DNA of 64,000 nucleotides from Hippasteria phrygiana. Taxonomy: Eukaryota > Echinodermata > Asteroidea > Valvatida > Goniasteridae. Made by a program: the position numbers and the translations under genes. Each line of letters starts with the position of its first letter. Within the stretch, counting starts at the first letter, position 1. The stretch is taken from NCBI GenBank assembly GCA_037893225.1, contig JAZGUH010000225.1, positions 1,798,001 to 1,862,000 of the forward strand, given 5' to 3'. The notes under the pieces are model-generated. The model was given only the letters and a program-made list of their open reading frames with translations, did not search any database and was not told where the DNA came from. Shown one piece after another: positions 1-64,000 of the stretch.

Positions 1-2
1 AC

Positions 3-792
3 TCTGATCGGGTGAAGGAGATGCGGTGTCTATATGTGCAAGTAAGTTCACCTGTGCAGATGACAGTATGCTTGGGCACAATACATGGTGCACAGAATTT
101 ACTTCTGTATTTTCATGTTCTTCTTTTTTTTTTTTTTTTTTTACATACAGACAATACTGGAGCTTGATGCGAATGAGAACGCAAATGAATACATCTACAT
201 AGATGAAGCCGGTTTCAATCTGAGCACGAGAAGGCGGAGAGGTAGAAATGTCATTGGTCAGCGAGCTACTGTTGACGTCCCTGGTCTTCGTGGTGGAAAC
301 ATATCGATGTGTGCCGCCATTTCTAGAAATGGCGTACAAGCCCATAATGCTAGATTAGGCCCGTATAACTCTGAAAGACTGATCGAATTCTTAGATGGGT
401 TTTACGACACACTAGTACCCAACGAAGATACTCATTATATTATCGTGTGGGACAATGTGCGTTTCCACCACTCTGTCGCTGTGCGGGAATGGTTTGAGGC
501 TCATGCACGATGCACTATGGTTTTCCTCCCACCATACTCCCCCTTCCTAAACCCAATCGAGGAATTGTTTTCATCATGGCGGTGGAAAGTGTATGATCGC
601 AGACCATACGAGCGGGTCACTCTTTTGCAAGCCATGGAGGAAGCATGCGAAGACATCCAAGACGCAGCATGTCAGGCATGGATCCGCCACGCAAGACGGT
701 TTTTCCCCCGATGTTTGGCGAGGGAAAATATTCGTTGCGACGTCGATGAGAACTTGTGGCCGGAAAGAAATGATCGACATGATAATCCATGA
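3..792 (+). CDS. IS630/Tc1-like DDE transposase, 3' part (two exons)
   Basis: This is the catalytic half of a cut-and-paste transposase; its 5' end lies outside the window. Exon 1 ends at 41 (reads ...CLYVQ) at a strong donor, GTAAGT, at 42-47. Exon 2 begins at 151 after a long poly-T tract and ACAG, giving a 109-bp intron. The junction is in phase 0 and reads YVQ-TILELDA. The triad is visible: D in YIYIDEAGFN (codon 202-204), D in IIVWDNVRFHH (codon 451-453) and E in LNPIEELF, with 35 residues between the last two (DD35E). The PPYSPFLNPIEE block is typical of the DDE_3/IS630 family. The ORF is intact to TGA at 790-792. The ATG at 85 is inside the intron and is not the real start. No terminal inverted repeat was found around it. 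Confidence 0.88.
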
Positions 793-911
793 GGACTCTT
801 GTCTCGTAGCCCATCAAACTAACGGCGTTTATATATTCACACACTACGCCATAAATTGTTATTTGATCGTCCTGCCTTTGTTTTATATTGGTTGTTCTGT
901 TCGAGCATCAC

Positions 912-917
912 AATAAA
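912..917 (+). promoter_or_regulatory. Poly(A) signal AATAAA of the DDE transposase
   Basis: A canonical AATAAA lies 120 nt after the transposase stop codon, in an AT-rich 3' UTR. Position and orientation fit the end of that transcript. Confidence 0.6.
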
Positions 918-1391
918 ATGAAATTAACCCATGTGCGTACGATCAATATATATTTCTGTGTGTTCATATTAGGACATGGGTGTTAGAATGATTACTGATA
1001 CTGGTTAGTCATTTGGCGAAAGTTTGTCTGATTTTGATGCAAGTCTGAGCTTTTGTAAACTGTTTATTTAGATTTACAACCAGTGTAGCCTTTTGACGAC
1101 GATATTTGATGTTTAGCACACCGAATAGATTGATTGATTGCATGTGTTAAATGTTTAGGGAAAGGATACAGTTTTCTAGTAATTGTGTGTAAGCGATTGA
1201 GAAAAACTGTAAATAAACAAAAAAATTAGCTGGCCTAACGTTTCGAAATTTAGCAAGTTCTTTTCTTCTTTTTCTTTGTTTCTTGTTCTGTTCTTTCTAT
1301 TTTTTCTTGAGCACCCCCCCCCCCCCCCTCAATTAATTCCAGACTCGGATTTTGTTTGGTTTGTAAATATAAAAGGCGCAGACCGCCGGAG
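918..1391. other. AT-rich gene-free flank with pyrimidine tract
   Basis: I see no coding signal here. A pyrimidine-rich stretch at about 1258-1329 ends in 16 consecutive C (1313-1328). The sequence CCGGAG at 1386-1391 just before the foldback element resembles CTGGAG at 15472-15477 just after it, a possible imperfect 6-bp TSD. Confidence 0.5.
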
Positions 1392-1436
1392 TATGGCATG
1401 TCAAACGTTGCAATATTCGATAATCTACGTATTTGT

Positions 1437-1722
1437 GTGCGATGTTCAAATATATATGTGCGATGTTTGTCATTATGTGCGATGTTCAAATATATATGTG
1501 CGATGTTTGTCATTATATGTGCGATGTTCAAATTTATATGTGCGATGTTCCAATATATAATGTGCGATGTTCAAATTTATATGTGCAATGTTCAAATATA
1601 TATGCGATGTTTTGTCATATATGTGCGATGTTTGTCATTATATATGCGATGTTCAAATGTATGTGTGCGATGTTTGTTATTATATGTGCGATGTTCAAAT
1701 ATATATTCGATGTTTGTCATAT
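1437..1722 (+). repeat. 21-bp satellite, left arm (GTGCGATGTT units)
   Basis: Roughly thirteen tandem units alternate between two 21-bp variants: ATGTGCGATGTT followed by CAAATATAT, or by TGTCATTAT. Some units gain or lose 1-3 bp. The array is interrupted at 1722 by the 7.9-kb element and resumes at 9662. It appears inverted at 15075-15430 because it belongs to the foldback arms. Open frames across it are a by-product of missing stop codons. Confidence 0.9.
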
Positions 1723-1960
1723 CGTCACAGTTTTCACGAACAGACGAATTTTGCCTCTCCGCGCTAAACTAAAGTTACAAGAAAATCAGGTTTTAAGCTG
1801 CTCACTTTTTAAATTGAAGATATTACCTGCGTTCATACCTCATGTTGATTCAGTGTTGACACTATGTTAAAGTTCAGTTCTCGATCTTTCACAAGTAATT
1901 GGCAGCTAAGCGATAAGTCAATTAATTACAGAGTTATTAATTGATTAATACATTTGTCTG
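1723..1960 (+). repeat. Outer terminal inverted repeat, left copy
   Basis: This segment matches the reverse complement of 9425-9661 with only a few differences by eye: for example GCGCTAAAC versus GCACTAAAC, GATATTACC versus GATAGTACC, and CTCGATC versus CTCGGTC. The tip (CACAGTTTTCACGAACAGACGAA) is echoed in inverse orientation in every subterminal unit, which suggests transposase binding sites. Confidence 0.85.
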
Positions 1961-2297
1961 TTCGTGAAAACTCAGAAGCGAGAAATGGCCTGTTTTGCCC
2001 CACAGAGTGTCAATTGTCTCTTCGTGAAAACCCAAAATCCATTTTCTGGCAATTTTGCCCTTCACAGCCATACTGTATTAACACGGAGTTCAAATTCGTC
2101 TCTTCGTGAAAACTTAAAATCCATTTTCTGGCAATTTTGCCCTTCACAGCCCTATTGTATTAACACGGAGTTCCGAATTGGCACTTCGTGAAAACCCAAA
2201 ATCCATTTTCTGGCAATTTTGTCCTTCACAAACATAGAGTTCTGAATTGGCTCTTCGTGAAAACCCAAAATCCATTTTCTGGCAATTTTGTCCTTTT
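1961..2297 (+). repeat. Subterminal tandem units, left (TTCGTGAAAAC motif)
   Basis: The motif TTCGTGAAAAC recurs at 1961, 2021, 2103, 2185 and 2254, so units are about 60-82 bp. The unit body is CCAAAATCCATTTTCTGGC, then AATTTTGCCCTTCACAGCC, then ATTAACACGGAGTTC. The mirrored set lies at 8993-9424. Confidence 0.85.
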
Positions 2298-3165
2298 CAG
2301 CCATAGCAAGCCCATATGGGTGGCACATGGGTCCCATGTGGGCCAGAATATGGGCCCCACGTGGGCGGACCCATATGGGCCCCAGAGGATTCTGCACCCA
2401 AGTTCCAAATGGGTCCCATATGGGCCAGCCCAGATAACCCATATGGGTCAGGTCTGGGGCCCATGTGGGCCAATAATATCTGGGTAAAATATGGGCAAGC
2501 CCATATGGGGCAGAATATGGGTACCATATGGGGCCCAGATGGGCCAGCAGTATGTGGGTAAAATATGGGTTATCCCATATGGGCATTATGATATGGGGTT
2601 CATCTGGGCCCAGGTGGGTTACCAGTATATGGGCTGAATATGGGCTGTCCCATATGGGCATTCTATGGGGTTCATCTGGGGCCCAGGTGGGCTAGCAGCA
2701 TATGGGCTGAATATGGGCTGTCCCATATGGCCATTCTATATGGGGTTCATCTGGGGCCCAGGTGGGCTAGCAGCATATGGGCAGCATGTGGGCTATCCCA
2801 TTTGGCCATTATATGGGGTTCATCTGGGGCCCATCTGGGGCCCAGGTGGGCTAGCAGTATATGGGCAGAATACGGGCCGTCCCATATGGGCATTATATGG
2901 GGTTCATCTGGGGCCGAGGTGGGCTAGCAGTATATGGACAGAATACGGGCCGTCCCATATGGGCATTATATGGGGTTCATCTGGGGCTTAGGTGGGCTAG
3001 CAGTATATGGGCAGAATACGGGCTGTCCCATATGGGCATTCTATGGGCTTCATCTGGGGCCAAGGTGGGCCAGCAGTATATGGGCAGAATACGGGCTGTC
3101 CCATATTGGCATTCTATGGGCTTCATCTGGGGCCCAGGGACTAGCAGTATATGGGCAGAATATGG
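2298..3165 (+). repeat. CCCATATGGGC satellite, left block (~72-bp units)
   Basis: The block is dense in CCCATATGGGC palindromes. The better-ordered part (about 2630-3165) has a unit of about 72 bp containing CCCATATGGGCATT, GGGGTTCATCTGGGGCC, and CTAGCAGTATATGGGCAGAA. The first 300 bp are less regular. It is related in motif, but not in exact unit, to the right block at 6585-8985, and is in inverse orientation. The long open frames in it carry W/G/P-rich low-complexity repeats and are not treated as genes. Confidence 0.85.
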
Positions 3166-3713
3166 GCTATGCTTTTACTTTTCCAAGGTAAATACTTTGA
3201 CTAAGGACAGCATCATTAAATGTTTAAGACTAATACGAGTACCGTCATCAATAGTTTTATTGTAAAATTACATTTTGTACACAAGATGAAATAGAGGAAG
3301 TCATTAATTTTAAAATGATAAGCCCATGAGGCACCATAACACATCCAGGGAGGCTATGATTTAGCCATGTTAAGATTGTTGGAGTCAATTACATACTATA
3401 TTTTCCGATGTTAAAATTTATCACTTGCCTCGTGCGATTTTTTGTTAATAAAAGCCCTCCATGATGCAAAGTAGGAACAATGCTAACTTTGAACTGGACC
3501 ATTCACCATTGTGTTGACAAATTTTAGGAAATACATTTACTTCAATGTCATTGACACTGCATCAATAATTATCTTAATGGAGCTGGATAAATTGACCAGA
3601 ACATCAACAATAAACAAATTTTCATGCAAAATTTTAACAGAAATGTTCTTAACCTTGTTGGCTATTCTGTATTGAAGTTAACCTTAAAGTACCAAGGAAG
3701 TGGACGGTGATTT
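3166..3713. other. Core of 7.9-kb element, left; possible minus-strand 3' UTR
   Basis: This is unique AT-rich sequence without an ORF of note. TTTATT at 3255-3260 reads AATAAA on the minus strand, about 455 nt beyond the stop of the putative minus-strand gene, and could be its poly(A) signal. Confidence 0.35.
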
Positions 3714-6262
3714 TTACAAGACACCGACATGAAATTTATTTCTTTCGAATGAAGTCAACCTGATACAAGTAATAATAACATTGGATGGCTTTTTTCAAGG
3801 GATACAAGAATATAATTGCTCTCGTTATAACAATATCGCATATTCGACTTGGTGCATTATTGTTGTTGCTTGTGCAATATATTCTTGCATCCCCTCAGTC
3901 ATCAGATATTATACAAGGTGTATAAATAGAGGTAATCCAAAACAAAATAGAGTTTACCGAAGTCTGACGTCAGTTGGCATGACAACTGGTTCCAAACAAA
4001 TGGAGATTTCGACTGTTCCTTTGTTAACTCATTATTTTTGGATTACCTGTTTTGACATTCACTAAAGTTCATTGCCATTGAATCCTCGCTTTCTTCTTGG
4101 ATATGCTGAGCCAGTTGTCCAAATTGTCGCTTACTCCGTCCTCCTTTCAAATCTTTGGAATTGTAGAGGCGAAGGATGTGATGCATGATGTTACCTCGTC
4201 CCGTGTTTCCTCTTTTGTTCTGTATTATGCCGTACACTGAGCCCCTGAAAATGAAAACATTGCATGAGTAATCAAGTATCAACCTGAAATAAGTTGTAAC
4301 AATTATTACCTTTAATCAGCAGACAAATTAGTGTGCATTTGCAAATGGCAAATTTGAGTAAAGGCTGGGCGAATTAGGAAGCTATTTTTCTGCGGCAACA
4401 GACTTCAAATTTAACTATAGCTTTATACATGTACATGTACATATTGTCATAAAGAATACATGCAGTGTAAATGTTCCTCTCTTTAGATCTATGTGAAAAT
4501 GAACGCTTCAGTGACACTTAAAATTTCGCCACATCGATCCCCATGTTGGTACATAACCAATTAATTAAAGCTACAATCAAATCGGATCTATAGTTTCCTA
4601 GATACAGGCCTTAGAAAAATGCCAATTTGACGTCATATGCCTTGTGATCATGATGTCATTTCAATTTTCACTTATTACACATTTTGGTCTAGGTACATGC
4701 CAATTGAGTAACAACCAAATCGAACCCATAATTCTATAGTTGTAAGCCTTAGAATACTATAAAGAAAAGTGAATATTTGATGAAAGATCACAATTTTCAA
4801 TTCACAACTTCTCCAGGTATTTTTTCGTCTATGGCAAGTTTCAAGGTTGACCTGTATATGCAGAAAACGTCATTGTAGAATAAGATATTCAAATGTTAAC
4901 AAATTTATCATAAGTCACTTACCAGTTAAAATACAGCTCTGGGACTTAACTCTTTCGAGTACAAAAAACGTGCTGCTGGCCCATCAAAATACGGCAAAAT
5001 CCGGGTTTGTGCACTTTAAGCAGGGCTAAATCTGGGCTTGGACTGCCACCTGAAGGAAAAAAAGAAAGATACAGGAAATAGGGTGGTTGGACTTATAGAT
5101 GTACATGTAGATGGAACAGCACTTTAATAATAGATGTAAAATAACACAATCTCAATCAACTGTCTTCCACTTGCCTCTTCTCAATGAAATAAGCCAGCCC
5201 AAGGACTGGATGTGTGGCCATGAGGCCTCCCTTCGCCATATATGCTTTACTACATGTATAGCCATGCCCAAAGGCTACACTTGCTAAAAAATTACTCAGG
5301 AATGTCCATCCAAGGACACATGTGGGTCATGTTTCCACAAGACCCACTGTGTCCTTGGATGGACTGCACAGTCCTATGGGCCTCATTAGGTATGCAAATC
5401 CTCTGGCCTGTAGCTAGTGAACTGATAAGAACAAAGGACTAAGGCATGGGTGTATACATTTGTGCATGGAGAAAAGATGATTTGTGTCAGGTACATGCAT
5501 GGAGGAAGGTTAGTCCTTCCTCCATGTACATGGGTGGTCATGGAGGAATCTGATGTGGTCAAAATACATGCAGTTACAAAATATGAAAAAGCCTCTGTAA
5601 ATGTATATGCAAGAAGGGATCTTAAAATGACTGTGGACCCTTCCTCATCCAAGGGATTACATATACATGGAACTTAAATGTAAATGTCCTGAACTTGAGG
5701 GATGGTAAATTCCACCAACGTACGTACTCTTTATTTACAAAACGTGGGAAAAATTGGTCAACTTCAATGATAATTTAAGAGAAAAGAGCACCTGAAATGT
5801 TTAAAAAGAACAAAAGTGTAAGTTGCCAAACACTAAACTCAACATTCATCAAAACTTTCAAGGTTCAAACTGATCGAGTCAAGAAAAGATGGGAGAAAAC
5901 AATCTATAAACTCAAGAAAACTGTACACTGTACGTACATATGTACATCCTTACCTCCATGGTACATGTGTGTATTTAGAGGGGCTATTATAATAAAACTG
6001 GGCAATGTGAATAGCATAAGGAAAATGCAAAACTAGATTTATACATTAATAGGAAAAAAATCATTGCACTTACCAGCAAAACAGAGCAGGACGAAACTGC
6101 ATGCAATGAGGAGCAATTATGGGCTCGTGTGTTGTTGCCTGTGTGCTGTTGGTCTGCTGAATGAATGACCTCTGTACTGTATAAAGTGGCTATACACGTA
6201 CACAGGAATTCAGTTTGGACTAGAATAAACAACAGACTGCCTCTCCTTCCTCCATGTCCCAA
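3714..6262 (-). CDS. Putative four-exon gene inside the 7.9-kb element (~158 aa, unknown)
   Basis: I do not recognise this protein; the model rests on splice signals. Exon 1 (6262-6074) runs from an ATG (MGHGGRRGSLLFILVQTEF...) and ends CTG|GTAAGT in phase 0. Exon 2 (5997-5954, 44 nt) follows an acceptor ...TTGCCCAG and ends GAG|GTAAGG. Exon 3 (4244-4047, 198 nt) follows TTTTCATTTTCAG and ends ACAG|GTAATC. It is the most protein-like part (NKRGNTGRGNIMHHILRLYN..., then basic, then acidic). Exon 4 (3759-3714) follows TTGTATCAG and ends at TAA. All four join in frame (189+44+198+46 = 477 nt). No catalytic motif is visible. It could be a captured host gene, an element-encoded protein, or chance. 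A further exon-like block at 5049-4923 does not fit the frame. Confidence 0.3.
3799..3893. repeat. Small imperfect inverted repeat (~95 bp)
   Basis: GGGATACAAGAATATAATTGC at the left pairs with GCAATATATTCTTGCATCCC at the right with two mismatches. It is a short hairpin or a very small MITE. No clear TSD was seen. Confidence 0.5.
3931..4047. mobile_element. Small MITE-like element, TIR GGTAATCCAAAA
   Basis: The ends are GGTAATCCAAAA (3931) and TTTTTGGATTACC (to 4047). Internally, TAGAGTTTACCGAAGTCTGA followed by CGTCAGTTG resembles the complement of the right end of the element at 12459-12577, so the two share ancestry. The right TIR supplies the GGTAATCC donor used by exon 3 of the putative minus-strand gene. 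Confidence 0.5.
4480..4800. repeat. Diverged copies of the CRE-array repeat inside the 7.9-kb element
   Basis: Two head-to-tail segments of about 145 bp (near 4545 and 4690) carry CAAATCGGATCTATAGTTT, CTAGATACAGGCCTTAGAAA, then TTGACGTCATATG and TGATCATGATGTCATTTC. These align by eye with reverse-orientation units of the large array, for example 40490-40600 (CAATCGGACCTACGGTTCTC...GATGACGTCAC). They look like old, decayed members of the same superfamily. Confidence 0.5.
4923..5049 (-). other. Splice-bounded exon-like block without a full open frame
   Basis: On the minus strand this 127-nt block has excellent borders: a pyrimidine tract and TTCCTTCAG before it, and CTG|GTAAGTGA after it. All three frames contain stops. 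One frame reads protein-like (...FDGPAARFLYSKELSPRAVF) between two TAA codons. It may be a UTR exon, a decayed exon, or an alternative exon of the putative minus-strand gene. Confidence 0.35.
5304..5526. repeat. Two short perfect hairpins with recurring CCTTCCTCCATG motif
   Basis: GTCCATCCAAGGACACA (5304-5320) pairs perfectly with 5348-5364. CATGGAGGAAGG (5498-5509) pairs perfectly with CCTTCCTCCATG (5515-5526) across a 5-nt loop. The second motif recurs in part around 5537, 6245, 6474 and 6491, so it is a dispersed signature of this core. Confidence 0.6.
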
Positions 6263-6584
6263 CTAAACACAGTTTACAGGGACATATCATCTAAAAAACT
6301 TAAATGTTTTATGCTTCTTTGCTTTACTACCATGGGGGAATAAGAACATGCACAATTTGTAATCTTTTATTAGAGTTAAAGTAGAATTATCTGAACAAAA
6401 TAATCTTTTCAAACGAAAATATTAGAACTTGAAAACCCACAACAGAATGCCAGGTCACTCAGCTTAGATGGAGCATGGAGGAATGATATCCTTCCTCCAT
6501 GGATGGAGTGACCATGGAGGTACCATGATTTCAAGGAGGATTGTAGTTTAGGACACCTTCGTCTCTAGCTTGCCCATTTCTCCC

Positions 6585-8985
6585 ATCGACACCCATATGG
6601 GCCCGCCCATATTCTGCCCACATGGGCTTGCCCAGGTTTTTCCCATGTGACACCCATATGGCCCGCCTATATTCTGCCCACATGGGCTTGCCCAGGTTTT
6701 TCCCATGTGACACCCATATGGGCCCGCCCTTATTCTGCCCACATGGGCTTGCCCAGGTTTTTCCCATGTAACACCCATAGGGCCCGCCCATATTCTGCCC
6801 ACATGGGCTTGCCCAGGTTTTTCCCATGTGACACCCATATGGGCAATCCCATATTCAGCCCACATGTGCTTGCCCAGGTTTTTCCCACATGACACCTATA
6901 TGGGCCCGCCCATATTCTGCCCACATGTGCTTGCCCAGATTTATCCCATGTGACACCCATATGGGCCCGCCCATATTCTGCCCACATGGGCTTGCCCAGG
7001 TTTTTCCCATGTGACACCCATATGGGCAATCCCATATTCTGCCCACATGGGCTTGCCCAGGCTTTTCCCATATGACACCCATGGGCTATACCATAGTTCT
7101 GCCCATATGGGCTGGCCCAGGCTTTTCCTATGTGACACCCATATGGGCAATCCCATATTCTGCCCACATGGGCTTGCCCAGGCTTTTCCCATATGACACC
7201 CATATGGGCTATACCATATTCTGCCCATATGGGCTGGCCCAGGTTTTTCCTATGTGACACCCATATGGGGCCGCCCATATCGTGCTCACATGGGGCTTGC
7301 CCAGGTTTTTCCCATGTGACACCCATATGGGCCCGCCTATATCCTGCCCACAAGGGCTTGCCCAGGTTTTTCCCATGTGACACCCATATGGGCTTGCCCA
7401 TATTCTGCGCACATGGGCTTGCCCAGGTTTTTCCCATGTGACACCCATATTGGCCAAGCCATATTCTGCCCACATGGGCTTGCCCAGGTTTTTCCCATGT
7501 GACACCCATATGGGCAATCCCATATTCAGCCCACATGTGCTTGCCCAGGTTTTTCCCACATGACACCTATATGGGCCCGCCCATATTCTGCCCACATGTG
7601 CTTGCCCAGATTTATCCCATGTGACACCCATATGGGCCCGCCCATATTCTGCCCACATGGGCTTGCCCAGGTTTTTCCCATGTGACACCCATATGGGCAA
7701 TCCCATATTCTGCCCACATGGGCTTGCCCAGGCTTTTCCCATATGACACCCATATGGGCTATACCATAGTTCTGCCCATATGGGCTGGCCCAGGCTTTTC
7801 CTATGTGACACCCATATGGGCAATCCCATATTCTGCCCACATGGGCTTGCCCAGGCTTTTCCCATATGACACCCATATGGGCTATACCATATTCTGCCCA
7901 TATGGGCTGGCCCAGGTTTTTCCTATGTGACACCCATATGGGGCCGCCCATATCGTGCCCACATGGGGCTTGCCCAGGTTTTTCCCATGTGACACCCATA
8001 TGGGCCCGCCTATATCCTGCCCACAAGGGCTTGCCCAGGTTTTTCCCATGTGACACCCATATGGGCTTGCCCATATTCTGCGCACATGGGCTTGCCCAGG
8101 TTTTTCCCATGTGACACCCATATTGGCCAAGCCATATTCTGCCCACATGGGCTTGCCCAGGTTTTTCCCATGTGACACCCATATGGGCAATCCCATATTC
8201 TGCCCACATGGGTTTGCCCAGGTTTTTCCCATATGACACCCATATGGGCTATACCATATTCTGCCCATATGGGCTGGCCCAGGTTTTTCCTATGTGACAC
8301 CCATATGGGGCCGCCCACATCGTGCCCACATGGGGCTTGCCCAGGTTTTTCCCATGTGACACCCATATGGGCCCGCCTATATCCTGCCCACATGGGCTTG
8401 CCCAGGTTTTTCCCATGTGACACCCATATGGGCCTGCCCATATTCTGCCCACATGGGCTTGCCCAGGTTTTTCCCATGTGACACCCATATGGGCCCGCCC
8501 ATATTCTGCCCACATGGGCTTGCCCAGGTTTTTCCCATGTGACACCCATATGGGCCAAGCCATATTCTGCCCACATGGGCTTGCCCAGGTTTTTCCCATG
8601 TGACACCCATATGGGCAATCCCATATTCTGCCCACATGGGCTTGCCCAGGTTTTTCCCATATGACACCCATATGGGTTTTTTCCATATTCTGCCCATATG
8701 GGCTTGCCCAGGTTTTTCCCATGTGACACCCATATGGGCCCGCCCATATCCTGCCCACATGGGCTTGCCCAGGTTTTTCCCATATAATACCCATATGGAC
8801 CAGCCCATTTTCGTGCCCATATGGGCTTGCCCAGGTTTTCCCCATATGATACCCATATGGGCCAGCCCATTTAGATCCCCATATGGGATAACCCATATGG
8901 GTCCCATATGGGATACATATAGGTTAGCCCAGGCCCAGATTGCCCACGTATTTCCCATATGGGCCCCACATGGGCTTGCTACCTG
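6585..8985 (+). repeat. CCCATATGGGC satellite, right block: 61-bp monomer in 11-mer higher-order repeat
   Basis: The monomer is 61 bp (pieces: TTTTTCCCATGTGACACC, CATATGGGCCCGCCCATATT, CTGCCCACATGGGCTTGCCC), with about 39 copies. Diagnostic variants recur 671-673 bp apart, i.e. 11 monomers: GACACCTATATGGG at 6891 and 7562, and CATATTGGCCAAGCC at 7446 and 8119. This is a higher-order repeat. Because 61 is not a multiple of 3 and stops are absent, frames stay open for over 200 codons while cycling through three peptide versions. These are not considered genes. Confidence 0.9.
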
Positions 8986-8992
8986 ATATGGC

Positions 8993-9424
8993 CGAGAAGG
9001 GCAAAATTGCCAGAAAATGGATTTTGGGTTTTCACGAAGAGCCAATTCAAAACTCTATGTTACAATAGGGCTGTCAAAGACAAAATTGCCAGAAAATGGA
9101 TTTTGGGTTTTCACGAAGTGCCAATTCGGAACTCCGTGTTAATACAATAGGGCTGTGAAGGGCAAAATTGCCAGAAAATGGATTTTAGGTTTTCACGAAG
9201 AGACGAATTTGAACTCCGTGTTAATACAGTATGGCTGTTAAGGGCAAAATTGCCAGAAAATGGATTTTGGGTTTTCACGAAGAGACGAATTTGAACTCCG
9301 TGTTAATACAATGGGGCTGTGAAGGGCAAAATTGCCAGAAAATGGATTTTGGGTTTTCACGAAGAGACAATTGACACTCTGTGGGGCAAAACAGGCCATT
9401 TCTCGCTTCTGAGTTTTCACGAAC
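8993..9424 (-). repeat. Subterminal tandem units, right (inverted)
   Basis: About six units of the TTCGTGAAAAC repeat, in inverse orientation to 1961-2297. The right side has one more unit than the left, so copy number differs between arms. Confidence 0.85.
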
Positions 9425-9661
9425 AGACAAAGTTATTAATCAATAAATAACTCTGTAATTAATTGACTTATCGCTTAGCTGCCAATTACTTGTGAAAGAC
9501 CGAGAACTGAACTTTAACATAGTGTCAACACTGAATCAACATGTGGTATGAACGCAGGTACTATCTTCAATTTAAAAAGTGAGCAGCTTAAAACCTGATT
9601 TTCTTGTAACTTTAGTTTAGTGCGGAGAGGCAAAATTCGTCTGTTCGTGAAAACTGTGACG
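9425..9661 (-). repeat. Outer terminal inverted repeat, right copy
   Basis: Near-identical complement of 1723-1960, ending ...AAAACTGTGACG. The interrupted 21-bp satellite resumes immediately at 9662 in the same orientation as before the insertion, which fixes the right boundary. Confidence 0.85.
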
Positions 9662-9745
9662 ATATATGTGCGATGTTCAAATTTATATGTGCGATGTTTG
9701 TCATATATGTGCGATGTTCAAATATGTGTGCGATGTTTTTCAATT
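9662..9745 (+). repeat. 21-bp satellite, continuation after the insertion
   Basis: About four units of the GTGCGATGTT satellite, plus-oriented like 1437-1722. It passes into the next part of the foldback arm at TTTTTCAATTTATATTCG. Confidence 0.85.
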
Positions 9746-10334
9746 TATATTCGAAAACGGAATTGTGGGTTTCCAGACCGAAATAGTATGAATATTCCTA
9801 ATAAGTTACATCAGGGACCAGACTACTTAGGATAGGACGGTCTATCTGTTCCACTGACGTAATGACCTGGCTTGAAGCTAGCCCGCGATTCAGCCCGCGA
9901 TTCGCAATAGGGCCCGCGATTCGCCCGATCAGAGCAGCCGCATGTTGAAAACTAGAATCCATTCGACAAAAGGAGTTATTTTTTAATGAAATCGCTGGAT
10001 TTAGGCAACGAATTTTCGAGAAATGTCAAGAAATTACATACCAATTTTTGCATGAATAGGTATGAGCAAAGCTGAACATATTATACTTAACATTGTTTTA
10101 TGGGTCATTTTTAATGAATTAATTAGTCGTTTCGCGAAGGCCCATTTCAAAGGGTTCTCTACATCAATTCCTTTCGGCTCAGCACAATAGCTTCTGTTTG
10201 AAAGAAAGTGTACCGCACATGTTTTTAAAAATTCATATTTTTCTTTCATATTCATAATTGCCACCTTCCTGGGCACACTTAATTTCAGCAAGGGCCTATT
10301 CCAAGAATGGCTTCTGTTCCAATTAGCCGCTTAA
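9746..10334 (+). repeat. Foldback left arm, inner part (with CCCGCGATTC minisatellite)
   Basis: The stretch from GAAAACGGAATTGTGGG to GCGAAGGCCCATTTC is the inverse of 14680-15074, and 10140-10334 is the inverse of 11025-11220. It contains three to four GCCCGCGATTC units near 9888-9930, mirrored as GAATCGCGGGC near 14912-14955. No coding signal. Confidence 0.8.
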
Positions 10335-10809
10335 AAAAGTGTACACGATTGGTAATTATCAAAAAAAATTATGAATTATTACAAAATACCTTTGTAGACT
10401 GTAAGTTAATAATAGTCTCAATCATCCTGTGAAATTATGGCACTAGATGTGCTGTCGTTGTCAAGAAAAGTGGAAATTTATATCGTCTTCCAACGATTTC
10501 CAGCTGGAAATCGTTGGAGAACTGCCCTGTAGCCGTTAGTCAAGACGCGAGTGGCTACCTGGACAAGTGGCGAGCCCCGGACATGATGGCGCCTTGTCAT
10601 ATCCGGGCCCAGATAGCCACGCGCGCCTTGACTAAAGGCTATTATCCGCCCGACGGTTGAAAACGAGCGCCGTTTTTCACTTGTTTTTTCGCCATCTAAC
10701 AACACAAAACTTTGAACAGGTCAGTGGAATGATATTTCCTATAACATACTAACCCCCAAATCCGCGCATTTCTGAAAATTGCAACAATGACCAATCATGT
10801 ACACTGCCT
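10335..10809 (+). mobile_element. 475-bp TTAA-target non-autonomous element (copy 1)
   Basis: The left end is AAAAGTGTACACGATTGG (a degraded AGGCAGTGTAC...) and the right end is CCAATCATGTACACTGCCT. TTAA flanks both sides (10331-10334 and 10810-10813), and the rejoined target CGCTTAAAGACGG matches the other foldback arm. The interior has a CGATTTCCAGCTGGAAATCG palindrome and an inverted GCGCGCCTTGACTAAAGGCT / AGTCAAG...GTGGCTACC arrangement. It has no ORF. TTAA targeting suggests piggyBac or Kolobok; the TIR does not settle which. Relatives: 25245-25704, 33510-33978, and degraded copies around 25725 and 30395. Confidence 0.8.
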
Positions 10810-10813
10810 TTAA

Positions 10814-11036
10814 AGACGGATCATTTTCATGAATATCTGGAAATGTGGTATTCGGAGTTTCGTGTGAAATGTGCCGTCTTTGAAAGAAAGTGTACCACCC
10901 ATATTTTGAAAAATTCTTATTTTTCTTTCATATTCATAATTCCCACCTTCCCGGGTACTTTCTCTCAAAGACGGCATTTCACACGAAACTCCGAATACCG
11001 CATTTCCAAATATTCATTAAAATGGTCCGTCTTTAA
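10814..11036. repeat. Central palindrome of the foldback element
   Basis: Arms 10815-10888 and 10962-11036 are inverted copies (GGTATTCGGAGTTTCGTGTG versus CACACGAAACTCCGAATACC). The loop is about 70 bp, and its AAAGTGTACC...CATATTCATAATTCCCACCTTCC part is a direct repeat of 10190-10270. This is the hinge of the foldback element. Confidence 0.8.
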
Positions 11037-11220
11037 GCGGCTAATTGGAACAGAAGCCATTCTTGCAATAAGCTCTTGCTGAAATTAAGTGTGCCCAGGA
11101 AGGTGGCAATTATGAATATGAAAGAAAAATATGAGTTTTTAAAAACATGTGTGGTACACTTTCTTACAAACAGAAGCTATTGTGCTGAGCCGAAAGGAAT
11201 TGATGTATAGAACCCTTTAA
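11025..11220 (-). repeat. Foldback right arm, inner part
   Basis: Inverse of 10140-10334, including AAGCGGCTAATTGGAACAGA and GTGTGCCCAGGAAGGTGGCA. It breaks at TTTAA (11216-11220) where the next TTAA-target element is inserted, and resumes at 14676 with TTAAAATGGGCCCTCGCG. Confidence 0.8.
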
Positions 11221-11412
11221 AGGGACACATTGCCTTAAAATGTCATGAAATTTTGCTGTTTGGAAATGTTCCTTATCTTTTATAAGAGTTGTTCATGCAA
11301 AAAAACACGTATAATGTGTTGTAATTAGTGAGTAGTGATTACAAAACAAAACAATTGGCCGCTTACCCCTGACATCTGACCCGCGAAACATAGACTTATT
11401 TCCAGTGTTGGA

Positions 11413-11565
11413 GGTCTCGAGACCGGCCTCGGCCTCGAGGCCGATTTTTGTGGCCTCGGCCTTGGCCTTGGCCTCGGAGTGCAAGGCCTCGGCCTCGGCC
11501 TCGGCCTCGGAGCCTTCCGGACTCGATAATCTGGTCGAGGCCGGCTCGAGGCCGCCCACTTTTAC
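11413..11565 (+). repeat. GGCCTC subterminal minisatellite of hAT copy 1, left
   Basis: Imperfect tandem GGCCTC hexamers (GGCCTCGGCCTTGGCCTCGG...), about 150 bp. It recurs in inverse orientation at 35333-35475 in copy 2. Confidence 0.85.
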
Positions 11566-12458
11566 CAATTTTCCCACCAATTCACGTGCGTTTTCTGTTT
11601 CAATTAATTTTAATTTTTTTACCTCATCAAACTTTCGAGAAGCTGCCACAGTGGGTTCCGTGAAACGAAATAAAGTTTCAAGTAGATACGCACGAATAAA
11701 TGAACTGGTATTTGCATTATTGCACAATGGAGCTATAGATAGCTCTCCGATTGCACGTACTCACGTACGTACATGTACATGTGTCATCTTCTTGTAGAAC
11801 CAGTCTACTCCCGCTAATAGACTAGTTTCTGGTCGAGCACTTCACTCGACCCATGAACTGCCACTATTGCGTTACACGTACTCAGGTAGCATCTAATCTT
11901 GTTAGATAATCAGTCTACGCCCGCTATAGACTGGTTCCTGGTCCACCACTCGGACCTGAACGAGTGAACGTTAAAGCGATAATCATAATGGCCGGCAGTG
12001 AAGTTAAGGGAACCAACCTGTTTGTTATTCACGCGTGCTCGCGCAACGCGAAGCCTGTCGCATGTCTACTAGTCTATGTACCCATCACTGCATGCCCTTG
12101 CAAAGACTGTCCTCTCTATTCCAGCTAGTCTTGGTTCCAAGACGTTACTATTGTACTTTTCTACTTTCGCAGTTGCAATGCACAGGCAGCGCGATTAGGT
12201 AGTTGCAATAATAGGCCGACAGCGCGATAAGATTTTGTATCTATCTGTCTGTAGTAACGTCTTGGATAAGTTGGCATTTCGGGGGCACGACCAGACTGTG
12301 GTAACTACAACTGTTTTTATGCAGTATTAATATCACGTGATAATGATGGAGGTTATGCAATCAGCGACCGAGTTTGAGCACAATAGACCGTGTAAGTCTC
12401 GCGCATAAAGGTCACGATTGACCTTCCGGGCACCTCCGAGCACCTCCGAGCCGCCGGT

Positions 12459-12577
12459 TATAGAGTACCGAAGTGATGACGTCAATCAATGCAATGTTTG
12501 GAACCAGAATACATTCTAAACTGCATGTGTGTGGAACCATTGCCCCGGCAACTGACGTCAGACTTCGGTACTCTATA
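12459..12577. mobile_element. 119-bp MITE, TIR TATAGAGTACCGAAGT
   Basis: A perfect 16-bp TIR, TATAGAGTACCGAAGT and its complement ACTTCGGTACTCTATA. The ends in TA would fit a TA-target (Tc1/mariner-like) origin. It lies inside hAT copy 1. The element at 3931-4047 shares part of its interior (CCGAAGTCTGACGTCAGTTG). Confidence 0.65.
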
Positions 12578-13850
12578 GGACTTTTACGTGTGGTTGATTT
12601 TGTTTTCTATAATACTTTGTTTTTACGAAGATCTGAACCATGAAACGGCCATAAATATGGATAAATTCAAAATTAATTTTACAATATATGAAAACATGCA
12701 TGACTGTCTAAAAGTTTAAGAAAAGTAGGAAAAAATGTTTGACCTAAGCGTCATGTTGCAACGTGATTGGCTCATTGTCGGAAAGAGAAAGCCCGGCCCC
12801 CAAAACCCCTGCACTGCATGCGCGCGCTGCGCGCGCTGCGGACGTAAGTGAACATGCGTACATATGCGACGACCGCCTTATACTGCATGTCTACGCTATT
12901 AAGACTGGCGTGTGAACCACCAGAACAATGGCGAATGACGTATGTATGACGTACTAGACTTTTTCGTTCTCCTTTTCCCTAAATTGATAATATCGTTCAG
13001 ATTTTGTAAATTGAAATGAAAACAATATTTTGCTAAAAGTTTTTATCTACCTTTCAGTAAAAAGAACAGCGTCAAAACGAATTATTTCAAGAAAACTACT
13101 CGCTTTACACGTTGAAGCTGCTATTCGAGGTGGCCCGAAGTTCGGTTTCTCGTAAACTCTCGTATGTTCTAGAGGTCAACTTACACGCTCTATAGACCGA
13201 TCCAGTGAGCATCGCCCGATGGTGATCTGACCAATCACATTCGTGGTTTATGTCCAACATGCGTGCACGCGCATGTGACGCCCGCGGCTGGAGATCAATG
13301 GTCATGATGCCTTGTCATGTCCTATGTATTTGCGTGTAACGAATAATTTATGATAAGGCTCAAACTCGGTCGCTGAGTGGATCCCTCGGAAAAGCGGGGG
13401 AGAATCGTCGAAAAGTAAAGAAAAGGTTAATAATTGCCTGCCAACTTATCCAAGACCCTTGTGGCGCGCGATCCAAAATCATGCACGTTTGACAAACACT
13501 GGCTGTGGATCCGGCTGCATTTTGTAAACTACGCATGCGTGAGGCCAAAACGCACGTACGAAGCCGGGATTTCGAGAAGACACAACGTTAGTGAATTTGG
13601 CGCGCGGGCGCCTCCGAAATAACAACAAACACGTTAATATTTAACTGTTGATTTTCATGTTTGCCTTTTTAAAGATATCAGATCAAAATGTGGCTACTTT
13701 TCCGTAAAAATGAAAAGTCTTGGCTAAAAATGGATATCACTTATCAGGCAATGTAGCCTCAAATTTGGCCCCAAATAAGACATGCATGCAAAACCACGAG
13801 TAACCTAACAATAGAAAAGTATTTATGAAACCCAACAGGTAAATATTGAC

Positions 13851-14063
13851 GTGTTAACACAAGGGTCTTGGGCCCAAGACTATGTTCTAGCCAGCAATGC
13901 TCCAGTGGAGCGCATTTGTAGCAGAGGAGGGATTATTATGAGGCCCCACCGTGCAAATCCATCCCAACAGATGCTGGAGACCCTTATGTTCTCGAAATGC
14001 ATGAACATATCCTTTGAGGAACCTGCCGTTGACTTAAAAATGCAACAAAATCTTAACCTTGAT
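13851..14063 (+). pseudogene. hAT transposase C-terminal dimerisation remnant (copy 1)
   Basis: The translation includes ASNAPVERICSRGGIIMRPH and, further on, QQMLETLMFSKCMN. This follows the hAT C-terminal pattern (APxERxFSxxGxxxxxxR...LxxxxxExLxFLKxN), which mediates dimerisation and contributes the last catalytic region. The segment ends at TGA near 14064. I see no upstream DDE or zinc-finger region in frame, so only the tail survives. The equivalent minus-strand copy is at 34079-34195. Confidence 0.75.
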
Positions 14064-14097
14064 TGAGTGGATTATTAGTTTATTACGTGTTTAGTAG

Positions 14098-14237
14098 CTG
14101 GCCTCGGCCTCGGCCTTGGCCTCGGACGTTGTGGCCTCGGCCTCGGCCTCGGCCTCGGACGTTGTGGCCTCGGCCTCGGTCTCGGCCTCGGAGGTTGTGG
14201 CCTCGGTCTCGGCCTCGGAGGTTGTGGCCTTGACTAC
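14098..14237 (+). repeat. GGCCTC minisatellite of hAT copy 1, right
   Basis: Units of about 36-42 bp, GGCCTCGGCCTCGG with GACGTTGTGGCCTCGG or GAGGTTGTGGCCTCGG. It is inverted at 33325-33466 in copy 2. Confidence 0.85.
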
Positions 14238-14679
14238 AACACTGCTAGTTATTTCAAGTACTAAATACCACCGTCTAAATAATGCGCAAAATACGCTGTA
14301 AGAGTCTTTAGGCTGGCGCCGCAGCCAGTGGCCTTGTAAACCTATCAGATGATCGCCAGGTACAATTCTCTACCTCGCGACACATATCGCCAGTGCTGCG
14401 CGCCGTGCCACAGTACATCAAAATGGATCAACAGAACGTACTTCAACCAGATGCGACTGGAAATACGACTGGTGAACACAGTCCGCCATTTTGTGGAGTC
14501 AAAAATTTGGTTCTACAAAATGGCGGACCGTTATTTGTCACGAAATTTAACAAAAACCACGCAATTTGAAGAGATAGTTATGTAAATCTTTATATTCTAC
14601 TTTTAAAAAAGCTTCCCAACCATATCCATTTTAGTTGTATAGCCCAAATCGAAAAATCCAAAGCAATGTGTCCCTTTAA

Positions 14680-15074
14680 AATGGGCCCTCGCGAAACGAC
14701 TAATTATTTCATAAAAAAATACCCATAAAACAATGTTAAGTATAATATGTTCAGCTTTGCTTATACCTATTCTGAAATTTTATGCAAAAATTGGTATGTA
14801 ATTTCTTGACATTTCTCGAAAATTCGTTGCCTGAATCCAGCGATTTCATTAGGAAAAACTCCTTTTGTCAAATGGATTCTAGTTTTCAATATGCGGCTGC
14901 TCTGATCGGGCGAATCGCGGGCCCTATTGCGAATCGCGGGCTGAATCGCGGGCTAGCTTCAGCCAGGTCAGTGGAACAGATAGACCGTCCTAAGTAGTCT
15001 GGTCCCTGATGTAACTTATTAGGAATATTCATACTATTTCGGTCTGGAAACCATACTATATCCCACAATTCCGT
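14680..15074 (-). repeat. Foldback right arm, outer non-satellite part
   Basis: Inverse of 9746-10140, including GGGCCCTCGCGAAACGAC, the GAATCGCGGGC units and TTCGGTCTGGAAACC. Differences between arms are scattered substitutions and small indels, so this element is older than the 7.9-kb insertion. Confidence 0.8.
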
Positions 15075-15430
15075 TTTCGAATATATATTGAAAAATATCG
15101 CACATATATTTGAACATCGAACATATATGACAAACATCGCACATATAAATTTGAACATTGCACATATGATAACATCGAATATATATTTGAACATCGTACA
15201 TATAATAACAAACATCGCACACATACATTTGAACATCGCATATATAATGACAAACATCGCACATATATGACAAAACATCGCATATATATTTGAACATCGC
15301 ACATATAAATTGGAACATCGCACATATAAATTGGAACATCGCACATATAATGACAAACATCGCACATATATATTTGAACATCGCACATAATGACAAACAT
15401 CGCACATATATATTTGAACATCGCACAAAA
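15075..15430 (-). repeat. 21-bp satellite, right arm (inverted)
   Basis: About sixteen units of the same satellite read as AACATCGCACATATA on the plus strand. It is followed by TACGTAGATTATCGAATATTG, the complement of 1410-1430, and the element end at 15471. Confidence 0.9.
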
Positions 15431-15477
15431 ATACGTAGATTATCGAATATTGCAACGTTTGACATGCCATACTGGAG

Positions 15478-16340
15478 AACCTTCGGAGAAGGGGAGGGTC
15501 CCCATCAAGATATACTCCTCCCACCGTGCATGCCCCCGTGCATATGCCGCCCTTAATGTGTAGCCCTTGGCTGTTGAGGGAAGGGTCAAATTTTCAGAAT
15601 TTCAACATTTTTCTAGCGGGAACCCGAGGGAGCGGAGAGAACTACAGTAGGGTTAACTTTTTTTGCACATCAATCTCCAGTGGCCACCCGAGAGTACCCC
15701 AGTTCTTCGCCCACAGAATAAGCTGAAGGGGGGATAACGAAAGATGCACCCTGTTGGTCACGCTTACAAAATAAGTGCCCTTAATTGATGGCATGGACTC
15801 TTTAAAGACAAGGCACCGTTTTCAAAGTGCACGCGTTTCGAGAGCGAGATTTCCCCCAACAATGAACTTCCCTTGATTCTAAAATAAAGCCAACAGATTT
15901 GTGCGATTTTTTTTTACCATGGCTCGTAGTCGGCGCATTGATTGTACCCATTGAGGGCGCACTTGGTAATTACCGAGCGCTTTTAACTGGACTTAGAGCC
16001 AGGGCGCAGCTGGAATTATATTTTTTGCAGAATTATAATTGTTTTCCGACCCGAAAAGGAAGAAGGGTCGGGGTGAAGAGTGCAGACCAGGTTGAATGAA
16101 GGCTCGACCCCGACCCCCAACACCTCCCTTCCCCAATATCTAGATGCGGTTTTCGGTGAGAAAATGAGACTAAGGGCTACAGTATTCTGATTGGGCTGTT
16201 ATTTTTTGTACGTGCCTTTATCGGGTTGATTGAATGATTTATTAACAAAAGAACTCGCATCTTGTGGCCCAAAAGTCAAATTACATGTGATTAACAAATC
16301 AGTAAAAAGGACATTTAAAATTACAAATATACTGTGTTGA
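15478..16340. other. Gene-free spacer
   Basis: No coding, RNA or repeat signal that I can support. The GC content is higher than in the neighbouring arrays. Confidence 0.4.
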
Positions 16341-16358
16341 CAGAGGCGGATCCAGGTG

Positions 16359-16395
<37 letters not shown>

Positions 16396-16682
16396 GGGGG
16401 GGAGTTCTGAAATTTGCCTAGAAAGGTACGTGACTCCCAAAATTTTCAAAAAAATTGTTTACAAGGCGGGGGGGGGGGGGGGGGAGGGGGCTGACACACC
16501 TTCTCACCATTGGTGGCGCCATTTAACCTCTTGGTTTTGTTCTTATCCATAGCCAAAATAAGACATGTAGGGTTTCTAGTTTGCAACTTTAGGCGTAGGC
16601 CCCAACAAAAAAAAAAACCCAAAATGGCAACGAGCAGCTAGGGTTTCGACCCCCAACCCCCCTCCCACCGGATCCGCGCCTG
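16341..16682. mobile_element. 342-bp MITE, TIR CAGAGGCGGATCC (hAT-like)
   Basis: The left end CAGAGGCGGATCCAGG pairs with the right end CCGGATCCGCGCCTG. The CAG-GGCGGATCC type of terminus is common among hAT-derived MITEs. It contains a (GT)n tract at about 16360-16393, a G-run at 16468-16482 and again to 16490, and an A-run near 16605. The flanking 8-mers do not match, so the TSD is lost or the boundary is off. Confidence 0.6.
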
Positions 16683-16788
16683 AGGTAGCAATATGCACAG
16701 ATAAAGCTTATATACATGTATGCACAGATAAGCATATTAAAATAAGTATAACTACAGAGATTTCATTTTCAAAGTGAAAAAAAAATAC

Positions 16789-16862
16789 CAGCAGGAGCGG
16801 GATTCCAACCTGCGACCTCCGGAATACCATACCGGCGCTCTACCAACTGAGCTATCTTGCCT
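16789..16862 (-). mobile_element. tRNA-derived SINE head
   Basis: On the minus strand this reads GGCAAGATAGCTCAGTTGG then TAGAGC, a D-arm with A box. It continues with a CCGG...CCGG anticodon-type stem and GCAGGTTGGAATCCCGC (B box region). The B box has G in place of the conserved C of GGTTCGAATCC, and the acceptor stem pairs imperfectly. It is therefore a SINE or tRNA pseudogene rather than a working tRNA. T-rich sequence follows on the minus strand. Confidence 0.65.
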
Positions 16863-16947
16863 TATGTTGACGGTCTCCCAAATTGTCAGTATCTTTGTTC
16901 GGGTGGGCACTTAGAGAAGTGAATTGATAAGTGTGGGTACTGAGTAT

Positions 16948-16964
16948 TATTATTATTCTAATTT

Positions 16965-16998
<34 letters not shown>
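16948..16998 (+). repeat. (ATT)n microsatellite
   Basis: Near-continuous TTA/ATT triplets, interrupted by CTAATTTG near 16960. Confidence 0.9.
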
Positions 16999-17059
16999 CT
17001 TTCTGATAATGAAACCAAGGATTCCTCAAAAGTGCCCTAAGCACTGTAGCTCGAAAGCT

Positions 17060-17240
17060 TGAAGAAACCTGTAGAGAGAAGACAAAGAGAAGAAGTTACA
17101 GTTTTTAGAGGTGGGAGGAAAACCCCAGAAGAATATTCTGGGGAAAACCCACGGAATCAGGTAGGGACTGAAAACCCAATCCACATGTGGACCAGGGCAG
17201 CAATCGAACCCGGGCGTACAGCGGTGAAAGGAAGGCGGGG
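17060..17240 (-). mobile_element. SINE-like fragment with CGGGTTCGATTGC B box
   Basis: Read on the minus strand: CCCGGGTTCGATTGCTGCCC, then TGGGTTTTCAGTCCC, GTGGGTTTTCCCCAG and GGGGTTTTCCTCCCACC. A B-box-like element followed by alternating GGTTTTCC blocks is a common SINE layout in invertebrates. I cannot name the family. Confidence 0.5.
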
Positions 17241-17242
17241 CC

Positions 17243-18054
17243 AACCTGACTCCCCCGAGTATGTTTTATTTGACTGGTTTTTGTTTAAGAAAAATATGTC
17301 AATTGGCCCAGTAATCAAAATTAATGAAGTCCAAGCGTACCGAAAATTCACATTTTCCTCTTAACTTGACAAAGGAAAGGAAAGCGAAATAAGATCAAGA
17401 AACCACATACATGTAGGCCTCATCATGATCAGGCCATGCCATACATTTCTTTCGGGTGAACGCCGGTCTAAGAATAAATCACGTGTAGTCTTAATTAAGG
17501 TTTGTGCAGGATATTCAACGAGTCGAAAATGTGAATTTTCATTTGGTTGTCTCACTTTATAAACTGATATAAACTGATTATTAATTTATCAAAAGTATGA
17601 ACTTGAACAAATTTGCTTTAAAAAAAAACAAAAAAACGCCTTTATGATAAATCAGCCCTCCTTGCAAAGATCAACAGCGACCTCTGTTGATTACATTTAA
17701 CACAACAACAGACTGGTGCTGTTCAGTCTCGTATTAATTACTCACAATACGATGGATGGATACTGGGAACCAGCTAATAAATTTCCATGAGAAAAAAACA
17801 ACTCACTGGTTCCCGTACCGTATCAAAGTGCGGATAATTTCAACCGGAACCAAATGACAGCGGAATACCGTCTCCACAGTCTGGTTTTATAACTTCGGAA
17901 ACTTCACTTAAAATAAAATAAACACGGTAAGAACTTTTATCTCATGTTGTGTAGGCCTAAGTTCTTTTCACAACATAACATTAACAGTATTTCTTTTCTC
18001 GTAACAGTACACATGTCATTGCCATTTTTGGGCAGTCCAGGACGCGCGGGTCAA
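17243..18054. other. Gene-free stretch with a short inverted repeat
   Basis: CGAAAATTCACATTTTC (about 17340) is complementary to GAAAATGTGAATTTTC (about 17524), suggesting a decayed element of about 200 bp. Nothing else is supported. Confidence 0.4.
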
Positions 18055-18293
18055 CTCTCGGCCCCAAACTAGCTTGAAAATTCCAGCTCTAGGCTCAAGA
18101 TTCGCGAATCTTGAGCCTAGAGCTGGAATTTTCAAGCTAGCCCCAAACCAGTTCTCGGCCCCAAACCAATTCTCGGCCCCAAACCAATTCTCGGCCCCAA
18201 ACCAATTCTCGGCCCCAAACCAATTCTCGGCCCCAAACCAATTCTCGGCCCCAAACCAATTCTCGGTCCCCAAACCAATTCTCGGTCCCAGGT
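18055..18293 (+). repeat. 18-bp minisatellite (TTCTCGGCCCCAAACCAA)
   Basis: About nine units of CTCGGCCCCAAACCAATT. One unit is split by the perfect palindrome at 18070-18139, whose 9-bp TSD is taken from the unit. Confidence 0.9.
18070..18139. mobile_element. Perfect 70-bp palindrome with 9-bp TSD
   Basis: The sequence from TAGCTTGAAAATTCCAGCTC to its complement is palindromic at every base, centred on TTCG|CGAA (18104/18105). GCCCCAAAC flanks both sides exactly (18061-18069 and 18140-18148). A 9-bp duplication is typical of Mutator-like elements. The element shares its TAGCTTGAAAAT terminus with 18964-19338. It has no room for coding and would be the smallest non-autonomous form, two TIRs joined head to head. 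Confidence 0.85.
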
Positions 18294-18341
18294 CCGAAGT
18301 CAACTCGGTCCGAAGTCAACTCGGTCCGAAGTCAACTCGGG
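18294..18341 (+). repeat. 16-bp minisatellite (CGGTCCGAAGTCAACT)
   Basis: Three units of CGGTCCGAAGTCAACT precede the element starting at 18342. Two more follow it at 19552-19583, so the element split this array. Confidence 0.85.
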
Positions 18342-19546
18342 GTAATCGTTACCTTTAGGACCCCGTTAGGGCCCTGTTCCCTATAAGGGAACAAAAATCT
18401 ACTTTTAGGTTATTGGAATTGCCAAACTAACGTTAGTTGGCGACATTACAAACCAACAGGTATGACGTAGATAAGTTTTTAAGGGCAGGGTTTTAGTTTT
18501 TAGGGAAATTTTGGGGTAAAGCGGCAATGAGGACGACAAAACGCAACGCGAAAATCAAGATGGCGATCACCGCGACGCAGAGTCTGTAAGTAAACACACA
18601 AAACCGCGTTCATTCGCACAGCAACTGCCGTAAAGCGCGTAAGAAAATTGCATTTTCTACCGAAATAAACTGTTCAAAATTACAAAAAACAATGTCAATA
18701 GAATTAAGAGAAGTCTGCTTTAGGTTGAAAAAGTCATTTTGGAATGAGAAAAAATACCCTTGACTCTAATTTCATCAAAACTAAAGAGGGGCCCTACACT
18801 ACACAATCGCCAATATTTTGCAATGATACAGGCAGGAAAAGTCACTCTGTGTGCTTGAAATCATCTAAATAGTTCGCTAAGATATCATGTTGAATATGAG
18901 CAAGCTTAATTTTGTGGAAAGAGGGCAGGGTTTTGATTTATGAGGGAAATTATGGGGTAAAACTAGCTTGAAAATGATCGCTGTCAGTATTTCAGCAAAC
19001 GGCCGTTGGCCGATAATCGACATGATCGATCGGAAAACATCGTTCATGTTCAAAAATCCGCTCCATTACTTTGTACACAGCTGGTTTGTGCATGCACCGA
19101 TTTGCACGAAAAATTCTTTTTTTTGTCCGGTTTAACTTGAGCATATTCTCATTTTGAGTGGATGAAAAGCTGCATGAATGACTGCTCTACCCTGACGGTG
19201 AGTGTTTAGTTGATATATTCAGGGAAACGGAAGATATGGGCAAGATCTTAAACGACCCTAACCTACCCTATAGAATAACTTCCAGCTCTAATGGCGAATC
19301 TCACATGTCATAAGCCAAGAGCTGGAATTTTCAAGCTAGGGTAAAACGTCAACGTCTCTGACTGCAAACAAAGCTAGGAAAGTAACATTTTCTTTGAAAG
19401 TGCATTTCAAAATTACAACAAACATGAGTTAAAAAAAGACTGCTTTAGCCTGCAAAAGTCACTTTTGTAATGTAAAGTCATCTGCAAAAGTCAGTTTTGA
19501 ATGGAACTCGTAAAAAAAAAATAGGTGTCCTAAAGGTAACGATTAC
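18342..19546. mobile_element. 1.2-kb element, TIR GTAATCGTTACCTTTAGGAC
   Basis: The 20-bp ends are perfect inverted copies (18342-18361 and 19527-19546) and split a 16-bp minisatellite. AACTCGG lies on both sides but is part of that repeat, so the TSD is ambiguous. The interior holds two diverged direct repeats (about 18620-18770 and 19370-19490) and a nested 375-bp element. No ORF. Confidence 0.7.
18964..19338. mobile_element. 375-bp element with 9-bp TSD, TIR TAGCTTGAAAAT
   Basis: GGGTAAAAC occurs exactly on both sides (18955-18963 and 19339-19347). The ends TAGCTTGAAAAT and ATTTTCAAGCTA match those of the 70-bp palindrome at 18070. Both have 9-bp duplications, so they form one family, probably Mutator-like and non-autonomous. 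It is nested in the 1.2-kb element. Confidence 0.8.
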
Positions 19547-19615
19547 ATAACTCGGTCCGAAGTCAACTCGGTCCGAAGTCAAGTCAACTTGGTCTGACCC
19601 CTGGAACTGCTGAGT

Positions 19616-20302
19616 GCAAGTTGGGTCCCTTGCACAAGTTTTAACTTGCGCGAGGTATTTCCGAAGCATGCAAATTTCACTGCACCATTTAAATTTGCGC
19701 GCTCGTTACATTTTTGCGCAAAGGCGATCGCAAACTGAGAACCTTGCGTGTTTAAACTTGCGTGCACAAAGTAAGCAAATGCAATTGCACAAAAAGTTGA
19801 AAACCTTGCGGCAATTAATTTTGCCAGGTTATGTTGTGAAATTTTCACATTGTACTTGGAATTTGGTTGTTTTCCTCAATCAACCTTCCACGAGCGAATA
19901 TAACTAGGTTTTATATCAACATGCAGTTCCAGAGTGAGAAATTGCAGTATCTGAAAAACTTGCTTTTTCACCCAATTTGTAAACGATTTAGATGGTTGCT
20001 CTTCATTCCATCCCTTCAGATATTTAATAATAGAATTTCCCTTTTCCCTTATTATTGTGGAACTTGTAGTGACCCCTTCAATTGAAAATTTTGAGTTGCA
20101 AAACTCAGAAAACAACTCGAAGTTGACTACCGCCGCCGGCGCCATAATCGACTTTGAATAGGGCATTGTTCATATGCAATGCAATGCAATGCAATGCAAT
20201 GTGCAGTTTCATGTCAAAGTCAGTATGTGGTGCGCAAGTTTAAATTTGCAGCAAGGAAATTAATGCACGCAAGTTAAAACTTGCACGAGGGCCCCAAATT
20301 GC
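19616..20302. mobile_element. ~690-bp MITE with AAGTTTTAACTTGCG inverted repeats
   Basis: The left end, GCAAGTTGGGTCCCTTGCAC then AAGTTTTAACTTGCG, is mirrored at the right as CGCAAGTTAAAACTTG then CACGAGGGCCCCAAATTGC. It contains a (TGCAA)n tract at 20175-20201. No TSD was identified and there is no coding signal. Confidence 0.65.
20175..20201 (+). repeat. (TGCAA)n microsatellite
   Basis: Five perfect pentamers of TGCAA/AATGC. Confidence 0.9.
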
Positions 20303-20376
20303 GCTCGACAGAACTATGGGCTCTGGTAAGAGTCCCATAGAGAGAAGCCCAATTTTCCCATAGGCTACTACTAGTA

Positions 20377-20870
20377 CTACAGCAAGAATAAAAACGTAAT
20401 TTTCATGCACCATGCGCACAAAAACCACAGCAAAGTTTTCCCAAAAAATCTGTCTGTTCCAGATTACTGGAATCGGTTCCAATTTTCGGAAAAGGTGAAA
20501 CAAAATCTGTTCCGTACTTAAGCGATTTGACACACACAAAGTGTTTGGTATCCCAGCATGCATGGGGCCGGGTCATGATTATTCATGTAAAATCTGAAGT
20601 ATGGCAAATATCGCATAATGTACGTGTAAATGACATTGCACAATGTACGTGTAAATGACTTTGCGCATATAAATCCAGCGGACCTGGCGGCTGTTGTACT
20701 TGTACTTCAGCACGTTCAGTATTTTGTTCACCTTTTTCTGAAAATTGGAACAGATTCTAGTGATCTTTTGCTTGGTGCAAGCAAAGTGAGGATGTACATT
20801 TGTAAATAAGTAACAGACCGGTTTTTTTTGTGCACGGTGCATGAAAATTATGGTTTTATTCTTGCTGTAG
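20377..20870. mobile_element. ~490-bp foldback element
   Basis: The left arm CTACAGCAAGAATAAAAACG then TAATTTTCATGCACC is mirrored by the right arm ending CTTGCTGTAG. Inner complementary segments include TTCCAATTTTCGGAAAAGGT versus ACCTTTTTCTGAAAATTGG. Arms are about 140-160 bp. Confidence 0.65.
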
Positions 20871-21454
20871 TTAGGCAGGTTCATGAAAATTTTAAGTTAT
20901 TGCAATTCCTTCAAATGTTACTTTATCCTAAAGAGCTTGAAAATAGGAATAAAATGAGGGGTTGATGACCTCAATAGGGTAATTTAAAGGAAAGTTATGG
21001 ATTTTTAAGTGGTCGTGTTTTTGTGCAATCTGGAGGTCAGAAATAGGCGGAAAAGTTGTGCCTTTACATACGTGACAATTGGTGGTCACGTGATTTTGTA
21101 CGTGTGGCGCGCGCGGCTGCTGATAGAACTTTGTGGATCTCTACCCCTGTTGTGTAATTGATGGTATCGTCCAACCATGAAGTTTCTGTTGAATATTCAT
21201 ACTGCTGGCTGGGCGCATGGCGCGGTGCGGTGCATTGTAAGGCGGTGGATTTTGGAGTGCATTAATTTGTGGCGACTGTAACCATGAAGGAAGGAACACA
21301 AAATAATCAAGAATTGGTTCTTTTGGTTATATTTGGTTAATTGGTTTGGGGATTTGAGTACTACATTGTACATATATGTACATCATCAGGCATTTACAAT
21401 TCTTGACAATTTAAAATTGCCAAAGAAATTCGTGGACCAATTTTTTTACTTCTT
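20871..21454. other. Gene-free stretch
   Basis: AT-rich sequence without supported genes. A TGTACATATATGTACA palindrome lies near 21368. Confidence 0.4.
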
Positions 21455-22140
21455 AGTTTCTGGCGCGTAAACGTAACAGGATTTTCATCGAAATAGTCGC
21501 TAAATATGTGTTTTTTTTTCTTATTTCCATTTGTTTATTTTGTTTATGTGTAAGATCAACATTTTGTAAAATACATCGAAATTCACCATGGCATGTACTT
21601 TTATTTTGGATGCATGAGTCACGTAAACGATGCTGTGATCGCTGGTAAACGAAATTACCACTGCATTCCCAATTGCCTGCGAAGTACCAGGTAGTACATG
21701 TCATTCTTAAAAAGAGGGTGGGCTACTACGCATGCGCATACAAGTCCTGGAAACTTTTGGTGTCGACTTGACACGCGACGCTACCGCTCTAAACTTTTTG
21801 AAGAACAGGGGGTAGCTGAAAAGTTAGAACATTGCAAAATTCATAGCGACAACATTTACAGGAATATTTTGAATATTTTCCTGTAATTTTCCCGATCGTT
21901 TGCCGATCCACATGTCTGAACATTTTACAAGATAATGTCAGTCAAACCACGCCCCTTGCCAACATGTGAGCAGCATGCATATGCAGTAGCCCTGTTCACG
22001 ACTTTGCTGTATACATTGTACGTATAAAATATCACATGAAGGGGTCGTGGGAAGTGGAAAATGAGACCAATCAAATGAAGGAACGGTCTTTCAGTCAGCA
22101 CGTGCTCAACCACAAGGGAATTCCCCAAGATGAGAAATAG
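21455..22140. repeat. Dispersed repeat, inverse copy of 26430-27050
   Basis: CATCGAAATAGTCGCTAAAT near 21488, GGTAGCTGAAAAGTTAGAAC near 21810 and CACGTGCTCAACCACAAGGG near 22099 all recur inverted near 27030, 26715 and 26455. The copies are about 620-690 bp and moderately diverged. In the second location the repeat lies inside the Harbinger-like element. Confidence 0.65.
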
Positions 22141-22143
22141 CTT

Positions 22144-22442
22144 GCGAAACGGACACAAGAGGCTTGTGCAGCCAAGCGTAATGTACAGAATAACCCAACA
22201 ATGGATTGAAAATGCAGAGAATGCGGGTATAGCCGGCCAGATGGAAATTTTCAAACCGCGGCTATAGACGTCAGCTGGGTTCAAGGCGTTAACCCTTTGC
22301 AGCGGGATGATGTCTATACACGTCAACAAAAAATTGCCACCTGGCCAGATGACATCTATACATGTTATTCTCTGCATTTTCAATCCATTGTTGGATTATT
22401 GTTTGTTATGCTTGGCTGCACAAGCCTCTTGTGTCCGTTTCG
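22144..22442. repeat. ~300-bp hairpin with ~78-bp arms
   Basis: GCGAAACGGACACAAGAGGC then TTGTGCAGCCAAGC (22144 onward) is the exact complement of the segment ending at 22442. The arms continue through CCATTGTTGGATT and CATTTTCAATCCATTG. The loop has paired GATGTCTATAC/GACATCTATAC and AGACGTCAGCTGGG. It looks like a recent foldback element or palindromic duplication. Confidence 0.75.
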
Positions 22443-22732
22443 CTTGGCTGCACAGGCCGCCACCTGCGCGCACCGTGGCACCTCATTATAAATAACCGGC
22501 TTTGAGGGGTTAAGCATTAGTGTTAAATATCCAATGGAGAGAGTCCAATACATGCACTATACATGTACATGTACATGTATCGTCCAGTAATATACACAAA
22601 TGCATGTTTATGTGCCAAATTTAGTGGATTCCATGACCTACAAATTTACTTGTAACTTTTGTGGACCAGCTGTTGAATGTGTTTCTCTGTCTTGAATACA
22701 TTTCCTACATTGAAACACAAGTCTGGCTTATT

Positions 22733-24995
22733 GGCTGTTTCGGAAACTTTTCCGAAACAGCCCTTGTTTTCGTTAAGATTTTTTTTTTTTTCTTTTTTTT
22801 TTCTTTTTTTTTTTTTTTTTTTTCTTTTTTTTTTTTCAGACTTTTCCCCATAGCATTTGTACACGTTTTCTTTCTAACCGGCACTTTGGCCACTTTTGAG
22901 CAACCGATTGCCTTTAAACTTAACAGACACTTAGACCAACTGCTCAGAATGACTGCCGCACTTTTACGTAATGATGACGTCATCACGTGATTTTTTATGA
23001 ATTTTTGAAATTTGAAAATCGTAACATTCTTTTCAATATATCTAACTAAAAAAACAAGATATTTTCATAATTCTTTTTGATATAGCTTTGGTATGTCTCA
23101 AAGATATGCCCTAAAAAGCGAAAATTGTGTGATGTCATGATGACGTCATCAAAAATGTTTTTTTTTTTTAACGCATGTAAGGGTCAATCCGATTACAAAA
23201 ATGTATACATTGAATTTTGCTGTACGTAATTCCAAAATTTCATGATCGTGGCTCACTCAAGTAAGAAATAACAACCATTTCAAAATTTGGACCAAATTCA
23301 ATATAACACAAAGGAATTCTGGGAAGGGCAGATAACCATGGCTTAAATGTGCTTGCTGTTTATAAAAGGGGTTGATTCCTAGTCTTTTTTCAAGTCGCTG
23401 AATTTTTGAAGTTTTAAAATCGTAACATTCTTTTCAATATATCTAGCAAACAAAACAAGATATTTTCAAAATTCTTTTTGTGATAGCTTTGGTATGTCTC
23501 AAAGATATGCCCTAAAAGGGGAAAAATGTGTGACGTCATGATGACGTCATCAAAAATGTGATTTTTTAAAACACATATAAGGATAGGTCCGATCGTCATG
23601 AAAAGTGGTGGGTAGGTAGATACTGTCACTAGAATGCAAAATCTAAAATGAGGTCATGATAACGTCATTACGTGACTTTTTATGAATTTTTTAAATTTTT
23701 AAATCGTAACATTCTTTTCAATATATCTAGCGAACAAAACAATATATTTTCAAAATTCTTTTTGTTATAGCTTTGGTATGTCTCAAAGATATCCCCTAAA
23801 AGGGAGAAAATATGTGACGTCATGATGACGTCATCAAATTTTGTTTTTTTTAAACGCATGTAAGGGTCAATCCGATTACAAAAATGTATACATTGAATTT
23901 TCCTCTCCCTAATTCCAAAATTTCATGATCGTGGCTCACTCAAGTAAGAAATAACAGCCATTTGAAAATTTAGACCAAATTCAATATAACACAAAGGAAT
24001 TCTGGGCAGATAACCATGGCTTAAATGTGCATGCTGTTTATAAAAAGGTTGATTTGTAGTCTTTGTTCAAGTCGCTGAATTTTAAAATTGTGTAAATCGT
24101 AACATTCTTTTCAATATATCTAGCGAACTAAACAAGACATTTTCAAAATTCTTTTTGTTATAGCTTTGGTATGTCTCAAAGATATGCCCTAAAAAGCGAA
24201 AATTGTGTGACGTCATGATGACGTCATCAAAAAATTCTTTTTTTAAAGTCGCTAGAATATTGCCCATAGCATTTGTAAACGTTTTCTTTCTTACCGGCCA
24301 CTTTGGCTAATTTTAAACTTGGCAGACACTTACCCCAACTGCTCACAATGTGTGCCGAACTTTTACGTCATAATGACGTCATCACATGTCACGTGACGTC
24401 ATCTTAAAGGGGCATTTTTCAAAGCCATATATCTACAAAAGTACAAGTTCGATTAAGTAAAAATGTAATATCTACATGTAGGTATCCAAGTAGTTTTATA
24501 AATGAAAATTGACATGACGTTATGATGACGTCATCACTTGTGACGTCATCTTAAAGGGGCAGTTTTTGAAGGCGCATATCTACAGAAGTACAAGTCCGAT
24601 TAAGTTTAAAAGTCATATCTAGGTAGCCCAGTAGGTTTATAGATGAAAATTGCATGACATGATGATGACGTCATCACATGTCACGTGACGTCATCTTAAA
24701 GGGGCAGTTTTTGAAGCCATATATAAACAAAAGTACAAGTCCGATTAAGTTGAAAAGTTATATCTAGGTAGGTCAGCAAGTTTATAGATGAAAATTTATG
24801 TGACGTTATGATGACGTCATCACATGTTACTACTACAAACAACTTTAATTAATTTCAAAATTAACAAAGAAAACTGGCAGCAGCGCGATTGTATGACAAA
24901 CTTAAATTATTGTATTCACATTTCACATCCAAACTAAATAAACAAAAACGAAACAGCCCTGTGTTTGTCCACAAACACCAACCTCATGCCTCTAG
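22733..24995 (+). mobile_element. CRE-rich Helitron-like element, small copy
   Basis: The 5' side begins with GGCTGTTTCGGAAA and its complement (hairpin), then CCTTGTTTTCGTTAAGA and poly-T. The body has several units with paired TGACGTCA sites. The 3' side ends with hairpin GTGTTTGTCCACAAACAC (24961-24978), 13 nt, CTAG (24992-24995), then T. The flanks are ...CTTATT on the left and TTTTTATTTAC on the right, which suits insertion at T-rich DNA. No Rep/helicase ORF is present, so it is non-autonomous. The assignment to Helitron/Helentron is inferred from the ends. Confidence 0.6.
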
Positions 24996-25009
24996 TTTTT
25001 ATTTACTTT

Positions 25010-25240
25010 ATTGAACAAAGTTGGATCCCAATGGTGAAGTAAGTTTATTTCAAACCACACACAACGTCTTTTGTTATTTTTTGATAGGCAATGGTCCAGA
25101 AACACACTTTTAGTCTAGCGGATTTCTTGGGCATTTAGCCAAATGAATCCAGTATTCAATTGATATTTCGAGCCTTGAGTGTAGACACAGGATGTGGTGT
25201 CATTTTACATTCCTTTTTGCAAGTCATTACAAACTTCCTG
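25010..25240 (+). repeat. Dispersed repeat, diverged copy of 28085-28350
   Basis: GGTGAAGTAAGTTTATTTCA, TGGTCCAGAAACACA and TCATTACAAACTTCC align with GGTGAAGCAATTCAAACAG, TGGTTCAGAAAACACA and TCATTACAAACTTCC in the other copy. Both sit just upstream of members of the AGGCAGTGTAC element family. Confidence 0.55.
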
Positions 25241-25244
25241 AAGA

Positions 25245-25704
25245 CCCAAATTATTACGAAATACATTACTAGACTGTAAGTTAATAGTAGTCTCAATCAT
25301 CCTGTGAAATGATGGCACCAGGTGTGCTGTTGTTGTCAAGAAAAGTGGAAATATATATCGTTTTCCAACGATTTCCAGCTGGAAATCGTTGGAAAACTGC
25401 CCTGTAGCCATTAGTCAAGGTGTGGCTACCCGGACGAGTAGTGTGCCCCAGACATGATGGCGCCATGGCATATCTGGGGCACGTCACGCACCCAGATAGC
25501 CACGCGCGCCTTGACTAAAGGCTATCATCCGCCCGACGGTTGAAAACGAGCGCCGTTTTTCTCTCGTTTTTTTGCCATCCAACAACGCAAAACTTTGAAC
25601 AGGTCAGTGGAACGATATTTCCTATAAAATACTAACCCCCAAATTCGCCCATTTCTGAAAATTGCAACAATGACCAATCATGTAGTTGTACATGTACACT
25701 GCCT
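25245..25704 (+). mobile_element. TTAA-target element family, copy 2
   Basis: It aligns with 10335-10809 over most of its length: AGACTGTAAGTTAATAGTAG, the CGATTTCCAGCTGGAAATCG palindrome, CCGACGGTTGAAAACGAGCG and TGACCAATCATGTA. The right end GTACACTGCCT is followed by TTAA (25705-25708). Before it is a local TACATGTAC expansion. The left terminus is lost. Confidence 0.7.
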
Positions 25705-25724
25705 TTAAAGGTAATGTACTGTAG

Positions 25725-26156
25725 TATACATTTGCTTTTTGCTATAATTTTCAGAAAGGAATGGATTTGCGGGTTTGGATTTTATAGCAAATACTGTCAT
25801 ACTGACCTATTTAAAGTTGTGTTCAAAGCTGGGAAAACAGAAAATTTGTGTTCTTGTAGTCTGGTTCCCTGACCCTACATGTACTTCAGACAAAAATTGA
25901 GCAGTATTTGAACCAGGGAATTATCACTCGGGGGACTAGCTGGCTTGCACCTGTTCACTGATGTGTAACCAATTGCTAAACAAAATGTGGACTACAGTAA
26001 CTAAAGTTGGTAAATTGCAGACAGTAAAAAAGTCATTTTTTTCCCCAACAATGGTCAGCTGGAGTGGAAATTGATACAAAAATTCCACTTTTCTTGAAAG
26101 TGACAGCACACCAGGTGCTATGATTTCACAGGATGCTTGAGACTTTTATTTACTTA
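25725..26156 (-). repeat. Older relative of the TTAA element family, split by a Harbinger-like insertion
   Basis: GCTATAATTTTCAGAAAGGA, AGTGACAGCACACCAGGTGC and GGATGCTTGAGAC match the family in inverse orientation at low similarity. The remainder continues at 27733-27790 (TTTCATAATAATTCAGTAG). Another such relative is split around 28395-28450 and 30395-30640. Confidence 0.5.
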
Positions 26157-27729
26157 GGCTACGTTCAGACATCGTTTTAGTTAAAACGGTAAAAGTTGAA
26201 ACGGTTGCTCACCATGGGTGGCCGGTCGTAAAATTAAAACGCACCGAGCGTTCAGACAACGTTTTAAGTGTACATGTAGTGAGTTAAACTTGAAGTGGTT
26301 TTATCTCCATTTTGAGGTCATGTAGAACTTCCGCTCATTTACATAAAGCGCGCTAGTTCGTGTGTACATCATAAAATTGTGTCTATGAGATGCGTACATG
26401 GGAGTTTTGTGGTAAAATTGAGCAAGCAATTTCTCATCTTGGGAATTCCCTTGTGGTTGAGCACGTGCTGGCCGAAAGACCGTACCGTCATTTGATTGGC
26501 AAGTTGGTCTCATTTTCCAGTTCCCACGACCCCTTCACGTGATATTTTATACAAATGGTAAAGCGAAGTCTTGAACAGGGCTACTGCGTGGTTTGAAAGA
26601 CATTATCTTTGAATGTTCCGACAAGTGGAATAGCAAAAGATCGGAAAAATTACAGGAAAATATTCAAAATATTCCTGTAAATTTTGTTGCTATGAATTTT
26701 GCGATGTTCCGACTTTTAAGCTATACCCCCTGTTCTTCGAAAAGTTTAGAGCGGTAGCGTCGCGACACCAAACGGTTCCAGGACTTGTACGCACATGCGT
26801 AGTAGCCCACTCTCTTTTTATGAATGACCTGGTACTTCGCGGGCGATTGGGAATGCAGTGGTAATTTTGTTTACCAGTGATCACAGCAGCGATTACGTGA
26901 CTCGTCAAATATGGAAAGCATATGATGTAGGCCCTATTCCGAAATGATTATTAAGCTGCAAAATGTTGATCTTACACATAAACAAAATACACAAATGGAA
27001 CTAAGAAAAATAACACATATTCAGCGACTATTTCGATGGAAATGCTAGGTTTTTTCAGCGTACCCTCCTCAATGTTTTCAACTGTTTTTCTGTTGATAGC
27101 GCCGCAAAGGTGAGGTCTGATTTTGATTTTGCAAGTTTTCCGTGGGGAAAAATTAAATGTCGAACATTATTTATTTATTTTTGGCACACAATTACATGCA
27201 TTACTGTCAACAACATGGCGCTGTCACGAGAGATTCTTGTTTGAATAATTATCGCGATTCAGCAAATGGTCGCTTCCCAAAACCATGGTGCATCGGTGAA
27301 CAGTTTTGAAAACAACCGCTTCAAAAAATTCAAAGATGGACCACGCTAGGGCTACATGTACTTATTTTGGCATGTCGCGTGCATGTGCATGCTGTGTAGG
27401 ACATGTAGGACATGCACTGACAACCGAGTTTGTGTATCCAGCAAAAGGCGCGCCACAAAAGGTGTTACGTAACACCAGGTCAACGCCGCTGGCAAAAAAC
27501 AGGAAGCGTTTTAGCTAAAACCGTTCAGACATCATTTTAAAAGATAAAACTGTTCTGGTTTTAGCTAAACCCTCCCTCTGTGGTGTTTTAAATCACCGTT
27601 TTAGCGGCGAGATAAAACCGATTCGGTGCAACTGTAAAAGCGTTCAGACACCGTTTTAGCTAAAACTTTTAACCAAATCGAGTTCAACTAGTGTTTTAAG
27701 GGAATTAAAAACGGTGTCTGAACGTAGCC
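26157..27729. mobile_element. 1.57-kb Harbinger-like non-autonomous element
   Basis: The ends GGCTACGTTCAGACATCGTT and GGTGTCTGAACGTAGCC are complementary over about 20 bp. TTA lies on both sides (26154-26156 and 27730-27732), the 3-bp TWA-type duplication of PIF/Harbinger. The motif CGTTCAGACA recurs inside (about 26250, 27525 and 27635), as in elements with repeated subterminal sites. No transposase ORF. It carries a copy of the 21455-22140 repeat. Confidence 0.7.
26430..27050. repeat. Dispersed repeat, second copy (see 21455-22140)
   Basis: Inverse of 21455-22140. It includes a 31-nt inverted repeat at 26652-26682 (TTACAGGAAAATATT and its complement), also present near 21860. Confidence 0.65.
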
Positions 27730-27789
27730 TTAGTGAAGTAAGGTACACATGTATTTCATAATAATTCAGTAGTTTGTTTTTTGATGTTT

Positions 27790-28084
27790 GCCAATGTATA
27801 TTTACCTTCCCCCCTATACTTATAACTATCACAGCCTATCAACAAATCTACCCACCGACTCTCACAGTTTGTGTGTGTTTCAATCTGTCATTTGATAGGT
27901 TTTGATCTGTACAGCAGCTGGGTCGATTTTGGCCCTGAGTTAAATTAATAATTTTGACATCAAGCCCAAGCATAAATTGTACAATAGAGGTCTGTCATCA
28001 CAAATTCTGTGATCCAAAAACCCCACCGGAACACAGTTCCCCACTTTGAGTTCAAGGCTGGCTTATTTTGATTCACTTGAAGAA
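27790..28084. other. Gene-free spacer
   Basis: Nothing supported beyond ordinary AT-rich sequence. Confidence 0.35.
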
Positions 28085-28350
28085 ATGTTAATGAACTTGG
28101 GACCTAATGGTGAAGCAATTCAAACAGAGTGTTTATTTTTTTATTGACACTGGTTCAGAAAACACATGTAATTTTGGTAGATAGGGAATGTCTCATGTTG
28201 ATAACTCAATGGTTCAAGTGGGATTTGACATGAAATTGATAGTTCGAGGTCTGATACAGTATACATTTGTACATGTACTGTATGTAAGCATAAATATGTA
28301 CAGTTTCATTTACAGCCATTTATACAAATCATTACAAACTTCCAAGACCC
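28085..28350 (+). repeat. Dispersed repeat, second copy (see 25010-25240)
   Basis: Diverged copy of 25010-25240 with added TACATGTAC palindromes near 28265-28275 and 28372-28380. Confidence 0.5.
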
Positions 28351-28450
28351 TTAATGGGCCCTAAATGTTGTACATGTACATGTGTGACATCATTTGCTTT
28401 TGCTGTAATTTTCAGAAATAAATGGTTTGGGGGTTAGTATTTTATAGCAT

Positions 28451-29821
28451 CAGGCCTCGAAATAGTACTAGCCCGGCGTACAAATTCCAGCGAAAAATGC
28501 TCCGGGCTACCTAAACTTGGTTCCTTGGTTGCCCGGTGGGCTAGTGAACAATTTAGTAACCTACCATGGAAATAGCTGGATTAGCAGTTTTTGCGAATTA
28601 AAATTTCTCATAAGATCATGCAGAACGACGGCCGATGCTCGACACAAAACTGTGCAGTGACGACGGAAATTAAACCACCATAACATGCAGATCGTTTTTA
28701 TCCGATCCGTTCTTTGGGCAAACACGCTGGCGCAATCTTACCCCCAGTCAGTCTGCAGTTTCTTTCAATGGTTTTGCGTGATAAGGATAGTTTGGGAAAC
28801 GAGGTTGCTGCAGTTTTGTGTGGAGATTAGTACGTGTAGTTCGGTACAGTCCCACGTGTGGGCGCGGCGCAGACGTTCACACACCCCATACACTTGACGG
28901 TACATAGATACTGTAGCGCGGCTTCGGCGTGCTACATACAGCACACTGTATTCCGTGTTTGTTATACCGACATGAACTATATGCTCCAGGATGACACGAT
29001 CATGGTTGACGCACGCACGTACATTGTATACTGCATCCAGCCTGTGCTGGTGATGCGTGTACAATGAACAAATGTATGTATAAAATGTCGAAAGTACCGT
29101 CGAATTTCACCGTTCGAAAACGGCTGAAACATATGCCATGGTTGAAACAGGAGGATCGGTCGAAGGAGATCATCCTTTATTGTGCTCTTTGCAGATCACA
29201 AGAAGCTAAAATTAAAGCTGTGCGGAATTTTCGTCTACTTTCGTTTTTTTTTTTTTACTTGGCCTCATTGTGTACAAATCTGCAACTGGGAAATTATTTG
29301 TTTTTGAATCCAACATACCCTGTGCAACTGCAAGAACCAGAACGATGTGCAATTTGTTTATTTTTTAATAACACGAATAACACATTGCTTTAATATCTTC
29401 AGCATATCTATCAATATTAAAAGTCATAATACAATTATTCATGTAATAACGTTGAGCTTGTTGCGTTTTGTTTGCTTTTTGCTGGTCATTTTTATCATAT
29501 TGCTAATCAAATAACAATATGATTAGCAAAATTTGTTAATCAATTTTTTTCCTTATTTCCATCACATTACTAATACCTGTTAAAATTTTGATCAAAATAA
29601 TGCTTTCGGTAATAAATAAAACTTGACAGTACATGCCTCTTAAGTCATTTACCATCAGCCTTTTATTTTCCAAAATATCAACTTCTTTATTGGTGAGCTA
29701 AACATATAGGGGTTTTCTTATTTTTTTATATACGGGCTAGTAAAATTCTAAACGGGCTAGTAAAAGCTTCAGTTAACTAGCCCAGTGGGCTAGCCAGGAA
29801 AAAAAGTTAGCACAAGGCCTG
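28451..29821 (+). mobile_element. 1.37-kb hAT-like element with 5-bp TSD (CAGGCCTCGAAAT end)
   Basis: The left end CAGGCCTCGAAATAGTACTA and the right end CACAAGGCCTG are an imperfect TIR. AGCAT is repeated exactly on both sides (28446-28450 and 29822-29826). GGGCTAG/CTAGCCC motifs recur near both ends (28475-28545 and 29725-29795). The CAGG start suits hAT; a 5-bp TSD is unusual for hAT, although 5-bp-TSD hAT groups have, as I recall, been described. An internal ORF with a CxxC motif (29064-29225) may be a transposase N-terminus. A similar left end begins at 63649. Confidence 0.65.
29064..29393 (+). pseudogene. Possible zinc-finger N-terminal fragment of a hAT-like transposase
   Basis: The frame from ATG at 29064 contains a hydrophobic/aromatic stretch (MPWLKQEDRSKEI) followed by LYCALCRSQ, a CxxC. 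This resembles the start of BED/TTF-type fingers of hAT-related proteins (...PWL...CxxC...). The matching downstream His/Cys pair is not evident, and a T-run (29247-29257) turns the frame to poly-F. It could be an exon ending before the T-run, or a coincidence. Confidence 0.3.
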
Positions 29822-29836
29822 AGCATGCTAGCAAAA

Positions 29837-30224
29837 TTATAACACTCATCCACAAATTCTGTGTCTTGATTGGCCGAGAGTGAGTCACATGGCATTTTCT
29901 ATTTTTGCTATCTTCCTGTGCACGGCCAAAAGTACTATACCCATAGCAACCAAAGTACTATACCATTAGCAACCAAAGTACTATACCCATGGCGCGGTAT
30001 TTGTGTGCAGATGCATGCGGGTAGGTGTGCGCGTTGGACGTAATGCGTATTGTTCCGAAGTTTCAGCGCTACAGAGCTGGGTTCAAACATTTCGTTAAGG
30101 GGTGGTTTGGAAATACATTTTCCACTAATTTTGTATTGAAATAGAAGTTCATTTTAACTGTATTTAAATTTAAATAATGTTAAAATTTTAAAATCAAGCA
30201 GAATCTGTGGATGAGGTGTTATAA
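29837..30224. mobile_element. ~390-bp MITE, TIR TTATAACACTCATCCACA
   Basis: The left end TTATAACACTCATCCACAAA then TTCTG is mirrored by CAGAATCTGTGGATGAGG then TGTTATAA, with one indel. The interior has triplicate CAAAGTACTATACC units (about 29928-29990). No clear TSD. Confidence 0.65.
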
Positions 30225-30232
30225 AACAAATA

Positions 30233-30382
30233 TTTACTGCTTTATTTCGTGGTGTGGTAAAACTAGCCTTCCTCGGTGATCCATGGAGCATTCTATTTTC
30301 TCTCAGCTTCGCCTCGGGAAAATAGAATGCTCCATGGATCACCTCGGGAGGCTAATTTTACTACACCACTTGAAGCAGTAAA
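30233..30382. repeat. 150-bp near-perfect hairpin
   Basis: The left arm TTTACTGCTTTATTTCGTGG ... GATCCATGGAGCATTCTATT (30233-30299) is complementary to 30318-30382 with few mismatches. The loop is about 18 nt (TCAGCTTCGCCT...). It abuts the MITE at 29837-30224. Confidence 0.75.
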
Positions 30383-30651
30383 TAAAAACACTGACCAGTT
30401 TAAAATGTAGATCCTGGCAAAACAGAAAAAGAATTATGTTCTAGTAGTCTGGTTCCCTGACCAAACGTAACAATTTCTAAAGACAAAACAACAATATAAA
30501 GTCCGGGAATTATCAGGTTGGGGAGCTAGACTATATCCACAGGATGCTTGAGACCGCTATTTATACATAGTCTACTTTAGGGTATTTCGTAATAATTCAG
30601 TAGTTTTGTTTTTTGATGTTGGCAAATGATGTACAATGTACAAATGTACAT

Positions 30652-31300
30652 GGGTCTGTCCACACTAAAGGGACCATTTACATGTACAGCATCAAAAGAT
30701 AGCAATGGGAGTAAGACATGGAAGAGGGACATCAAATCAAGTATTTTGCCCAAATGTTTTTCTGATGCTTTCCAGAGCTGTTAGTGATCACAATGACATG
30801 AAAAATAGGATAACATTCAGGATATATAAGAAATTAGAGGGTCATCTTCTCAAGACATTATGTTTGTAACATGGACGGACATTTTTTTATTATTGACTGG
30901 AAAAAGAAAAGACGAATTTAGTAACATTCCAAAATGTTGGTCAGTTTACATCTCTAACAATGTCAGGATTGTTATCAGTGGGAATTATGAGAAATTTAAA
31001 AAAATTAAGATGTGATATAGATTATGTTCAAACATGGACGGACATTTTGTGACAAATGTCCGTCCAGAAATTGTACACGTTTGATATGTTACAAACATAA
31101 TATCTTGAAGATGTTTCCAGGCCTAACTTCTTAAATACTCTGTTACATTTAGATGTTGATTATTTTGCTAAAACCAACTTGTTGATGGGTACTGAATGTA
31201 TTGTGACAAAAATCAATAGAAAATTATTTTATATAATAACTACAATCTGAAATTCTCCTCCCATGTCACACCAAATGGGGTCATTAGTGTGGATAGACCC
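30652..31300. mobile_element. 650-bp element, TIR GGGTCTGTCCACACTAA, possible 4-bp TSD ACAT
   Basis: The left end GGGTCTGTCCACACTAAAGG pairs with the right end TTAGTGTGGATAGACCC. ACAT flanks both sides (30648-30651 and 31301-31304). A perfect inner hairpin GGACGGACATTT ... AAATGTCCGTCC lies at 31036-31065, with a further half-copy ATGGACGGACATTTT at about 30873. Non-coding. Confidence 0.65.
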
Positions 31301-31312
31301 ACATGTATACTA

Positions 31313-31609
31313 CCCCTAACCCACCTCAATCCTCTGAAATCCTCCTTTCAATTTTGGAGGATTTTGGAGGATTGTTTCAAGCGACGAGGATTTTGGAGGA
31401 TTGTTTCAAGCGACGAGGATTTTGGAGGATTGAGGATGAATGGTATTTCAAGAAAAAGAGGATTTTGCAGGATTGAGGATGAATGGTGTTTCAAGCAGAG
31501 GATTTTGGAGGATTGAGGATGAATGCATTTTTTGTGGCAGGGCTATCGGAGGATTTTGGAGGATTGAGGATGGTTCCTATCAAAAAGGGTCTAGGGGGTT
31601 AAGGGTTAA
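31313..31609 (+). repeat. GGAGGATTTTGGAGGATTGA minisatellite cassette 1
   Basis: It starts CCCCTAACCCACCTCAATCC and ends GGGTTAAGGGTTAA. Between are units of about 39-46 bp made of GGAGGATTTTGGAGGATTGA plus GGATGAATGG-type spacers. The short inverted border CTAACCC/GGGTTAA makes it a small foldback-like cassette. Confidence 0.7.
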
Positions 31610-31724
31610 TCATTTTCACTTCAAGCTAAAACATACACATTTGTACGTGTATGTACAATGTACATGTAGATTCTGCAATCTCAAATTCTTGTATTCTTGT
31701 GTTTAAAGTATTAGTGTATTCCCA

Positions 31725-32014
31725 TTAACCCGAACCCTCCTCAATCCTCCAAAATCCTCATGGTGGTTTTGGAGGATTGAGGATGAATGGTGATTGAAGC
31801 ACCGGAAGATTTTGGAGGATTGAGGATGAATGGTGATTAAAGCACAGGAGGATTTTAGAGGATTGAGGATGAATGGTGATTAAAGCACAGGAGGATTTTA
31901 GAGGATTGAGGATGAATGGTGATTAAAGCACAGGAGGATTTTGAAGGAATTGAGGAGGATTTTCGAGGATTGAGGATGGTTCCTAGCAATAAGGGCCTAG
32001 GGGATTAGGGTTAA
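31725..32014 (+). repeat. GGAGGATTTTGGAGGATTGA minisatellite cassette 2
   Basis: Borders are TTAACCCGAACCCTCCTCAA and GGGGATTAGGGTTAA. The inner unit is about 47 bp (GAGGATGAATGGTGATTAAA then GCACAGGAGGATTTTAGAG), with four near-identical copies at about 31775-31955. Confidence 0.8.
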
Positions 32015-32477
32015 CGTGTGTACAAATTCTGGTCATTTTAGTTCCTAAAACAAATGGTGTATTTGTTTCAGTGGACTTTCTCTTTCGCTTTTTACTTAAA
32101 AAAAAAAATCATAGCCTTTGCTCTGTGATGACCTTGCTATTTTTGCATGACAAGGCAAATGGTTAGCTCAACCTAAAGGTTGGTACATTTGTGTACATTG
32201 TGTAACATCTGAAAACAAATATTTTCATTACACATTTGTTTGCTATGAAAATACCACATACTGGTAGAAGACGAGCTGCATATGGTATGAGTAACTGTTT
32301 GGGATTATATGTATGGTCATGGTCTATCATGGTGTCCATGTTACGTCTGCACCGATTCTTAAAATTCTTGCTATTTCTGCTATATTTGGACACTGACTGC
32401 CGTAAAAAGGTGTTGCATTGTTGCATAGTGTGTCTTTTAAATGTACATGTACGTAATGAATTTCCCATATTTATTTA
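32015..32477. other. Gene-free spacer
   Basis: No supported gene. An A-run lies at 32099-32108. Confidence 0.35.
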
Positions 32478-32846
32478 TTAGCCCTAACCTTCCCAAATCC
32501 TCCAAAATCCTCTTTGCAAAATGGAGGAATTTGGAGGATTGAGGGCACTTGGAAGTTGATGCATCGGAGGATTTTGCAGGATTTAGGTTACTAGGGTTTT
32601 TTGCCCCTGCAGGAATATGGAGGATCCAGGTTATCAGGCTCAATGTGATACATGAGGATTTTGGAGGATTGAGGTTACTAGGGGTATGCAAAAACACCTG
32701 GAGGATTTTGGAGGATTCGTGCTATGGTTCCCCATAAGAGGATTTTGGAGGATTCAGGTTATATGGAGTTTTAACACTTTGAAATCAGAGGATGTTGGAG
32801 GATTCAGGTTACATGGGGGGAAAATGATGTAGGGAGTTAGGGTTAA
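32478..32846 (+). repeat. GGAGGATTTTGGAGGATTGA minisatellite cassette 3
   Basis: Borders are TTAGCCCTAACCTTCCC and AGTTAGGGTTAA. The inner units are the same GGAGGATTTTGGAGGATT core but with different spacers (AGGTTACTAGGGG...), so the tandem arrays expanded independently of the borders. Confidence 0.75.
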
Positions 32847-33303
32847 AGTGTTGAAAAAACACAACAATTTAAATGTTGGACACGGTGTCCATGTTATGTC
32901 TATTTTACATTCAAAATAACACACCTTTTATCATATTTTTATTAAAATATAACTTACATTATTAAAAACTCTCAAAGAACCTCACACCTAAAGATGGATG
33001 TCACATGAAATATCTGAATTAAATGTAATGATGGTTTTAATGATATTGTCATATAACACACTGTGTCCCAACCTGGTAGAATGATAGAGCCACCTCTTAT
33101 TTGAAATGAACTATTAAAGGTTTTCACCAAATTTGTTCTGATTTGATCATACAGTTTGATATGATGTAAATTGATCATAAAGTTGATAAATTTAGCTTCT
33201 ACCATATGCAGTGTTTGTACAGTATAGACTTGAATGCATAAGCCACACTTATGATTAATGGAGAATTTGTGACAGGCCTGGAATTTTACTGAGGTCACTG
33301 GAG
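32847..33303. other. Gene-free spacer before hAT copy 2
   Basis: AT-rich; nothing supported. GTCATGAC at 33304-33311 is the left TSD of the next element. Confidence 0.4.
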
Positions 33304-33317
33304 GTCATGACCAGTGT

Positions 33318-33466
33318 TGTAGTCAAGGCCACAACCTCCGAGGCCGAGGCCAAGACCGAGGCCACAACCTCCGAGGCCGAGACCGAGGCCGAGGCCACAA
33401 CGTCCGAGGCCAAGGCCGAGGCCGAGGCCACAACGTCCGAGGCCGAGGCCGAGGCCGAGGCCGGTT
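33318..33466 (-). repeat. GAGGCC minisatellite of hAT copy 2, left
   Basis: Imperfect GAGGCC hexamers with CACAACCTCCGAGGC or CACAACGTCCGAGGC spacers; inverse of 14098-14237. Confidence 0.85.
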
Positions 33467-33509
33467 ACTAAACACGTAATAAACTAATAATCCACTCAAT
33501 CAAGGTTAA

Positions 33510-33978
33510 AGGCAGTGTGTATGATATTGGTCATTGTTGCAATTTTCAGAAATGGGCGGATTTGGGGGTTAGTATTTTATAGGAAATATCGTTCCACTGA
33601 CCTGTTCAAAGTTTTGCGTTGTTGGATGGCGAGAAAAACGAGAGAAAAACGGCGCTCGTTTTCAACCATCGGGCGGATGATAGCCTTTAGTCAACAAGAC
33701 GAGCGTGGCTACCTGGACACGTGACGCGCCCCGAATGCCAGCATGTCCGGGGCGCGCCACTCGTCCGGGTAGCCACGCGCGCCTTGACTAAAGCCTACAG
33801 GGCAGTTTTCCAACGATTGAAAACAATATAAATTTCCACTTTTCTTGACAACGACGGCACACCTGGTGCTATCATTTCACACGATGATTGAGACTACTAT
33901 TAACTTACAGGCTAGTAAGGTATTTCGTAATAATTCAGTAAAAACAAATTAGAGGATTACCAATCGTGTACACTACCT
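33510..33978 (-). mobile_element. TTAA-target element family, copy 3
   Basis: AGGCAGTGTGTATGATATTG to CCAATCGTGTACACTACCT, inverse of copy 1. TTAA precedes it (33506-33509); the right side reads TCAT, a decayed duplication. The position in hAT copy 1 without insertion (about 14050-14065) shows the empty site, so it inserted after the hAT copies separated. Confidence 0.8.
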
Positions 33979-34078
33979 TCATTGTTGGATTTTTTTATTT
34001 TATTTTCAAGTCACGTCAATGGCAGGTTCCTTAAAGGATATGTTTATTGCATTTCAAGAACATAAGGGTCTCCAGCAT

Positions 34079-34195
34079 CTATTGGGATAGCTTTGCACGG
34101 TGTGGCCTCATAATAATCACTCCTCTGCTAAAAATGCGCTCCACTGGAGCACTGCTGGCTGGAACATAGTCTTGGGCCCAAGACCCTTGTGTTGA
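34079..34195 (-). pseudogene. hAT transposase C-terminal remnant (copy 2)
   Basis: The minus-strand translation includes SSAPVERIFSRGVIIMRPHR then AKLSQ followed by TAG, where copy 1 has CAG. The ERIFSRG form is closer to the hAT consensus than copy 1 (ERICSRG). The stop and missing upstream regions show that it is broken. Confidence 0.75.
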
Positions 34196-35332
34196 TATTT
34201 CGGAGCGCCCGCGCGCCAGATTCACTAACGTTGTGTCCTCGAAATCCCGGCTTCGTACGTGCGTTCTGGCCTCACGCATGCGTAGTTTACAAAATGCAGC
34301 CGAATCCGCAGCCGGTGTTTGTCAAACGTGCACGATTTTGGACCGCCACAAGGGTCTTGGATAAGTTGGCAGGCAATTCTTAACTTTTTCTTTACTTTTC
34401 GATGATTCTCCCTCGCTTTTCCGAGGGATCCAATCAGTGACCGAGTTTGAGCCTTATCATAAATTATTCATTACATGCAAATACATAGGACATGACGAGG
34501 CATCATGACCATTGATCTGCAGCTGCGCGCGTCACATGCGCGTGCACGCATGTCGGACATAAACCACGAATGTGATTGGTCAGAACACCATCAGGCGACG
34601 CTCACTGGATCGGTCTATTGCATAACCGTCCATCATTATCACAGTCCACAGTCTGGTCGCGCCCCCGAAATGCCAACTTATCCAAGACTTTACTACAGAT
34701 CCAAAATCTGATCGCGCTGCCTGTGCATTGCAACTGCGAAAGTACAAAAGTACAATAGTAACGTCTTTGAACCAAGACTAGCTGGAACAGAGAGGGTACA
34801 TAGACTAGTAGACATGTGACAGGCTTCGCGTTGCGCGAGCACGCGTGAATAACAGGTTGGTTCCCCCAACTTCACTGCCGGCCATTATGATTATCGCTTC
34901 AACGTTCACTCGTTCAGGGCCGAGTGGTGGACCAGGAACCAGTCTATAGCGGGAGTAGACAGATTATCTAAAAAAAATATAAGATGCTACCTGAGTACGT
35001 GTAACACAATAGTGGCAGTTCATGGGGCGAGTGAAGTGCTGGACCAGGAACTACACGTAGTCTATTACCGGTACCGGGAGTAGACTGGTTCTACAAGAAG
35101 ATAATACATATAATGTAGGTACGTAGTACGTGCAATCGGGGAGCTATCTATAGCTCCATGGTGCAATAATGCAAATACCAGTTCATTAATTCGTGCGTAT
35201 CTGCTTGAAACTTTATTTCGTTTCACGGAACTCACTGTGGCAGCTTCTCGAAAGTTTCATGAGGTAAACAATTTAAATTAATTGAAACAGAAAACACATC
35301 TGAATTGGTGGGAAAATTGGTCAAAGTGGGCG

Positions 35333-35475
35333 GCCTCGAGCCGGCCTCGACCAGATCTTCGAGTCCGGAAGGCTCCGAGGCCGAGGCCGAGGCCGAGGCC
35401 TTGCACTCCGAGGCCAAGGCTGAGACCGAGGCCATAAAAATCGGCCTCGAGGCCGAGGCCGGTCTCGAGACCTCC
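35333..35475 (-). repeat. GAGGCC minisatellite of hAT copy 2, right
   Basis: GAGGCCGAGGCC-type repeats; inverse of 11413-11565. Confidence 0.85.
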
Positions 35476-35558
35476 AACACTGGTCATGACCTCCATTGCC
35501 TGGTCTTACATGGATATGTGTACATTAAATTTTCACTGCCCAGTAGTCCTACCCTGTA

Positions 35559-35794
35559 GGGTGTTTTCGAAATGCTGGCTTCGTCTTGGCTTCGGCTTCG
35601 TCTCCGACTTCTCAATAACTGAGAAGCAAACAAAATGAAGTATTCCAATTTTTGCTTTCATAATCAACCGAATGAATGTTCCTGAAGCAGAACATGCACC
35701 AAAATTTAGAATATTTCCATTTGGTTTGCTTCTCAGTTATTCAGAAGTTAGAGACGGAGCCGAAGCCGAGACGAAGCCAGCATTTTGAAAACCC
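35559..35794. mobile_element. 236-bp hairpin MITE (GCTGGCTTCGTCTTGGCTTC arms)
   Basis: The left arm GGGTGTTTTCGAAATGCTGG then CTTCGTCTTGGCTTCGG is mirrored by CCGAAGCCGAGACGAAGCC then AGCATTTTGAAAACCC. TTCTCAGTTATT and AATAACTGAGAAGC are paired further in. Arms are about 75 bp and the loop about 85 bp. TGTA is close to both ends (35555-35558 and 35796-35799) but not exactly adjacent. Confidence 0.7.
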
Positions 35795-35904
35795 ATGTAG
35801 CCTTGTTGCCTGGCTAATATCTGCTTGTGAATAGATAAATTCCTCCAGTGTGTAGTGTAAGTGTTGAATATTTAAGCAAAAGTTGTAAGTAGATTTGGTC
35901 GAGC

Positions 35905-35985
35905 TGCTCGGGTGACTAAGTGGTAAAACGTCAGATTTTTGTATCACATACTGTACATGTGTACACCGAGTTTGATTCTCAAACT
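35905..35985 (+). mobile_element. tRNA-like (SINE) remnant
   Basis: GGTGACTAAGTGGTAAAACG resembles an A box and GAGTTTGATTCTC a B box, about 60 nt apart. That spacing would suit a class II tRNA with a long variable arm. Stems are only partly convincing. Confidence 0.35.
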
Positions 35986-36523
35986 TACTGTTTTGGGTTT
36001 TTCTTATTCTCTTTTTTTTTTGGGGACAAATTTTGTGTTAAAAATAGTTAACTTGAAAGATTGCTCTTTTTCTATTTCGTGGTTTGAAGGATTTTTGTAA
36101 GGGGAAAAACATCTCCCGTAGCAAAGTACACAGAATCTTCCCAGCCAATCACCAGATGGCAGCAAGGCTACGACTGACCAGCAGTAAATTTTCCCATGAA
36201 GATATTTTGATTTCTTTTTTAATGGCATTGCCCTTTGTGGCCTTGCCCATTTAATGTTGAAATTCCGAACCTGTACAACAGGGTACTCTGCACGTGTACA
36301 CGTAGATGACACCACCTCAAGCCTAACAACTTGCAGGACCTGTGTATGGAATAGGAAATTATCAGAACATTTGGTGAATCTTGTACAAGTTCAGTTATTT
36401 TGTACAAGTTTACAAAGCTACATGGTGTATGTTTACACACTGTAAGGCCAAAAAAAGTTTGTATAGTTGTCCTCGACCGACCGTTCCTATTTTTCGGCCC
36501 GCGCCAAAACTTGTTTTTTAATT
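35986..36523. other. Gene-free flank of the large array
   Basis: Nothing supported. It ends ...CTTGTTTTTTAATT at the array's first GGCTGTTTT hairpin. Confidence 0.4.
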
Positions 36524-36720
36524 GGCTGTTTTGGAAACTTTTCCAAAACAGCCCTTGTTTTCGTTAAGATTTTTTTTTTTTTCTTTTTTTGGCTGTTTTG
36601 GAAACTTTTCCAAAACAGCCCTTGTTTTCGTTAAGATTTTTTTTTTTTTCTTTTTTTTTGGCTGTTTCGGAAGTTTTCCGAAACAGCCTTTGTTTTCGTT
36701 AAGATTTTTTTTTTTTTCTT
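36524..36720 (+). repeat. Triple GGCTGTTTTGGAAA hairpin cassette
   Basis: Three head-to-tail units of about 68 bp: a 30-nt hairpin (arms GGCTGTTTTGGAAA and complement, 2-nt centre), CCTTGTTTTCGTTAAGA, then poly-T with a C. In the third, both arms changed to TTTCGGAA/TTCCGAAA, keeping the pairing. The same triple occurs at 49796-49990. Confidence 0.85.
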
Positions 36721-38453
36721 TTTTTTTTCTTTTTCTCTTTCAGACTATTGCCCATAGCATTTGTACACGTTTTCCTTTTTACCGGCACTTTGGCTACTTT
36801 TATGCAGCCGATTGTCTTTAAACTTAGCAAACACTTAAAGCAACTGCTCAGAATGTGTGCCGAACTTTTACGTCATGATGACGTCATCACGTGATTTTTT
36901 ATGAATTTTTGAATTTTGAAAATCGTAACATTTGTTTCAATATATCTAGCGAACAAAACAAGATATTTTCAAAATTCTTTTTGTGATAGCTTTGGTATGT
37001 CTCAAAGATATGCCCTAAAAGGCGAAAATTGTGTGACGTCATGATGACGTCATCAAAAATGTTTTTTTTTTTTTAACGCATGTAAGCGTCAATCCGATTA
37101 CAAAAATGTATATATTGAATTTTCCTCTCCCTAATTCCAAAATGTCATGATTGTGGCTCACTCAAGTAAGAAATAACAGCCATTTCAAAATTTAGACCAA
37201 ATTCAATATAACACAAAGGAATTCTGGGAAGGGCAGATAACCATGGCTCAAATGTGCATGCTGTTTATAAAAAGGGTTGATTTGTAGTCTTTTTTCAAGT
37301 CGCTAGACTATTGCCCATAGCATTTGTAAACGTTTTCTTTCTTACCGGCCACTTTGGCTACTTTTAAACTTGACAGACACTTACCCCAACTGCTCACAAT
37401 GTGTGCCGAATTTTATGTCATGATGACGTCGTCACATGTCACGTGACGTCATCTTAAAGGGGCATTTTTCGAAGCCATCTACAAAAGTACAAGTCCGATT
37501 AAGTTGGAACGTGATATCTAGTTTTTTTTTTTTTTTTTTTTCTCTTTCAGACTATTGCCCATAGCATTTGTACATGTTTTCCTTTTTACCGGCACTTTGG
37601 CTACTTTTATGCAGCCGATTGTCTTTAAACTTAGCAAACACTTAAAGCAACTGCTCAGAATGTGTGCCGAACTTTTACGTCATGATGACATCATCACGTG
37701 ATTTTTTATGAATTTTTGAATTTTGAAAATCGTAACATTTGTTTCAATATATCTAGCAAACAAAACAAGATATTTTCAAAATTCTTTTTGTGATAGCTTT
37801 GGTATGTCTCAAAGATATGCCCTAAAAGGCGAAAATTGTGTGACGTCATGATGACGTCATCAAAAATGTTTTTTTTTTTTAACGCATGTAAGCGTCAATC
37901 CGATTACAAAAATGTATATATTGAATTTTCCTCTCCCTAATTCCAAAATGTCATGATTGTGGCTCACTCAAGTAAGAAATAACAGCCATTTCAAAATTTA
38001 GACCAAATTCAATATAACACAAAGGAATTCTGGGAAGGGCAGATAACCATGGCTCAAATGTGCATGCTGTTTATAAAAAGGGTTGATTTGTAGTCTTTTT
38101 TCAAGTCGCTAGACTTTTGCCCATAGCATTTGTAAACGTTTTCTTTCTTACCGGCCACTTTGGCTACTTTTAAACTTGACAGACACTTACCCCAACTGCT
38201 CACAATGTGTGCCGAATTTTATGTCATGATGACGTCGTCACATGTCACGTGACGTCATCTTAAAGGGGCATTTTTCGAAGCCATCTACAAAAGTACAAGT
38301 CCGATTAAGTTGGAACGTGATATCTAGGTATGCCACCGGGTGTTATAGATGAAAATTGACATGACGTTATAATTATAAGTCAGAACATGTCACGTGACGT
38401 CATCTTAAAGGGGCAGTTTTTGAAGGTCCATATCTACAGAAGTACAAGTCCAA

Positions 38454-41400
38454 CTAGATGTATGGTGCAGTGTTTGTGGACAAACACAGGGCTGTTTTGT
38501 TTTTTTGTGTAAAATTATGTGATTTAAATGAACTTTCAAAAATGAAAAAAATTATAGAAAATTAGCCGATGACGTCATCATGACGTCACATAAATTTTAA
38601 TCTAACACATGCTGGCATAACTAAATACCACGTTTAAACTTAATCTGACTTGTACTTTTGTAGATATATGGTTTCCAAAAATGCCCCTTTAAGATGACGT
38701 CACGTGACATGTGATGACGTCATCATGACGTAAAAGTTTGGCGCACATTCTGAGCAGTTGGTGTAAGTGTCTGCCTACGACTTGTCTAACGACTTGAAAA
38801 AAAGACTAGAGATCAACTCTTTATAGACAGCATGCCACATGAAAGCCATGGTTTCTGTCCTTCCCAGAATTCCTTTGTGTTATATTGAATTTGGTCACAA
38901 TTTTCAGATGCCTGTTATTTCTTAATACTTGAGTGAGCCACGATCACGAAATTGTTGAATTAGGTAGAGAAAAATTCAATGTATACATTTTTTTAATCGG
39001 ACCGACCCTTACATGCGTAAAAAGAAAAAAATTGATGATGTCATTATGACGTCACACAATTTTCGCCTTTTAGGGCATATCTTTGAGACATACCAAAAGC
39101 TGTATCAAAAAGAATTTTGAAAATATCTTGTTTTGTTTGCGAGATATATTTAAAAGAATGTTACGATTTCAAAATTTCAAAAATTCATAACAAATCACGT
39201 GATGACGTCATCATGACGTCACTTTGGATTTTGCATCCTAGTGCCAGTATCTACCTACCCACCAATTTTCATGACGATCGGACCTATCCTTATATGTGTT
39301 TTAAAAAAGCACATTTTTGATGATGTCATCATGACGTCACACATTTTTTTCCTTTTTAGGGCATATCTTTGAGACCTACCAAAGCTATAACAAAAAGAAT
39401 TTTGAAAATATCTTGTTTTGTTTGCCAGATATATTTAAAAAAATGTTACGATTTTCAAAATTTCAAAAATTCATAACAAATCATGTGATGACGTCATCAT
39501 GACGTCATTTTGGATTTTGCATTCTAGTACCAGTATCTACCTACCCACCAATTTTCATTACGATCGGACCTATCCTTATATGTGTTTTAAAAAAGCACAT
39601 TTTTGATGACGTCATCATGACGTCACACACTTTTTACTTTTTATGGCATATCTTTGAGACATACCAAAGCTATAGCAAAAAGAATTTTTAAAATATCTTG
39701 TTTTGTTCGCTAGATATATTGAAAAGAATGTTACGATTTCCAAAATTCAAAAATTCATAAAAAATCACGTGATGACGTCATCATGACCAAAAAGTTCGGG
39801 ACACATTCTGAGCAGTTTGTCTAAGTGTCTGCCAAGTTTAAAGGCAATCGGGTGCACCAAAGTAGCCAAAGTGCCGGTAAGAAAGAAAACGTGCACAAAT
39901 GCTATGGGCAAAAAGTCTGAAAAGGAAAAAAAAAAAAACTAGACATGCTATGTGTTTGTCACGTTATGACAAACACAGGGCTGTTTCGGGGTTGTTTTGT
40001 TATTTTGGATGTGTAATATGCTTATAATAGTAAAAGGTGTTTGTTAGTTAAAGACGGAGGGGTTAGGATGTTGTTGTTGGGAGGAACATAAAATTTACAA
40101 AATAAAAAAAATCATAGAAAATTTGCCGATGACGTCATCATGACGTCACTTCGGCTGCCGCATGCTTGTGGCACACTATCTACATACCCACCAATTTTTA
40201 TGACGATTGGACCTACCCTTATATGTGTTTTTTTTTTAATATATTTTTGATGTCGTCATGATGACGTCACACATTTTCTCATTTATGTGCAAGAATATAG
40301 AAGCTAACAAAGCTATTACAAAAAGAATTTTGAATTTAGCATGTTCTGGTGATGAGATATGGGTTTAAGAAACTTTAAGGTTAAAAAACTTAAAAATTAC
40401 TATAAAATCGTATGATGACGTCATGATGACGTCATGATGACGTCACCTCAATTTTCATCTATAACACGTACTTGTCTACCACCATAGCAGGTTTGAATGC
40501 AATCGGACCTACGGTTCTCTAGATATGTGCCCTTGAAAAATGCACCTTTAAGATGACGTCACATGACAAGTGATGACGTCATCATGACGTCACTCTTCGG
40601 CATACATTCTTAGCTTAGGGTCTCTGTTTGAGTTAAACCTGATTAAGATCTGAGGTTGTTTAGTGACCAAAGTGGCTCTTACAAAATTCGTGTACAAAGT
40701 CTATGGGATTTGGGATAAAACTAAAAAGTCATAGAAAATCAGCTGATGACGTCATCATGACGTCACTTTGGATTTTACATGCTAGTGGCACTATCTACCT
40801 ACCCACCAATTTTCATGACGATCGGACCTATCCTTATATGTGTTTTAAAAAAGCACATTTTTGATGATGTCATCATGACGTCACACATTTTCTCCCTTTC
40901 AGGGCATATCTTTGAGACATACCAAAGCTATAACAAAAAGAATTTTGAAAATATCTTGTTTTGTTCGCTAGATATATTGAACAGAATTTTACGATTTTGA
41001 AATTTCAAAAATTCATAAAAAATCACGTGATGACGTCATCATGACGTAAATGTTCGGCATACATTCTGAGCAGTTGGTCTAAGTGCCTGCCAAGTTTAAA
41101 GCCAATCGGCACCATAAAAGTAGCCAAAGTGCCAGTAAGAAAGAAAACGTGTACAAATGCAATGGGCATTTGGCTGAAAAAGAAGAAAAAAAAAAAGAAA
41201 CTAGACATCTGGTACAGTGTTTGTGGACAAACACAGGGCTGTTTTGTTTTTGTGTGTAAAATTGTGATTAAAATGAAATTTCAAAAATTTCAAAAATCAT
41301 TAAAAAAAATTGACGATGACGTCATCATGACATCATTTCAGATTTTGCATGCTAGTGACAGTATCTACCTACCCACTACTTTTCATGACGATCGGACCTA

Positions 41401-43837
41401 TCCTTATATGTGTTTAAAAAAAAAACATTTTTGATGACGTCATCATGACGTCACACATTTTTTTCCCTTTTAGGGCATATCTTTGAGACCTACCAAAGCT
41501 ATAACAAAAAGAATTTTGAAACTATCTTGTTTTGTTTGCGAGATATATTTAAAAGAATGTTACGATTTCAAAATTTCAAAAATTCATAACAAATCACGTG
41601 ATGACGCCATCATGACGTCACTTTGGATTTTGCATCCTAGTGACAGTATCTACCTTCCCACCAATTTTCATGACGATCGGACCTATCCTTATATGTGTTT
41701 TACAAAAGCACATTTCTGATGATGTCATCATGACGTCACACATTTTTTTCCTTTTTAGGGCATATCTTTAAGACCTACCAAAGCTATAACAAAAATAATT
41801 TTAAAAATATCTTGTTTTGTTTGCCAGATATATTTAAAAGAATTTTACGATTTCAAAATTTCAAAAATTCATAACAAATCACGTGATGACGTCATCATGA
41901 CGTCATTTCAGATTTTGCATGCTGGTGGCAGTATCTACCTACCCACCAATTTTCATGACGATCGGACCTATCCTTATATGTGTTTTAAAAAAGCACATTT
42001 TTGATGATGTCATCATGACGTCACACATTTTTTTCCTTTTTAGGGCATATCTTTGAGACATACCAAAGCTATAACAAAAAGAATTTTGAAAATATCTTGT
42101 TTTGTTCGCTAGATATATTAAAAAAAAAATTACGATTTCAAAATTTCAAAAATTCATAAAAAATCACGTGATGACGTCATCATGACGTAAATGTACGGCA
42201 TACATTCTGAGCAGTTAGTCTAAGTGTCTGCCAAGTTTAAAGCCAATCGGCAGCATAAAAGTAGCCAAAGTGCCAGTAAGAAAGAAAACGTGTACAAATG
42301 CTATGGGCATTTGTCTGAAAAAGAAGCACAAAAAAAAAACTAGAGGCATGAGGTTGGTGTTTGTGGACAAACACAGGGCTGTTTCGTTTTTGTTTTTTTA
42401 GTTTGGATGTGAAATGTGAATACAATAATTTAAGTTTGTCAAAGAATCGCGCTGCTGCCAGTTTTCTTTGGTAATTTTGAAATTAATTAAAGTTGTTTGT
42501 AGTAGTAACATGTGATGACGTCATCATAACGTATCTATAAACTTGCTGACCTACCTAGATATTACTTTTCAACTTAATCGGACTTATACTTTTGTCTATA
42601 TATGGCTTCATAAACAGCCCCTTTAAGATGACGTCACGTGACATGTGATGACATCATCATAATGTCAAGTCACTTTTCATATATAAACCTATATGTACTG
42701 GGCTACCTAGATATTACTTTTCAACTTAATCGGACTGATACTTTTGTTTATATAGCTTCAACAACTGCCCCTTTAAGATGACGTCACGTGACATGTGATG
42801 ACGTCATCATAATGTCAAGTCAAATTTCATCTATAAACCTACTGGGCTACCTAGATATTACTTTTCAACTTAATCGGACTTGTACTTTTGTTTATATATG
42901 GCTTCGAAAAATGCCCCTTTAAGATGACGTCACGTGACATGTGATGACGTCATCATGACGTAAACGTTCGTTACACATTGTGAGCAGTTGGGGTAAGTAT
43001 CTGCCAAGTTTAAAAGTAGCCAAAGTGGCCGGTAAGAAAGAAAACGTTTACAAATGCTATGGGCAATATTCTAGCGACTTGAAAAACAAATTTTTTTATG
43101 ACGTCATCATGACGTCACACAATTTTCGCTTTTTAGGGCATATCTTTGAGACATACCAAAGCTATAACAAAAAGCATTTTGAAAATATCTTGTTTTGTTC
43201 GGTAGATATATTGAAAAGAATGTTACGATTAAAATTGTTTTATAATTTAGCGACTTGAAAAAAGACTACAAATCAACCCTTTTTATAAACAGCATGCACA
43301 TTTAAGCCATGGTTACCTGCCCTTCCCAGAATTCCTTTGTGTTATATTGAATTTGGTCAAAATTTTGAAATGGCTGTTATTTCTTACTTGAGTGAGCCAC
43401 GATCATGAAATTTTGGAATTAGGTACAGAAAAATTCAATGTATACATTTTTGTAATCAGATTGACCCTTACATGCGTTTAAAAAAAAAAAAATTTTGACG
43501 ACGTCATCATGACCTCACACAATTTTCGCCTTTTAGGGCATATCTTTGAGACATACCAAAGCTATAACAAAAAGAATTTTCAAAATATCTTGTTTTTTTC
43601 GTTAGATATATTGAAAAGAATGTTACGATTTTCAAAATTCAAAAATTCATAAAAAATCACGTGATGACGTCATCATTACGTAAAAGTTCGGCAGACATTC
43701 TGAGCAGTTGGTCTAAGTGTCTGCCAAGTTTAAAGCCAATCGGCTGCTTAAAAGTGGCCAAAATGCCGGTTAGAAAGAAAACGTGCACAAATGCTATGGG
43801 CATTTGGCTGAAAAAGAAAAAAAAAAAGAAAAAAAAA

Positions 43838-43869
<32 letters not shown>

Positions 43870-46263
43870 ATCTTAACGAAAACAAGGGCTGTTTCGGAAA
43901 AGTTTCCGAAACAGCCAAAAAAGAAAAACTAGAGGCATGAGGTTGGTGTTTGTGGACAAACACAGGGCTGTTTCGTTTTTTTTTTTTTAGTTTGGATGTG
44001 AAATGTGAATACAATAATTTAAGTTTGTCAAACAATCGCGCTGCTGCCAGTTTTCTTTGGTAATTTTGAAATTAATTAATGTTGTTTGTAGTAGTAACAT
44101 GTGATGACGTCATCATAACGTCACATAAATGTTCATCTATAAACTTGCTGACCTACCTAGATATTGCTTTTCAACTTAATCGGACTTATAATTTTGTTTA
44201 TATATGGCTTCATAAACAGCCCCTTTAAGATGACGTCACGTGACATGTGATGACGTCATCATAATGTCAAGTCACTTATCATATATAAACCTATATGTAC
44301 TGGGCTACCTAGATATTACTTTTCAACTTAATCGGACTGATACTTTTGTTTATATGGCCTTAAAAACTGCCCCTTTAAGATGACGTCACGTGACATGTGA
44401 TGACGTCATCATATAATGTCAATTCAATTTTCATATATAAACCTATATGTACTGGGCTACCTAGATATTACTTTTCAACTTAATCGGACGTGTACTTTTG
44501 TTTATATATGGCTCCAAAAACTGTCCCTTTAAGATGACGTCATGTGGCATGTGATGACGTCATCATCATGTCATGTCAATTTTCATCTATAAACCTACTG
44601 GGCTACCTAGGTATTATTTTTCTACTTAATCGGACTTGTACTTTTGTTTATATATGGCTTCAAAAACTGCCCCTTTAAAATGACGTCAAGGACATGTGAT
44701 GACGTCATCATAATGTCAAGTCAAATTTCATCTATAAACCTACTGGGCTACCTAGGTATTATTTTTCAACTTAATCGGACTTGTACTTTTGTTTATATAT
44801 GGCTTCGAAAAATGCCCCTTTAAGATGACGTCACGTGACATGTGATGACGTCATCATGACGTAAACGTTCGGCACACATTGTGAGCAGTTGGGGTAAGTG
44901 TCTGCCAAGTTTAAAAGTAGCCAAAGTGGCCGGTAAGAAAGAAAACGTTTACAAATGCTATGGGCAATATTCTAGCGACTTGAAAAAAAGATTTTTGTTA
45001 TGACGTCATCATGACGTCACACAATTTTCGCTTTTTAGGGCATATCTTTGAGACATACCAAAGCTATAACAAAAAGCATTTTGAAAATATCTTGTTTTGT
45101 TCGCTAGATATATTGAAAAGAATGTTATGATTGAAATTTTTTATAATTTAGCGACTTGAAAAAAGACTACAAATCAACCCTTTTTATAAACAGCATGCAC
45201 ATTTAAGCCATGGTTATCTGCCCTTCCCAGAATTCCTTTGTGTTATATTGAATTTGGTCTAAATTTTGAAATGGCTCCTATTTCTTACTTGAGTGAGCCA
45301 CGATCATGAAATTTTGGAATTAGGTACAGGAAAATTCAATGTATACATTTTTGTAATCAGATTGACCCTTACATGCGTTTTTAAAAAGAATATTGTTGAT
45401 GACGTCATCATGACGTCACACAATTTTCGCCTTTTAGGGCATATCTTTGAGACATACCAAATCTATAACAAAAAGAATTTTGAAAATATCTTGTTTTGTT
45501 CGCTAGATATAGTGAAAAGAATGTTACGGTTTTAATACTTCAAAAATTCAGCGACTTGAAAAAAGACTAGAAATCAACCCCTTTTTATAAACAGCATGCA
45601 CATTTAAGCCATGGTTATCAGCCCTTCCCAGAATTCCTTTGTGTTATATTGAATTTGGTCTAAATTTTGAAATGGCTCCTATTTCTTACTTGAGTGAGCC
45701 ACGATCATGAAATTTTGGAATTAGGTACAGGAAAATTCAATATATACATTTTTGTAATCGGATTAACCCTTACATACGTAAAAAAACAAAAACATTTTTG
45801 ATGACGTCATCATGACGTCACACAATTTTTGCCTTTTAGGGCATATCTTTGAGACATACCAAACCTATAACAAAAAGAATTTTGAAAATATCTTGTTTTG
45901 TTCGCTAGATATATTAAAAAGAATGTTACGATTTTCAAATTTAAAAAATTCATAAAAAATCACGTGATGACGTCATCATGACATAAAAGATCGGCATGCA
46001 TTCTGAGCAGTTGGTGTAAGTGTCTGTTAAGTTTAAAGGCAATCGGCTGCATAAAAGTAGCCAAAGTGCCTGGCAGAAAGAAATCGTGTACAAATGCTAT
46101 GGGCAAAAGTCTGAAAAAGAAAAAAAAAAAAAAAAGAAAAAAAAAAAAATCTTAACGAAAACAAGGGCTGTTTCGAAAAACTTTCGAAACAGCCAAAAAA
46201 AAAAGAAAAAAAAAAAAATCTTAACGAAAACAAGGGCTGTTTTGGAAAAGTTTCCAAAACAGC
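38454..46263 (-). mobile_element. 7.8-kb reverse-orientation insertion, complete copy
   Basis: Read on the minus strand it begins GGCTGTTTTGGAAA at 46263 and ends ...GTGTTTGTCCACAAACAC, 12 nt, CTAG at 38454. It interrupts a plus-oriented unit: left AGTCCAA, right AATTAAGTTATAAAG. The uninterrupted version AGTCCAATTAAGTTATAAAG is at about 55501-55520. The net gain besides the element is two bases (AA/TT), so either TT belongs to the element's 5' end with A|T insertion, or T|T is the target. It contains internal CTAG ends, so it may be a composite of several elements. Confidence 0.6.
39939..39976 (-). repeat. Variant 3' terminal hairpin with compensating change
   Basis: Here the hairpin is GTGTTTGTC, a 7-nt loop and GACAAACAC, instead of the usual short loop. 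The spacer to CTAG is 9 nt. The sequence changed but the stem is kept, which argues that the hairpin itself is under selection. Confidence 0.7.
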
Positions 46264-49200
46264 CAATTAAGTTATAAAGTAATATCTAGGTAGCCCAATA
46301 GGTCTATAGTTGAAAATTGACATGACATTATCATGTTGTCATCACATGTTACGTGACGTCATCTTAAAGGGGCAGTTTTTGAAGCCACATATAAACAAAA
46401 GTACAAGTTCGATTAAGTTGAAATGTAATATCCAGGCAGGTCTGCAGGTTCATAGATGAAAATTGACATGACATTATGACTTCATCACATGTCACGTGAC
46501 GTCATCTTAAAGAGCCAGTTTTTGAAGCCATATATATACAAAAGTACAAGTCCGATTAAGTTGAAAAGTTATATCTAGTTTTTTTTTCTTTTTTTTTTTT
46601 TTTTTCTTTTTCAGACTTTTGCCCATAGACTTTGTACACGATTTCTTTCTGCCAGGGACTTTGGCTACTTTTATGCAGCCGATTGCCTTTAAACTTAACA
46701 GACACTTAGACCAACTGCTCAGAATGTGTGCCGAACTTTTACGTCATGATGACGTCATCACGTGATTTTTTATGAATTTTTGAATTTTGAAAATCGTAAC
46801 ATTCATTAAATTATATCTAGCGAACAAAACAAGATATTTTCAAAATTCTTTTTCTTATAGCTTTGGTATGTCTCAAAGATATGCCTTAAAAAGCGAAAAT
46901 TGTGTGACGTCATGATGACGTCATCAAAAATGCTTTTTTTTTTTAACGCATGTAAGGGTCAATCTGATTACAAAAATGTATATATTGAATTTTGCTGTAC
47001 CCAATTCCAAAATTTCATGATCGTGGCTCACTCAAGTAAGAAATAACAGCCATTTCAAAATTTAGACCAAATTCAATATAACACAAAGGAATTCTGGGAA
47101 GGGCTGATAACCATGGCTTAAATGTGCATGCTGTTTATAAAAAGGGTTGATTTGTAGTCTTTTTTCAAGTCGCTAAATTATATAAAATTTCAATCATAAC
47201 ATTCTTTTCAATATATCTAGCGAACAAAACAAGATATTTTCAAAATGCTTTTTGTTATAGCTTTGGTATGTCTCAAAGATATGCCCTAAAAAGCGAAAAT
47301 TGTGTGACGTCATGATGACGTCATAACAAAAATATTTTTTTCAAGTCGCTAGAATATTGCCCATAGCATTTGTAAACGTTTTCTTTCTTACCGGCCACTT
47401 TGGCTACTTTTAAACTTGGCAGACACTTACCCCAACTGCTCACAATGTGTGCCGAACGTTTACGTCATGATGACGTCATCACATGTCACGTGACGTCATC
47501 TTAAAGGGGCATTTTTCGAAGCCATATATAAACAAAAGTACAAGTCCGATTAAGTTGAAAAATAATACCTAGGTAGCCCAGTAGGTTTTTAGATGAAATT
47601 TGACTTGACATTATGATGACGTCATCACATGTCCTTAACGTCATTTTAAAGGGGCAGTTTTTGAAGCCATATATAAACAAAAGTACAAGTCCGATTAAGT
47701 AGAAAAATAATACCTAGGTAGCCCAGTAGGTTTATAGATGAAAATTGACATGACATGATGACGTCATCACATGCCACATGACGTCATCTTAAAGGGACAG
47801 TTTTTGGAGCCATATATAAACAAAAGTATAAGTCCGATTAAGTTGAAAAGCAATATCTAGGTAGCCCAGTACATATAGGTTTATATATGAAAATTGAATT
47901 GACATTATGATGACGTCATCACATGTCACGTGACGTCATCTTAAAGGGGCAGTTTTTAAGGCCATATAAACAAAAGTATCAGTCCGATTAAGTTGAAAAG
48001 TAATATCTAGGTAGCCCAGTACATATAGGTTTATATATGATAAGTGACTTGACATTATGATGACGTCATCACATGTCACGTGACGTCATCTTAAAGGGGC
48101 TGTTTATGAAGCCATATATAAACAAAATTATAAGTCCGATTAAGTTGAAAAGTAATATCTAGGTAGGTCAGCAAGTTTATAGATGAACATTTATGTGACG
48201 TTATGATGACGTCATCACATGTTACTACTACAAACAACTTTAATTAATTTCAAAATTACCAAAGAAAACTGGCAGCAGCGCGATTGTTTGACAAACTTAA
48301 ATTATTGTATTCACATTTCACATCCAAACTAAAAAAAACAAAAACGAAACAGCCCTGTGTTTGTCCACAAACACCAACCTCATGCCTCTAGTTTTTTTTT
48401 TTTTTTCTTTTTTTTTTTTTTCCTTTTCAGACTTTTTTGCCCATAGCATTTGTACACGTTTTCTTTCTACCTGGCACTTTGGCTACTTTGGTGCAGCCGA
48501 TTGCCTTCAAACTTGGCAGACACTTAGACAAACTGCTCAGAATGTGTCCCGAACTTTTTGGTCATGATGACGTCATCACGTGATTTTTTATGAATTTTTG
48601 AAATTTTAAAATCGTAAAATTCTTTTCAATATATCTAGCGAACAAAACAAGATATTTTCAAAATTCTTTTTGTTATAGCTCTGGTAGGTCTCAAAGATAT
48701 GCCCTAAAAAGGAAAAAAATGTGTGACGTCATGATGACATCATCAAAAATGTGCTTTTTTAAAACACATATAAGGATAGGTCCGATCGTCATGAAAATTG
48801 GTGGGTAGGTAGATACTGGCACTAGGATGCAAAATCCAAAGTGACGTCATGATGACGTCATCACGTGATTTGTTATGAATTTTTGAAATTTTGAAAATCG
48901 TAATATTTGTTTAAATATATCTGGCAAACAAAACAAGATATTTTCAAAATTATTTTTGTTATAGCTTTGGTAGGTCTCAAAGATATGCCCTAAAAAGGAA
49001 AAAAATGTGTGACGTCATGATGACATCAAAAATGTGCTTTTTTAAAACACATATAAGAATAGGTCCGATCGTCATGAAAATTGGTGGGTAGGTAGATACT
49101 GGTACTAGGATGCAAAATCCAAAGTGACGTCGTGATGACGTCATCACGTGGTTTGTTATGAATTTTTGAAATTTTGAAATCGTAACATTCTTTTAAATAT

Positions 49201-49795
49201 ATCTCGCAAACAAAACAAGAGATTTTCAAAATTCTTTTTGATACAGCTTTTGGTATGTCTCAAAGATATGCCCTAAAAGGCAAAAATTGTGTGACGTCAT
49301 AATGACGTCATCAATTTTTTTTTTTTTTAACGCATGTAAGGGTCGGTCCGAGTAAAAATTTATACATTGAATTTTTCTCTACCTAATTCAACAATTTCGT
49401 GATCGTGGCTCACTCAAGTATTAAGAAATAGCAGGCATCTAAAAAATTCTGACCAAATTCAATATAACACAAAGGAATTCTGGGAAGGACAGAAACCATG
49501 GCTTTCATGTGGCATGCTGTCTATAAAGAGTTGATCTCTAGTCTTTTTTTCAAGTCGTTAGACAAGTCGTAGGCAGATACTTACACCAACTGCTCAGAAT
49601 GTGCGCCGAACTTTTAGGTCATGATGACGTCATCACATGTCACGTGACGTCATCTTAAAGGGGCATTTTTGGAAACCATATATCTACAAAAGTACAAGTC
49701 ACATTAAGTGAAAACGTGGTATTTAGTTATGCCAGCATGTGTTAGATGAAAATGTATGTGACATCATGGTGACGTCATGATGACGTCATCGGCTA

Positions 49796-49978
49796 ATTGG
49801 CTGTTTTGGAAACTTTTCCAAAACAGCCCTTGTTTTCGTTAAGATTTTTTTTTTTTTCTTTTTTTTTGGCTGTTTCGGAAGTTTTCCGAAACAGCCTTTG
49901 TTTTCGTTAAGATTTTTTTTTTTTTCTTTTTGGCTGTTTTGGAAACTTTTCCAAAACAGCCCTTGTTTTCGTTAAGAT

Positions 49979-49990
<12 letters not shown>
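49796..49990 (+). repeat. Second triple GGCTGTTTTGGAAA hairpin cassette
   Basis: Same three-unit layout as 36524-36720, preceded by GGCTAATT and followed by a T-run of about 40 and GTGCTTCCTTTTCAGAC. Uninterrupted relatives read GGCTAATTTTCTATGA (e.g. 54465), so the cassette entered at the T-run after GGCTAA. Confidence 0.8.
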
Positions 49991-50023
<33 letters not shown>

Positions 50024-50446
50024 TGCTTCCTTTTCAGACTTTTTTCCCATAGCATTTGTACACGTTTTCTTTCTTACCGGCACTTTGGCTACTTTGGTGC
50101 ACCCGATTGACTTTAAACTTGGCAGACACTTAGACAAACTGCTCAGAATGTGTCCCGAACTTTTTGGTCATGATGACGTCATCACGTGATTTTTTATGAA
50201 TTTTTGAAATTTGAAAATCGTAAAATTCTTTTCAATATATCTAGCGAACAAAACAAGATATTTTCAAAATTCTTTTTGTTATAGCTTTGGTATGTCTCAA
50301 AGATATGCCCTAAAACGGAGAAAATGTGTGACGTCATGATGACATCATCAAAAATGTGCTTTTTTAAAACACATATAAGGATAGGTCCGATCGTCATGAA
50401 AATTGGTGGGTAGGTAGATACTGGCACTAGGATGCAAAATCCAAAG

Positions 50447-50732
50447 TGACGTCATGATGACGTCATCACGTGATTTGTTATGAATTTTTGAAATTTTGAA
50501 AATCGTAACATTCTTTTAAATATATCTGGCAAACAAAACAAGATATTTTCAAAATTATTTTTGTTATAGCTTTGGTAGGTCTCAAAGATATGCCCTAAAA
50601 AGGAAAAAAATGTGTGACGTCATGATGACATCATCAAAAATGTGCTTTTTTAAAACACATATAAGGATAGGTCCGATCGTCATGAAAATTGGTGGGTAGG
50701 TAGATACTGGCACTAGGATGCAAAATCCAAAG
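50447..50732 (+). repeat. Representative 286-bp internal unit of the array
   Basis: Order: paired TGACGTCA, TCACGTGATTTGTTATG, AAATCGTAACATTC, AAACAAAACAAGATATTTTC, ATAGCTTTGGTAGGTCTC, ATGCCCTAAAAAGG, a second TGACGTCATGATGACATCAT, AACACATATAAGGATAGG, TCCGATCGTCATGAAAATTG, GTGGGTAGGTAGATACTGG. The next unit starts at 50733. The same 286-bp spacing is seen at 52028/52314 and elsewhere. 286 is not a multiple of 3, which argues against coding. Confidence 0.9.
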
Positions 50733-51539
50733 TGACGTCATGATGACGTCATCACGTGATTTGTTATGAATTTTTGAAATTTTGAAATCGTAACATTCTT
50801 TTAAATATATCTCGCAAACAAAACAAGATATTTTCAAAATTCTTTTTGATACAGCTTTTGGTATGTCTCAAAGATATGCCCTAAAAGGCGAAAATTGTGT
50901 GACGTCATAATGACGTCATCAATTTGTTTTCTTTTTACGCATGTAAGGGTCGGTCCGATTAAAAAAATGTATACATTGAATTTTTCTCTACCTAATTCAA
51001 CAATTTCGTGATCGTGGCTCACTCATGTATTAAGAAATAACAGGCATCTGAAAATTGTGACCAAATTCAATATAACACAAAGGAATTCTGGGAAGGACAG
51101 AAACCATGGCTTTCATGTGGCATGCTGTCTATAAAGAGTTGATCTCTAGTCTTTTTTTCAAGTCGTTAGACAAGTCGTAGGCAGACACTTACACCAACTG
51201 CTCAGAATGTGCGCCGAACTTTTACGTCATGATGACGTCATCACATGTCATGTGACGTCATCTTAAAGGTGCATTTTTTGAAGCCATATATCTACAAAAG
51301 TACAAGTCAGATTAAGTTAAAACGTGGTATTTAGTTATGCCAGCATGTGTTAGATGAAAATTTATGTGACGTCATGATGACGTCATCGGCTAATTTTCTA
51401 TCATTTTTTTCATTTTTGAAATTTCATTTAAATCACATAATTTTACACAAAAAAACAAAACAGCCCTGTGTTTGTCCACAAACACTGCACCATACATCTA
51501 GTTTTTGGCTGTTTTGGAAACTTTTCCAAAACAGCCCTT

Positions 51540-51553
51540 GTTTTCGTTAAGAT

Positions 51554-51585
<32 letters not shown>

Positions 51586-51610
51586 TTTTTTTCTTTTTTT
51601 TTTTTTTCCT
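51540..51610 (+). repeat. Poly-T tract after the hairpin cassette
   Basis: Long T-runs broken by single C follow GTTAAGA. Similar tracts are at 22780-22835, 49977-50022, 56101-56154 and (as A) 43815-43870. Length differs strongly between copies, as expected of replication slippage. Confidence 0.9.
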
Positions 51611-54600
51611 TTTCAGACTTTTTTGCCCATAGCATTTGTACACGTTTTCTTTCTTCCTGGCACTTTGGCTACTTTGGTGCGGCCGATTGCCTTTAAACTT
51701 GGCAGACACTTAGACAAACTGCTCAGAATGTGTCCCGAACTTTTTGGTCATGATGACGTCATCACGTGATTTTTTATGAATTTTTGAATTTTGAAAATCG
51801 TGAAATTTTTTTCAATATATCTAGCGAACAAAACAAGATATTTTCAAAATTCTTTTTGTTATAGCTTTGGTAGGTCTCAAAGATATGCCCTAAAAAGGAA
51901 AAAAATGTGTGACATCATGATGACATCATCAAAAATGTGCTTTTTTAAAACACATATAAGGATAGGTCCGATCGTCATGAAAATTGGTGGGTAGGTAGAT
52001 ACTGTCACTAGGATGCAAAATCCAAAGTGACGTCATGATGACGTCATCACGTGATTTGTTATGAATTTTTGAAATTTTGAAAATCGTAAAATTCTTTTAA
52101 ATATATCTGGCAAACAAAACAAGAAATTTTCAAAATTCTTTTTGTTATAGCTTTGGTAGGTCTCAAAGATATGCCCTAAAAAGGAAAAAAATGTGTGACG
52201 TCATAATGACAGCATCAAAAATGTGCTTTTTTAAAACACATATACGGATAGGTCCGATCGTTATGAAAATTGGTGGGTAGGTAGATACTGGTACTAGGAT
52301 GCAAAATCCAAAGTGACGTCATGATGACATCATCATGTGATTTGTTATGAATTTTTGAAATTTTGAAATCGTAACATTCTTTTCAATATATCTCGCAAAC
52401 AAAACAAGAGATTTTCAAAATTCTTTTTGATACAGCTTTTGGTATGTCTCAAAGATATGCCCTAAAAGGCGAAAATTGTGTGACGTCATAATGACGTCAT
52501 CAATTTCTTTTTTTAACGCATGTAAGGGTCGGTCTGATTAAAAAAATGTATACATTGAATTTTTCTCTACCTAATTCAACAATTTCGTGATCGTGGCTCA
52601 CTCAAGTATTAAGAAATAATAGGCATCTGAAAATTGTGACCAAATTCAATATAACACAAAGGAATTCTGGGAAGGACAGAAACCATGGCTTTCATGTGGC
52701 ATGCTGTCTATAAAGAGTTGATCTCTAGTCTTTTTTTCAAGTCGTTAGACAAGTCGTAGGCAGATATTTACACCAACTGCTCAGAATGTGCGCCGAACTT
52801 TTACGTCATGATGACGTCATCACATGTCACGTGACGTCATCTTAAAGGGGCATTTTTGGAAACCATATATCTACAAAAGTACAAGTCAGATTAAGTTAAA
52901 ACGTGGTATTTAGTTATGCCAGCATGTGTTAGATGAAAATGTATGTGACGTCATGATGACGTCATCGGCTAATTTTCTATGATTTTTTCATTTTTGAAAT
53001 TTCATTTAAATCACATAATTGTACACAAAAAAACAAAACAGCCCTGTGTTTGTCCACAAACACTGCACCAGATGTCTAGTTTCTTTTTTTTTTTTTTCCT
53101 TTTCAGACTTTTTTGCCCATAGCATTTGTACACGTTTTCTTTCTTACTGGCACTTTGGCTACTTTGGTGCACCCGATTGTCTTTAAACTTGGCAGACACT
53201 TAGACAAACTGCTCAGAATGTGTCCCGAACTTTTTGGTCATGATGACGTCATCACGTGATTTTTTATGAATTTTCGAAATTTGAAAATCGTAACATTCTT
53301 TTCAATATATCTAGCGAACAAAACAAGATATTTTCAAAATTCTTTTTGTTATAGCTTTGGTATGTCTCAAAGATATGCCCTAAAAAGGAAAAAGTGTGTG
53401 ACGTCATGATGACATCATCAAAAATGTGCTTTTTTAAAACACATATAAGAATAGGTCCGTTCGTCATGAAAATTGGTGGGTAGGTAGATACTGGCACTAG
53501 GATGCAAAATCCAAAGTGACGTCATGATGACGTCATCACGTGATTTGTTATGAATTTTTGAAATTTTGAAAATCGTAACATTCTTTTCAATATATCTGGC
53601 AAACAAAACAAGATATTTTCAAAATTCTTTTTGTTATAGCTTTGGTAGGTCTGAAACATATGCCCTAAAAAGGAAAAAAATGTGTGACGTCATGATGACA
53701 TCATCAAAAATGTGCTTTTTTAAAACACATATAAGGATAGGTCCGATCGTCATGAAAATTGGTGGGTAGGTAGATACTGGTATTAGGATGCAAAATCCAA
53801 AGTGACGTCATGATGACGTCATCACGTGATTTGTTATGAATTTTTGAAATTTTGAAATCGTAACATTCTTTTCAATATATCTCGCAAACAAAACAAGAGA
53901 TTTTCAAAATTCTTTTTGATACAGCTTTTGGTATGTCTCAAAGATATGCCCTAAAAGGCGAAAATTGTGGACGTCATAATGACGTCATCAATTTTTTTTT
54001 TTAACGCATGTAAGGGTCGGTCCGATTAAAAATTTATACATTGAATTTTTCTCTACCTAATTCAACAATTTCGTGATCGTGGCTCACTCAAGTATTAAGA
54101 AATAACAGGCATCTAAAAAATTGTGACCAAATTCAATATAACACAAAGGAATTCTGGGAAGGACAGAAACCATGGCTTTCATGTGGCATGCTGTCTATAA
54201 AGAGTTGATCTCTAGTCTTTTTTTCAAGTCGTTAGACAAGTCGTAGGCAGATACTTACACCAACTGCTCAGAATGTGCGCCGAACTTTTAGGTCATGATG
54301 ACGTCATCACATGTCACGTGACGTCATCTTAAAGGGGCATTTTTGGAAACCATATATCTACAAAAGTACAAGTCACATTAAGTTAAAACGTGGTATTTAG
54401 TTATGCCAGCATGTGTTAGATGAAAATGTATGTGACGTCATGGTGACGTCATGATGACGTCATCGGCTAATTTTCTATGATTTTTTTCATTTTTGAAATT
54501 TCATTTAAATCACATAATTTTACACAAAAAAACAAAACAGCCCTGTGTTTGTCCACAAACACTGCACCAGATGTCTAGTTTTTTTCTTTTTCTCTTTCAG

Positions 54601-56100
54601 ACTATTGCCCATAGCATTTGTACACGTTTTCCTTTTTACCGGCACTTTGGCTACTTTTATGCAGCCGATTGTCTTTAAACTTAGCAAACACTTAAAGCAA
54701 CTGCTCAGAATGTGTGCCGAACTTTTACGTCATGATGACGTCATCACGTGATTTTTTATGAATTTTTGAATTTTGAAAATCGTAACATTTGTTTCAATAT
54801 ATCTAGCGAACAAAACAAGATATTTTCAAAATTCTTTTTGTGACAGCTTTGGTATGTCTCAAAGATATGCCCTAAAAGGCGAAAATTGTGTGACGTCATG
54901 ATGACGTCATCAAAAATGTGTTTTTTTTTTTACGCATGTAAGGGTCAATCCGATTACAAAAATTTATATATTGAATTTTCCTCTCCCTAATTCCAAAATG
55001 TCATGATCGTGGCTCACTCAAGTAAGAAATAACAGCCATTTCAAAATTTAGACCAAATTCAATATAACACAAAGGAATTCTGGGAAGGGCAGATAACCAT
55101 GGCTCAAATGTGCATGCTGTTTATAAAAAGGGTTGATTTGTAGTCTTTTTTCAAGTCGCTAGACTATTGCCCATAGCATTTGTAAACGTTTTCTTTCTTA
55201 CCGGCCACTTTGGCTACTTTTAAACTTGACAGACACTTACCCCAACTGCTCACAATGTGTGCCGAATTTTATGTCATGATGACGTCATCACATGTCACGT
55301 GACGTCATCTTAAAGGGGCATTTTTCGAAGCCATATATCTACAAAAGTACGAGTCCGATTAAGTTGGAACGTGATATCTAGGTATGCCACCGGGTGTTAT
55401 AGATGAAAATTTACATGACGTTATGATTATAAGTCAGAACATGTCACGTGACGTCATCTTAAAGGGGCAGTTTTTGAAGGTCCATATCTACAGAAGTACA
55501 AGTCCAATTAAGTTATAAAGTAATATCTAGGTAGCCCAATAGGTCTATAGTTGAAAATTGACATGACATTATCATGTTGTCATCACATGTTACGTGACGT
55601 CATCTTAAAGGGGCAGTTTTTGAAGCCACATATAAACAAAAGTACAAATTCGATTAAGTTGAAATGTAATATCCAGGCAGGTCTGCAGGTTATAGATGAA
55701 AATTGACATGACATTATGACTTCATCACATGTCACGTGACGTCATCTTAAAGAGCCAGTTTTTGAAGCCATATATATACAAAAGTACAAGTCCGATAAAG
55801 TTGAAAAGTTATATCTAGGTAGGTCAGCAAGTTTATAGATGAAAATTTATGTGACTTTATGATGACGTCATCACATGTCACTATTACAAACAACTTTAAT
55901 TAATTTCAAAATTAACAAAGAAAAGTGGCAGTAGTGCGATTGTTTGACAAACTTTAATTGTTGTATTCACATTTCACATCCAAACTAAAAAAAAAAAACG
56001 AAACAGCCCTGTGTTTGTCCACAAACACCAACCTCATGCCTCTAGTTTTTTTTGGCTGTTTTGGAAACTTTTCCAAAACAGCCCTTGTTTTCGTTAAGAT

Positions 56101-56132
<32 letters not shown>

Positions 56133-59100
56133 TTTTTTTCTTTTTTTTTTTTTTCCTTTTCAGACTTTTTTGCCCATAGCATTTGTACACGTCTTCTTTC
56201 TTACTGGCACTTTGGCTACTTTGGTGCACCCGATTGTCTTTAAACTTGGCAGACACTTAGACAAACTGCTCAGAATGTGTCCCGAACTTTTTGGTCATGA
56301 TGACGTCATCACGTGATTTTTTATGAATTTTCGAAATTTGAAAATCGTAACATTCTTTTCAATATATCTAGCGAACAAAACAAGATATTTTCAAAATTCT
56401 TTTTGTTATAGCTTTGGTATGTCTCAAAGATATGCCCTAAAACGGAGAAAATGTGTGACGTCATGATGACATCATCAAAAATGTGCTTTTTTATAACACA
56501 TATAAGGATAGGTCCGATCGTCATGAAAATTGGTGGGTAGGTAGATACTGGCACTAGGATGCAAAATCCAAAATGACGTCATGATGACGTCATCACGTGA
56601 TTTGTTATGAATTTTTGAAATTTTGAAAATCGTAATATTCTTTTAAATATATCTGGCAAACAAAACAAGATATTTTCAAAATTCTTTTTGTTATAGCTTT
56701 GGTAGGTCTCAAAGATATGCCCTAAAAAGGAAAAAAATGTGTGACGTCATGATGACGTCATCAAAAATGTGCTTTTTAAAAACACATATAAGGATAGGTC
56801 CGATCGTCATAAAAATTGGTGGGTAGGTAGATACTGGCACTAGGATGCAAAATCCAAAGTGACGTCATGATGACGTCATCACGTGATTTTTTATGAATTT
56901 TTGAAATTTTGAAATCGTAAAATTCTTTTAAATATATCTGGCAAACAAAACAAGATATTTTCAAAGTTCTTTTTGTTATAGCTTTGGTAGGTCTCAAAGA
57001 TATGCCCTAAAAAGGAAAAAAATGTGTGACGTCTTGATGACGTCATCAAAAATGTGCTTTTTAAAAACACATATAAGGATAGGTCCGATCGTCATGAAAA
57101 TTGGTGGGTAGGTAGATACTGTCACTAGCATGCAAAATCTGAAATGATGTCATGATGACGTAATCGGCAATTTTTTTTATGATTTTTGAAATTTTTGAAA
57201 TTTCATTTTCATCACAAAATTTTACACAAAAAAACAAAACAGCCCTGTGTTTGTCCACAAACACTGTACCAGATGTCTAGTTTTTTTTTTTTTTTTTTTT
57301 TGTGCTTCCTTTTCAGACTTTTTCCCCATAGCATTTGTACACGTTTTCTTTCTTACCGGCACTTTGGCTACTTTGGTGCACCCGATTGACTTTAAACTTG
57401 GCAGACACTTAGACAAACTGCTCAGAATGTGTCCCGAACTTTTTGGTCATGATGACGTCATCACGTGATTTTTTATGATTTTTTGAAATTTGAAAATCGT
57501 AAAATTCTTTTCAATATATCTAGCGAACAAAACAAGATATTTTCAAAATTCTTTTTGTTATAGCTTTGGTAGGTCTCAAAGATATGCCCTAAAAGGGAAA
57601 AAAATGTGTGACGTCATGATGACATCATCAAAAATGTGCTTTTTTAAAACACATATAAGGATAGGTCCGATCGTCATGAAAATTGGTAGGTAGGTAGATA
57701 CTGGCACTAGGATGCAACATCCAAAGTGACGTCATGATGACGTCATCACGTGATTTTTTATGAATTTTTGAAATTTTGAAAATCGTAACATTCTTTTAAA
57801 TATATCTGGCAAACAAAACAAGATATTTTCAAAATTCTTTTTGTTATAGCTTTGGTAGGTCTCAAAGATATGCCCTAAAAAGGAAAAAAATGTGTGACGT
57901 CATGATGACATCATCAAAAATGTGCTTTTTTAAAACACATATAAGGATAGGTCCGATCGTCATGAAAATTGGTGGGTAGGTAGATACTGGCACTAGGATG
58001 CAAAATCCAAAGTGACGTCATGATGACGTCATCACATGATTTGTTATGAATTTTTGAAATTTTGAAATCGTAACATTCTTTTAAATATATCTCGCAAACA
58101 AAACAAGATATTTTCAAAATTCTTTTTGATACAGCTTTTGGTATGTCTCAAAGATATGCCCTAAAAGGCGAAAATTGTGTGACGTCATAATGACGTCATC
58201 AATTTTTTTCTTTTTACGCATGTAAGGGTCGGTCCGATTAAAAAAATGTATACATTGAATTTGTCTCCACCTAATTCAACAATTTCGTGATCGTGGCTCA
58301 CTCAAGTATTAAGAAATAACAGGCATCAGAAAATTGTGACCAAATTCAATATAACACAAAGGAATTCTGGGAAGGACAGAAACCATGGCTTTCATGTGGC
58401 ATGCTGTCTATAAAGAGTTGATCTCTAGTCTTTTTTTCAAGTCGTTAGACAAGTCGTAGGCAGACACTTACACCAACTGCTCAGAATGTGCGCCGAACTT
58501 TTACGTCATGATGACGTCATCACATGTCATGTGACGTCATCTTAAAGGTGCATTTTTTGAAGCCATTCTACAAAAGTACAAGTCAGATTAAGTTAAAACG
58601 TGGTATTTAGTTATGCCAGCATGTGTTAGATGAAAATTTATGTGACGTCATGATGACGTCATCGGCTAATTTTCTATAATTTTTTTTTTTTGTGCTTCCT
58701 TTTCAGACTTTTTCCCCATAGCATTTGTGCACGTTTTCTTTCTTACCGGCACTTTGGCTACTTTGGTGCACCCGATTGCCTTTAAACTTGGCAGACACTT
58801 AGACAAACTGCTCAGAATGTGTCCCGAACTTTTTGGTCATGATGACGTCATCACGTGATTTTTTATGAATTTTTGAAATTTGAAAATCGTAAAATTCTTT
58901 TCAATATATCTAGCGAACAAAACAAGATATTTTCAAAATTCTTTTTGCTATAGCTTTGGTATGTCTCAAAGATATGCCCTAAAAGGGAGAAAATGTGTGA
59001 CGTCATGATGACATCATCAAAAATGCGCTTTTTAAAAACACATATAAGGATAGGTCCGATCGTCATGAAAATTGGTGGGTAGGTAGATACTGGCACTAGG

Positions 59101-62100
59101 ATGCAAAATCCAAAGTGACGTCATGATGACGTCATCACGTGATTTGTTATGAATTTTTGAAATTTTGAAAATCGTAACATTCTTTTAAATATATCTGGCA
59201 AACAAAACAAGATATTTTCAAAATTCTTTTTGTTATAGCTTTGGTAGGTCTCAAAGATATGCCCTAAAAAGGAAAAAAATGTGTGACGTCATGATGACAT
59301 CATCAAAAATGTGCTTTTTTAAAACACATATAAGGATAGGTCCGATCGTCATGAAAATTGGTGGGTAGGTAGATACTGGTACTAGGATGCAAAATCCAAA
59401 GTGACGTCATGATGACGTCATCACGTGATTTGTTATGAATTTTTGAAATTTTGAAATCGTAACATTCTTTTAAATATATCTCGCAAACAAAACAAGAGAT
59501 TTTCAAAATTCTTTTTGATACAGCTTTTGGTATGTCTCAAAGATATGCCCTAAAAGGCGAAAATTGTGTGACGTCATAATGACGTCATCAATTTTTTTTT
59601 TTAACGCATGTAAGGGTCTGTCCGATTAAAAATGTATACATTGAATTTTTCTCTACCTAATTCAACAATTTCGTGATCGTGGCTCACTCAAGTATTAAGA
59701 AATAACAGGCATCTAAAAATTGTGACCAAATTCAATATAACACAAAGGAATTCTGGGAAGGACAGAAACCATGGCTTTCATGTGGCATACTGTCTATAAA
59801 GAGTTGATCTCTAGTCTTTTTTTCAAGTCGTTAGACAAGTCGCAGGCAGATACTTACACCAACTGCTCAGAATGTGCGCCGAACTTTTAGGTCATGATGA
59901 CGTCATCACATGTCACGTGACGTCATCTTAAAGGGGCATTTTTAGAAACCATATATCTACAAAAGTACAAGTCACATTAAGTTAAAACGTGGTATTTAGT
60001 TATGCCAGCATGTGTTAGATGAAAATGTATGTGACGTCATGGTGACGTCATGATGACGTTTTCCCATAGCATTTGTACACGTTTTCTTTCTTACCGGCAC
60101 TTTGGCTACTTTGGTGCACCCGATTGACTTTAAACTTGGCAGATACTTAGACAAACTGCTCAGAATGTGTCCCGAACTTTTTGGTCATGATGACGTCATC
60201 ACGTGATTTTTTATGAATTTTTGAAATTTGAAAATCGTAAAATTCTTTTCAATATATCTAGCAAACAAAACAAGATATTTTCAAAATTCTTTTTGTTATA
60301 GCTTTGGTATGTCTCAAAGATATGCCCTAAAATGGAGAAAATGTGTGACGTCATGATGACATCATCAAAAATGTGCTTTTTTATAACACATATAAGGATA
60401 GGTCCGATCGTCATGAAAATTGGTGGGTAGGTAGATACTGGCACTAGGATGCAAAATCCAAAGTGACGTCATGATGACGTCATCACGTGATTTGTTATGA
60501 ATTTTTGAAATTTTGAAAATCGTAACATTCTTTTCAATATATCTGGCAAACAAAACAAGATATTTTCAAAATTCTTTTTGTTATAGCTTTGGTAGGTCTC
60601 AAACATATGCCCTAAAAAGGAAAAAAATGTGTGACGTCATGATGACATCATCAAAAATGTGCTTTTTTAAAACACATATAAGGATAGGTCCGATCGTCAT
60701 GAAAATTGGTGGGTAGGTAGATACTGGTATTAGGATGCAAAATCCAAAGTGACGTCATGATGACGTCATCACGTGATTTGTTATGAATTTTTGAAATTTT
60801 GAAATCGTAACATTCTTTTCAATATATCTCGCAAACAAAACAAGAGATTTTCAAAATTCTTTTTGATACAGCTTTTGGTATGTCTCAAAGATATGCCCTA
60901 AAAGGCGAAAATTGTTTGACGTCATAATGACGTCATCAATTTTTTTTTTTTACGCATGTAAGGGTCGGTCCGATTAAAAATTTATACATTGAATTTTTCT
61001 CTACCTAATTCAACAATTTCGTGATCGTGGCTCACTCAAGTATTAAGAAATAACAGGCATCTAACAAATTGTGACCAAATTCAATATAACACAAAGGAAT
61101 TCTGGGAAGGACAGAAACCATGGCTTTCATGTGGCATGCTGTCTATAAAGAGTTGATCTCTAGTCTTTTTTTCAAGTCGTTAGACAAGTCGTAGGCAGAT
61201 ACTTACACCAACTGCTCAGAATGTGCGCCGAACTTTTAGGTCATGATGACGTCATCACATGTCACGTGACGTCATCTTAAAGGGGCATTTTTGGAAACCA
61301 TATATCTACAAAAGTACAAGTCACATTAAGTTAAAACGTGGTATTTAGTTATGCCAGCATGTGTTAGATGAAAATGTATGTGACGTCATGGTGACGTCAT
61401 GATGACGTCATCGGCTAATTTTCTATGATTTTTTTCATTTTTGAAATTTCATTTAAATCACATAATTTTACACAAAAAAACAAAACAGCCCTGTGTTTGT
61501 CCACAAACACTGCACCAGATGTCTAGTTTTTTTTTTTTTTTTTTTTTTTTTTTTCCTTTTCAGACTTTTTCCCATAGCATTTGTACACGTTTTCTTTCTT
61601 ACCGGCACTTTGGCTACTTTTATGTTACCGATTGACTTCAAACTTGGCAGACACTTAGACTAACTGCTCAGAATGTATGCCGAACATTTACGTCATGATG
61701 ACGTCATCACGTGATTTTTTATGAATTTTTGAAATTTGAAAATCGTAATATTCTTTTTAATATATCTAGCGAACAAAATAAGATATTTTCAAAATTCTTT
61801 TTGTGACAGCTTTGGTATGTCTCAAAGATATGCACTAAAAGAAAAAAAAATGTGTGATGTCATGATGACGTCATCAAAAATGTGCTTTTTTAAAACACAT
61901 ATAAGGATAGGTCCGATCGTCATAAAAATTGGTGGGTAGGTAGATACTGGCACTAGGATGCAAAATCCAAAATGACGTCATGATGACGTCATCACGTGAT
62001 TTGTTATGAATTTTTGAAATTTTGAAAATCGTAACATTCTTTTAAATATATCTGGCAAACAAAACAAGATATTTCCAAAATTCTTTTTGTTATAGCTTTG

Positions 62101-63571
62101 GTAGGTCTCAAAGATATGCCCTAAAAAGGAAAAAAATGTGTGACGTCATGATAACATCATCAAAAATGTCCTTTTTTAAAACACATATAAGGATAGGTCC
62201 GACCGTCATGAAAATTGGTGGGTAGGTAGATACTGCCACCAGCATGCAGAAGCCGAAGTGACGTCATGATGACGTCATCACGTGATTTTTTATGAATTTT
62301 TGAAATTTTGAAATCGTAAAATTCTTTTAAATATATCTGGCAAACAAAACAAGATATTTTCAAAATTCTTTTTGTTATAGCTTTGGTAGGTCTCAAAGAT
62401 ATGCCCTAAAAAGGAAAAAAATGTGTGACGTCATGATGACATCATCAAAAATGTGCTTTTTTAAAACACATATAAGGATAGGTCCGATCGTCATGAAAAT
62501 TGGTGGGTAGGTAGATACTGGCACTAGGATGCAAAATCCAAAATGACGTCATGATGACGTCATCACGTGATTTGTTATGAATTTTTGAAATTTTGAAAAT
62601 CGTAACATTCTTTTAAATATATCTGGCAAACAAACAAGATATTTCCAAAATTCTTTTTGTTATAGCTTTGGTAGGTCTCAAAGATATGCCCTAAAAAGGA
62701 AAAAAATGTGTGACGTCATGATGACATCATCAAAAATGTCCTTTTTTAAAACACATATAAGGATAGGTCCGACCGTCATGAAAATTGGTGGGTAGGTAGA
62801 TACTGCCACCAGCATGCAGAAGCCGAAGTGACGTCATGATGACGTCATCACGTGATTTGTTATGAATTTTTGAAATTTTGAAATCGTAACATTCTTTTAA
62901 ATATATCTCGCAAACAAAACAAGAGATTTTCAAAATTCTTTTTGATACAGCTTTTGGTATGTCTCAAAGATATGCCCTAAAAGGCGAAAATTGTGTGACG
63001 TCATAATGACGTCATCAATTTTTTTTTTTAACGCATGTAAGGGTCGGTCCAATTAAAAATTTATACATTGAATTTTTCTCTACCTAATTCAACAATTTCG
63101 TGATCGTGGCTCACTCAAGTATTAAGAAATAACAGGCATCTAAAAAATTGTGACCAAATTCAATATAACACAAAGGAATTCTGGGAAGGACAGAAACCAT
63201 GGCTTTCATGTGGCATGCTGTCTATAAATAGTTGATCTCTAGTCTTTTTTTCAAGTCGTTAGACAAGTCGTAGGCAGATACTTACACCAACTGCTCAGAA
63301 TGTGCGCCGAACTTTTAGGTCATGATGACGTCATCACATGTCACGTGACGTCATCTTAAAGGGGCATTTTTGGAAACCATATATCTACAAAAGTACAAGT
63401 CACATTAAGTTAAAACGTGGTATTTAGTTATGCCAGCATGTGTTAGATGAAAATGTATGTGACGTCATGGTGACGTCATGATGACGTCATCGGCTAATTT
63501 TCTATGATTTTTTTCATTTTAGAAATTTCATTTAAATCACATAATTTTACACAAAAAAACAAAACAGCCCT

Positions 63572-63605
63572 GTGTTTGTCCACAAACACTGCACCAGATG
63601 TCTAG
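63572..63605 (+). repeat. Right end of the array: terminal hairpin and CTAG
   Basis: GTGTTTGTCCACAAACAC (63572-63589), TGCACCAGATGT, CTAG (63602-63605), then TTATCATTTTTTTTCC of unrelated sequence. This fixes the 3' boundary of the family at CTAG|T. Confidence 0.75.
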
Positions 63606-63648
63606 TTATCATTTTTTTTCCTTCAATTTTGAACATTTTCAAAGGTTG

Positions 63649-64000
63649 CAGGGCTTGAAATGCACGACGGCCAGTGCCGTCGCCTTCTTACTGGCCAAGG
63701 TGCCCCACAAAAAATCTCCGTCTTCACGGCCAGTTTTGCCTTTCCCCATATTTCCTTGGCCATCGTGCCCTTTTTGCAAAAACACAGCCACTGCAATCCT
63801 TCATTTCTTTTGTTTTCGCACACATTCGATGTCATGCCAGCCAAATTCATAAAATCTCGCTGCACAACACGTCACGTCGGCGATCCCCCACACTGAATCT
63901 GGCTTCGCGACAGCACATACTTTGTACACAAACTGAATCTACATGTAGTCCAGTTTCAGAGTGTGCCGATATTTTTAGCAGCGACACCCCTACCGCAATA
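63649..64000 (+). mobile_element. Left part of a second CAGGGCTTGAAAT hAT-like element (runs off window)
   Basis: CAGGGCTTGAAATGCACGAC resembles the left end of 28451-29821 (CAGGCCTCGAAATAGTACTA). It is followed by repeated CGGCCAG/TGGCCA motifs, analogous to the GGGCTAG motifs there. The right end is outside the window, so no TSD can be checked. Confidence 0.45.

What the first reader, a model, noticed from the sequence alone, without database searches (positions are those of the whole stretch)
36524..63605. CRE-rich array built from elements with Helitron-type 3' ends
Fourteen sites across both arrays (24992 plus thirteen in 36524-63605) share an 18-nt hairpin GTGTTTGTCCACAAACAC, a 12-13 nt spacer, CTAG, and a following T, in either orientation. 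Helitrons end with a short hairpin about 10-12 nt before CTRR and insert next to T. Here the ends lie within a satellite-like array, and new copies begin in the T-run directly after CTAG (e.g. 51498 and 56042). I infer tandem self-insertion that converts a rolling-circle transposon into a long array. No Rep/helicase is present in the window.
Basis: partly seen in the sequence, partly recalled or inferred. Interest (0 to 1): 0.88.

Follow-up and report, generated by a model that had tools for sequence, protein, structure and literature searches.

The report
Self-nesting rolling-circle transposon array
This stretch of an animal genome is a satellite-like array built from many copies of a small rolling-circle transposon of a known kind (a Helentron derivative) that has jumped into itself and been copied in tandem, and it shows how a jumping element can turn into a long repeat array.

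Summary
In detail: 13 exact hairpin-CTAG ends plus one variant. Ends, TT insertion and internal tandem repeats fit Helitron2/Helentron non-autonomous elements (HINEs), not canonical Helitrons. Self-insertion is shown: removing an inverted 7.8-kb block restores a copy that matches an intact one (304/307, no gap), and a sister array holds nested insertions. A probable autonomous partner was read at one locus: a 25-kb unit with such ends around an antisense Rep-helicase-endonuclease gene. Insertion is not the only builder: some arrays hold nearly identical leaderless units (0-3 differences in about 1,157), so tandem amplification also acts. Multi-unit blocks recur at two loci, so pre-assembled oligomers probably moved together. 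HINEs, self-insertion and Helitron-derived arrays are in print; this is a new, unusually legible member. A weak constraint signal on its CRE octamers (TGACGTCA) is unexplained.

The parts
22731..24996 (+). Isolated full-length copy (HINE): leader 22733, poly-T, CRE-rich tandem-repeat body, subTIR, 3' hairpin, CTAG|T
   Evidence: among 40 scored matches of its 300-base left flank only the window itself is full length, the others cover at most its first 88 bases
36524..63605 (.). Composite array: 13 hairpin ends (8 on +, 5 on -), 11 leaders found by pattern (8 on +, 3 on -), five truncated plus-strand units
36524..36700 (+). Stack of three leaders (36524, 36591, 36660), each GGCTGTTT..AAACAGCC plus poly-T
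49799..50022 (+). Stack of three leaders (49799, 49868, 49932) joined to an interrupted upstream copy at GGCTAATT; the other half of that copy was not found in the window
51507..51536 (+). Leader beginning in the T-run directly after the CTAG of the previous copy
56054..56083 (+). Leader beginning in the T-run directly after the CTAG of the previous copy
38453..46265 (-). Inverted block with five 3' ends and three leaders, inserted at AATT of a plus-strand copy; removal restores a copy that matches 55355-55661 at 304/307 without gap
39939..39976 (-). Variant 3' end (long stem, 5-nt loop, 9-nt spacer, CTAG|T)
37500..37530 (+). Unit truncated exactly at an internal ATATCTAG, followed by poly-T and the next body
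46560..46590 (+). Second unit truncated exactly at an internal ATATCTAG, followed by poly-T and the next body
63556..63605 (+). Right end of the array: subTIR, hairpin, CTAG, then TTATC flank

Best explanation
The array is made of a non-autonomous Helentron (HINE) family, about 1.1-2.3 kb per complete unit in the window. Each complete copy has a 5' palindromic leader with a subterminal inverted repeat, a poly-T tract, a body of CRE-rich tandem repeats, and a 3' inverted repeat, hairpin and CTAG. Shown: copies insert at TT, including inside each other. Inferred: a Helentron Rep-helicase-endonuclease supplied in trans moves them by rolling-circle transposition. Inferred: because each copy carries its own poly-T target between leader and body, new copies land there, leaving stacked leaders upstream and leaderless bodies downstream. 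Inferred: recombination or slippage between poly-T tracts then multiplies or deletes leaderless units, and multi-unit blocks, starting at an outer leader and ending at a distal CTAG, can move as one when inner 3' ends are bypassed.
For: Ends: 3,028 of 3,032 hairpin ends are CTAG|T; a slightly shorter pattern has a non-T second base 58 times. 2,336 leaders; all 100 listed keep the palindrome as T..A or C..G; two leaders fold at z -6.5 and -8.0. 8 of 12 window leaders start inside a T-run. Order: on C1-C19, 24 of 27 multi-token clusters begin with a leader and finish with a 3' end (shuffle mean 9.6, 0 of 5,000 reach 24). Filled/empty sites: window block; C1:908455-915577 and, nested in it, C1:911676-913698, both fitting best with two Ts dropped. 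Mixing: one inverted unit is as close to plus units (0.965) as these are to each other (0.965). Oligomers: window block collinear with C1 over 3,141 (93.9%) and 2,600 (97.2%) positions across inner CTAG ends. Amplification: three C19 units differ by 0-3 of about 1,157; in a second array one pair differs by 4 of 846. Partner: 14 of 33 Reps have an antisense end within 60 kb; 29 of 31 pairs are antisense, about 0.7 expected per class. In C105 an ORF with Rep, PIF1, Exo_endo_phos and OTU lies between HINE leaders with a HINE-like 5' region and a subTIR-hairpin-CTA|T8 3' end.
Against: Leaders and ends are not balanced: 11 against 13 in the window array; 60 exact leaders against 84 ends in C1-C19 (pattern counts, leaders a lower bound). 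The typed bracket test of pure nesting fails (P 0.33 with types shuffled; 0.019 with order shuffled). Identity falls only weakly with distance (r -0.21, P 0.13), which does not exclude some local copying. Five of 13 plus-strand units are truncated, two at an internal CTAG without hairpin. In the collinear blocks one homologous inner end has a different spacer (window 41201 TGTACCAGATGT, C1 921498 TGCACCATACAT). The folds of two exact 3' hairpins are not remarkable (z -1.0, -2.0). Partner: 17 of 33 Reps have no such end within 60 kb and 2 only a same-strand one; pairs are not independent. The C105 end that drew me there belongs to a 570-bp mini-copy with its own leader; the unit's own 3' end, just upstream, reads CTCTA|T, lacking the last G. 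No leader or end lay in 20 kb read around two other Reps; at C1 leaders and ends lie just outside that stretch. No circle or transposition was observed.
Confidence: 0.86

Rival explanations
1. Canonical Helitron (Helitron1) non-autonomous family: 5' TC, 3' hairpin and CTRR, insertion between A and T.
For: 3' hairpin 12-13 nt before CTAG and T after it; the same 3' layout as Helraiser (PMC4778049, passages).
Against: 5' end is TT|GGCTG, not TC; 10-bp subterminal inverted repeat and 5' hairpin; target is TT; the one Rep gene read between such ends carries an endonuclease domain.
Confidence: 0.04
2. Ordinary satellite array grown mainly by unequal crossing over or replication slippage from one old insertion; the transposon ends are passive passengers.
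For: C19 arrays with almost identical units; an 8,961-bp tandem duplication in C1; truncated units at T-runs (58680, 60059).
Against: Does not give an inverted block with a restorable target site, nested insertions with both flanks, closeness of units regardless of orientation, or dispersed clusters with one leader and one CTAG end.
Confidence: 0.07
3. Rolling-circle concatemers: one transposition event reads round a circle several times and lays down a ready-made array, as proposed for plant centromeric Helitrons (Xiong et al. 2016, known here only through PMC12628747 and other papers that cite it).
For: Homogeneous leaderless units behind leader stacks in C19; arrays that start with leaders and finish with CTAG.
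Against: The window array mixes subfamilies that are 86-99% alike, and 13 of its 18 units keep a complete 3' end; one circle would give identical units.
Confidence: 0.2

Closest known systems
HINE / DINE-1 (non-autonomous Helentrons), PMC4067079 (passages)
   Same: Palindromic subterminal inverted repeats near the 5' end, 3' subTIR followed by a palindrome, TT target with variable Ts at the boundary, internal tandem repeats, clustering
   Different: Here the 3' end is CTAG (that paper gives CTAG for a Phytophthora proto-Helentron that inserts between A and T); the shared subTIR is 10 bp and ends 36-37 nt from the 3' end, against 12-15 bp and 38-60 bp in the mite HINEs; units are CRE-rich
Helitron2 group, PMC3627910 (passages) and Fusarium FoHeli, PMC5148889 (passages)
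   Same: Hairpins at both ends, asymmetric terminal inverted repeats, antisense Rep in some members, self-insertion with duplicated 5' termini
   Different: FoHeli ends are TCAG..ATTTT or TGCCT..CTCCTGT; here arrays of many units with many 3' ends, and stacks of up to six leaders in the loci read (C1:151330-151622)
Cg_HINE satellite-carrying elements of Pacific oyster, PMC7492417 (passages), and scrambled Helitron loci reviewed in PMC12628747 (passages)
   Same: HINE with internal satellite-like repeats; elements truncated, tandemized and inserted in other elements
   Different: Here filled/empty sites, leader stacks and recurring multi-unit blocks are resolved; no sequence comparison with oyster was made
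Helraiser (bat Helitron), PMC4778049 (passages)
   Same: Hairpin 11 nt before CTAG|T acting as terminator; end bypass gives longer mobile units
   Different: AT target and 5' TC; described there with a Rep-helicase core; the subTIR and endonuclease seen here are not among the features in the passages I read

Membership tests
HINE / Helentron | Subterminal inverted repeats, the 5' one palindromic, close to the 5' end | tested here: met
   GGCTGTTTYG / CRAAACAGCC, 5' copy directly after TT; palindrome kept in the 100 leaders listed of 2,336
HINE / Helentron | Short palindrome between the 3' subTIR and the 3' end | tested here: met
   18-nt hairpin 2 nt after the subTIR, 12-13 nt before CTAG, in 13 of 13 exact window ends
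HINE / Helentron | Insertion at TT, Ts at both boundaries, no long target duplication | tested here: met
   T in 3,028 of 3,032; three filled/empty sites, each with two extra Ts (small gaps remain in the two C1 sites). Whether the two Ts are a 2-bp duplication or part of the element cannot be told
HINE / Helentron | No coding capacity; internal tandem repeats | tested here: met
   Only one stop-to-stop frame of 120 aa or more in 36524-63605 (129 aa); TRF arrays with periods of about 145-150 and 286 bp
HINE / Helentron | Shares ends with an autonomous Rep-helicase-endonuclease element | tested here: met
   C105 unit, minus strand, 742.4 to 717.36 kb: leaders, HINE-like 5' region, antisense ORF with Helitron_like_N, PIF1 and Exo_endo_phos, subTIR-hairpin-CTA|T8. 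Caveats: last G of CTAG missing, spacer different, one locus read in full
Helitron2 | Hairpins at both ends and asymmetric terminal inverted repeats of 8-15 bp | tested here: met
   10-bp ATIR; folds: leader z -6.5 and -8.0; 3' hairpin z -1.0, -2.0 and, variant, -5.8, so the 3' hairpin rests on its conservation rather than on its energy
Canonical Helitron (Helitron1) | 5' TC | tested here: not met
   TT|GGCTG at the four window boundaries that do not lie in poly-T
Canonical Helitron (Helitron1) | Insertion between A and T | tested here: not met
   TT on both sides in the three reconstructed sites
Canonical Helitron (Helitron1) | 3' hairpin about 11 nt before CTRR, followed by T | tested here: met
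HINE / Helentron | Mobilisation by rolling-circle replication through a circular intermediate | not testable with these tools
   No experimental data

The most novel reading that the evidence does not exclude
A transposon that carries its own landing site: the poly-T tract between leader and body is a preferred target of the family, so the element assembles itself into nested hetero-oligomers, which then move as composite units and feed poly-T-mediated satellite growth. The CRE sites (TGACGTCA) in the units are under constraint, perhaps as binding sites that help transcription, opening or transposition of the arrays.
Probability: 0.35. Interest if true: 0.65.

Novelty: new member of a known kind. 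Interest (0 to 1): 0.48.

Why it matters
How transposons turn into satellite DNA is an open question with several proposed routes: self-insertion, rolling-circle concatemers, unequal exchange. This family keeps 3,028 exact 3' ends and 2,336 exact leaders in one 944-Mb genome, with a probable autonomous partner, and its leaders, poly-T tracts and CTAG ends act as event markers. Insertion, composite movement and tandem amplification can be told apart locus by locus, which makes the question directly testable.

Tried and rejected
Pure nested-insertion model with one leader per end: leader and end numbers do not balance and the type-matching test was not significant (P 0.33), so it was kept only as one of several processes. 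Internal-CTAG truncations (37521, 46578): chance about 1e-4 under uniform truncation, but a deletion between TCTAG microhomologies would do the same, so no claim of hairpin-free cleavage is made. Independent transposition of the C1 four-unit block: its right flank is duplicated at 915577 and 924538 (8,961 bp apart), so only the shared unit order is used. CRE constraint: 4 changes in 829 CRE bases against 139 in 9,572 other non-CpG bases; P 0.043 against complex 8-mers and 0.0062 against CpG 8-mers; suggestive only, from 8 related copies of which one divergent ninth (p13) was left out. IMG/VR scans with three patterns gave 0 contigs each. Species not identified: the DDE_3 protein search returned transposases, many of them from named fish; a second protein search scored nothing at E 1e-5. 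Early leader scans (substitutions only) missed leaders with indels; a relaxed scan found one at C105:717352, and reading the stretch showed the partner's own 3' end just upstream of it, which changed my reading of that locus.

The array's left flank (36024-36523) could not be searched, so no empty site for the whole array is known. For the isolated copy the left-flank search found the window itself and fragments.
Full report
OBSERVATION. The hairpin GTGTTTGTCCACAAACAC is present exactly 13 times in the window, against 0.09 expected in shuffles. Every one is followed by a 12- or 13-nt spacer, CTAG and T. The fourteenth site is a variant on the minus strand (hairpin 39976-39952, CTAG 39942-39939) with the same outer stem and a different middle.

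THE MISSING 5' END. Scanning the window showed a 30-bp palindromic leader, typically GGCTGTTTYGGAAACTTTTCCRAAACAGCC, followed by CTTGTTTTCGTTAAGA and poly-T, at 22733, 36524, 36591, 36660, 49799, 49868, 49932, 51507 and 56054 on the plus strand and 46264, 46194 and 43916 on the minus strand; 8 of these 12 start inside a T-run. Its first ten bases are the inverse of the ten bases that stand two bases before the 3' hairpin. In the isolated copy GGCTGTTTCG goes with CGAAACAGCC, and the outer pair of the inverted block shows GGCTGTTTTG with CAAAACAGCC. The 3' copy ends 36 or 37 nt before the end of CTAG. This is the asymmetric terminal inverted repeat of Helitron2 (PMC3627910, passages) and the subTIR of HINEs (PMC4067079, passages).

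GENOME-WIDE TEST. 3,028 hairpin ends are followed by CTAGT and 4 by CTAG plus another base. A slightly shorter pattern finds 58 cases with a non-T second base, so TT follows in roughly 98%. Exact leaders number 2,336, and all 100 listed keep the palindrome as T..A or C..G although the pattern would have allowed mixtures. Further leaders in C105 read GGCTGTTTCGTAGTTTTACGAAACAGCC, changed on both arms. On contigs C1-C19 leaders and ends form 29 clusters, none of mixed strand (the window array, on C225, is mixed); of 27 with more than one token, 24 begin with a leader and finish with a 3' end (shuffles: mean 9.6, none of 5,000 as high), and nine have a leader and a single end, 0.6-5.9 kb apart. 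Of 30 genome ends read, the script filed 15 as poly-T plus body, 4 as poly-T plus leader and 11 as other; by eye several are misfiled because their leaders are variant, and the rest run into host flank or the interior of another copy.

SELF-INSERTION. In the window the stretch 38453-46265 (7,813 bp, five 3' ends, all on the minus strand) interrupts a plus-strand copy at AATT. Joining the flanks gives 304 of 307 identities without a gap to the intact copy at 55355-55661. In a sister array on C1 a 7,123-bp block (908455-915577) sits in CTTTTT|GTTATAGC, and a 2,023-bp copy inside it (911676-913698) sits in GGCTAATT|TTCTATG. In both cases the joined site fits window copies best when two Ts are dropped (95.3% over 300 and 95.5% over 265 positions), although 2 and 7 gap positions remain. 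So an insertion adds the element plus two Ts. Whether these are a 2-bp duplication or belong to the element is undecided, as it was for HINEs in print.

HOW THE ARRAYS GROW. Three processes can be told apart. First, insertion of different subfamilies: window units are 86-99% alike in their best local match, one inverted unit is as close to plus-strand units as these are to each other (0.965 and 0.965), and identity falls only weakly with distance (r -0.21, P 0.13). Leaders stack at the upstream side, up to six at C1:151330-151622, while many bodies downstream lack leaders, as expected if new copies enter the poly-T between leader and body of a resident. But numbers are unbalanced (11 leaders and 13 ends in the window array) and a bracket-matching test is weak (P 0.33 with types shuffled, 0.019 with order shuffled), so leader loss or another process must act. 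Second, tandem amplification: in one C19 array, of which four of five ends were fetched, three leaderless units of 1,158-1,160 bp differ by 0, 3 and 3 substitutions; in another, two units of 846-847 bp differ by 4 while the first unit differs from them by 48 and 52. Poly-T on both sides of such a unit makes unequal exchange or slippage the simplest cause, and a rolling-circle concatemer is the rival. Third, movement of oligomers: the window block is collinear with C1:918863-921988 over 3,141 aligned positions (93.9%) and with C1:905023-907621 over 2,600 (97.2%), across inner CTAG ends. One homologous inner end differs in its spacer (window 41201, C1 921498), so the match is not perfect. The flanks differ, so the oligomer probably existed before at least one of the sites was filled; read-through of an inner 3' end, as shown for Helraiser (PMC4778049, passages), would do it, but recombination between arrays is not excluded.

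TRUNCATIONS. Five of 13 plus-strand units are truncated. Two stop exactly at an internal ATATCTAG followed by poly-T (37521, 46578). With five internal CTAGs in a 1,438-bp unit, two of four or five truncations at CTAG has a chance of about 1e-4. Use of CTAG without its hairpin, or a deletion between TCTAG microhomologies, would both explain it.

THE PARTNER. PF14214 (Helitron_like_N) matches 150 places, the number scored of 164 candidates, many in open frames above 3,000 aa. One such ORF (C215) carries Herpes_teg_N, OTU, DUF6570, Helitron_like_N, PIF1 and Exo_endo_phos domains; the endonuclease is the mark of Helentrons. Ends with another upstream context than the window HINEs number 643. Of 33 Reps on contigs up to C107, 14 have such an end within 60 kb on the opposite strand, 2 only on the same strand and 17 none; of 31 pairs 29 are opposite (about 0.7 expected per class; pairs share ends and are not independent). 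All 12 such ends fetched carry CGAAACAGCCCT, a hairpin (7 exact, 5 with GTGTTTGTCCACGGGACAAACAC) and CTAG|TT. One locus was read in full: C105, minus strand, four leaders (742425-742234), a HINE-like 5' region (longest matches 89-91%), the antisense ORF 724091-734437 with the same domain set, CRE-rich HINE-like sequence (about 83-90%), and subTIR-hairpin-CAAAGCTCTA|T8 ending at 717361. In the following poly-T a 570-bp mini-copy with its own leader (717352) and end (716783) has inserted; that mini-copy's end, not the unit's own, was the one counted, so the co-location count by itself does not prove shared ends. Against it: this 3' end lacks the final G, the likeness is 83-93%, and around two other Reps (C215, C1) no leader or end lay in the 20 kb read, although at C1 a leader stack (151.3-151.6 kb) and ends (196.1, 200.8 kb) lie just outside it. 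Antisense Rep is known in Helitron2 (PMC3627910 and PMC5148889, passages).

COMPARED WITH WHAT IS KNOWN. It works like, and by the tested features is, a HINE family. It fails canonical Helitron membership at the 5' end and target. Self-insertion with multiplied 5' ends (PMC5148889), HINE-borne satellites (PMC7492417), scrambled loci and Helitron-derived tandem arrays (PMC12628747) are in print. Searches of the open library listed, by title and abstract, no description of leader stacks around a poly-T landing site in a CTAG-ended HINE, but I read only passages of seven papers and most subscription papers are not held. Novelty is therefore a new member of a known kind with an unusually complete record.

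UNEXPLAINED. TGACGTCA (the CRE octamer; name recalled) is about 68 times denser in the array than in the rest of the window, and its bases vary about a third as much as others among eight related units. This is weak evidence for a function.

Noticed in passing
window 64-792 (+): ORF with a DDE_3 transposase domain (E 5e-28), about 57-63% identical to many fish Tc1/IS630-like transposases and 95-97% to two unnamed ENA proteins.
   Followed up: partly
window 1436-9742: A nested set of minisatellites: an 82-bp repeat at 2012-2230 returns in inverted orientation at 8996-9372 around CCCATATGGGC-type arrays (2453-3168, 6568-8870), and TGTGCGATGTT repeats lie outside at 1436-1722 and 9662-9742; may be one foldback-like element.
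   Followed up: no
window 11452-11510, 14099-14218, 33326-33463, 35375-35433: GGCCTC/CCGAGG hexamer arrays, two of them with a 33-bp superperiod, in opposite orientations in the two halves of the region.
   Followed up: no
window 16789-16861 (-): tRNA match, 53.4 bits, the only Rfam hit at gathering score in the window.
   Followed up: no
window 25360-25397: Perfect 38-nt palindrome GTTTTCCAACGATTTCCAGCTGGAAATCGTTGGAAAAC downstream of the isolated copy.
   Followed up: no
L051-L052, G000:C1:915577-925982: 8,961-bp tandem duplication inside the sister array: an end, a leader, an end and a leader repeat at constant offset.
   Followed up: partly
L046-L047 (C215) and L071, L074 (C105): The Helentron ORFs carry Herpes_teg_N and OTU (protease-like) domains ahead of Rep; the C105 ORF also shows a weak PHD finger below its cut-off.
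   Followed up: no
G000:C19:734301-738600 (L056): Array whose shortest units are only 846-847 bp, with four leaders stacked upstream; useful for mechanism tests.
   Followed up: partly
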